NCBI GenBank assembly: GCA_017471025.1
Contig: JAFUWX010000033.1
Span: forward strand, 1-35,878
Length of the DNA: 35,878 nt
Source of the DNA: Bacteroidales bacterium
GTDB taxonomy: Bacteria > Bacteroidota > Bacteroidia > Bacteroidales > UBA932
Direction: 5' to 3'
The notes beneath the pieces were generated by a model. That model was not told the origin of the DNA. It did not search any database and was given only the letters and a program-made list of their open reading frames with translations. The position numbers were made by a program, and so were the translations under genes. Shown piece after piece: positions 1 through 35,878 of this stretch. Every line of letters begins with the position of its first letter. The stretch's first letter is position 1.

Positions 1-26
1 AAATCTTTGACGAAAACGACATGTAG
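1..26 (+). CDS. 3' end of an unidentified upstream gene (partial)
   Basis: An open frame enters from the left edge and ends in IFDENDM and a TAG stop at 24-26. The stop overlaps the GTG start of miaA by one base (TAGTG), the kind of junction expected between co-translated genes. Only seven complete codons are visible, so no product can be named, and the frame could be open by chance. Confidence 0.35.
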
Positions 27-886
27 TGCCGCGTAAGCTCCTCATAGTGAGCGGCCCTACAGGGGTGGGAAAGACGGATTGGGCCATCGGGCTTGCCCGT
101 CAGTACGCCTCTCCCGTCATTTCCTGCGATTCCCGCCAAATCTACCGCGAAATGCGGATTGGGACAGCGGTCCCGGATGCTTCACAGCTGGCTGCCGTGA
201 AGCATTATTTTATCCAAACCATTTCTGTCACAGAGGATTATACGGCCGGCCGCTACGAAACCGACGCCCTGGCGCTGATCGACAGCCTCTTTGCCGCCGG
301 GCACGAAACCCTGGTGATGTGCGGGGGCTCGGGCTTCTATATCGATGCGGTCTGTCGGGGGCTCGACAACATCCCGGATGCCGACCCGGAGCTTCGCCGC
401 CAGCTCAATGAGCGGATCGACCGCGAGGGGGTGGAATCCCTGTGGATGGACCTTCGCCGGCTGGATCCGGAGGCCTATGCCACCATCGACCTGGCCAACC
501 GGGCCCGGGTGCTGCGCGCCGTGGAGGTGTGCCTGCTCTCCGGCCGCACCTTTTCTTCGTTCAAGCTACAGGCCCCCAAGCAGCGGGATTTCGACATCGA
601 GAAAATCGTCCTGACCCGGCCGCGGGAGGAGCTGTATGCCCGGATTGACAGAAGGGTCCTCCAGATGATGGAAGACGGCCTGCTGGATGAAGTGCGCGCC
701 TTGCTGCCGTATCGCCATTGCACGGCCCTGCAGACGGTCGGATACAAGGAATTGTTCGCCTATCTGGACGGGGCGCTGCCCCTGGAAGAAGCCGTCCGGC
801 AGATTCAGTCCAACACGCGCCGCTATGCCCGCAAACAACTCACCTGGTGGCGTCGCGACCCCGCCGTCCGCTGGGTGGAATTGTAA
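26..886 (+). CDS. miaA: tRNA dimethylallyltransferase MiaA
   Basis: Transfers a dimethylallyl group from dimethylallyl diphosphate to N6 of A37 in tRNAs that read codons starting with U; a cytoplasmic tRNA-modification enzyme. The N-terminus has the P-loop GPTGVGKT (residues 10-17), followed by the family signature SCDSRQIY around residues 33-40 and a GGSGFY segment near residue 100. The C-terminus has the typical QSNTRRYARKQLTWWRR segment. The 286 residues match the usual length of about 300. The start is GTG at 26: the nearby ATG at 21 runs straight into the TAG stop of the upstream frame, and GTG gives the MPRKLLIVSGPTG opening typical of the family. It probably belongs to an operon with the upstream gene. 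The next gene is convergent, and a hairpin begins right at the miaA stop codon. Confidence 0.95.
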   Translation: MPRKLLIVSGPTGVGKTDWAIGLARQYASPVISCDSRQIYREMRIGTAVPDASQLAAVKHYFIQTISVTEDYTAGRYETDALALIDSLFAAGHETLVMCGGSGFYIDAVCRGLDNIPDADPELRRQLNERIDREGVESLWMDLRRLDPEAYATIDLANRARVLRAVEVCLLSGRTFSSFKLQAPKQRDFDIEKIVLTRPREELYARIDRRVLQMMEDGLLDEVRALLPYRHCTALQTVGYKELFAYLDGALPLEEAVRQIQSNTRRYARKQLTWWRRDPAVRWVEL

Positions 887-920
887 AAAAGGGCCGGCCC
901 GAAAAGAATTCGGCCAGCCC
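885..920 (-). terminator. Intrinsic terminator of the five-gene lipoprotein operon
   Basis: Reading the minus strand, a GC-rich hairpin with arms at 912-920 and 891-899 (one C/A mismatch, loop 900-911) is followed immediately by six T residues. It lies about 30 bases past the stop of the FISUMP-like gene and touches the end of convergent miaA. No T-run follows on the plus strand, so I assign it to the minus-strand operon. Confidence 0.8.
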
Positions 921-951
921 TACGAAAAGGTTAAGCTTCAGGTATATACGT

Positions 952-2079
952 TTATTCTCTCGCCACGGCGCGGACAGGACTGCCCGAATAGCGATCCAGC
1001 CTCCCTGTGATAATCTCCTTTTTCGGCGTCTGGCTGCCAACAATGGAGCAATAGAGGATATTCGCCTCAGAGGGCTCCTGTCCTTCACCCGACTGGTATT
1101 CGGAAGTCCAGTAGAAACCCCGTTCGGCAGAGAATATCAAGCCTCCTGCAAGATCATCCCTGCATCCGGCCAGGGGCAATACGATGCTTTTTCCGCTGGG
1201 GCCTGTGACGATGTAGCTCATCTTATCGCTGTCATATTTCCAGGAACATTGGGATATGAGTTCTTCAGCCTCTGTGTCTGTAGGCATTCTCCAATCCCGG
1301 CCGAGGACCTTGTAGGCGGCATCGTCGGAGAGAGACAGTTTCTTGGTCTTGTCGCCGGCATCGACGCCCTCATATTTCGTCATATCACCAGGATAGTTAG
1401 GGTCGCCTCCGAATTCCGTGCACAGGGAATAAGTCGCCCAGGTGAATGTGGTCTTGGCGACGGTTTCCCCCCAAGAGAAATACACTCCCCATTCTTCAGG
1501 TTCCATGGCGCCGATATTGACGCTGCACCATTTGACGCTCAGACCCAAATCGACGGCCTCGGCGTAGTCGCTATATTTCTTGGTCGTGAAATTCCGTACT
1601 TTGCCCTTGTAAACGACGTCGTCAATCTTCGTCCAGGCCACATAGTAATACTTGGTATCCGCGCCGAGGTCTTCCGTTTCCGCTTCGATGTCCACCCAGT
1701 CGGAGGTGCCGGCCGAGAGCTCATCCAGGCCTCCGCCGGAAATCAGCTCGTCAGCGGTAGTCTCGAAGCCGTAGGTGATAAAGCATTCCACGGGCTGGAA
1801 ACCTTCCGGTGCATTTTCAAGGGTCACCTTGGCATGGAACAGGGCATGGTGCAGCGTCACATCCTCCACTTCGCCGGTCTCGACGGTCACCTGGATTCCG
1901 GTCCCGCCGGGATCTTCGGATTTCTCATCAGCGCTGGGGTCATCCGACTTGTCGCCGGGGTCGGCGGAAGGGGTCTCCACGGGCTCCTTGGACGGGTCGG
2001 GCGTCGGGGTGACCGCGGGCTTCTTGCAGCCTGCCGTCAGCGCGACAAGCAGGGGCAGCAGATAAAATAACTTTTTCAT
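952..2079 (-). CDS. FISUMP-like surface lipoprotein with a fibronectin-like domain
   Basis: Exported lipoprotein of 375 residues, function unknown. A signal peptide ends in the lipobox LTAGC (Cys18), followed by a Pro/Asp/Ser/Glu-rich linker of about 40 residues that would hold the protein off the membrane. A fibronectin-type fold follows (about residues 50-155, with the YYYVAWTKIDD strand and an FTTK end). The C-terminal half begins with AVDLGLSVKWCSVNIGA and has the WRMPT and FYWTSE segments of the FISUMP (TIGR02145-like) family, often seen on Bacteroidetes and Fibrobacter surfaces. I start at ATG 2079 rather than the in-frame TTG at 2085. It is the last gene of the operon, 15 bases after the coiled-coil gene, and the terminator follows. 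A role in surface adhesion or binding is inference. Confidence 0.8.
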   Translation of the reverse strand: MKKLFYLLPLLVALTAGCKKPAVTPTPDPSKEPVETPSADPGDKSDDPSADEKSEDPGGTGIQVTVETGEVEDVTLHHALFHAKVTLENAPEGFQPVECFITYGFETTADELISGGGLDELSAGTSDWVDIEAETEDLGADTKYYYVAWTKIDDVVYKGKVRNFTTKKYSDYAEAVDLGLSVKWCSVNIGAMEPEEWGVYFSWGETVAKTTFTWATYSLCTEFGGDPNYPGDMTKYEGVDAGDKTKKLSLSDDAAYKVLGRDWRMPTDTEAEELISQCSWKYDSDKMSYIVTGPSGKSIVLPLAGCRDDLAGGLIFSAERGFYWTSEYQSGEGQEPSEANILYCSIVGSQTPKKEIITGRLDRYSGSPVRAVARE

Positions 2080-2094
2080 ATTCAAGTGCTTATT

Positions 2095-3246
2095 TTAGTC
2101 AAACATCCAGGGGTGGGCGTCGATATAGGCATCCACGTCGTACATCAGCGCATGGCTCGCCTCTTCGAGCTCTTCGTACAGCGAGGACAGGTCATCCGCT
2201 CGGGAATCGATATCATCGTGCTGCCCGTCCCAGTCGTCGGACATCGCCTGGGTGCGTTCGGACCAATCCGTCAGGTCGGCGTTGAGGGTCTCCAGATGGC
2301 GCAGCCAGTCGTTCACGTCGCTCTCCAAATCCGTCGCGTCGTCATAGCTGGATTCCAGGAAGTCGGCCAGGTAGTCCAACCTGTCGGACAAATCGGATGT
2401 GTAGGAATCGAGCTGGTTGTAATAATCGTCGGCCGTGCTTTCCCATTCCGACAGCATACTGTCCATCTCATCCGCCATCGATTCGCTATCGGAGACGAAT
2501 CCCTCGACATCGCTGTACCAGCCTTCCATCTCGGACAACATATCCTTCACCTCCCGCATCTGGTCTTCCGTCAGGTCGTCCAGGACGATTTTGGAAAATA
2601 TCTCCAGGCGCCGTTCCATCTCGCTGACGGATTTCTGGATATTGAACTGTTTCAGCTTGTCGGCATCGGCCTCCAGCGCCGCGATGGCCTCGTACATACC
2701 TTCCTCCTGGATGTTGTCCAGCCGTTCCTGCCAGGCCTGGGCCTGCTGCTGGGCGTCGGTCACGATGCCGGACATCTTTTCAATCTTCGCGGTCATCTCC
2801 CGCATCAAGGCTTCCTGCGCTTTGTCGTTCTTGGCGATGGCCTCCTGCAGGAAGTCCTGGGCCGTATCCAGGGACTCGTCCAGCAGGGTGAAGGCGTGGT
2901 CCGTATTTTTCGTAACCTCTGCGACATGCTCGTCAATCAACTTTTTCTTGGCAGCCAGTTCCGTGTCCAGGTAGTTCTGGGCGTCCTGCAACTTGCTGTT
3001 CATCAGAGACATCAGGTCGGCAACGGCCTCGTCGATGCTCTTGTTAAGCTTGTCTTTGGTGTCCTGGATGCGCCCAAGGAGTTCTTTCTCCAGGGCGTCG
3101 ATGGCGGCTGACATTTCCGCCCACAGGGCGGCGTCGGCCTCTTTCAGGGATTTGACATCCCGCTTGAGGTCTTCAATCTGAGACCTGGGCCCGCAGCCGG
3201 CAAACAGCACGGCCGCCAGGGACAATATGCATAACAGTTTTTTCAT
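2095..3246 (-). CDS. Coiled-coil lipoprotein, third of three tandem paralogs
   Basis: Lipoprotein of 383 residues with signal peptide and lipobox LFAGC (Cys18). Most of the mature protein is predicted helical and coiled-coil by eye, with long heptad-like runs rich in Leu, Glu, Lys, Asp and Ala and few Gly or Pro. The C-terminal third turns strongly acidic with repeated SD, DD and SWY-type motifs. There is no recognisable catalytic motif. I choose ATG 3246 (MKKLLCIL) because it begins a perfect signal peptide; the longer frame to 3273 would overlap the previous gene. It lies 5 bases after the second paralog and 15 before the FISUMP-like gene. It may be a periplasmic spacer, a cell-surface fibre or a stress-response lipoprotein, but no function can be assigned. 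Confidence 0.8.
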   Translation of the reverse strand: MKKLLCILSLAAVLFAGCGPRSQIEDLKRDVKSLKEADAALWAEMSAAIDALEKELLGRIQDTKDKLNKSIDEAVADLMSLMNSKLQDAQNYLDTELAAKKKLIDEHVAEVTKNTDHAFTLLDESLDTAQDFLQEAIAKNDKAQEALMREMTAKIEKMSGIVTDAQQQAQAWQERLDNIQEEGMYEAIAALEADADKLKQFNIQKSVSEMERRLEIFSKIVLDDLTEDQMREVKDMLSEMEGWYSDVEGFVSDSESMADEMDSMLSEWESTADDYYNQLDSYTSDLSDRLDYLADFLESSYDDATDLESDVNDWLRHLETLNADLTDWSERTQAMSDDWDGQHDDIDSRADDLSSLYEELEEASHALMYDVDAYIDAHPWMFD

Positions 3247-3251
3247 AAGCT

Positions 3252-4358
3252 TTATTCCAGCGCTGAAATACAATCTTCTACATCGGTGAGCCTGTCTTCC
3301 ATCAGGCTGATGGTCTCGTCCATCAGGTCCATCACATAGTTGGAATCCTCCAGGAAGTCATGCATGTTGCCCAGGACCTCATCGTAGGTACTCTCTACAT
3401 CCGAGAAAGACACATCGCCCTCAGCGGCGGCGTCGATGGCATCCTGCAGGTAGGTCAGGATGTCTTCCACATAGCTTTCATCCATGTCGTCCAGGCTGCC
3501 TTCCAGGTCGGAACACCGGTCGAGCAGGGCCTCCGCATCGGAGAGCATGGACTCGATGTCCGGGATGTCCGAATAGAAACTTTCGATGTCGGAAAGATAG
3601 GCATTGGATTCTTCGTACAGCGTGTTGGCGGTGTCGTAGAGTTCCAGCATGCCGTCCACGGCTTCGGCGAGGTTGCTGTTGGCTTCATTGTCCAGCTTGG
3701 CCTGGACGATGGCCTGAATCCGCTCCTCGTATTCATCCAGGGCGGCCAGCATGTCGTTCTTGCGAAGGGTCAGGTCCGACATGGACTTCTTCGTGTCGGC
3801 ATAGACCTTTTCCATGTCTTTGAGGCTGTCCACCCGCTTCTGGATGCCTTGTACATAGGGAACGAAGGTCCTTTCCAGGTTGTCCAGCTGCCTGATGCCG
3901 TTGCGGATGCGGGAGACCATCGTGTAGTCGCTGATGGCAATCGCTTTGTTCAGCTCGGCTTGCAGCGTGTTGCGGCTGGAGATGAAGGTCTCCTTGTTGC
4001 GGGCGAGGAAATCATCCAGGTTGTTTCTCCACGCGACGATGTCGGCGCCCAGTTTGTCGGACTGGTTCTTGATGGTCAGGTTCAGCAGGGAACTTTGGTC
4101 CAGTATCTGGACTTCAACCTTTTTCACCATCTCCTCCAGGTAGGCGAGCACCCTTTCCTCCATGGCGGCGAGCATGTCGTCCACGTCGCCGGAGAGGCGG
4201 TTCATTTCATCGGTCAGCATCTTCCGGGTCTCGGCGTCAGCCTTGTGCAGGGCTGCGGAACGCTCCCGGAGGGCGGCGATTCTGTCGTCATATTGTTTGT
4301 TGCAGGATACCCCGGCCACCAGCAGGGCCATCAGGACGAGTATGATTCTTTTTTTCAT
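3252..4358 (-). CDS. Coiled-coil lipoprotein, second of three tandem paralogs
   Basis: Lipoprotein of 368 residues with signal peptide and lipobox VAGVSC (Cys19). The body is an extended helical coiled coil, and the C-terminal third carries a regular acidic pattern (for example DLEGSLDDMDESYVEDIL) like its neighbours. The three proteins share architecture and length (368-386 residues) rather than obvious sequence identity, so I call them distant paralogs. Its start is well fixed: a full Shine-Dalgarno sequence lies 6 bases upstream at 4365-4370, unusual for this phylum. The gap to the upstream paralog is 17 bases. Function unknown. Confidence 0.8.
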   Translation of the reverse strand: MKKRIILVLMALLVAGVSCNKQYDDRIAALRERSAALHKADAETRKMLTDEMNRLSGDVDDMLAAMEERVLAYLEEMVKKVEVQILDQSSLLNLTIKNQSDKLGADIVAWRNNLDDFLARNKETFISSRNTLQAELNKAIAISDYTMVSRIRNGIRQLDNLERTFVPYVQGIQKRVDSLKDMEKVYADTKKSMSDLTLRKNDMLAALDEYEERIQAIVQAKLDNEANSNLAEAVDGMLELYDTANTLYEESNAYLSDIESFYSDIPDIESMLSDAEALLDRCSDLEGSLDDMDESYVEDILTYLQDAIDAAAEGDVSFSDVESTYDEVLGNMHDFLEDSNYVMDLMDETISLMEDRLTDVEDCISALE

Positions 4359-4364
4359 GGTATA

Positions 4365-4370
4365 TCCTCC
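4365..4370 (-). promoter_or_regulatory. Strong Shine-Dalgarno sequence before the second coiled-coil gene
   Basis: On the minus strand GGAGGA lies 6 bases before the ATG at 4358. Most other starts in the window have A-rich leaders without such a motif, as is usual in Bacteroidetes. It supports this start and may set this gene's expression apart from its neighbours. Confidence 0.6.
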
Positions 4371-4375
4371 TTTTA

Positions 4376-5536
4376 TCAGCCCCTGACGGACTCGATTTCT
4401 CCATATTTGTCGATGGCTTCCTGTCCCAGGTCATAGGCGGACTGCAGGCAATCATGGCAATGGGCTTCCCAGTCCCATACGGTCGCGTAGAAGGTCTCCA
4501 CATGGGCATCAATCTCGTCCAGCATATCCAAGGTGCTGTCGTACAGCTCGACATTCTCCTCGGCCAGGGACTCGATTTCACCAAGTTTGTCCTCGGCATC
4601 CGAGTTCTCGAAATAGGACCAGAACTCCAGGCAGTTGTCCAGGGCGCCTTCACAGTCGCCCAGCATGGAATCATAATCGTCCACGGCGCTGCCGAGCCAG
4701 TCGGACAGGTCTTCCATGCTGCCCAGCATATCTTCGGACTGGGCGGACAGGTCTTCCAACTCGTCCTTGTAGCTTTCCATCTGGTCGATGAGCGCTTCCG
4801 CGTCGGCCACGGCGGCCTTGACCTGGGCCAACTGTGCGGAGGTCAGTGAGTTAAGATATTCATCCGTAATCTCGTCTTCGACCAGTTGCATCAGCGCCAG
4901 CTGGTTCTGCTCCATTTCTCCGAAGGCTTCATCCAGGTCGTCCAGGGTGGTGGACACCTTGTTCAGCCTGCGGTTGAGTTCTTCGGCGGAAGCGAGTTTC
5001 TCTTCCAAGCCGGCCAGCCCATTCTGTACACGCTCAGCCCGCTCCAGCACCGCGTCCAATTTCGACTCCAGCGCCATCAGTTTCTTGACCCGCTCCGTTT
5101 CCTGTTTGTCAAGGGCGTCCCGGATCAGGTCTTCCAAGGCATCCTTGCTCTTGTCCAGCTTGTCGAAAGAATCCGAGATATGCTTTTTGCAGGAAGAAAA
5201 ACGCTGGTTCATATAGTCCCGGCTGTCGTTGAATCCATTGAGAATATCGGTCTTCAGCGCGCTTACCCGGAGATTCAGGCTGTGAATCAGCGCATCGCCT
5301 TCTTTGTCGATCCTGGCCTTCAAATCGGCCTCGACCTGGGCGATCAGGGTGGTCAGGCGGCCACGCAGGGAGTTGATTTTCTCCAGGAAATGCGCGCGGA
5401 TGCGCTGGTCTTCCTGTTCGAGGCGTGTCATCTCGTCTTCGAGGGCCTTGAGCTCGGCATCTGCGTCGTAGTGGCAGGAAACCAGAGGAGCCCCGCAGAG
5501 TATGACAAGCAGTAATGTCAGCAGATTGCGTTTCAT
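4376..5536 (-). CDS. Coiled-coil lipoprotein, first of three tandem paralogs
   Basis: Lipoprotein of 386 residues with signal peptide and lipobox PLVSC (Cys21). Almost the whole mature chain reads as coiled coil: ELKALEDEMTRLEQEDQRI near the start, then long Leu/Glu/Asp/Lys heptads with clusters such as DDYDSMLGDCEGALDNC. The C-terminus contains several Cys and His residues (HCHDC near residue 364), not matched in the other two copies, that could bind metal or form disulfides. It starts only 2 bases after the stop of the Big_2 gene, so translational coupling is likely. No catalytic motif is seen; a structural or envelope-tethering role is inference. Confidence 0.8.
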   Translation of the reverse strand: MKRNLLTLLLVILCGAPLVSCHYDADAELKALEDEMTRLEQEDQRIRAHFLEKINSLRGRLTTLIAQVEADLKARIDKEGDALIHSLNLRVSALKTDILNGFNDSRDYMNQRFSSCKKHISDSFDKLDKSKDALEDLIRDALDKQETERVKKLMALESKLDAVLERAERVQNGLAGLEEKLASAEELNRRLNKVSTTLDDLDEAFGEMEQNQLALMQLVEDEITDEYLNSLTSAQLAQVKAAVADAEALIDQMESYKDELEDLSAQSEDMLGSMEDLSDWLGSAVDDYDSMLGDCEGALDNCLEFWSYFENSDAEDKLGEIESLAEENVELYDSTLDMLDEIDAHVETFYATVWDWEAHCHDCLQSAYDLGQEAIDKYGEIESVRG

Positions 5537-5538
5537 GA

Positions 5539-6888
5539 TTATTTGACTTTATAGTTGACTATCAGGTTCTTGACGTCTCCGTACCGGCCTTGGTACAAGA
5601 TGGTGCAGGAGGACGCCCCTTCGGATACGGTGGCGTAGAGGCTCAGGGTGCGGGGGTCCCATCGCACGATATCCAGGCCGGTGGTGACGAGTTTCACCCA
5701 TTCCTTGTCGCCGTTCATCCGATAAACCCCTTTCAGTTCCTTCCCGCTTTTGCGGCCCAGGGTAACCTTGACGCTGCTCTTGGCGGAGATGGTCTGCTCC
5801 TGGCTGCAAAGGTCTTTGCCGTAGTTGTCGCTGTTGGGATTGTTCTCCACGATGGTCATGTCCCCGTGCATGCCGCAGGCGCCCCGGAATTCCGTCTCCA
5901 GATCGAGATCAGCGATGACCAGGTCGTTCTCATAGTGCAGGGATACGGTGCCCCAGCCTTCTTCGTCGGAGCTGCCGTCGCCGCGGGCGATTATGGAAAT
6001 GCAATCTTCCCATACGGAGGTCCTCACCGTCTCCTTGCTGATGTCGGTGACGGTATATTTGCCGTTCAGTCCATCGCTGAGACGGGTCTCGGATACGGCA
6101 TCATACACATAGACGTCTATCAGGGTCGGATAATAGACCGTGAGTTTCTGCCGCTGGAACGCGGCCGGCCCCATATCGTTGTACGGGCTGTCGTAGCGCC
6201 AGACGTCCACGTCGGTGAAGTGCTTCTTGGTAACCGTGACGGGAATGTCCAGCCGGGCGCTCCGCACATCCACGTGCAGCGTCCCGGTGCCCGGTTTGAT
6301 GCCGTTGATCTTGCAGCCGAAGCCGTCGCTGTCGTTCTCCACCGTGAAGATTTCCTCATCGGAGGAAGAAAATTCAAAGCGGGTGTCGCCCACCGAAATC
6401 CCGGAAGGGGTGATGCGTTTCACCACGACGCGCTGCGAGGACGCCCACGGGAGTTCGACTTTGCTGACGTCCAGCTCGAAATCGGACACGATCGCTTCGT
6501 ATTCCAGGACGGTCAGGTGGCATACGGCCTTGACCACGCCATCGGCCAGCACCTTGATATCGGTCTTTCCCTCGCCGCGCCCGGTGATGGTGCCGTTGCG
6601 GCTGACGCGGGCGATCGTGATGTCGTCGGTCTCGTATGTGATTTTAGGGGTGGCGTCGGCAGGGGAGACCTGTACCTCCAGGGAGGCGTATTCCCGAACG
6701 CGGATGCTGTGGCTGATTTCCGTAGCGAAAGCGCCCTCCGTCCCTTCCATGTGGATGGTCACCGTGACGGCGTTGCCGTCCTCTCCTGCGGGTGTCTGTC
6801 CGCCGGGTGTGTCCGGATGCTTGTTGCAGCCGGCAAGCAGCACGGCCAGCAACCCGGAAATAGCAAGGTGGAAAAGAAATCGTTTCAT
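5539..6888 (-). CDS. Lipoprotein with bacterial Ig-like (Big_2) domains, operon head
   Basis: Surface or periplasmic lipoprotein of 449 residues. The signal peptide ends in the lipobox LLAGC (Cys21). Two Ig-like modules follow: about residues 45-130 with the typical Big_2 core (ATPKITYETDDITIARVSRNGTITGRGEGKTDIKV), and about 140-220 with a similar strand order ending in KPGTGTLHVDVRS. The C-terminal 220 residues are beta-rich and not recognised. First gene of the operon running to the terminator at 885-920, and divergent from the TPR/AraC regulator across 146 bases, so that regulator is the obvious candidate controller. Adhesion or carbohydrate binding is plausible but unproven. Confidence 0.8.
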   Translation of the reverse strand: MKRFLFHLAISGLLAVLLAGCNKHPDTPGGQTPAGEDGNAVTVTIHMEGTEGAFATEISHSIRVREYASLEVQVSPADATPKITYETDDITIARVSRNGTITGRGEGKTDIKVLADGVVKAVCHLTVLEYEAIVSDFELDVSKVELPWASSQRVVVKRITPSGISVGDTRFEFSSSDEEIFTVENDSDGFGCKINGIKPGTGTLHVDVRSARLDIPVTVTKKHFTDVDVWRYDSPYNDMGPAAFQRQKLTVYYPTLIDVYVYDAVSETRLSDGLNGKYTVTDISKETVRTSVWEDCISIIARGDGSSDEEGWGTVSLHYENDLVIADLDLETEFRGACGMHGDMTIVENNPNSDNYGKDLCSQEQTISAKSSVKVTLGRKSGKELKGVYRMNGDKEWVKLVTTGLDIVRWDPRTLSLYATVSEGASSCTILYQGRYGDVKNLIVNYKVK

Positions 6889-6904
6889 GCGTCTGGGCTT
6901 TTTG

Positions 6905-6912
6905 CAAAAATA
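6905..6912 (-). promoter_or_regulatory. Possible -7 element for the lipoprotein operon
   Basis: On the minus strand TATTTTTG fits the Bacteroidetes TAnnTTTG element 16 bases before the ATG at 6888. No convincing -33 TTTG lies at the expected distance, and the resulting leader would be very short. An alternative with one extra base (TACTCTTTG) lies near 6946-6954. Confidence 0.3.
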
Positions 6913-7009
6913 CGGAAAGAAGGGTCGGGGCGTTTGGATTAATCGGACAAAGAGTAGGATTTTTCGGCCGCACCCCCGGGTTGTAGTAGGCTGATTTGTA
7001 TTTATTGGT

Positions 7010-7017
7010 TATCTTTG
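7010..7017 (+). promoter_or_regulatory. Possible -7 element for the TPR/AraC regulator gene
   Basis: TATCTTTG exactly matches the Bacteroidetes TAnnTTTG element, 17 bases before the ATG at 7035. The only nearby TTTG (6995-6998) is too close (11 bases) for a standard -33 element, so the promoter may be weak or activator-dependent. Confidence 0.45.
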
Positions 7018-7034
7018 TCTAAACAGTACAAATT

Positions 7035-8675
7035 ATGCGCTTTTTGCTGATTATCACCCTGGTTCTGCTCACGGCCGAACCCTTTGACGCCCTCCTCGGA
7101 CGCTTTGAGAAAAGCCGCGGCCGGGAAAAGGTGGAGGTGGCCAATGCCATTTTCGCCCGGTTGGACGAAGAGGAAGTCACCGATAGCCTGATGGTCTTCC
7201 CGGTCGGGATCCATCCCGATTCCCTGGCCCTGCAGGTCTATTACTGGTCCGGCGAACAGAAGATGGTGGAGAACGATTTCAAGGCGGCCTCCGCCTACTT
7301 CACCCGGGCCGCCGAACTGGCCTCCCGCGGGAAGGACCTCGTGATGATCAGCGACTGTTATGCGGAACTGGCCCTTTCCCTGACCCGGGAAGGCAAATTC
7401 GACCTGGCCGTGCCGGCCTGCGAGAAAGCCATCGATGCGGATACCCGTCTGGGCGACAAGGACAGGCTCGTGGTGTCGCTCAACACGATGGCCTACATCT
7501 GCCACATGAGTCGGCAGGATACCGAGGCCGAGAAATATATCACCCGTTCCCTGGAAATGGCCCGCGAGCTGGGCGATACGACCAAGATCGCCCTCCGCCT
7601 GGGGACCCGGTCCGATATCCTGATGGCGGAAGGCCGCTATGACGAGGCCCTCTCCAGCGCGACCGAGGCCTTCCGCCTGGATTCCCTCAGCGGCAATGTC
7701 CCGAAGATGGCCATCCGCCGTGTGCAGATGGCCGCCCCGCTCTTCAGCAAGGGCGAATACGACCGGGCGAAACACCTGCTCCAGCAGGCGGAGCCCGTGC
7801 TGGCCGCGACGGGCAACCTGGCCTCCCTGGGCATCTGCGAGAACCAGCTCGGGGACATCGCCTGCAAACAGGAACGCTGGGACGACGCGGCCAAGCATTT
7901 CGGCCAGGCGGTGGAGATCTATACCTACACCGGCGAGCGCCTCAGCCGTTCCCGCGCGCATTACGGCATGTACCAGGCCCTGCGCCATTCCGACCCGGCC
8001 GCCGCGGCCCTGCAGCTGGAACGCTACGCCTACCTGAACGATACGATTTACAGCGAAAACGTCAGCCGGATGACGGCCGACTTCAACGCCCGCTATGAGA
8101 ATGCCGAGCTGCGCAGCCGCAACGAAATGCTACGCCAGCGCACCTGGATCACGAACTTGCTGGCCTTGCTGGCGCTGCTCGTCCTGGTGCTGGGCTTCGT
8201 GATCTACTACTACCGGACGCGGGCCCGCCTGGTGGCCCAGGAGCAGCGTTTCCAGCTGCTGAACGAGCGTTTCACCCACCTCTCGAAAGAAATCGAGGCC
8301 CGCAACGAGACGCTGCGCGATCCGCAGATGCGGCCGGTGGGCGCGTCGAAAGACTGGCTGGACCAGGTGGATGCCATCCTCGCCGAGCAGATGAACCATG
8401 GGATGGTCGATGTCAACGCCCTGGCCGACCGCCTGTGCATCTCACCCCGCCAACTCTCACGCAAATTCAACGCGACGGTGGGGCTGAGCTCCCGCGATTA
8501 TATCCTGCGCTACCGGATCGACCGGGCCTGCAAGCTCCTCGCGGAAGGGGAGAAAAACGTCGGGGAAGTGGCCCGCGAATGCGGAATCGACGATATCGCC
8601 TATTTCAGCCGGTTCTTCCGCAAGATGACAGGCATGACACCTTCCGAATATCAGAAACAGCAGCTGGAGAAATAA
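7035..8675 (+). CDS. Membrane-bound TPR sensor with C-terminal AraC-type DNA-binding domain
   Basis: One-protein signal-transduction regulator of 546 residues. It begins with a short hydrophobic segment (residues 1-16), followed by about 300 residues of TPR helices (for example FKAASAYFTRAAELA and ERWDDAAKHFGQAVEIY). One transmembrane helix lies at about 372-391 (LLALLALLVLVLGFVIYYY), then a short coiled coil. The C-terminal AraC/XylS double helix-turn-helix spans about residues 440-546 (VNALADRLCISPRQLSRKF, then IDDIAYFSRFFRKMTGMTPSEY). Known members of this architecture sense periplasmic or envelope signals through the TPRs and bind DNA in the cytoplasm. Divergent from the lipoprotein operon, which is its most likely target; the downstream nuclease gene is another candidate. 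The signal is unknown. Confidence 0.88.
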   Translation: MRFLLIITLVLLTAEPFDALLGRFEKSRGREKVEVANAIFARLDEEEVTDSLMVFPVGIHPDSLALQVYYWSGEQKMVENDFKAASAYFTRAAELASRGKDLVMISDCYAELALSLTREGKFDLAVPACEKAIDADTRLGDKDRLVVSLNTMAYICHMSRQDTEAEKYITRSLEMARELGDTTKIALRLGTRSDILMAEGRYDEALSSATEAFRLDSLSGNVPKMAIRRVQMAAPLFSKGEYDRAKHLLQQAEPVLAATGNLASLGICENQLGDIACKQERWDDAAKHFGQAVEIYTYTGERLSRSRAHYGMYQALRHSDPAAAALQLERYAYLNDTIYSENVSRMTADFNARYENAELRSRNEMLRQRTWITNLLALLALLVLVLGFVIYYYRTRARLVAQEQRFQLLNERFTHLSKEIEARNETLRDPQMRPVGASKDWLDQVDAILAEQMNHGMVDVNALADRLCISPRQLSRKFNATVGLSSRDYILRYRIDRACKLLAEGEKNVGEVARECGIDDIAYFSRFFRKMTGMTPSEYQKQQLEK

Positions 8676-8682
8676 CCTTTTT

Positions 8683-8713
8683 TTTGCGCTGTGGGAAGAA
8701 TTGGCTATCTTTG
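8683..8713 (+). promoter_or_regulatory. Bacteroidetes-type promoter for the nuclease/gltX operon
   Basis: TTTG at 8683-8686, a 19-base spacer, then TATCTTTG at 8706-8713. This is the canonical -33/-7 pair for the phylum's primary sigma factor, 23 bases before the nuclease ATG at 8737. It implies that the genes from the nuclease onward are transcribed independently of the regulator upstream. Confidence 0.7.
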
Positions 8714-8736
8714 TACGATTTCCCCTACCGTGAAAG

Positions 8737-10599
8737 ATGAAGGATTCCAAGCATACCTTTTTTGCGGCCCTGGCAGCGGCCCTGCTGCTGGCCGGCGCCT
8801 GCACGTCTCCGACCGGAGAGCCCCTGTCCGGCAGCCAGGACCCGGTGCGCCCTGTCGTTTCCGATGACCCGGCCGCCCCGTCCCGCGACCCGCAGCCCTC
8901 GGATGACCCCGGACGGCCTTCCGACGACCCGCAGCCGGACGCCTCATACCGTGGCCTGATCGAAGGCCTCGAAGCGGATATGGCCATCCTCCAGCGCCTG
9001 GTGGAAGCCTATGAACGCGATATCCCCGTCGCCTCCGTCGAGGGTGAAGACGGGCTCTATTCCCTGTTTGTCGGACAGGACCGCTACGAAATCGCCTGCG
9101 ACTACAACGAGCAGGGCGTCCCCGCTTTCGGTGCGATGTCTGCCCCGGGCGGATTCTGCTGGACGGCGGAGGGAGAAAGCCTTGCCGACGACGCCTATGT
9201 GACCTCCGGCATCCCGGCCTTGCGTGTCCTGGACGGCCGCTGGCAGGTGGCCTGGGGCGACGGCGCCTGGAAAAGCCTGGGTGAAGCCGCTCCCGCAGCC
9301 CAGCTCAGCGACATCTTCCTGTTCTCCGGCCTGACCCAGTCCGCTTCCGCCGTGACCATCTCCTTTGCCGACGGGACCTCCGTCACGCTGGTGAAAGAAG
9401 AAGGCGAAGATCCGCCCCAGCCCGCAGGCCTGACCGCTACGGTGACCACCGGCTCGGCCAGCTCCCTGACGGTATCTTCCGCCGTGCTGAGCGCTTCGTA
9501 CAGTGTAGCCACCACGGCCCCGCGTGAAGTAGGCTTTGAATGGGGCACCACTTCGGGCAACCTGGACCGGACCCTGCAGTCGCCGGATATCTGCACCGGC
9601 ACCTCCGGATCCTTCCGGGCCACCCTGGAAGGCCTGGGCGATGGAAAGACCTATTACTACCGGGCCTATGTCGTCCTGCAGCGCGACAGCGAGATCAAAT
9701 ACTTCTATGGCCCCGTCCGCAGTTTTACGACCCAGACCCAGCAGGACAAGCCCCAGGGCTCGCAGGCCGGCTGGTTCGAGCTCCCGGTGATGAACATCGC
9801 CAAGAGCGGAAGCTATATGTACAACAGCCAGGATCCTACGCAGTATTATGCCTATCACCTGTGCGCCGGCGGCGAGCGCGGCCCTTCCGGGCGGACCGCC
9901 CGCAACTATACCGTCTGCTACAGCGAGCGTTACCATTGTCCGCTCTGGGTGGCGGCACCGCTACACAGCATGTACAAAGGCGGTTCCGGCCGTTCCGAGG
10001 CCTATGGCGAGGACCCGGACATCCCCTATGACAGCCAGTGGCACAGCAAGTCCAACGCCAGCGGCTTCAACAAGGGGCACATGCTGGGCTCCGCGGACCG
10101 TTCCATCTCCACGGCCACCAACCGGCAGGTCTATTATTACCCCAACATCGCCCCGCAGCTCAGTGCCGGCTTCAATACCAGTGGCGGCGGCTGGAATACC
10201 CTCGAAGACTATGTGGACGGCCAGGTGTGCTCCGACACCCTCTACGCCGTCATCGGCTGCTATTTCGACAAATTTACCGACGGCTACGGCAACACGGTCA
10301 GCCCCCGGGTACTGAATGGCTGGAGTCGCACCGACGTGGCCATGCCGACCATGTTCTACTATGTCCTCCTGCGCACCAAGAGCGGATCGTCCCGCAAGGC
10401 GGTGACCGCCTGCTCCGCCTCCGAGCTCCAGTGCGTGGCCTTCGTGCGCAGCCACACCAACGACCTCAAGGGACAGAAGGTGACCTCGCGCGAAATGATG
10501 AGCGTCTCCGACCTGGAGAAGATCACGGGCGTGACCTACTTCCCGAATGTCCCGAATGCCCCGAAAACAACCTATAATCCCTCAGACTGGGATCTGTAA
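8737..10599 (+). CDS. Secreted lipoprotein DNA/RNA non-specific endonuclease (NUC family) with DUF4988-like and fibronectin-like domains
   Basis: Exported lipoprotein nuclease of 620 residues. The signal peptide ends in LAGAC (Cys22), followed by a Pro/Asp-rich linker to about residue 70. A region at about 70-225 resembles the DUF4988/PL29 N-terminal module (a short coiled coil, then FCWTAEGESL and WQVAWGDGAWKSLG). A fibronectin-like domain spans about 230-335, ending in FTTQ. The C-terminal 280 residues match the beta-beta-alpha metal nuclease fold: GFNKGHM carries the catalytic His448 (Lys replaces the usual Arg of the RGH motif), and IAPQ..GFN...W..LE carries the metal-ligand Asn480 and Glu490. 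It should cut DNA and RNA outside the inner membrane, for scavenging or defence. It sits 9 bases before gltX, an odd partner. Confidence 0.88.
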   Translation: MKDSKHTFFAALAAALLLAGACTSPTGEPLSGSQDPVRPVVSDDPAAPSRDPQPSDDPGRPSDDPQPDASYRGLIEGLEADMAILQRLVEAYERDIPVASVEGEDGLYSLFVGQDRYEIACDYNEQGVPAFGAMSAPGGFCWTAEGESLADDAYVTSGIPALRVLDGRWQVAWGDGAWKSLGEAAPAAQLSDIFLFSGLTQSASAVTISFADGTSVTLVKEEGEDPPQPAGLTATVTTGSASSLTVSSAVLSASYSVATTAPREVGFEWGTTSGNLDRTLQSPDICTGTSGSFRATLEGLGDGKTYYYRAYVVLQRDSEIKYFYGPVRSFTTQTQQDKPQGSQAGWFELPVMNIAKSGSYMYNSQDPTQYYAYHLCAGGERGPSGRTARNYTVCYSERYHCPLWVAAPLHSMYKGGSGRSEAYGEDPDIPYDSQWHSKSNASGFNKGHMLGSADRSISTATNRQVYYYPNIAPQLSAGFNTSGGGWNTLEDYVDGQVCSDTLYAVIGCYFDKFTDGYGNTVSPRVLNGWSRTDVAMPTMFYYVLLRTKSGSSRKAVTACSASELQCVAFVRSHTNDLKGQKVTSREMMSVSDLEKITGVTYFPNVPNAPKTTYNPSDWDL

Positions 10600-10608
10600 A
10601 ACAAAAAT

Positions 10609-12357
10609 ATGACCAGAAGAACACGCGTGAGATTTGCTCCGTCTCCGACCGGCCCCCTGCACATGGGCGGCGTGCGGACGGCGCTGTACAACTACCTCTA
10701 TGCCAAGCAGCACGGAGGCGATTTCATCATCCGTATCGAAGATACCGATTCGCACCGCTTCGTGCCTGGCGCCGAGCAATACATCATCGAGGCCCTGAAC
10801 TGGTGCGGCATCATTCCGGACGAAGGTGTCGATGAGAACGGCAAGGTGGTCGAGACGGCTTCCCCGAAGCATCCCCATGCCCCTTACCGCCAGAGCCAGC
10901 GCAAGCCGATCTACCGGCAGTATGCCGAGCAGCTGGTGGCATCCGGCCATGCCTATTACGCCTTCGACACGGCGGCTGAACTCGACGCGCGCCGCGCCGA
11001 GGCCGAAGCGGCCGGACAGACCTTCATCTACAACCAGAAAACCCGCCGCGAGCTGCGCAACTCGCTGACGCTCAGTCCGGAAGAGACCCAGCGCCTGCTT
11101 GCCGACACCACCGACTGGACCATCCGCTTCAAGATGCCGGAGGACACGGTCGTGGCGATGGACGACCTCATCCGCGGCCATATCGAAGTCAATACCGACA
11201 CCCTGGACGACAAGGTGCTCTGGAAGCGGGCCGACGAACTGCCGACCTACCACCTGGCCAACATCGTGGACGACCACCTGATGGAAATCACCGAGGTCAT
11301 CCGCGGCGAAGAATGGCTGCCGTCCCTGCCGCTGCACTATCTGCTGTATGCGGCCTTCGGCTGGACAGAAACCCAGCCGCGCTTCGCCCACCTGTCCCTG
11401 CTGCTCAAACCCGACGGCAAGGGCAAGCTCAGCAAGCGCGACGGCGACAAACTCGGCTTCCCCGTGTTCCCGCTCAAATGGGTCAATGCCGCCGGCGAAG
11501 TGTCCCGGGGCTATCGCGAAGACGGCTATTTCCCGGAGGCCTTCGTCAACCTGCTGGCCTTCCTGGGCTGGAATCCGGGTGACGAAAGGGAAATGTTCAC
11601 CATCGAAGAACTGGTCCCCGCCTTCTCCCTGGAGCGCATCGTCAAGTCTGGCGCCCGCTTCAACCCGGAAAAAGCCCGCTGGTACAACAAGGAATACCTG
11701 CGTCTGAAGACCGACGAGGAGCTCACCGACCTCTTTATCCCCATTTTGGAAAGTCATGGTATCCAGGTGGTTACCTGTCCGAAGTGCGCCCTCACGGCCG
11801 GCTGCGAATTCGCCGGTTTCGGTGCGGATTTCCGCAACCATGTCTTTACCCGCGAATATGTAGAGGCTGTGGTCCGGCTGGTCAAGGAGCGCGCCACCTT
11901 CGTCGCCGACTTCTGGACGGTGGCTTCCTACCTTTTCGTCGCCCCGAAAGAATTCGAGGCCTTCGGCATCAAGGCCGGCGCCGCCGTGGAGCAGAAACCG
12001 GCGGACCCGCGCCGAGCTCCCGATCCGCGGGCGAAGGTCTATGACGACAGCCTGACGGCTCCCTTCCTGGCGAAGGATGTCGATAAATTCTGGAAAGAGG
12101 AGAATGACAGCCTGGCCCTGCAGGCGGCCGCCTATCTGGCCGGTGAATACAAGGGCGCGATGGACAAAGCCAGCGTCGAGACGGCCCTGGAGGACTATAT
12201 CAAGGGTCATGAATGGCCCATGGGCAAGGTGATGAACTGCCTGCGGCTGGCCCTCGCCGGGGCATCCAGCGGCCTGGGCATCGCCGACATCGTTTCCTTT
12301 ATCGGCCGGGCGGAACTTGCCGCCCGTATGGATTATATTAAAACCAGACTCGCATGA
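10609..12357 (+). CDS. gltX: Glutamyl-tRNA synthetase with a cysteine-bearing insertion
   Basis: Charges tRNA-Glu with glutamate in the cytoplasm. The class I signatures are clear: the HIGH-type motif reads HMGG (residues 18-21) after RFAPSPTGPL, and the KMSKS-type loop is KLSKR (273-277). The Rossmann core also shows IRIEDTDSHRF and the WTIRFKMP stretch. At 582 residues it is longer than the roughly 470-510 usual for bacteria. Much of the excess lies in the C-terminal anticodon-binding region: a segment with CPKC and another Cys (residues 390, 393, 399), and a Pro/Arg-rich stretch around 460-475. Whether this binds zinc is not known. Coupled to rpiB by an ATGA overlap. Confidence 0.95.
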   Translation: MTRRTRVRFAPSPTGPLHMGGVRTALYNYLYAKQHGGDFIIRIEDTDSHRFVPGAEQYIIEALNWCGIIPDEGVDENGKVVETASPKHPHAPYRQSQRKPIYRQYAEQLVASGHAYYAFDTAAELDARRAEAEAAGQTFIYNQKTRRELRNSLTLSPEETQRLLADTTDWTIRFKMPEDTVVAMDDLIRGHIEVNTDTLDDKVLWKRADELPTYHLANIVDDHLMEITEVIRGEEWLPSLPLHYLLYAAFGWTETQPRFAHLSLLLKPDGKGKLSKRDGDKLGFPVFPLKWVNAAGEVSRGYREDGYFPEAFVNLLAFLGWNPGDEREMFTIEELVPAFSLERIVKSGARFNPEKARWYNKEYLRLKTDEELTDLFIPILESHGIQVVTCPKCALTAGCEFAGFGADFRNHVFTREYVEAVVRLVKERATFVADFWTVASYLFVAPKEFEAFGIKAGAAVEQKPADPRRAPDPRAKVYDDSLTAPFLAKDVDKFWKEENDSLALQAAAYLAGEYKGAMDKASVETALEDYIKGHEWPMGKVMNCLRLALAGASSGLGIADIVSFIGRAELAARMDYIKTRLA

Positions 12358-12785
12358 AAATCGGAATCTGCAGCGACCACGCCGGCTTTGCCTATAAGGG
12401 CAAACTGATCGCCTGGCTACGGGCGAAAGGCTATGAGATGGTGGACTTCGGCACCGACTCCGAAGTAAGTATGGATTACAGCGACGTCGCCCATCCGCTG
12501 GCCCAGGCCGTCGAGCAGGGCCGGGTGGATGTCGGCATCGCCCTCTGCGGCACCGGAAACGACATGGCGATGACCCTGAACAAGCACCGCGGCATCCGGG
12601 CCGGCCTGGCCTGGTCTTCGGAAATCGGCCGCCTGGTCAAAGCCCATAACAACGCCAACGTCCTGGTGATGCCCGCCCGCTTCATTTCCTATCGCATGGC
12701 CCAGCACATCGTGCAGACCTGGCTGGAGACCGCCTTCGAAGGCGGCCGTCACCAGCGCCGCATCGACAAGATGGTATGTTTCTGA
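12354..12785 (+). CDS. rpiB: Ribose-5-phosphate isomerase B
   Basis: Interconverts ribose 5-phosphate and ribulose 5-phosphate in the non-oxidative pentose phosphate pathway. The 143 residues fit the RpiB/LacAB family: MKIGICSDHAGF at the N-terminus, a YSDVAHPLA segment, and the active-site Cys65 in ALCGTGNDMAM. The more common form of that loop is CGTGIG or CGSGIG; N and D at the last positions are a variation. The LVKAHNNANVLVMPAR motif is intact. It overlaps gltX by 4 bases (ATGA) and truB by 10 bases, so the three are co-translated. Related sugar-phosphate isomerases of the family cannot be fully excluded. Confidence 0.92.
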   Translation: MKIGICSDHAGFAYKGKLIAWLRAKGYEMVDFGTDSEVSMDYSDVAHPLAQAVEQGRVDVGIALCGTGNDMAMTLNKHRGIRAGLAWSSEIGRLVKAHNNANVLVMPARFISYRMAQHIVQTWLETAFEGGRHQRRIDKMVCF

Positions 12786-13621
12786 TACCGGACCGAACAG
12801 TCAAATGCCTTTCGGAGTCCATAGAAGACTATCCGGAAGGCATTGTCATTCCTATTGACAAGCCCTGGCGCTGGACCTCCGCCGACGTCATCCGCAAGGT
12901 CAAATACGCGGCTGTCCGGCATTTCCACAAAAAGAACCTCAAGGTGGGGCACGCCGGTACGCTGGACCCCCTGGCCACCGGCATCCTGCTGGTGTGCATC
13001 GGCCCTGCGACCCGGCAGGCCGAGACCTTGCAGAAGCACGACAAGGAATACATCGCCGACATCGTCTTCGGGGCCACGACCCCTTCCTATGACCTGGAAA
13101 AAGAGATCGACCGGCGTTATCCCTACGAGCAGATCGATGCGGAAGCGCTGCGCTCCGTCCTGCCGTCCTTCCTGGGCGAGCAGGAGCAGGTGGCGCCGCT
13201 GTTTTCCGCCAAGTCCGTCGATGGGGTGCGGGCCTATGAGATGGCCCGGCGGCTATACAAAAGCGGGGGAGACCTCGATGAAGCCGCCCTTTCCGCACTG
13301 ACCCGGCAGCGGATCGTGATTTCCGACCTGGAACTGCTGGCCTTCTATCCGGCCGGCACCGCCCCGCAGCCGGCCCTGCCGGCCGATGCCTCCGCCGCAT
13401 CGAGCCGCATCCATGTCGCCGAAGGCGGCCGGGACCTGCCGATGGCCCGGATCAGAATCGCCTGTTCCAAAGGTACTTACATCCGCGCTTTCGCCCGCGA
13501 CCTGGGGGAAGCGCTCGGCTCCGGGGCCCATCTGGGCGCCCTGCAGCGCAGCCGGAGCGGACAGTTCGCCATCGCCGATGCGCTGACCTTGGAGGAGACC
13601 ATCGCCCTCCTGCAGGCGTGA
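12776..13621 (+). CDS. truB: tRNA pseudouridine-55 synthase TruB
   Basis: Isomerises U55 in the T-loop of tRNAs to pseudouridine. The catalytic motif GHAGTLDPLATGIL gives Asp64 as nucleophile. Other TruB marks are IDKPWRWTS near residue 27, QVAPLFSAKSVDGVRAYEMAR, and CSKGTYIRAFARDLGEALG. Length 281 is normal. The start at 12776 gives about 25 residues before the conserved IDKP segment and overlaps the rpiB end by 10 bases. The stop codon lies only 2 bases from the stop of the convergent RND gene, leaving no room for a terminator between them. Confidence 0.95.
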   Translation: MFLIPDRTVKCLSESIEDYPEGIVIPIDKPWRWTSADVIRKVKYAAVRHFHKKNLKVGHAGTLDPLATGILLVCIGPATRQAETLQKHDKEYIADIVFGATTPSYDLEKEIDRRYPYEQIDAEALRSVLPSFLGEQEQVAPLFSAKSVDGVRAYEMARRLYKSGGDLDEAALSALTRQRIVISDLELLAFYPAGTAPQPALPADASAASSRIHVAEGGRDLPMARIRIACSKGTYIRAFARDLGEALGSGAHLGALQRSRSGQFAIADALTLEETIALLQA

Positions 13622-13623
13622 GC

Positions 13624-16600
13624 CTACGCTTTCTTGCACAGGAATACGGGCAGGTACATCAGTAGGGCGAATACGGAAAAGGCCATGCCGCTGATGGTGC
13701 CGACGGCAAAATCAAACCAGAATACCTCTTTGGGCCCATCCGACAGGAAGGGCAGCAGTCCGAGTATGGTCGAAAGGACCGTGAGCGAAATCGGGCCGAT
13801 TTTCTGCCGGAACGCCCGCAGGTAGCGTGCCGGGGTCGGCACCGGGGTCCGGCAGGCGCAGACCAGGTAGATGCCCGCGTTGACCGTCAGGCCGCAGAGC
13901 ATGACCAAGGCTGCGAATCCGCCCCTGTCAAAGGTGAAATCGCTCAGCCCGAAGGTCAGGAACAAGCCCAGGAAAGACACCGGAATCATCAGGATGACCG
14001 CCAGCGGGGCGCGCAGCGATTCGAAGGCGATGGTCAGCATGACCCAGATGACGGCGACGATCAGCAGGATCAGCCACAGATACCGCGCCTCGGCCTCCGG
14101 GGACCAGAATCCCGAGGGGGCTTCAGCCTTGTAACCGACCGGCAGCACGTCCTGGTTCAGCCAGTTGACCGTATCCTCGGCCAGTTTGCGCGACAGCTGC
14201 CAGCTCCCGATGAAATCATAGCAGACCCGCAAGGTATAGGACTGGTTGTCCCGGTAGATATCGATGCCGCTGCGCTGTTTCTCGATGTCTCCGATGCCCG
14301 AGAGGGTGATGGCCGTGCTGTCCACGGGAATCGGGACGCTGCGCACATGCCAGAGGTCGAAGCGGTCCGCGTCCGAGGAGTGGATGGTGACGGGCACACG
14401 CACGCCGCCTTCCGCCGGAAGGTCCAGATTCGAGGTGAAAAGCCGCTGGGAAAGGGCCTGGTAATAGGTCTCCGGACGCACGCCCGAGGCGGCCAGCGCC
14501 TCCCGGTCATAGTGGACATGCAACTCCGTGTCCGGCCGTCCCCACCAGCTGCCGCTCCGGATTTCCGGTCCGCTGACCCGGCGGTTCTCCGCCAGATGCG
14601 CCACCAGCTGCTGCGCATAACCCTGCAGCTGCTCGTAGTTGTATCCATGCAGGGTGATCTGGTCGCTCTTGTGGTCCGTGACGATGTTGTTGTTGAAATA
14701 CTGGTCGTTCACGCCGCTGATGCTCCAGTTCGCGCCGCCGTAGCTGATGGCTGCCGCCGTGACCTCCGACTTGAGGCGGGCCGGGAAGGCGGTATCCTCG
14801 AACTCCGGTTTGAAACGCACTGTGACCTCGCCGTCGGAGCGGCTGCGTATCTGCGTGGTAAACGATTCTATTTCAGGGAATTGAGATAGGAAATTCTCCA
14901 TCTCCAACATCACGTCGTTGAGCTGCGCCACGGTGCAGCCCTCCGGCATGCCGGCCCGGATGCTCAAGATCGTCCGGTCGGGCTCCCGGTAGAAATTGGC
15001 CCGGTCCAGGCTCCGGTGGAAAAGCCCCGAGAGCGAGCCCAGGACCTTGTCGATGCTGCTCCGGTGGGCGGCATAAGGCTCCCATCGGACGAGGCGCGCC
15101 GTCAGGGAATCGTCATCCCGCCCCAGCGAAGAGGCCTGCGGCAACAGATAGAGGGGCAGGCCGAAGGCGGTCAGCAGGACCAGCACCCAGAGCCAGCGGT
15201 GACGCGTCCCCCAGGCAATCAGCCGCCGGTAGCCCCGGTAGAAGCGCACCCGGCTCCGGCGCGGACGGTGTGCAGCCTGCTGCGCATCGTCGCCCAGCAC
15301 GTCCACGAGAGCCGGTACCAGCAGACCGCTGACGGCCAGCGAGACCGACAGGTTGACGACGATCACCGCCATGAAATCCGTCAGGTTGAGCCGTTCCTGC
15401 TGCGGCAGAAGCAGCACCAGCAGCAGGGCGGCCAGCGTCGTCAGCACGGCATAGACGATGGACGGGAAGGCCCCGTAATCGTGATATTTGCCATAATGGT
15501 CGGTCATCAGGATCGAGGTGTCGATGATGATGCCCAGCGATACGGTGATGCCGGCCAGGGTATAGATATGGATCGGCAGACCCAGCAGCCTGTACAGTCC
15601 CAGCGCCATCAGCAGGCTGGCCGCGAGCGAAAGCATCAGGATCAGCATCTTCCGCCAGGAGCGGCTCACCAGCAGCGAGAACAGCAGCAGGATCAGCAGG
15701 CACAGGCCGGTACGCAGTAGGATTTTCTGGAGTTCGTCCGCAATATACTCGGAAGAATCGTAGCTCAGTTCGGCCGTGATGTCGGCCGGGAATACCTGCC
15801 CTTGCAGCTGCGCCATCTCCTGCCGCAGCGCCCTGGCTGAGACGAGGAGGTTGGCCCGGGGCGAGAGGTCGGCTACGAGGGTGACGGTGTTGAGTCCGTT
15901 CAGCCGGAAATATGACTGTGGCGGGCGTTCCCGGTAATGGAAGGTGGCCAGTTCGCCCAGCGGGACGAGCCGCTGTCCCCTGATGCTGTCGGCCTGCATG
16001 CCGCGTACGGGAACGGGAATGTCGTAAAAGGACGGCGGCTCCTGCGCGTCCCCGGTCTGCAGCAGGACCGCATGCAGTCGTCCGTCTTCCTCCCACAGGC
16101 CCGCGATTTCGCTGCGCCGCGCCGTGCGGACCGCCTCGGTGATGTCGTCCCCGGTGACGCCGAGGGCCGCCGCCTTGTCGGCATCGTAAGTGATTTCCCA
16201 TTCGTAGGGCGTATCGCCCGATATGCTGACGCTTTCCACCCCGGGAATCCCCGAGAGGGGATAGGTCAGATGCCGCCGGGCGAATTCGGCGATGGCGCTG
16301 GCCGGGCGGGGGCTGCGCAGGCGCCAGACCAGTTGTCCGCCGCGTTCCCCGGAACCGCCGGCCGTCAGGTAGGGATAACCTGTCCCCGGCGGCAGGCTCG
16401 GCCAGAGGGAGGCAAGCCGGGTGGATGCTTCGAAGCGGGCCTGCTGCAGGTCGGCCCGCCGGTCGAGTTCGAGGGTGATGGCGGCACTGCCGCGATATGA
16501 GGTCGAAGAAATGTTTTTGCAGGCCGGCATGACGGACAGGGCGGCTTCCAGGCGGGAGGTCACTTCGGCCTCCATGACCGCCGGGGCGGCGTCCGGAAGG

Positions 16601-16743
16601 GTCACCCATACCTGGAGCATCTGCCGGTGGGGGATAGGCGTATAGCTCAGTTGCAGGCCTCGGGCGCCCAGCAGCCCGAGGACAGACAGGGCGACGGTCA
16701 CCAGGATGACCGTAAAAGGTGAGTATGCGCGGCCTTTCGCCAT
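13624..16743 (-). CDS. RND-family efflux permease, second of two tandem pumps
   Basis: Inner-membrane proton-driven pump of 1,039 residues, the AcrB-like size. It has a first transmembrane helix after MAKGRAYSPFTVILVTV, a large periplasmic pore domain, a central block of helices, a second periplasmic domain and a terminal helix block ending in LPVFLCKKA. In the fourth-helix region the proton-relay pair of AcrB (Asp407-Asp408) appears as Asp408-Thr409 (GIIIDTSILMTDHY), so the second Asp is lost. A much longer open frame exists upstream, but I start at ATG 16743, which overlaps the stop of the first pump by one base (TGATG) and gives a proper RND N-terminus. Likely forms a hetero- or alternative pump with the adjacent RND, MFP and TolC-like proteins. 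Substrate unknown. Confidence 0.9.
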   Translation of the reverse strand: MAKGRAYSPFTVILVTVALSVLGLLGARGLQLSYTPIPHRQMLQVWVTLPDAAPAVMEAEVTSRLEAALSVMPACKNISSTSYRGSAAITLELDRRADLQQARFEASTRLASLWPSLPPGTGYPYLTAGGSGERGGQLVWRLRSPRPASAIAEFARRHLTYPLSGIPGVESVSISGDTPYEWEITYDADKAAALGVTGDDITEAVRTARRSEIAGLWEEDGRLHAVLLQTGDAQEPPSFYDIPVPVRGMQADSIRGQRLVPLGELATFHYRERPPQSYFRLNGLNTVTLVADLSPRANLLVSARALRQEMAQLQGQVFPADITAELSYDSSEYIADELQKILLRTGLCLLILLLFSLLVSRSWRKMLILMLSLAASLLMALGLYRLLGLPIHIYTLAGITVSLGIIIDTSILMTDHYGKYHDYGAFPSIVYAVLTTLAALLLVLLLPQQERLNLTDFMAVIVVNLSVSLAVSGLLVPALVDVLGDDAQQAAHRPRRSRVRFYRGYRRLIAWGTRHRWLWVLVLLTAFGLPLYLLPQASSLGRDDDSLTARLVRWEPYAAHRSSIDKVLGSLSGLFHRSLDRANFYREPDRTILSIRAGMPEGCTVAQLNDVMLEMENFLSQFPEIESFTTQIRSRSDGEVTVRFKPEFEDTAFPARLKSEVTAAAISYGGANWSISGVNDQYFNNNIVTDHKSDQITLHGYNYEQLQGYAQQLVAHLAENRRVSGPEIRSGSWWGRPDTELHVHYDREALAASGVRPETYYQALSQRLFTSNLDLPAEGGVRVPVTIHSSDADRFDLWHVRSVPIPVDSTAITLSGIGDIEKQRSGIDIYRDNQSYTLRVCYDFIGSWQLSRKLAEDTVNWLNQDVLPVGYKAEAPSGFWSPEAEARYLWLILLIVAVIWVMLTIAFESLRAPLAVILMIPVSFLGLFLTFGLSDFTFDRGGFAALVMLCGLTVNAGIYLVCACRTPVPTPARYLRAFRQKIGPISLTVLSTILGLLPFLSDGPKEVFWFDFAVGTISGMAFSVFALLMYLPVFLCKKA

Positions 16744-19700
16744 CAGGAACGGGTTATGCTCCGGTACAGGGCCGGGACGACGAAGAGACTGACCAGGGTA
16801 CCCGCCGTCATGCCGGCCACGATGACCAGCGACAGGGGGAACTGGAGGTCGGCGCCGAGGTTGCCGCGCCAGAGGAAGGGACAGACGGCCAGGATGGTCG
16901 TCAAGGACGTCATGATGATGGCCTTGAGCCGGCGCTGCCCGGCCGTCAGGATGGCCTCGTCCGTGGACATGCCCTCCCGGCGCAGGCGGTTGATGGTGTC
17001 GATCTTGAGGATGGAATCGTTGATGACGATGCCGGTGATGACCACCAGGCCGATCATGGACATGAGGTTGAGGGTCTCGCCGCAGAGCCACAGCACCCCG
17101 ATGGCCACGCAAGCGTCGATGACGACTTCCAGCAGGATGATCACGGGCTGCAGGAGCGATTCGAACTGTGCGGCCAGGATGAGGTACAGCAGCACGATGG
17201 CGATCAGGAAGGTCAGCAGCAGGTCCCGGATCATGTCGCGCGTGGAGAACCAGCTGCCGGAGAATCCCGCCTCGAAACGGCCGTCCCGGGCGACGGCGCC
17301 GCGCACCGCTTCCATGGCCGCCGGCACATCGCGGTAGTCAATGTCGAACGCCACGGGATAGTAGGTGCCTTCCGGGCCTGAAAACAGGCTCTTGAGGTCT
17401 TCTGCCGTCCCTTGCCGCATCAAGGCGCTGAGCGGGATGTCGGTCTGGCCGGCGCGTACCGTGGTGCTCTCCAAGATCCTGGAGAGGGATTGCGGGTCGG
17501 TACTGATCAGCACCGGCACCGACCGGTCGCCCTGGACAAGGGTCAGCACGCGGTTGCTGCGCAGGGCGCTCCGCAGCGATGACAGCAGGGCGGGATACCC
17601 CACGCCGGAGAGCGCCATCCGCTCCGGGTCCGCGGTAAACACGATTTGTTCCTTGACCGGAATGGCCGGGATGGCCGTCCCGGGCATCGCCTCCCGGATG
17701 GCGGCCAGGCAGGTACGGAGCGAGGCCACGTCCGCCTCCTCCGACACCGTGCTGTGCAGGCGGGCGGTCAGGGGCGCTTCCCGGCTACCGAAAGCCAGGT
17801 CGAAGATATTGCCCGCCGGAGAGAATGCATAGCCGGCGCTGGGCCACAGCCGGTGGATGGAGGTCTCCAGCCGCGCTTGGGCATCCGTCAGGTCCTGTTC
17901 CCGGTCATAAGCCAGATAGAGCATGCCTTCGCCGCTTCCCAGGTCGCCGTCGTGGTCCAGGACGAACTGCTGTACCCCGGCCATGGCCGTTCGGTGCAGC
18001 GGCGCGGCCTCGTCCTCCAGCAGGGCCAGCCGCCGGATGCCTTCCTCGGGCGAGAGGCTTTCGTTCCAGTCGATACGAAGCAGGGTATCGGTCCGGGTCA
18101 GGTGGGGCAGGGTGGCTTTCGGGATGAACAGGAAGCCCAGCACGGCCCCGATGGCGGACAGGCCGACCAGCGCCCAGGCTACGCCCCGGTGGCGCAGCAT
18201 CCAGCTGTTCACCCGGCCGTCCCAGCGCTCCAGCGCCGGGGTAAAAGCGATGCGCTCCAGCAGCGGATGCGGACGGAAGGCCGTCTGACGCCGGTACCAG
18301 CAGAAATAATAGACCGGCACGGCGGTAATGGTCACGAGCCAGGAAGTGAACAGGACGATGGCGACAGCCAGGGCCTGGTCGCGGAACAAGGCGCCGGCGA
18401 GGCCGTTGATGCTGACCAGGGGAATGAATACCGCGCAGGTGGTCAGGATGGCGCTCAGCATCGGAGCCGTCACTTCCCGCGTACCCGTGAGCACGGACGC
18501 CCGCAAGGAGTCGCCCCGCTGCCAGCGTCCGGTGATGTTGTCCACCAGGATCAGCGTATTGTCCGTCATCATGCCGACACCCAGCAACAGCCCGGATAAG
18601 GATATGATATTCAGCGACATCCCGGCCAGTCGGAAGACCAGCATCGCAAAAACGAGCGACACGGGAATGGTGACGGCGACCAAGGCCGGGCTGCGGAAAT
18701 CCCGCATGAACAGGAAAATGGCCAGGCAGGCCAGCAGGATGCCGATGATGATGCTCTGAATCAGGTTGCCGATGGAATAGTCCAGCAGGGCCGTCTGGTC
18801 GCGGGTCAGGGTGAACTCCACGTCCGGATAATCCGTCCGCATCGTCTCCATCAACGCGGTGACGCTCCGGCGCAGGTCGCTCATCCGGGCGTCGCTCTGC
18901 TTGATGACGGCCAGGCTCACGGCGGGCTGACCGTCCGAGGTGAGCATGCCGGCGCGCGGGGCGGGTACTTCTTCGACCGAAGCGATTTCGCCCAGCTGCA
19001 GGAGCTGTCCGTCGTGGTTGATCCACAGGTCGCGGATTTCCCCGACGTCGGCGACATTTGACTGGAAACGTACGCCATATCGATACTGTCCGTCCCGGAT
19101 GGTCAGGCTTCCGAGCCGGATATCGGCCGAACGTACCAGGGACTCCAACTGCGTCGGGGTGATGCCGCACTGGGCCATCCGGGCGGCGTCGGGCACGATC
19201 AAGATTTCCGCTTCCTCATATCCGCTCGCGTCCACCATGGAGACGGCGTCCAGCTGCTCCAGGCGCTTGACGATAACATCGCGGGCGAAGCGGCTCAGGG
19301 CAAGGAAATCCCCGTTCCGCGCCGTCAGGTTCAGGTAGAAGGCCGGGAGGTCGGTCGCGCTGGCTTTCATGACCTTGGGCCGGCTGATGTCCGGCAGGGA
19401 ACCCATTGCGCGGTCCAGCTTTTCGTTGACCTCGATGAAACGGTAGTCCAGGTTGTCGGCATGGCTGAAGGACAGTTTGAGACGTGCGCTGCCGTCCTTG
19501 GCCTCGCCCTGTAAGCCGGCAATGCCGTCTATCTGCCGGAACTGGTTGCGCAGCGGCCGGACGACGGCGGCATCCAGCTCCCGGGCCGACATCTGGGGCG
19601 CATCGACCTGGACGGTGATATAGGGGATATCGACATCCGGCAGCAGCGATACCGGCAGGCGCAGGGCGCACACGATGCCCACAACGAGGATGCTCCCCAG

Positions 19701-19745
19701 CACCATCGTCACGGCTATCGGTCTGTCTATGAAATGCTTCAGCAT
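16743..19745 (-). CDS. RND-family efflux permease, first of two tandem pumps
   Basis: Inner-membrane pump of 1,000 residues. The N-terminus MLKHFIDRPIAVTMVLG and the LLPDVDIPYITVQVDAPQ segment are classic for the AcrB/HAE1 group. The proton-relay site reads Asp395-Asn396 in GMMTDNTLILVDNI, a variant of the Asp-Asp pair. The helix equivalent to AcrB TM10 reads GIVINDSILKID, lacking the Lys940 position. Such substitutions occur in Bacteroidetes RND proteins, so this does not by itself mean loss of activity. Its start overlaps the MFP stop by one base (TAATG) and its stop overlaps the second pump's start. Two different RND subunits behind one MFP suggest a heteromeric pump, as in MdtBC. Confidence 0.92.
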   Translation of the reverse strand: MLKHFIDRPIAVTMVLGSILVVGIVCALRLPVSLLPDVDIPYITVQVDAPQMSARELDAAVVRPLRNQFRQIDGIAGLQGEAKDGSARLKLSFSHADNLDYRFIEVNEKLDRAMGSLPDISRPKVMKASATDLPAFYLNLTARNGDFLALSRFARDVIVKRLEQLDAVSMVDASGYEEAEILIVPDAARMAQCGITPTQLESLVRSADIRLGSLTIRDGQYRYGVRFQSNVADVGEIRDLWINHDGQLLQLGEIASVEEVPAPRAGMLTSDGQPAVSLAVIKQSDARMSDLRRSVTALMETMRTDYPDVEFTLTRDQTALLDYSIGNLIQSIIIGILLACLAIFLFMRDFRSPALVAVTIPVSLVFAMLVFRLAGMSLNIISLSGLLLGVGMMTDNTLILVDNITGRWQRGDSLRASVLTGTREVTAPMLSAILTTCAVFIPLVSINGLAGALFRDQALAVAIVLFTSWLVTITAVPVYYFCWYRRQTAFRPHPLLERIAFTPALERWDGRVNSWMLRHRGVAWALVGLSAIGAVLGFLFIPKATLPHLTRTDTLLRIDWNESLSPEEGIRRLALLEDEAAPLHRTAMAGVQQFVLDHDGDLGSGEGMLYLAYDREQDLTDAQARLETSIHRLWPSAGYAFSPAGNIFDLAFGSREAPLTARLHSTVSEEADVASLRTCLAAIREAMPGTAIPAIPVKEQIVFTADPERMALSGVGYPALLSSLRSALRSNRVLTLVQGDRSVPVLISTDPQSLSRILESTTVRAGQTDIPLSALMRQGTAEDLKSLFSGPEGTYYPVAFDIDYRDVPAAMEAVRGAVARDGRFEAGFSGSWFSTRDMIRDLLLTFLIAIVLLYLILAAQFESLLQPVIILLEVVIDACVAIGVLWLCGETLNLMSMIGLVVITGIVINDSILKIDTINRLRREGMSTDEAILTAGQRRLKAIIMTSLTTILAVCPFLWRGNLGADLQFPLSLVIVAGMTAGTLVSLFVVPALYRSITRS

Positions 19746-20818
19746 TATTTCAGGACGACGGCCGAACCGTCTGCCAGGTTGAGGTTGCCGCTCACGATCA
19801 CGCGCTCACCGGGAGCGAGGGTCGCGCCGCGGTCGCCATTGGCCTCGACGGCGTAGGATTCGGCATTGGATTCCAACAGGTTGACATAGACCCAGCGGGC
19901 GGTACCTTCCTCCGTGAGGGTGAAGAGGACGGGCAGGTTGTCCCGGATGACGACGGCGCCCTTGGGTACCACCAGGCGTCCGGGCAGGGTCTTCTCCAGC
20001 AGGACATGGACATTCATCCCGTCCAGCAGGCCGCTTGCCCCGGGTACGCTGCCGGTCAGGGTCACGAGACCGTTCTTTCCCACGGAAGGATTGATGCCGG
20101 TCACCTGGCCGCGATACTCCTGCGACCCGTCTGTGAAGGGCCTGACCCGGATGGCCATGCCGCGGGAGACGCGCGCATAATCGGCTTCCATCACCGTGAA
20201 CTGCACTTCCATCGCACTGTCATCCAGCAGCGTGCAAAGGGCCGAGGAGGGGGCGGGGTCATGGACGCGGGCGCTCAGGTCGGCAACCCGTCCCGTGAAG
20301 GGGGCCTTCAGCACGGCGCCGTCCCGGTCGTACCGGGCTTTGGCCAGGGCGTTGCATGCAGCCGTATAGCCCGAGCGCATCCGGGCCATTTCCAGGATGT
20401 CCGCCGGGATCGAAGCCGTATCTTTCGGCGTATATCCCAGACCGGCCAGCCGGTCCAGCAGGTCGAGCCGGGCGCGTTGCAGCGCGATTTGTGCCGACTC
20501 CAGGGCCAGGTCCAGGTCGGGACGGTCCAGCTGGGCGATGACGGCTCCCTTTTCCACGCGGCTGCCCGGGCTTACGTTCAGCCGGCTGATGGTGCCGGAA
20601 GTCCTGAAGGACAGGGTAGCCTTGCGCATGGCGGAGAGGCGCCCGTTGGACAGAATCTGCACCGGGAAATCCGTACGCTGCAAGGTGATGACTTCCACTT
20701 TGTTTTCTTCGGGCTGCCAGTCCCGGCGGGCCTGTGGACTGTCCGTCGTTTTTCCGCCGCGGGTCCCGCAGGCGGTCAGGGCTGTGAGCCCCAGGAGAAG
20801 GGTAAGGATATGTTTCAT
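19745..20818 (-). CDS. Membrane fusion protein (periplasmic adaptor) of the RND system
   Basis: Lipoprotein adaptor of 357 residues joining the RND pumps to the outer-membrane channel. The lipobox LTAC places the lipidated Cys at residue 17. A lipoyl/barrel-sandwich half follows (SFRTSGTISRLNVSPGSRVEKGAVIAQLD), then an alpha-helical hairpin of about 80 residues, the second lipoyl half (VLKAPFTGRVADLSARV) and a beta-barrel domain (VMEADYARVSRGMAIRVRPF). This is the standard HlyD/AcrA order. It overlaps the TolC-like gene by 4 bases (ATGA) and the first RND gene by one. Confidence 0.92.
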   Translation of the reverse strand: MKHILTLLLGLTALTACGTRGGKTTDSPQARRDWQPEENKVEVITLQRTDFPVQILSNGRLSAMRKATLSFRTSGTISRLNVSPGSRVEKGAVIAQLDRPDLDLALESAQIALQRARLDLLDRLAGLGYTPKDTASIPADILEMARMRSGYTAACNALAKARYDRDGAVLKAPFTGRVADLSARVHDPAPSSALCTLLDDSAMEVQFTVMEADYARVSRGMAIRVRPFTDGSQEYRGQVTGINPSVGKNGLVTLTGSVPGASGLLDGMNVHVLLEKTLPGRLVVPKGAVVIRDNLPVLFTLTEEGTARWVYVNLLESNAESYAVEANGDRGATLAPGERVIVSGNLNLADGSAVVLK

Positions 20819-22302
20819 GGACGACTCATCATTTTTTCGGGATCGACATCGAGTTCTTTTCCGCCGATGAAATCATACAGGGCGGCTTTGCGAAGGGTGT
20901 AATAGGACTTCCAGAAAGTGGCCAGGTCATTGATATATTTGCTGGCGGCATTGTCTTTTTCCGTCTGGGCATTGTTTAGTTCGGTCACGCCGATGGCCCC
21001 GGCGCGGAAGCGTTCCATGACCAGGGCATAGCGTTCCCGGGCGATGGCCGCGGCCCGTCGCGAGACGGTGCATTGGTCGCGTTGGCTGTTGAACTGGGCG
21101 ACTTTCGAGAAGATGTCCCGCCGGAAGTCGTTTTCGCTCTGCAGGGCGCTGGCTTCGACCACGGCCTGGGCGGCCTGGGCCTTCTGGACGCGTCCCCTGC
21201 CAAGCCCCCAGTCGAAAATCGGTACGCTGAAGCTCAGCCCCACCACTTCCTGGTCGATGGGCTGCAGGTACACGTCGCGGATCGCCGCCCCGGTCTTGGA
21301 CAGGCCGAAACGGGCGTTCAGGGTCATCGAAATGCCCCGGTTGGCTTTGGCACGGGCCACTTCCGACTGTGCCTGCAGGATTTCGAGCCGGTTGTTCAGC
21401 TGGAAGGTAGCCCGGTTCAAAGCCAGGTCCAGCACCCGGTCATAATCCAGGTACAGGTCCGGAAGCACTTCGTCCGGGGCCGGCGTCACCTCCGTCCGTT
21501 CATCCAGGCCCAGAATCGAATTGAGGGCCATCTGCGCAGCGCGCACGCCGATGGCCGTCTCGTTGATCTGGATGCTGTCGGCCAGCATCCGCATCTCCAG
21601 CTGGAGGTATTCGTCCCGGGTGATGCTGCCCAGGGCCAGCCGCTCCCGGGCGACGGCATGCAGCATCCCGGAGTTCTCGTAATTGGACAGGGCGATGGCC
21701 TGTTTCTCCCGGGCCAGGACCAGGTCGTAGAAGGCCCCGACGGTGCGGATGCCCACCTCTTCCATCTGCTCCAGATAGTGCCGTTTGGCCTTCTCATAGG
21801 CAATCGGTTCGATCATCTTGTCCCATTTGAACCGGTTGTAGGCCATCAGCGGCTGGTTGTAGGAGAGGGTCACAGGCTGGGCGTACCAGGTCAGGCCGGC
21901 ATGTTTGCCGTATTGGTCGATCCGCGAGAGGTCGGTGTATAGCGACAAAGTGCCGCCCGTGAAGGTGACGTTCTGGTTGACCGCCAGCCCCAGGCTGTTC
22001 TGCAGGTTGTACGTGTTGGCATAGACCATGTTGCCGTTTTCGAAATTCTGCAGCAAGGTCAGCGACCGGTCGAAATTCATCAGGTTGCCGTACAGCACCA
22101 CGGAGGGCAGACGGCTGGCTTTGTAGGAGCGCCAGGCCCAGTAGGCGGACACGAATTCGTTTCGGGCAGCCAGCGCTTCGACGGATTGCCCACCCGCCAG
22201 ATCCAAGGCTTCGGCCAGGGTCATACGCTGCGCGCCGACCGATCCGCAGAGCAGCAGGCCCGCAGCGCCGGAAATGAATATTGTAAGTAAGCGTTTCATC
22301 AT
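20815..22302 (-). CDS. TolC-like outer-membrane efflux protein
   Basis: Outer-membrane channel of 495 residues with a cleavable signal peptide (ending near SVGAQ, no lipobox) and the OEP/TolC pattern. It opens with MTLAEALDLA, has two long helical repeats (VLAREKQAIALSNYENSG..., later REDIFSKVAQFNSQRDQ-type and ERYALVMERFRAGAIGVTELNNAQ), and ends in helices. It completes the tripartite RND exporter encoded downstream. Two ATG codons are adjacent; the first (22302) overlaps the TGA of the ligase-like gene by 4 bases and the second by 1. This tight junction ties the exporter to the ligase-like and signal-peptidase genes. Confidence 0.9.
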   Translation of the reverse strand: MMKRLLTIFISGAAGLLLCGSVGAQRMTLAEALDLAGGQSVEALAARNEFVSAYWAWRSYKASRLPSVVLYGNLMNFDRSLTLLQNFENGNMVYANTYNLQNSLGLAVNQNVTFTGGTLSLYTDLSRIDQYGKHAGLTWYAQPVTLSYNQPLMAYNRFKWDKMIEPIAYEKAKRHYLEQMEEVGIRTVGAFYDLVLAREKQAIALSNYENSGMLHAVARERLALGSITRDEYLQLEMRMLADSIQINETAIGVRAAQMALNSILGLDERTEVTPAPDEVLPDLYLDYDRVLDLALNRATFQLNNRLEILQAQSEVARAKANRGISMTLNARFGLSKTGAAIRDVYLQPIDQEVVGLSFSVPIFDWGLGRGRVQKAQAAQAVVEASALQSENDFRRDIFSKVAQFNSQRDQCTVSRRAAAIARERYALVMERFRAGAIGVTELNNAQTEKDNAASKYINDLATFWKSYYTLRKAALYDFIGGKELDVDPEKMMSRP

Positions 22303-23807
22303 ATCTTCAGTCGCTCATTTTCCTGCAAAATCTGTTCCCTGATGCCCTGCATGGCCCGGTTGCGGGGGTTGACCGGCAGTGAGAGGGCGAGTTCGGCCTC
22401 CTTCCGGGCGGCATCGTAGCGACCCGTCTGCTGGTATAACCTGATCAGGAGCAAATGGGGATATAAGCGGCATGGTACCTGGAAAGAAGCATAGCGATAC
22501 GCTTCTTCCGCCTCCTCGAATTCTCCCATCGCTTGGAGGTTTTTCCCGATGATATTATGGAACATCGGGTCACAGGAATACTCAACTCCGCGACGGAGTA
22601 CTTCCAGGCTGTGCCCGTATGCCCCCTCCTTGTGCAGTGCTAATCCATATTCGTACAAATACCGGAAGTCATGTTGCAAGACTGGGTAGTATTCCCCAAG
22701 AGCATCGGCCAGTCCCGAATAATAGTCGCCGGTTTTGGAAAAAGACAACATGGATACGGCATCCTGCGCTTCCTGCCAGGCCTTGCGACGTTTCGCTGTC
22801 ACCAGGGTCCCGGTCAAGATGATGCACAGGATAGCCAACCCAAGCAAGCGTTTCCAACCGGCCGGATTGTTCGGTGCAAGAGCTGCCCCGAGCAGGACGG
22901 CCAGGACCGCCCTTAGGAGGGGTTGACTCATCGGGTAAGAGGCGAATGCGAAGACAGCCAAGGTGACTGCGCCATAACGGAGCGGTGTTCCCCCCAGACG
23001 GATAATGCATAAAGTTCCTGCGCCCAAAGCCAGCAGCAACAGCGGGATTCCGCCAGCAATAGCCAGCCCCAGATATTCGTTGAAAGGGTATTCCGGGCAG
23101 CCGGCCATCTTGATTTCGACATCATGTCTGCCTCCCTGTGCGAAATAGTCATGCTGAACAATTCCATAGGCCCCCATTTCATGGCCGAAGCCCCACCCTG
23201 ACAGGGGCTTTTCACGGATGGCCAACAATTCCATGTGCCAGATGTGCAGGCGGCCGATGGCGGATTCCTTTTTTAGGAAAAATACCCCGCCAAGCAGGAT
23301 AGCGACCAGTAGAATGCCGGGAATTATCAACCGGCTGTGATGCTTCAGCCAGTTCCGAACGGCAACTTGCTCCAAAGCATACACCGAGACTCCAGCAGCA
23401 GCGGCAATCCAGGCTGTCCGGCTCATTGTGGCGGGAAGTGGTATCAGACAAATCGCGGCACACCCGGCTGCGAACCATGCTGATAGAATGGCTGGCCGTG
23501 ATTCTTTTTCAGCCCGGAAAGGATTGACAAGATATGCCCTGTTCGTGACTGCATCACAGATGGAAACGACGCCAGCAACAGCCAGAAAGCCACCCAGCGG
23601 TCCGGGATTGTCAAATGTACCGGTCAGGCTGAACATGGCGTGGCGCGATAGCGCTAATCCGAAAATTTGACGGACTCCGATAATTGCTTCTGTCAGCCCG
23701 GCCATCTCAATGCATAGAATGGCTAAGCGGCGAGTCAGCCGTGGCCACCATCCGGCCAAGGTCGCTGTTAAACAAGTTATAAACAAGAATGGAGAAACGT
23801 TTTCCAT
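22299..23807 (-). CDS. O-antigen-ligase-like (Wzy_C) membrane protein with C-terminal TPRs
   Basis: Polytopic membrane protein of 502 residues. The first 330 residues hold about ten hydrophobic segments. A TGTFDNPGPLGGFLA motif (about 62-76) and a KPLSGWGFGHE motif at the start of a large periplasmic loop are typical of the O-antigen ligase/Wzy polymerase superfamily (Wzy_C, PF04932 from memory). The last 150 residues are TPR-like helices (EFEEAEEAYRYASFQVP and GRYDAARKEAELALSLP). Known members join polysaccharides to lipid A or to proteins. There are no glycosyltransferase genes here, so the substrate is unclear. It follows the signal peptidase/transglutaminase gene by 6 bases and is ATGA-coupled to the exporter, suggesting a role in processing or attaching an exported product. 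Confidence 0.8.
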   Translation of the reverse strand: MENVSPFLFITCLTATLAGWWPRLTRRLAILCIEMAGLTEAIIGVRQIFGLALSRHAMFSLTGTFDNPGPLGGFLAVAGVVSICDAVTNRAYLVNPFRAEKESRPAILSAWFAAGCAAICLIPLPATMSRTAWIAAAAGVSVYALEQVAVRNWLKHHSRLIIPGILLVAILLGGVFFLKKESAIGRLHIWHMELLAIREKPLSGWGFGHEMGAYGIVQHDYFAQGGRHDVEIKMAGCPEYPFNEYLGLAIAGGIPLLLLALGAGTLCIIRLGGTPLRYGAVTLAVFAFASYPMSQPLLRAVLAVLLGAALAPNNPAGWKRLLGLAILCIILTGTLVTAKRRKAWQEAQDAVSMLSFSKTGDYYSGLADALGEYYPVLQHDFRYLYEYGLALHKEGAYGHSLEVLRRGVEYSCDPMFHNIIGKNLQAMGEFEEAEEAYRYASFQVPCRLYPHLLLIRLYQQTGRYDAARKEAELALSLPVNPRNRAMQGIREQILQENERLKI

Positions 23808-23813
23808 AAATGT

Positions 23814-26363
23814 TTATTTGCTAACGAAAACTTGCTGCCCATTTTGATTGATGATGAAGGAAAACTCTTCTCTTCCCCGTGTATAATTCTTAAGGTAGAA
23901 TACAGCATTGCTGGGCGCATTATCGTATATGAGAATTGTATCCCGAGCAATCTGGCGTCCAAGCCCTATCCATCCGGAAGGGCCATCTAAGTACATCAAT
24001 TCATATTCATCTCCAAAGCGGATGAAATTGTCGTCATTTCGTGGAACCCATTCAATTACGCTGACATGTTCGTTCTGTCCTAAATCGACAACAATCTTCC
24101 CGTTAATTGCTTCAGATCGGAAATATGTCAATTCATCGTTATCAATAATACTCTCAGCTTTTCGACCCCAACCAGGCTTATCTGTCATGAAGATACGAGT
24201 TGAATGGATTGTGTCCTGTCTGTCAAAATCTCTAAAAAAACGTAGCTCGGCCATTTGTGCTGGCCGTCCAGGTGATGCTGATAACTTAACGAACCGCATC
24301 GATGTATCAGGGTAAATCCAGTTATAATTGGATTGTGTACCTGGTAGGTAATAATCGTATGTTTTGGATGAGAAATGCGGATCTATATCCGCTTCGATTC
24401 TCATCATTTTAGATAATTGCATGTGCTCAATAAGCCAAAAGGGTATTCTCCTTTTCCGTTTCACTTGGACAACACGACGATGAATAGTATCTGGGTGAAA
24501 ATATGTAACATGGCCGGAAGAATCTGGGATAAACGGGTAGCTGACCAAGTTTTCATTGCGCATTAAGATATATGTATTTCCAGGCTCGATATTTTTTATA
24601 TGCACGGTTTTTTTATGGACTGCAGGCCTGTAGAAAGGATGCCATTGTCCATATGCGAAGACAGCGAGTTGCACCTCTCCAGGTGTATCCATTTTTATTT
24701 TTATGCTATTATGCCCGAAATAAGATGATGTAACATCTTTAAAGAGAGAACCCTGTTCTGGGAAGAACATGCGCCGATATACTTTTCCCTTTAACAATCC
24801 GTCAGAACCACCTCTACGAGCGACAATTCCATTCCAGCTATCCATCCAAAACATTTCATAACGTCCGGTGCTGTCCAAAACCATATTCCAGATGTGTGTC
24901 CCGTCAATTCGACTATAATCGGTTGTGACTGGAATTCCCAACGCTCTGAATAAGTATAATGCAAAGTCAGTACTTTCACGGCAGGTTCCTATGCGATGAT
25001 TCAGCAGGAACTTAGGCCCTAAAGAAGGAAGATTACAGACATCGTGGTAGTAAAAAGAAGTATCCTTTAAACATCGCTGTATGGTACTTACAGCCACTAT
25101 AATATCAGAACTCTTACATAATGAATCCATAAGGGGGGCATATCTTTGTTCGTAAATTTCACGCCATTCTTCCGGACGTTCATCTCCGACCCTATAGGGC
25201 AGGATGAAGTTACAAAATTGCTCAAATGATATGTACCGTGACCAAGGACGCTTACGCCAACTTGCGAATGCCCTGTCTATATTGCTAATTAATAAACTAG
25301 CTGATATTAATTGTTGGTCATATATACGCATGTTAGGCATTTTTACATAAGATTTAAGTTTGCTGTCGCATTCCTTGCGTAAATGTGCCATACTGGCGAG
25401 TGTCGCTTTGATAGAGTCTTCTGAATCAGACTCAATGTATGAATAGTGATATGGCATTGCCGCAATTAGATATTCTGCTGCGAGCCTTTTTAAAGAATCG
25501 GTCTCATAATAATCCAATACATATTCGAGATTGCTTCGATTATCAGCGGCTGTATTAAGAGCCGTTCGGATACCGTTTCTGAAAGATTTGTGAAATGTTC
25601 TTTTCTTATGAGTTTTCCCAATAACGAAATCATCGGGAACGATGCCGAAGTAACGGCTGTCACGGGAGTTGTCCACGAGGTCTCCGCCAAAAAAATAATA
25701 GTCGTGCCTGAAAGTATAAGTTGTAAGACTGTCCGCTATTTGAGCCTGCGGGATACCGGTCTCGTATTCTATGGCTCGGGCATAGATGGCAGCAGATATG
25801 GAATCTATGGCGACTGTGTCCCCTTTTCGAGGCACATAGACGGGTCCCATGTTCTTGATGCTCCAACCCGGAAGGTACGGGAAGGCGGGAAGAAAAACGC
25901 CCTTTTCCGCCAGCGTGCTGTCTGATGCCTCACAGAGGGCGCGTTGTGCCGGAATAGATCCCGTCCGAAGTCCGTTCCGTAAATAATAGCCGTCACGGAT
26001 ACATAAGGTGTCTCCCGGAGAGGCTATGCAGCGTTTGATATATACGCGGTTAATTTTAAACGAGATGTGTCCGTCACCGAAAGGGTCTGGATCATTGAAG
26101 ATGACCAGATCGTCGTGCTGGATTCTCCCGAGTCCATGGAGGCGAAAGCATTTCAGTTTAGGCTGAGAAAAGTCGAAGGAGGTGTAAATGCGGCAGCCCA
26201 AAGGCAGTTTGTTCGCCCATACGACTTGACCGTCCCGTAGCGTGGGATACATGGACTCTCCGCGAACGATGAACCAGTCCGTTATGCAGATACGCGCCAG
26301 CACCCCCGCCAGCACGATGGCGACGAGGGTGTATGCGGTATATCTGATAAGGCGTTGAGGCAT
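23814..26363 (-). CDS. Signal peptidase I fused to a transglutaminase-like domain and a C-terminal discoidin-like domain
   Basis: An 849-residue fusion. Residues 1-255 are a complete signal peptidase I: one transmembrane helix (8-27), catalytic Ser37 in GESMYPTL, catalytic Lys110 in YIKRCIASPGD, GPVYVPRKGD, and the C-terminal box GDLVDNSRDSRYFG (227-240). Residues about 270-520 are a transglutaminase-like domain with MPYHYSY, CNFILPYRVGDE and an intact triad, Cys461 (GTCRESTDFALYLFRALG), His490 (THIWNMV) and Asp508 (WMDSW). The last 250 residues are beta-rich and end in a galactose-binding/discoidin-like module (IIDNDELTYFRS, IVVDLGQ, VIEWVPRNDD). Signal peptidase topology puts everything after the helix in the periplasm. 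I start at ATG 26363, not the TTG at 26372. G+C falls from about 60% at the 5' end to about 40% after 25.7 kb, suggesting a chimeric origin. Probably matures exported proteins such as the NVEALA peptides (inference). Confidence 0.88.
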   Translation of the reverse strand: MPQRLIRYTAYTLVAIVLAGVLARICITDWFIVRGESMYPTLRDGQVVWANKLPLGCRIYTSFDFSQPKLKCFRLHGLGRIQHDDLVIFNDPDPFGDGHISFKINRVYIKRCIASPGDTLCIRDGYYLRNGLRTGSIPAQRALCEASDSTLAEKGVFLPAFPYLPGWSIKNMGPVYVPRKGDTVAIDSISAAIYARAIEYETGIPQAQIADSLTTYTFRHDYYFFGGDLVDNSRDSRYFGIVPDDFVIGKTHKKRTFHKSFRNGIRTALNTAADNRSNLEYVLDYYETDSLKRLAAEYLIAAMPYHYSYIESDSEDSIKATLASMAHLRKECDSKLKSYVKMPNMRIYDQQLISASLLISNIDRAFASWRKRPWSRYISFEQFCNFILPYRVGDERPEEWREIYEQRYAPLMDSLCKSSDIIVAVSTIQRCLKDTSFYYHDVCNLPSLGPKFLLNHRIGTCRESTDFALYLFRALGIPVTTDYSRIDGTHIWNMVLDSTGRYEMFWMDSWNGIVARRGGSDGLLKGKVYRRMFFPEQGSLFKDVTSSYFGHNSIKIKMDTPGEVQLAVFAYGQWHPFYRPAVHKKTVHIKNIEPGNTYILMRNENLVSYPFIPDSSGHVTYFHPDTIHRRVVQVKRKRRIPFWLIEHMQLSKMMRIEADIDPHFSSKTYDYYLPGTQSNYNWIYPDTSMRFVKLSASPGRPAQMAELRFFRDFDRQDTIHSTRIFMTDKPGWGRKAESIIDNDELTYFRSEAINGKIVVDLGQNEHVSVIEWVPRNDDNFIRFGDEYELMYLDGPSGWIGLGRQIARDTILIYDNAPSNAVFYLKNYTRGREEFSFIINQNGQQVFVSK

Positions 26364-26377
26364 GTCGTACAAAGAAC

Positions 26378-26549
26378 TTATCGTTTAAGGTTGAACGAAA
26401 AAATCCCGAAGCCTTCTTCACCCTGTAACTGCACGGTATCCATATCCACGTATTCCGTCACTGGCTGCTGATTCTGGCAGGCAACGGCCAGAATCAGCAA
26501 AAAGAAGAGCCAATGTGATAGGGAGCATTCATCGGGGGCATACACTTTT
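26378..26549 (-). pseudogene. Internally deleted remnant of a propeller lipoprotein gene
   Basis: Near-identical to the two ends of the propeller gene at 28862-29860 with the middle (about 900 bases) missing. From ATG 26541 it repeats MPPMNAPYH, loses one base (frameshift relative to the intact copy), repeats the rest of the signal peptide up to the codons for VDMDAVQ, then jumps directly to the gene's last codons (QGEEGFGI...). The copied stop codon is altered, moving the end to 26378-26380. About 8 bases upstream also match the 3' end of the NVEALA gene that precedes the intact copy. It lies between an intact propeller gene and the signal peptidase fusion and cannot encode a working protein. 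Confidence 0.8.
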
Positions 26550-26574
26550 GGACTTGACTGATAAACATTGTCGA

Positions 26575-27720
26575 TTACTTGGAAAGATGAACGGCTATGA
26601 TAAAGTCATCGTCCGGATTCAGTTTTGATTCGGCCAGCCGGGCCTGAATTTTCTCGCGAAGCGGAGTAGGTTGTTTCAATGCGTCGAACCTGGAAGAAAA
26701 ATCCAGTGCATTCCAATAGCATAACAAGGTGTCTCCGTTGCTGCCTTGAATATTGGATAGCGGGAAGCCTAAGGCTTCATTCATGCAAGTTGTATCTGCG
26801 AAATATGCTTTTTTCGTGTCCTTATCCAAAAGGGTAAACTGAGCATCGAAAAATGGAAGGAGAATCCATTTTGAGGTCTCATAAATTCCGGAAAAACAAG
26901 GTGATATTTTCCCATTTAAGCATCTTACGCCCATCTCAAGCAACGAAAAATCACTTGACTCAGCTAAGAACTTTGCGGATGGGACAGGACTTGGAGTCGG
27001 AATGGTATCCGTTACGGTCAGTAAGTCATCCTTGATTTCGTAGATATGGTTGTCAAAAGGGACGACGCAACGGAGGTTCGCATTATAGTCAGAAAGGGTA
27101 TGCTTCCCGATTCCTTGAATGGCGTGTTGGGACTTGAATGCTAACTCTTTGAGTTTGATTGCGGCGGAGAAATCTTTTCCGGGGGCCTTGAGATAAATGC
27201 AGGATTGGTCGCGGAATAAGCCGCAACTGAGTATCAAATCGTTGCCGACCTGGACGGCGTCAGTGACTTCATAGGATGACAAGCCATTGAGATGTTCGGT
27301 GTATTGATAAGTGCCCTGAAGCGAATAGTGGAGGATATTTGATTTGAAAGAATCAATCAGGCACAAATCCTGGTCCTTCTCGGAAAAATAGAAGGTGTTC
27401 AGTCTAAGCCATTCAGCATTGGAATTGCCATAGGCTGATATTTCCCGTAAAGTTCCCTTTTCTGGAGAAAACAAGAACAGCCCATTTCCGGTGAGAATGT
27501 AATAGGCCCCGTTGCGGTATGCGATTTTGGTTACAAAGGAAATGGGGTGTCCTTGCGGGACAGGAATCAGTTCGATGTCACTGACCCAATGCTGTAAGAC
27601 GGCGGAGGGCTCACTTTCCAGGGAATAGGATGTGCCACTTTGCGTCTTGGAAGAGCAGCTAATCAATCCCCATGCTGCGGCGATTGACAGGGCTATACAC
27701 GCAATCCAGTTGCTTTTCAT
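26575..27720 (-). CDS. 6-bladed beta-propeller lipoprotein (divergent copy)
   Basis: Lipoprotein of 381 residues with lipobox GLISC (Cys22). It has repeated beta-strand blocks typical of the Bacteroidetes 6-bladed propeller/TolB-like family paired with NVEALA genes: IAYRNGAYYILTGNGLFLFS, LNGLSSYEVTDAVQVGNDLIL and the ending NPDDDFIIAVHLSK. Where sister proteins have the blade motif GRGPGE, this one reads YGNSNAEWLRL, so it is the most diverged of the six. It follows the NVEALA gene by 21 bases in the thioredoxin/NVEALA/propeller cassette. Function of the family is unknown; a binding partner or receptor for the peptide encoded beside it is inference. Confidence 0.78.
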   Translation of the reverse strand: MKSNWIACIALSIAAAWGLISCSSKTQSGTSYSLESEPSAVLQHWVSDIELIPVPQGHPISFVTKIAYRNGAYYILTGNGLFLFSPEKGTLREISAYGNSNAEWLRLNTFYFSEKDQDLCLIDSFKSNILHYSLQGTYQYTEHLNGLSSYEVTDAVQVGNDLILSCGLFRDQSCIYLKAPGKDFSAAIKLKELAFKSQHAIQGIGKHTLSDYNANLRCVVPFDNHIYEIKDDLLTVTDTIPTPSPVPSAKFLAESSDFSLLEMGVRCLNGKISPCFSGIYETSKWILLPFFDAQFTLLDKDTKKAYFADTTCMNEALGFPLSNIQGSNGDTLLCYWNALDFSSRFDALKQPTPLREKIQARLAESKLNPDDDFIIAVHLSK

Positions 27721-27741
27721 AAATAACCGAAATTGTAATGG

Positions 27742-28125
27742 TTAATTAAAGTAAACCCGAATACCTTGCTCTCCAGCATTGCAGCAGTTCCCAGAGCTAT
27801 TTGTACAAGAAAATCTTGCCCAGCATCCGTTATAAACGTTGCCGGCGGTATAATTACCTTTAATTGTTACCCCCATTATAGTTAATTCCCCTGATACTGT
27901 GCATGTCTGCGAGATAATCCCACCATCAGCGCAAACGAGCGCCATGTTCCAGTAACCATTATTCGTTCGGCACGTCTCCTCGTCTCCATAAACTTCGATA
28001 GAAGCAAGGGCTTCGACATTCATTTCGAAGAGGTCCATTGAATGATTCTTTGACTTGACGCCGCAAACAAACGCCAATGCCGCAACGCTAATGACTGATA
28101 CAATAATTTTAACGTTTTTCTTCAT
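27742..28125 (-). CDS. NVEALA-family exported peptide with a long cysteine-rich core
   Basis: Small exported protein of 127 residues. The N-terminal leader has a basic start, a hydrophobic helix (residues 7-22) and a polar stretch ending in DLFEMNVEALA, with NVEALA at residues 36-41 and a Cys at 21, exactly as in the other three copies here. The 86-residue core has seven Cys (TCR, VCA, TCT, GCW, SCT, NCC) and many Gly, Asn and Thr. It is almost twice as long as the other cores and does not share their four-Cys pattern. It overlaps the thioredoxin-like gene by 17 bases and precedes a propeller gene. The family (NVEALA, PF14055 from memory) has no established function that I know of. Confidence 0.85.
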   Translation of the reverse strand: MKKNVKIIVSVISVAALAFVCGVKSKNHSMDLFEMNVEALASIEVYGDEETCRTNNGYWNMALVCADGGIISQTCTVSGELTIMGVTIKGNYTAGNVYNGCWARFSCTNSSGNCCNAGEQGIRVYFN

Positions 28126-28690
28126 GATTTAAAAAATTGATTATTAAAGATTTAATCATATCACTATGAGCAGGATTTCCGACAACTACCGGATGTCCTT
28201 TAGGGTCAAGTAAGAAATAGTGAAAACGCTTGTCGTTAGGGATGACTGCGCTGTTGTTACGCGAAAATTCTCCTTGTGAATCAATCCATAGAGGGTAGAG
28301 GTGTGATGCTAGAATCAAGTCATTGAGCACGGAGGTAATATCTTCTGGATTGGTTGAGAAAACTATGTATAGATCTAAAGATTGTTTTTTGGCAAAATCG
28401 AAAAGATTACTATCATCTGCTAAGTGAAGGGCTCTGCACGAGGAGCAGTCTTCTGGAGAAACATAAACAACAAACCGGGGACCTCCTTGTAGGGTGATAG
28501 AATCTTTAATATGTCCATTTTCTAGGATGGACATTTTGTCAGGGAATGTAATGGTGGCAGCCTGGAATTCTCGTAAGGCCTTTCGCAATTGTTGCTTTTC
28601 TCCGCACGAAGGGAGGAGACATAGAATCCCAAGGAAGAGGGCAAGATGCTGAAAACAAGTGGAATGTATATTTAAACTCTTATGAGTCAC
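28109..28690 (-). CDS. Thioredoxin-like lipoprotein with a CSSC motif
   Basis: Lipoprotein of 193 residues with lipobox LLPSC (Cys29), anchored facing the periplasm. A thioredoxin-like fold is suggested by the strand FVVYVS followed by CSSC (residues 82-85), then helices and FHYFLLDPKGHPVVVGNP, which resembles the end of TlpA/redoxin domains. It could form, break or shuffle disulfides in the Cys-containing NVEALA cores. The start codon is GTG at 28690, supported by the match of its signal peptide to that of the propeller at 31263 (HSTC/HSAC, lipid Cys at 29 in both). It is the first gene after the promoter at 28722-28753 and overlaps the NVEALA gene by 17 bases. Confidence 0.78.
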   Translation of the reverse strand: MTHKSLNIHSTCFQHLALFLGILCLLPSCGEKQQLRKALREFQAATITFPDKMSILENGHIKDSITLQGGPRFVVYVSPEDCSSCRALHLADDSNLFDFAKKQSLDLYIVFSTNPEDITSVLNDLILASHLYPLWIDSQGEFSRNNSAVIPNDKRFHYFLLDPKGHPVVVGNPAHSDMIKSLIINFLNHEEKR

Positions 28691-28721
28691 GTGGTTATTT
28701 GTTATTTTTAGTTTTCGTTAG

Positions 28722-28753
28722 CAAAGTTACAATAATTAACAGATTAATCCAAA
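28722..28753 (-). promoter_or_regulatory. Promoter of the thioredoxin/NVEALA/propeller/signal-peptidase unit
   Basis: On the minus strand TTTG (28750-28753), a 20-base spacer and TAACTTTG (28722-28729) match the Bacteroidetes -33/-7 consensus, 31 bases before the GTG start at 28690. The -7 element is identical to that of the promoter at 31298-31329. No terminator is visible before 13624, so this promoter could serve the whole block down to the RND pumps. Confidence 0.75.
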
Positions 28754-28757
28754 TTAT

Positions 28758-28841
28758 TTACGATTTAATTCGGTTTTGCTCGTATCTTCCATATGGTCCT
28801 GCAATAGCGTGTGCGGGATATCCGAGAAAGCGTTGAAGCAT
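28758..28841 (-). pseudogene. Stub of the signal peptidase fusion gene start
   Basis: From ATG 28841 the first 36 bases match the first 36 bases of the gene starting at 26363 at 28 positions by hand alignment (MLQRFLGYPAHA against MPQRLIRYTAYT). The sequence then diverges into a short open frame of 27 codons ending at 28758-28760. It sits about 20 bases after the stop of the propeller gene at 28862, just as the full gene sits after the propeller remnant at 26378. So propeller followed by signal peptidase was duplicated and this copy lost the enzyme. Confidence 0.6.
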
Positions 28842-28861
28842 GCCGGACAAGGGCATTATCG

Positions 28862-29860
28862 TTAAAGATGGAACGTGACGATTCCGAAGCCCTCTTCACC
28901 CTGAACCAAGCCGGCGAATTGTCCGGAGGGGCTGATACTGAAGCGTATGCACCCGTAAGGGATTCTGCGGCAAGCGCAAACTTCGCCTTGGGGGCCTATT
29001 TCCACGAGGTAGGTGTAGGAAGGTTCGGAGGCGGAAGGCTGGTCGAAATACAGTACGAAGATGTGCCCGTTCCAGTATATCGGGTCCATGTAATAAACGT
29101 AATCCTCGCCATTGTAGTAGGCCTCAGGGGTAGTGACATGCTTGTGTGCTGAACGGAACTGGATCCGCTTAAGCACTTTCCCTTGGCTTAGAGACTGTAT
29201 CTCAAACGAGGGAAGAGAGGTATAGAATACAAAAAGGCTGTCGCTTTGTTTCCCGGGCAGAGGAAACGCGTAAGTCAGATTGTCCCGATCATCCCGACTC
29301 CAATTGTCCGCCCAATCCGGGAAAACGCCGACAGGGCGGGTCTGCTTCTTCTTGGCGTTGAATATCTCGAAGGGCTGCTTTTCTCCGAGAACTTGATAAA
29401 TCACCTCATCATTCGAAAGCATGGCAGGCCGGTTTACCGCCTGATTCTTCATAGGAATGTTGTCTTGCAGGGTAGCGGTGCCGCTCTGAATCTCGTAGGA
29501 AGACAGGCCGGAGTGGTTGGTTACGGCTTTAAGCTGATGAGACTGGGCGCTGTTTTTAATAAGCTGAAAGTCAACCACTTCGCCGGGTCCCCGTCCGTAG
29601 CGGACGGAACTTCCTCCTTCGTGGGAATACAGGGCGCCGTTTTTGCGGTTTCTGTTGACAATGAACAGGGTTTCTCCTGCATAGAAGAGATCGGTCGGCA
29701 CAATAGCTTCATCAAGCGGGACAAATGCTGCTTGAGGCTCCTGTACCTGCACGGCATCCATATCCACGTATTCCGTCACGGGCTGCTGATTCTGGCAGGC
29801 AAAGGCCAGAATCAGCAAAAAGAAGAGCCAATAGTGATAAGGAGCATTCATCGGGGGCAT
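28862..29860 (-). CDS. 6-bladed beta-propeller lipoprotein with GRGPGE motif
   Basis: Lipoprotein of 332 residues with lipobox LAFAC (Cys22). Beta-rich throughout, with the blade motif YGRGPGEVVDF (about residues 88-98) found in most of its sisters, then NHSGLSSYEIQSG, YYNGEDYVYYMDPIYW and the terminal blade FSISPSGQFAGLV. Two starts are possible: ATG 29860 (used here) or ATG 29851, which overlaps the NVEALA stop by 4 bases (ATGA) and is equally good for the signal peptide. It is the last intact gene of the unit driven from 31298-31329. Both ends are duplicated in the remnant at 26378-26549. Function unknown. Confidence 0.8.
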   Translation of the reverse strand: MPPMNAPYHYWLFFLLILAFACQNQQPVTEYVDMDAVQVQEPQAAFVPLDEAIVPTDLFYAGETLFIVNRNRKNGALYSHEGGSSVRYGRGPGEVVDFQLIKNSAQSHQLKAVTNHSGLSSYEIQSGTATLQDNIPMKNQAVNRPAMLSNDEVIYQVLGEKQPFEIFNAKKKQTRPVGVFPDWADNWSRDDRDNLTYAFPLPGKQSDSLFVFYTSLPSFEIQSLSQGKVLKRIQFRSAHKHVTTPEAYYNGEDYVYYMDPIYWNGHIFVLYFDQPSASEPSYTYLVEIGPQGEVCACRRIPYGCIRFSISPSGQFAGLVQGEEGFGIVTFHL

Positions 29861-30117
29861 ACACTTTTACGTCTGGGCCGATATACATCGTCGTATTTGC
29901 AGCCGTCGCATATTCGGACGTGTTGCAAAGTTCCGAAGTAACTATAGTAGCTGAAAGTGTCATAACACTCGTATTTTGTAGAAGATTCTTCGTCAGCCAA
30001 TACCTCCACATTCTTTTCGAAGAGGTCTTCGGTCTGATCGTTTGTTTGGACGAAGCAGAAAGCTGCTAAAGCAGCGATTCCTGCGGCTGTGATAGTCTCC
30101 ACAATACGTGTTTTCAT
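29848..30117 (-). CDS. NVEALA-family exported peptide (NVEVLA variant), four-Cys core
   Basis: Small exported protein of 89 residues. The leader of 41 residues is nearly identical to the copies at 32582 and 34021 (AAGIAALAAFCFVQT, DLFEKNVEVLA) with Val in place of Ala at residue 39. The 48-residue core is Tyr-rich and carries Cys at 51, 70, 73 and 87: C-x18-C-x2-C-x13-C, ending in C-P-R. It lies between two propeller genes, 39 bases after the upstream one and overlapping the downstream one. The DNA encoding the leader and about 70 bases upstream is repeated at 32748-32927. Confidence 0.87.
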   Translation of the reverse strand: MKTRIVETITAAGIAALAAFCFVQTNDQTEDLFEKNVEVLADEESSTKYECYDTFSYYSYFGTLQHVRICDGCKYDDVYRPRRKSVCPR

Positions 30118-30187
30118 GGATTTGGAGTTATAATGATTTGTAATTCAAGTTTATGGCTATTGTTTATGGGTAATGTAACCCAGGTAC
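30008..30187. repeat. About 180-base direct repeat, copy 1 (NVEALA leader plus 5' flank)
   Basis: Covers most of the NVEALA leader coding sequence, the spacer before it, and the last codons of the upstream propeller (YITHKQ and stop). Near-identical to 32748-32927; within the 73-base flank 30115-30187 I count two differences. The leader part recurs at 34160-34281, and a 35-base part of the flank recurs before the propeller at 35698 (35697-35731). Confidence 0.85.
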
Positions 30188-31263
30188 AGCCGCTTTTCCC
30201 TGTCGGATACGACTGCGTAGATGGTGTCACGGAATGCCGTTACACACATTTTCTCAATATTATAATCCGTTTCCAAATGACCTACGGGCTTGCCGTCCCA
30301 ATCGAAAACGTATATATCGTTGTTTTCCAGCTCTTTCCCAGACACTTTTTCCTTGTTGGAAAGCAGATTTACGTCTGCGCCAATCGCGGCGTACAGATAG
30401 TCATCTGTTGCGAACAAGTCCCTCAGTCCAGCCTTGGTGTCAGCGGTCAGCGAAGGTGTTGCTCCATAGACCAATGCGGGATCCACAAGTTTTAAGCATG
30501 CCTTTGGGCGTAAAGCCGGAAGATCGTAGATTTCGAGGATGGCTCCCCAGACAGAGCCGACAGCAAGACGATTTCCTCGCTCATTTACAGACATCAGGCA
30601 TTCCGTATAGAGATTGAACATTTCCACCGGATCTGAGAAGGGCTCAAAGTCCTGGGTCTGAAGGGTATCCCCATAAATATCTTTTACCATAAGGCGGTGG
30701 TATCCCATCGTGTCCGGATGGGCATAGCCTATTTGATTGAGGATAATGCTTTCTTCACCTGTCGGACCACATGCGCATGCATTCCTCGCATAGGGCTTGA
30801 TATCCAAGATAGAGACTGTCGGTGATAGGAATTCTTCATGCATGGACGAAAAGGAGCATGAAATCTGTTTCCTTACAGGTAAATCATAGATGAAAAGGCT
30901 GTCTCCTCGGGCACTGCACGCAGGAATCGTAAATATTTCTCCCGGGCCGTTTCCCCGATGGAAGTAATCACCGGTTGCAGCTCCTGTGCGTTTATCATAT
31001 ACATGGCACCATGTCTGGTCCTTGCGGTCATAATATATGACGTACAGATATTGGCCATGTTCAAAAATATCGTTCGCCATGTTCGCCATTAATTCTCCGG
31101 TTATGAGATGGACTTTAGCATGGCCCATGTTCGGGAAGTCCGGCATTTGATAATCAGACCGGCTATCCGTATCCGCGCAAGCCGGGAAAAGATATAAGGC
31201 CCCAACGAAGAAGGCGAGATAACGCATACAAGCGGAATGTAGATGTAAGTTCCTTGAGGCCAT
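30157..31263 (-). CDS. 6-bladed beta-propeller lipoprotein, first gene of the middle unit
   Basis: Lipoprotein of 368 residues with lipobox LFPAC (Cys29). The signal peptide matches that of the thioredoxin-like lipoprotein at 28690, although the mature proteins are unrelated. The blade motif is HRGNGPGEIF (sisters: GRGPGE). Further strands are LFIYDLPVRKQISCSF, LTADTKAGLRDLFATDDYLYAAIGADV and DIYVFDWDGKPVGHLETDYNI, the last being a typical closing blade. Its final codons (YITHKQ, TAG) lie inside the direct repeat 30008-30187. It follows the promoter at 31298-31329 by 34 bases and precedes an NVEALA gene. Confidence 0.82.
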   Translation of the reverse strand: MASRNLHLHSACMRYLAFFVGALYLFPACADTDSRSDYQMPDFPNMGHAKVHLITGELMANMANDIFEHGQYLYVIYYDRKDQTWCHVYDKRTGAATGDYFHRGNGPGEIFTIPACSARGDSLFIYDLPVRKQISCSFSSMHEEFLSPTVSILDIKPYARNACACGPTGEESIILNQIGYAHPDTMGYHRLMVKDIYGDTLQTQDFEPFSDPVEMFNLYTECLMSVNERGNRLAVGSVWGAILEIYDLPALRPKACLKLVDPALVYGATPSLTADTKAGLRDLFATDDYLYAAIGADVNLLSNKEKVSGKELENNDIYVFDWDGKPVGHLETDYNIEKMCVTAFRDTIYAVVSDREKRLYLGYITHKQ

Positions 31264-31297
31264 GGAGTTGGTTGTTATTGTAAGTAAAATCTGGTTA

Positions 31298-31329
31298 CAA
31301 AGTTAAATATTATAAAAATAATATACAAT
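31298..31329 (-). promoter_or_regulatory. Promoter of the middle propeller/NVEALA unit
   Basis: On the minus strand ATTG (31326-31329), a 20-base spacer and TAACTTTG (31298-31305) fit the Bacteroidetes consensus, 34 bases before the ATG at 31263. The -7 element is identical to that at 28722-28729, so the two units may respond alike. The surrounding 100 bases are strikingly AT-rich. Confidence 0.7.
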
Positions 31330-31459
31330 CAAGTTACTTTTTTTTTACCTTGATGCATTCTGATTCGATAATTTATTGGCTTGGGACAGCCTGGGGGCCA
31401 GCGTTACGCAAATGTAAATACAATTCGTAAGAAAATGGCTTAGACTATTCAACAAAGTA

Positions 31460-31481
31460 TTGTCGCGACAACATTTTGTCG
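31460..31481. repeat. Palindrome and overlapping hairpin in the 311-base gap 31264-31574
   Basis: TTGTCG, CGACAA and TTGTCG follow each other (31460-31465, 31466-31471, 31476-31481). The middle arm can pair with either neighbour, giving a perfect 12-base palindrome or a 6-base hairpin with a 4-base loop. It lies about 95 bases past the stop of the propeller at 31575, so it may be an operator, a transcript end or part of an old insertion. No T-run follows on the minus strand. Apart from this, the promoter at 31298-31329 and the short frame at 31528-31578, I see nothing else in the gap. Confidence 0.45.
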
Positions 31482-31527
31482 AAAATTTTCCAAAAACGTA
31501 ACTTTTATCGAATTGTCATCTGCTGCC

Positions 31528-31578
31528 TTAGGGACACTTGTTGAAGCTGATGTCCGAGAAGGGGTCGAGGCATTTCAC
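31528..31578 (-). pseudogene. Possible tail of a lost NVEALA-type peptide (16 codons)
   Basis: A 16-codon frame starting with GTG (31576-31578) overlaps the TGA stop of the propeller gene (GTGA) and reads MKCLDPFSDISFNKCP. It ends in Cys-Pro as two of the NVEALA peptides here do (CPR, CPK) and has two Cys 12 residues apart. No NVEALA leader is present. It may be the 3' remnant of a fifth peptide gene or a chance frame. Confidence 0.3.
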
Positions 31579-32564
31579 GCGTGGATATCTGCCTGAAAAA
31601 GCCGTTGCGTATCAGGATTATAGCCGATAAGGGTCTTCCCTGACGGCGTGATACTGAAGAAAGAAATCGGCGAGGAAAGAATGTATCTATGGCGTAATTT
31701 GCCCGTCCAACTCCACTCGTGTAGTTCAGCCCCGTCTTCTGTCATGCATAGCGCCCATACGGAAGTATTTGTTGCGTAAGGCATTCCGACATAGCACTTT
31801 CTCTGCATAGCGTCGGATTGTGAGCAGGATAGCTGAAGTCGGACCGTCAGCGGCTCCGTTTCGGGATTGCGATAGAAGCGGGCCGCATAATAATGTCCAT
31901 AGAAGAGGGCGAGGGATTGAGCATCCGGGCTTGAAGCGATGTTTTTGATATACAAGAAACGTTTATCCATTTCAGAGGAGGCGTCCCAATTCGGATAGTC
32001 GCCCATGTAGCCGGAGATTTCCCCGGATGTGTCGTATAGAACCAGTTCTTTGTTGTTGTCAGGATGGGCTATGTTCAAATCGACAAAACCATCGCGATAG
32101 GGCTTAAACCCGTTGGAGGGCATATCCGGACGGGTATGAGCGAGATTCTCAGCGGTGATATCCGCTCTTTGGCTGCTTAAGGCAATCCGCATAAACCGGC
32201 CGCTGTCGTAAAGGCCAAAGACATCTTTCTCTATATGACGCAAGCTTTTTGCGTCAAAGTGGATAAACTCTCCCGGGCCCCGTCCTTGATGGCCGAAATA
32301 GAACGATTCTTTGTCTGCTGTCAAAGACTGGGCATAGAAGGGCGCGGGTCCCCTATCCAACGGAAATACGGCGAAATGATCGGTGGCCAATAGTCCCAGG
32401 ACAATTCCCTCAACAGCGACGCTGTCGCTCGAAAGCGGACGCATTTCCAAGGTGTCTGTAACGGAAATCAGATATTCCTGGCTGAGTTCCTTTTCGTGAA
32501 CCTTACAGGCGCCAATGGTAACCAGGAGGAGACATAGAATCAACCAAGCGTTCTTTGTAGTCAT
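31575..32564 (-). CDS. 6-bladed beta-propeller lipoprotein with GRGPGE motif, end of the right-hand unit
   Basis: Lipoprotein of 329 residues with lipobox TIGAC (Cys20). It has the family motif HQGRGPGEFIHFD (about residues 93-105) and repeated beta blades (DVFGLYDSGRFMRIAL, ELVLYDTSGEISGYMGDYP, SLALFYGHYYAARFY, and the closing SFFSITPSGKTLIGYNPDT). Located 17 bases after the NVEALA gene at 32582-32857. It is the last intact gene of the right-hand unit; a tiny Cys-containing frame overlaps its stop. Function unknown; the shared motif and pairing suggest the same job as its sisters. Confidence 0.82.
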   Translation of the reverse strand: MTTKNAWLILCLLLVTIGACKVHEKELSQEYLISVTDTLEMRPLSSDSVAVEGIVLGLLATDHFAVFPLDRGPAPFYAQSLTADKESFYFGHQGRGPGEFIHFDAKSLRHIEKDVFGLYDSGRFMRIALSSQRADITAENLAHTRPDMPSNGFKPYRDGFVDLNIAHPDNNKELVLYDTSGEISGYMGDYPNWDASSEMDKRFLYIKNIASSPDAQSLALFYGHYYAARFYRNPETEPLTVRLQLSCSQSDAMQRKCYVGMPYATNTSVWALCMTEDGAELHEWSWTGKLRHRYILSSPISFFSITPSGKTLIGYNPDTQRLFQADIHA

Positions 32565-32581
32565 AGCCTTTTGTTGATTAT

Positions 32582-32857
32582 TTATAACATGCAGTCAGAA
32601 GGAGTGTTTGCTGTGGATGTTTTAACAAGTGTACAGTCAGAGCATCTGCGGACTTCTAGATAGAGTTGAGGGTCATACCCTTCTGCTACACGCATAAAGC
32701 AGAGGACATGATCAATGGGTATGAGTTCATCTGCTGCTAGCGCCTCGACGTTTCTTTCGAAGAGGTCGTTGGTCTGATTGTTTGTTTGAACGAAGCAGAC
32801 TGCTGCTAAAGCAGCGATTCCTGCGGCTGTGATAACCTCCACAATACGTATTTCCAT
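32582..32857 (-). CDS. NVEALA-family exported peptide, four-Cys core
   Basis: Small exported protein of 91 residues with the 41-residue leader (TAAGIAALAAVCFVQTNNQ, then DLFERNVEALA at 31-41). The 50-residue core has Cys at 53, 72, 75 and 89: C-x18-C-x2-C-x13-C. These are exactly the core spacings of the peptide at 29848, although little else in the core matches. It ends DCML without the final Cys-Pro of its sisters. It precedes a propeller gene by 17 bases; upstream lies a 100-base gap with a remnant of another propeller's 3' end. The ATG start fits the position-locked leader. Confidence 0.87.
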   Translation of the reverse strand: MEIRIVEVITAAGIAALAAVCFVQTNNQTNDLFERNVEALAADELIPIDHVLCFMRVAEGYDPQLYLEVRRCSDCTLVKTSTANTPSDCML

Positions 32858-32927
32858 GGATTTGGCGTTATAATGATTTGTAATTCAAGTTTATGGCTAT
32901 TGTTTATGGGTAATGTAAACCAGGTAC
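32748..32927. repeat. About 180-base direct repeat, copy 2
   Basis: Second copy of 30008-30187. Here the flank part (32897-32927) still spells the last codons YITHKQ and stop of the propeller at 30157, but the propeller actually upstream already ended at 32958. The fragment is therefore a 3' remnant of a different propeller gene, fossilised in the gap 32858-32957. Confidence 0.8.
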
Positions 32928-32957
32928 TGACGTACAGATCATCATCCGGGCTCAGTG

Positions 32958-34019
32958 TTAAAACAGGATACTGTCCAATATGGATAGGTCATACCTGATG
33001 AGCTGGCCTGAAGTACTCTCAATACAATAGAGACAGGATGACAGTGGTTCATAACACATAGCCTCGATACCCGTCTTAATCTGAAAATCATACAGGAAAT
33101 TACCGTTCCAATCAAAAACATGAAGAGCCGGTCTATGCCCCGAATCAGAATGGATCAAGTCGCTCAATGAACAACCATCATATAAGGCGATGATATATCT
33201 ATCGGAGGATATGATCTTCCTGTAGTATTGAATCGTTTCCGGTCCGAATGGGCGGTTGAGGATGGATTCCCAGTTGCGGTATGAAGGATCTACGGCAATA
33301 GAGCGCAGAGCATGGGAGTTTGAATCCACGATTGCAATTTGCGGAAAACACACCATGGCGAGGGCGGATTTACCGCTTGCCTCATTGCCGGTTATCTTCG
33401 TGCTCAACTTGGTCATATAGTTATGTGCATTAATCCCGGCGTAAGGATGGAATATATACGTTTCATGGGAATGCATTCGAAGGGTAAGCTCTTCCCCTTC
33501 ATGAACCAACGATAAGTATGTGCTACGATTTATAGGGGCCCAATCTACTACATTGTCTGGGAGATGGACGTTTTGAATATAATCATCCTCATGCGTATGA
33601 ATGCCTTTGTGGACATCGATGATATAGGCATCACCTGTAGCATTGTCTCTGATATAAAGTAGGTTTTGCTTCGTATCTGAGCCAACTATTTCGGGTGCGG
33701 GTATTTCACCAGGACCACGCCCCTGTGTTACAAAGGATCCGAGATGCTGAAAACCTTGAATTGAATAGGCATCGAAAAGAGTGGATTTTCCTTCCTGAGG
33801 CAAGCTCTGGATGACCAAGATGGAATCTTCCACGATTTGTAAGTTCTGGCAATAAAGAATATCCGGCAGATCACATACGAACGAGGAGTCTTTTTCGAGG
33901 GTCATCCTTTTCTGAGGTGTTTCCAAAAATGTATCAACCCCTTGAATAACACCGTTATTCTTGCACGACACGAGCAAAATGGAATATAGAGCAATGGCGA
34001 ATACAAATAATCTGCGCAT
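32958..34019 (-). CDS. 6-bladed beta-propeller lipoprotein with GRGPGE motif
   Basis: Lipoprotein of 353 residues with lipobox LLVSC (Cys19). Contains TQGRGPGEIPAPE (about residues 98-110), a blade with LLYIRDNATGDAYIIDVHKG, and the closing LHVFDWNGNFLYDFQIKTGIEAMCYEP, parallel to the closing blade of the propeller at 30157 (VFDWDGKP, HLETDYNIEKMCV). These two are the closest pair among the six by eye. It starts 1 base after the stop of the NVEALA gene at 34021, so the two are probably co-translated. The last third contains several Cys. Function unknown. Confidence 0.82.
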   Translation of the reverse strand: MRRLFVFAIALYSILLVSCKNNGVIQGVDTFLETPQKRMTLEKDSSFVCDLPDILYCQNLQIVEDSILVIQSLPQEGKSTLFDAYSIQGFQHLGSFVTQGRGPGEIPAPEIVGSDTKQNLLYIRDNATGDAYIIDVHKGIHTHEDDYIQNVHLPDNVVDWAPINRSTYLSLVHEGEELTLRMHSHETYIFHPYAGINAHNYMTKLSTKITGNEASGKSALAMVCFPQIAIVDSNSHALRSIAVDPSYRNWESILNRPFGPETIQYYRKIISSDRYIIALYDGCSLSDLIHSDSGHRPALHVFDWNGNFLYDFQIKTGIEAMCYEPLSSCLYCIESTSGQLIRYDLSILDSILF

Positions 34020-34020
34020 A

Positions 34021-34281
34021 CTATTTTGGACAATAAGCTACAACATCCATTGCATAATGGCCATAAGAGCCGCGGCAACTACTGCATAGTTTCATATAAT
34101 AATCACCACGTGTTGCTGTTTTGGAGCACATCGGCCCCAATATACCAGATTCTCCTCTTGCCAATGCCTCCACATTCTTTTCGAAGAGGTCTTCGGTCTG
34201 ATTGTTTGTTTGAACGAAGCAGACTGCTGCTAAAGCAGCGATTCCTGCGGCTGCGATGGCCGCTTTAATTCGGTTTTTCAT
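34021..34281 (-). CDS. NVEALA-family exported peptide, four-Cys core
   Basis: Small exported protein of 86 residues. The leader (AAAGIAALAAVCFVQT, then DLFEKNVEALA at 31-41) is almost the same as at 29848 and 32582. The 45-residue core has Cys at 52, 66, 69 and 84: C-x13-C-x2-C-x14-C, ending in C-P-K. Only 1 base separates its stop from the next propeller's ATG. Upstream lies a 379-base stretch without intact genes, so its promoter is uncertain: none of the standard pattern is evident, and it may be read through from 35698. Confidence 0.87.
   Translation of the reverse strand: MKNRIKAAIAAAGIAALAAVCFVQTNNQTEDLFEKNVEALARGESGILGPMCSKTATRGDYYMKLCSSCRGSYGHYAMDVVAYCPK
34160..34281. repeat. NVEALA leader repeat, copy 3
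   Basis: Leader-coding DNA closely matching 29996-30117 and the equivalent part of 32748-32857. The match stops at the start codon: the 5' flank here differs from the other two copies. The leaders are thus more conserved at DNA level than the cores, pointing to recombination or recent duplication. Confidence 0.75.
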
Positions 34282-34341
34282 GATTTAAATATTTTATAAC
34301 AATAGTTTTTATTACGTGGTTATTTGCGGAATATCCGACAA

Positions 34342-34377
34342 TCAGGATGGCAGCTGAGATGGACGCAACCATCCTGA
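34342..34377. repeat. Perfect 9-base inverted repeat in the gap 34282-34660
   Basis: TCAGGATGG (34342-34350) and CCATCCTGA (34369-34377) form a 9-base stem with an 18-base loop, 61 bases before the NVEALA start at 34281. No T-run follows on either strand, so it is not a standard terminator. It could be an mRNA hairpin or an operator. Confidence 0.5.
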
Positions 34378-34457
34378 CAACGAATCCGGGCATTACGGGA
34401 TAACCATCATGTCAAGTCCACCAGGAGGAATCCGGCTGTCGCATCCTGCGTATCCGC

Positions 34458-34645
34458 CTACTCTGTCAAGGCTTCGTCCACAATCAGATAGCAATGTCCG
34501 TCTTGCGCATTGAGAAAAAGGTGGCTCCACCGGATACCGCTGCAACCCTGTTCGTAATCATGTCATCGTTGATATGCGTAAAGCTGCAACTGTCTTGGTC
34601 GGTCAGGTCCAGCAGACAGAAGGTAATAGAATAAAAACGCTTCAT
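34458..34645 (-). pseudogene. Degenerate fragment beginning with a copied propeller signal peptide
   Basis: From ATG 34645 the sequence copies the start of the propeller at 35698 (MKRFYSIT against MKRFYAIT; the DNA match covers about 40 bases at 34606-34646) and then departs. The frame runs 53 codons to 34484-34486. A second frame over the same DNA ends in GHCYLIVDEALTE and a TAG at 34458-34460; it looks protein-like but is cut off upstream by a stop codon. I read this as a decayed gene or shuffled fragment, not an expressed protein. Confidence 0.5.
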
Positions 34646-34660
34646 GGTAAATGATTGGGA

Positions 34661-35698
34661 CTATGCCTTGAGCTCATATCGGTAGAGTTCTCCGTCCATG
34701 GTGATACCGACCAGCGTGTAGCCGTCACCAAGAACGGCGATATTGACAAGGAACTCATCCATCTTCCAGTTGGACAGGTGTTTGCCTTCCATGTTGTAAA
34801 TGTGGAGTTCAAGTGAATTACTTTCGTCCGGACTGCCGTTTTGCCCAAGAACCAGCGCATAAATCTGTTCTCCATGGATTGTGGCAAAGGTACAGCATGC
34901 GGGCATTTCTACGTTGCGTTGCTCCAGGGAAGAGGCGATAGCTTGCTCGGTTTTGTCCCCATAAGCAATGGCGGTAGCAGTTCCTTTGTCCAAACGGAAT
35001 ATGTATATTCTCGGGAAGGAGGCCATACCCATAACAAGATGAGTCCCATCCGGGGAGAGGGCTGTTGCCGCAAAATAGTAGTCTGTTTCTTTGACGCGGC
35101 CCTTGTCGCCGAAGGGAAACAACTTGTGCGAGACATCGCCTTTCTCTTGGATGGAATACCAATCAACCCTATTGTTGGAATCCATCCGGTACCCCAGGAT
35201 ATCGGAATCAGATGCCAGCGCATACATGGTGCCGCCTGGCAAATTCTGGCGCAATTCAACGGACGCGCTGCCGTCTGCCAAAGTTTTTTCCAAGTTGATG
35301 GCTACTAGCTCAGAACTGGCTAAACTGTAAAAATAGATACGAGATAAACCGTCGGGAAGAACTCTGCTTCCGGCGAAGCCGGCATCCAACATTTCACCCG
35401 GTCCGCGGCCTCGCCGCACCAGGCCTTTGATTTCACCTGTTTCCAGATTCATCCATTTGAAGCACCAGTCGCCGGTCATGACCTGGAGCAGTACTTCCTG
35501 GTCACGGACAGGATATACGGCAACGGCGCCCAGCAAAGCCATGTTGTCCTGAACTTGGATACGTGTTTTCAGCGGGGTCTTCCATTCAAGAGGCCGGCTC
35601 TCGATTTGCTTTGCGCCATCAACGATTTGTGACTGATTTGTCTGGCAAGATACCAATATCGTCAGCAGGCACATAGTAATAGCATAAAAACGCTTCAT
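34661..35698 (-). CDS. 6-bladed beta-propeller lipoprotein with GRGPGE motif, first gene of the right-hand unit
   Basis: Lipoprotein of 345 residues with lipobox ILVSC (Cys18). Contains the family motif RRGRGPGEMLDAGF (about residues 94-107), followed by blades such as RIYFYSLASSELVAINL, YYFAATALSPDGTHLVMG and LELHIYNMEGKHLSNWKMDEF, and ends in YTLVGITMDGELYRYELK. The 35 bases before its start are the same as the sequence before two NVEALA genes, so leaders have been exchanged between gene types. The upstream gap of 68 bases separates it from the transposase tail. A weak GAACTTTG (about 35743-35750) could be a -7 element, but no proper -33 is present. Confidence 0.82.
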   Translation of the reverse strand: MKRFYAITMCLLTILVSCQTNQSQIVDGAKQIESRPLEWKTPLKTRIQVQDNMALLGAVAVYPVRDQEVLLQVMTGDWCFKWMNLETGEIKGLVRRGRGPGEMLDAGFAGSRVLPDGLSRIYFYSLASSELVAINLEKTLADGSASVELRQNLPGGTMYALASDSDILGYRMDSNNRVDWYSIQEKGDVSHKLFPFGDKGRVKETDYYFAATALSPDGTHLVMGMASFPRIYIFRLDKGTATAIAYGDKTEQAIASSLEQRNVEMPACCTFATIHGEQIYALVLGQNGSPDESNSLELHIYNMEGKHLSNWKMDEFLVNIAVLGDGYTLVGITMDGELYRYELKA

Positions 35699-35766
35699 GG
35701 ATCTAGAGTTATAATGATTTGTAATTTAAGTTCAATACTGGCTCACTTGCAAAGTTCCGGGTATGA

Positions 35767-35878
35767 CTACCCAAAGATTTGACAGACTCTATACATGAAG
35801 AAGGGTAGATCTGATACTCCTCTTACCTGAGCACGGAAGCCTTTGAGCTTGGAGTTGAGTGACTCCGCTGCGGCGTTG
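35767..35878 (-). mobile_element. C-terminus of a DDE transposase (partial, runs off the right edge)
   Basis: The minus strand encodes 36 residues up to a TAG stop at 35767-35769. They begin NAAAESLNSKLKGFRAQV and continue RGVSDLPFFMYRVCQIFG. This matches from memory the conserved C-terminal segment (NAAAESFNAKIKAFR...RGV.D..FFL.RL) of Bacteroidetes transposases annotated as ISAon1/ISL3-like. Only the tail is visible, so it is unclear whether the element is complete. The stop lies about 70 bases before the first propeller gene, and the GGGTA/TACCC pair at its end (35758-35772) may belong to an IS terminus. Confidence 0.75.

Follow-up and report, generated by a model that had tools for sequence, protein, structure and literature searches.

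Results

The window, the whole stretch of DNA that was analyzed, comprises 35,878 nucleotides of contig JAFUWX010000033.1 from a Bacteroidales bacterium. Nine genes, all on the minus strand and all open reading frames, span positions 28690 to 13624 (Table 1). The thioredoxin-like gene overlaps the NVEALA gene by 17 bases, and a gap of 21 bases follows before the propeller gene. The spacing from propeller to fusion gene is 202 bases with a TTG start at 26372 and 211 bases with an ATG start at 26363, and the junctions from the fusion gene to RND2 measure +6, -4, -4, -1, and -1 bases. Script gene calls followed a simple longest-ORF scheme; for RND2, the start was placed at 16743 and the mechanical ORF start at 17112 was set aside. 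The open frames and measured junctions bear out the one-strand order, gaps, and overlaps given for these nine genes in an earlier, sequence-only reading. Scores above the Pfam cut-offs were obtained for ACR_tran (RND1 and RND2), HlyD_3, OEP, Wzy_C, Peptidase_S26, and DUF5128, and scores below them for NVEALA (27742-28125), Transglut_core, F5_F8_type_C, and every TPR model. With RND, HlyD-type, and OEP genes side by side, the locus encodes a tripartite pump by Pfam assignment. A Pfam scan of the thioredoxin-like protein returned no matches; its CxxC is kept in all 14 profile sequences, the window's own counted.

Table 1 Features of the window
Position	Strand	Feature	Basis
13624..16743	-	RND transporter 2 (RND2), ATG start 16743	Pfam
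16743..19745	-	RND transporter 1 (RND1)	Pfam, relatives
19745..20818	-	HlyD-type membrane fusion protein (MFP)	Pfam
20815..22302	-	TolC-like outer membrane factor	Pfam
22299..23807	-	Wzy_C-TPR protein (WzyC) without WaaL catalytic His	Pfam, relatives' alignment
23814..26363	-	S26 signal peptidase/transglutaminase-like (TG) fusion, C-terminal carbohydrate-binding-like part; ATG start 26363	Pfam, NCBIfam, relatives
26331..26425	-	Scar, continued: 3' end of propeller-like gene into fusion-gene start, 74/95 identical to 28809-28903	Alignment
26422..26573	-	Scar: 5' end of a propeller-like gene duplicate; 140/152 bases match 29740-29893	Alignment
26575..27720	-	6-bladed beta-propeller lipoprotein (DUF5128)	Pfam
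27742..28125	-	NVEALA peptide of 127 aa; core with 7 Cys	Pfam score below cut-off, motif
28109..28690	-	Thioredoxin-like (Trx) lipoprotein with CSSC	Relatives' profile; no Pfam match
28722..28753	-	Bacteroidetes-type promoter match TTTG-N20-TAACTTTG, upstream of first gene	Consensus match
28809..28841	-	Reciprocal remnant of fusion-gene start, 27/33 identical	Alignment
28862..29860	-	Propeller-like lipoprotein, parent of scar; no Pfam match	By eye, position
29848..30117	-	NVEALA-type peptide (NVEVLA)	Motif
30157..31263	-	TolB_like propeller lipoprotein	Pfam
31575..32564	-	Propeller-like lipoprotein, TolB_like below cut-off	Pfam
32582..32857	-	NVEALA peptide, motif present, below Pfam cut-off	Pfam, motif
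32958..34019	-	TolB_like propeller lipoprotein	Pfam
34021..34281	-	NVEALA peptide, 29.1 bits, above Pfam cut-off	Pfam
34661..35698	-	Propeller-like lipoprotein, TolB_like below cut-off	Pfam

Judged from the alignments, the stretch at 26364-26574 is the scar of a duplicated, internally deleted propeller-like gene and not ordinary intergenic DNA. This stretch had been regarded as the weak link of the cluster, where a second promoter could split it. Scanning the gap for TTTG-N17-23-TAnnTTTG, the Bacteroidetes type and sole promoter type scanned, gave zero matches, and TAnnTTTG is absent from its coding strand, so that this suspicion falls away for that consensus. Full matches to the Bacteroidetes-type consensus number two in the window (mean expected, 0.17), and only 28722-28753 lies on the minus strand.

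All four window peptides carry an NVEALA or NVEVLA motif. Against the PF14055 gathering score of 27, the peptide at 34021-34281 reached 29.1 and that at 27742-28125 reached 23.0, with 25.1 and 19.3 for the other two; we know of no described function for this family. At the A-x-A of the motif, alanine occupies -3 in 72 of 74 peptides and A, S, or T occupies -1 in 74 of 74, both favored by the search pattern, and glutamate, which the pattern did not impose, occupies +3 in 59 of 74. The NVEALA matches of two genomes (G029 and G039), whose frames measure 390 and 290 aa, are possibly spurious, yet were counted. In 60 pairs from 29 genomes, leader similarity was 0.579 within versus 0.254 between genomes, and core similarity was 0.089 versus 0.093; among paralogues, NVEALA proteins look like a leader joined to a variable core.

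Close downstream of 63 of the 74 unique peptides lies an ORF of 260 to 470 aa. Sixty of these 63 pairs entered a pairing test (L053 and propellers more than 0.8 alike were dropped), in which core and propeller similarity were correlated (Pearson r = 0.47, p = 1e-4), also with propellers shuffled within genomes only; for leader and propeller, within-genome shuffling gave p = 0.23. Before known same-genome loci were merged (only L035 and L036 had been until then), leader similarity stood at 0.647 and the leader-propeller p at 0.44; merging brought them to 0.579 and 0.23. Since the core-propeller rank correlation over the same 60 pairs and 29 genomes was just 0.12 (Spearman), the pairing rests on few recognizable core classes. 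Core-propeller pairing is thus suggested by few cases, and linked inheritance would equally yield the correlation. Conserved leaders with variable cores, the downstream ORFs, the Pearson correlation, and a genome (G081) with 18 NVEALA matches are consistent with antagonism or kin recognition, in which cores would be toxins or pheromones and propellers immunity proteins or receptors. Against this stand the weak rank correlation, for which linkage can account, and the eight window proteins submitted to PADLOC, which gave zero matches; no known toxin signature was seen. We judge this version, a sub-case of the peptide export system discussed below, to be unlikely on balance. A defense system was discarded on the PADLOC result.

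The signal peptidase part scored 81.1 bits with Peptidase_S26 (Pfam) and 76.6 with TIGR02227 against a cut-off of 47 (NCBIfam). Positions aligned to the Ser and Lys of Escherichia coli LepB are invariant in 14 of 14 S26 relatives, as in signal peptidase I. For the transglutaminase-like part, Transglut_core (PF01841) remained at 14.9 against a cut-off of 23; Cys202 and His231 are invariant in 39 of 39 relatives, and inspection by eye found no conserved acidic residue at the third place of a Cys-His-Asp triad. F5_F8_type_C scored 18.5 against 28.2 for the window protein. The sequence-only reading had suggested a search for the fusion gene in other Bacteroidales; the fusion, with its S26-TG junction at about 25590, was seen in the window genome only and may stem from an assembly error. 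A further 40 unique S26 genes of the dedicated kind were all unfused (longest, 336 aa). Relatives' frames of 992 and 1014 aa, considered as conserved fusions, failed: in L048 stop codons lie between the genes, and L135 holds two ORFs.

Across Bacteroidales, the gene set was found with varying completeness, nearly whole in Phocaeicola vulgatus ATCC 8482 and in parts in Parabacteroides goldsteinii and Bacteroides ihuae, which agrees with the recurrence expected of it. The window host is a gut-type bacterium, and related clusters occur in other gut bacteria. In an order sample of 296 genomes, NVEALA was present in 15 of 16 S26 genomes (p = 1e-19), one lacking it, and 6 of 21 NVEALA genomes had no S26 at threshold; in a family sample of 249 genomes, 18 of 21 NVEALA genomes had dedicated S26 and/or TG. 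The 36 S26/TG genomes were chosen by reading (E of ~1e-22 or better, with housekeeping-type frames of ~390 to 450 aa excluded). Genome G239 was rejected as a case of NVEALA without the system: WzyC, Trx, and propellers lie at a contig end and the pump on another contig. Among TG-anchored loci (the 59 of 80 that span at least 8 kb), NVEALA occurred in 12 of 16 S26 loci versus 10 of 43 others, in 17 of 17 Trx loci, and in 9 of 11 MFP loci. In the open-licence literature we found no published account linking NVEALA to S26, TG, Wzy_C-TPR, and RND.

The Wzy_C-TPR protein scored 45.4 against the Wzy_C gathering cut-off of 31.7, as an O-antigen ligase family member, and the profile of its relatives matches solved TPR proteins; the match to WaaL 7tpg had an E value of 2.3e-6. 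In the alignment to 7tpg, Phe falls on the His of AHN, and all 51 unique relatives that are not gapped at this residue (2 more are) have F, Y, or L. These counts refer to 53 unique rows; an earlier tally of 56 included repeats. PMC10449877 gives WaaL His338 a central role, and the replacement argues against the ligase step earlier ascribed to this protein. Glycopeptide assembly, with the Wzy_C-TPR protein adding a glycan to the core, would fit the Wzy_C score, the 7tpg match, Arg130 and Arg186 (conserved in every unique relative not gapped at these positions), and the carbohydrate-binding-like part on TG; with that His replaced and no glycosyltransferase found by Pfam among the nine genes, we regard it as quite improbable. 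In 19 of the 59 TG-anchored loci, TG and WzyC stood together with none of NVEALA, S26, propeller, and Trx, and a tie of WzyC to NVEALA within these 59 was rejected (odds ratio, 0.9). For WzyC and RND1, 15 of the 36 S26/TG genomes were compared with 15 same-genus genomes without S26/TG matches; WzyC was present in 13 of 15 versus 0 of 15.

In these 30 genomes, RND1 relatives scored 731 to 1151 bits, and no other RND protein exceeded 276; in a wider search some matches were as low as 686 to 709, and one was 533. RND1 was found in 78 of the 249 family genomes, 25 with and 53 without S26/TG, and was missing from 11 of the 36 S26/TG genomes. By its sequence, the pump forms an RND subfamily of its own, which is enriched with the NVEALA/S26 system yet wider in spread. 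Of the dedicated pump proposed earlier, the distinct and enriched subfamily therefore stands, whereas exclusivity to NVEALA was rejected on the 53 of 78.

Those 53 genomes, the carbohydrate-binding-like part of TG, and the usual cargo of RND pumps, small molecules, favor an envelope module, in which NVEALA peptides would stay bound to membrane or propeller as sensors or structural parts, S26 would only release or sort them, and the pump would export an unrelated small molecule or lipid. We hold it to be distinctly unlikely: of 21 inspected pump loci in which S26 went undetected, 14 hold at least one gene with a propeller-profile match (a hand tally with no background rate alongside), and several carry small Cys-peptides. 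In a hand list of 13 such peptides (12 tested plus one of L168), the strict NVEALA motif is missing from 12. One peptide of G200, a genome 76% complete, reads NAEALA, and two G200 peptides and the L168 peptide loosely match the NVEALA profile. Among the 12 tested, A/V/S-x-A lies within 1 to 5 residues of the hydrophobic end in 5 and at 15 to 17, as in NVEALA, in 2.

Discussion

We consider it somewhat probable that the locus encodes a system dedicated to maturing and exporting small peptides that bear cysteines. Gene content, recurrence, co-occurrence, and the leader/core build were observed; cleavage, redox handling, processing, export, and the role of the propeller are steps that we infer. 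Each NVEALA protein would be a precursor, held in the inner membrane by its hydrophobic leader, with the core at the C terminus reaching into the periplasm. The dedicated S26 peptidase would cleave after A-x-A, which sits farther beyond the hydrophobic segment than usual signal-peptide sites. The CxxC thioredoxin-like lipoprotein would set the cysteines of the core, and the transglutaminase-like Cys/His enzyme, here fused to S26, would process it further. The TolC-MFP-RND1-RND2 pump would then carry the core out of the periplasm through the outer membrane, with the paired propeller lipoprotein as partner of its own core, possibly as chaperone, receptor, or self-protection. At about 30 to 85 residues, the cores are bulky cargo for an RND pump, which counts against peptide export.

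SipW-TasA of Bacillus, as described in PMC10269814, offers a likeness: its signal peptidase is dedicated to a single exported protein, and E. coli LepB is inefficient at cleaving that protein's site. PCAT/C39 double-glycine export, as PMC8277102 describes it, likewise combines short leader-bearing precursors with a dedicated peptidase and exporter, in that route ABC transporters with a C39 peptidase that bypass Sec. The window system differs from the latter in its S26 peptidase, hydrophobic leader, and RND pump, and Pfam found no ABC or C39 domain among its nine proteins. Pfam families shared with the window are PF14055 (NVEALA) and PF15869 and PF17170 (propellers). TasA is a biofilm matrix protein, and SipW-TasA, unlike the window system, is not known to include a set of variable cores, a propeller, a TG, or an RND pump. 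In TraF-TrbC and SodX-NiSOD, S26-type peptidases are each dedicated to one substrate; substrates and gene context differ from those here.

More tentatively, and as a somewhat unlikely whole, the locus may represent an undescribed Sec-dependent route of small-peptide secretion, with S26 cleavage at a displaced A-x-A, redox handling, RND-powered export, and a repertoire of variable cores, each having a propeller lipoprotein as its receptor or self-protection in Bacteroidales contests or signaling. The sets in P. vulgatus ATCC 8482, P. goldsteinii, and B. ihuae make this testable in cultured strains. If true, secretion by way of Sec, S26, and RND would amount to a different solution, would assign the NVEALA and propeller families a function that can be tested, and would predict a variable repertoire of secreted peptides.

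Organization of the gene block

The window corresponds to a complete contig (G000:C15) of a draft genome (G000; 2.0 Mb, 80.7% complete). Nine genes follow one another in a single direction in the order thioredoxin-like lipoprotein (Trx), NVEALA peptide, propeller lipoprotein, fusion of an S26 signal peptidase with a transglutaminase-like protein (TG), Wzy_C-TPR protein, TolC-like protein, HlyD-like protein (MFP), RND1 and RND2. Junctions were −17, +21, +202 (+211 from the ATG), +6, −4, −4, −1 and −1 bases, and both the same-strand block and its tight spacing from the fusion gene onwards, as described in the sequence-only reading, were thus borne out. Three further NVEALA-type peptides and five further propeller or propeller-like genes lie upstream on the same strand, up to 35698. 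Elsewhere in the window lie a tandem array of three lipoprotein-like genes that start with a Cys box, two of them resembling coiled coils by eye, and a TPR-AraC regulator, after which comes a lipoprotein-like DNA/RNA non-specific endonuclease. Another contig of the same genome carries an NVEALA match and a propeller apart from the cluster (G000:C1, 2211-3423; L148).

Positions of features in the window
Feature	Position	Strand
Nine-gene block	28690 to 13624	−
S26-TG fusion gene	23814-26363	−
TG part of fusion gene, whose C-terminal part resembles 2yb7	23814-25586	−
Gap (211 bases)	26364-26574	
Propeller gene	26575-27720	−
Intact propeller-like gene	28862-29860	
Match to end of the copy in the gap plus first fusion-gene bases	28809-28903	
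Reciprocal remnant	28809-28841	
Full promoter match, ahead of Trx gene	28722-28753	
Full promoter match	8683	+
TAACTTTG with upstream TTG, ahead of 31263	31298-31305	
Tandem lipoprotein-like genes	3252-6888	
TPR-AraC regulator and endonuclease	7035-10599	

The gap between the propeller and fusion genes had been regarded as a weak link that might harbor a second promoter. Its 211 bases proved to be a duplication remnant. They open with the 5' portion of another copy of the propeller-like gene (140/152 bases identical) and continue with the end of that copy, which together with the first fusion-gene bases matches 28809-28903 (74/95). These alignments scored 234 and 85, compared to 23 for the best of 200 shuffles. 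A reciprocal remnant directly behind the intact propeller-like gene comprises 33 bases from the beginning of the fusion gene, 27 of them identical (score 36 versus 18). The Trx-NVEALA-propeller cassette is therefore embedded in a duplicated propeller-fusion junction. Full matches to the Bacteroidetes promoter consensus occurred twice in the window, compared to a mean of 0.17 in shuffles; neither this pattern nor TAACTTTG with an upstream TTG was found in the gap. A single transcript from 28.7 to 13.6 kb is plausible, as judged from the sequence.

Recurrence in relatives

The comparison covered 20 regions surrounding S26 or TG relatives of the same family and 80 TG-anchored loci of named records, the best 80 of 499 relatives. 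Several contained near-complete clusters in varying order, e.g., loci L036 and L043, as well as L140 (TG and Wzy_C-TPR absent on the contig) and L133 (S26 absent in the stretch); others contained only parts. Phocaeicola vulgatus ATCC 8482 possesses NVEALA, Trx-like, propellers, TG, S26, TG, Wzy_C-TPR, MFP, RND1 and TolC up to the stretch end; the Parabacteroides goldsteinii stretch has S26, TG, NVEALA, propellers and Trx without the pump, and that of Bacteroides ihuae has NVEALA, propellers, TG, Wzy_C-TPR, MFP, RND1 and TolC without S26. Hence, the gene set recurs in other Bacteroidales, with varying completeness and order. The term NVEALA was absent from open-licence PMC literature, where searches for Bacteroides/Bacteroidetes propeller, transglutaminase, leader peptide and signal peptidase likewise found nothing on the system among the papers listed; for BF3164, a single phylogeny paper was listed.

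TG was alone in 12 of 59 TG loci of at least 8 kb. Nineteen of the 59 (L129, L122, L130, L106, L127, etc.) contained Wzy_C-TPR and lacked NVEALA, S26, propeller and Trx, and such loci extend beyond Bacteroidales to Pedobacter, Flavitalea and Mucilaginibacter. In L122 and L129, TG/Wzy_C-TPR have different small secreted proteins nearby, a TRS motif being present in some. A secreted-looking 227-aa protein with a cysteine-rich C-terminal stretch and no Pfam match lies near TG/Wzy_C in Bacteroides salyersiae (L129:8566-9249).

NVEALA peptides and the dedicated S26 peptidase

Within the family (249 genomes), NVEALA was detected in 21 genomes, dedicated S26 and/or TG in 36, and both in 18 (p=8.5e-15). 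Across the order (296 genomes of 170 genera, completeness ≥95% except for the window's own genome), dedicated S26 occurred in 16, NVEALA in 21 and both in 15 (p=1.4e-19). Exceptions were genome G374 (S26 only, a partial match) and G308, G344, G417, G445, G453 and G475 (NVEALA only). Pfam undercalls the family, since G044, G091, G092 and G120 were Pfam negative yet contained motif-bearing peptides in a motif search.

Searching by motif, hydrophobic start and size retrieved 79 NVEALA peptides (74 unique). The motif begins after 32 to 47 residues, mostly 34 to 38, and its end lies 23 residues (median; range, 15 to 29) beyond the computed hydrophobic segment. Position +3 is E in 59/74 and −3 is A in 72/74, the latter only partly independent because the search pattern itself restricted −3 and −1. 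Cores contain 2, 4 or 6 cysteines in 59/74.

For 60 peptide-propeller pairs (29 genomes), leader similarity was 0.579 within versus 0.254 between genomes, and core similarity 0.089 versus 0.093. Core similarity correlated with propeller similarity (Pearson r=0.47, p=1e-4), also when shuffling was confined within genomes; leader similarity showed no such relation under this shuffle (p=0.23). Since the rank correlation was only 0.12, the core-propeller signal comes from a few recognizable core classes. Linked inheritance can also generate this signal, and would need separate exchange of leaders.

Conservation of the enzymes

The LepB Ser and Lys are kept in 14/14 S26 relatives, and Cys202 and His231 of the TG part in 39/39. 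The S26-TG fusion was seen in the window only; none of 40 other dedicated S26 genes is fused. Among unique separate TG proteins, 84/102 have a lipobox-like start. The C-terminal TG part matches both halves of carbohydrate-binding module 2yb7 in swapped order (profile E, 2e-32) and looks like a circularly permuted version of it. The 2yb7 record gives carbohydrate binding family 6. CBM62 is the name in use for this module.

Wzy_C-TPR matches WaaL 7tpg. Where WaaL has the HN-motif His, probably His338, the 51 unique relatives that are not gapped at this position carry F (47), Y (3) or L (1). As His338 has a central role in WaaL according to PMC10449877, the previously proposed ligase-like step is doubtful.

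Distribution of the RND pump

In 30 chosen genomes, cluster RND1 relatives scored 731 to 1,151 bits versus at most 276 for other RND proteins, and occurred in 14/15 system genomes versus 1/15 others (G207). Family-wide, RND1 matched in 78/249 genomes (E of 1e-150 or better; several at only 686 to 709 bits, one at 533), including 25 of the 36 S26/TG genomes (p=3.8e-7); the pump is thus enriched with the module, yet more widespread. By hand tally, 14/21 pump loci without detected S26 had at least one propeller by profile (including G239, whose NVEALA is on another contig), and several contained small secreted Cys-peptides.

Ordinary signal peptides carry A/V/S-x-A 1 to 5 residues past the hydrophobic end. 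Among S26-less peptides, this spacing was found in 5/12 and a spacing of 15 to 17 in 2/12; the rest fit neither cleanly. The strict NVEALA motif was missing in 12/13 hand-listed peptides of S26-less pump loci, and G207 retains peptides, propellers, Trx and pump without S26, TG, Wzy_C or the motif. In this small, hand-chosen sample, both observations fit NVEALA as the putative site of the dedicated S26.

The cluster is best read, with biochemistry that we infer, as a system dedicated to maturing and exporting small Cys-peptides. In this reading, peptide, propeller, Trx and pump form a wider core, to which an NVEALA-S26 module is added, in many cases together with TG and Wzy_C-TPR.
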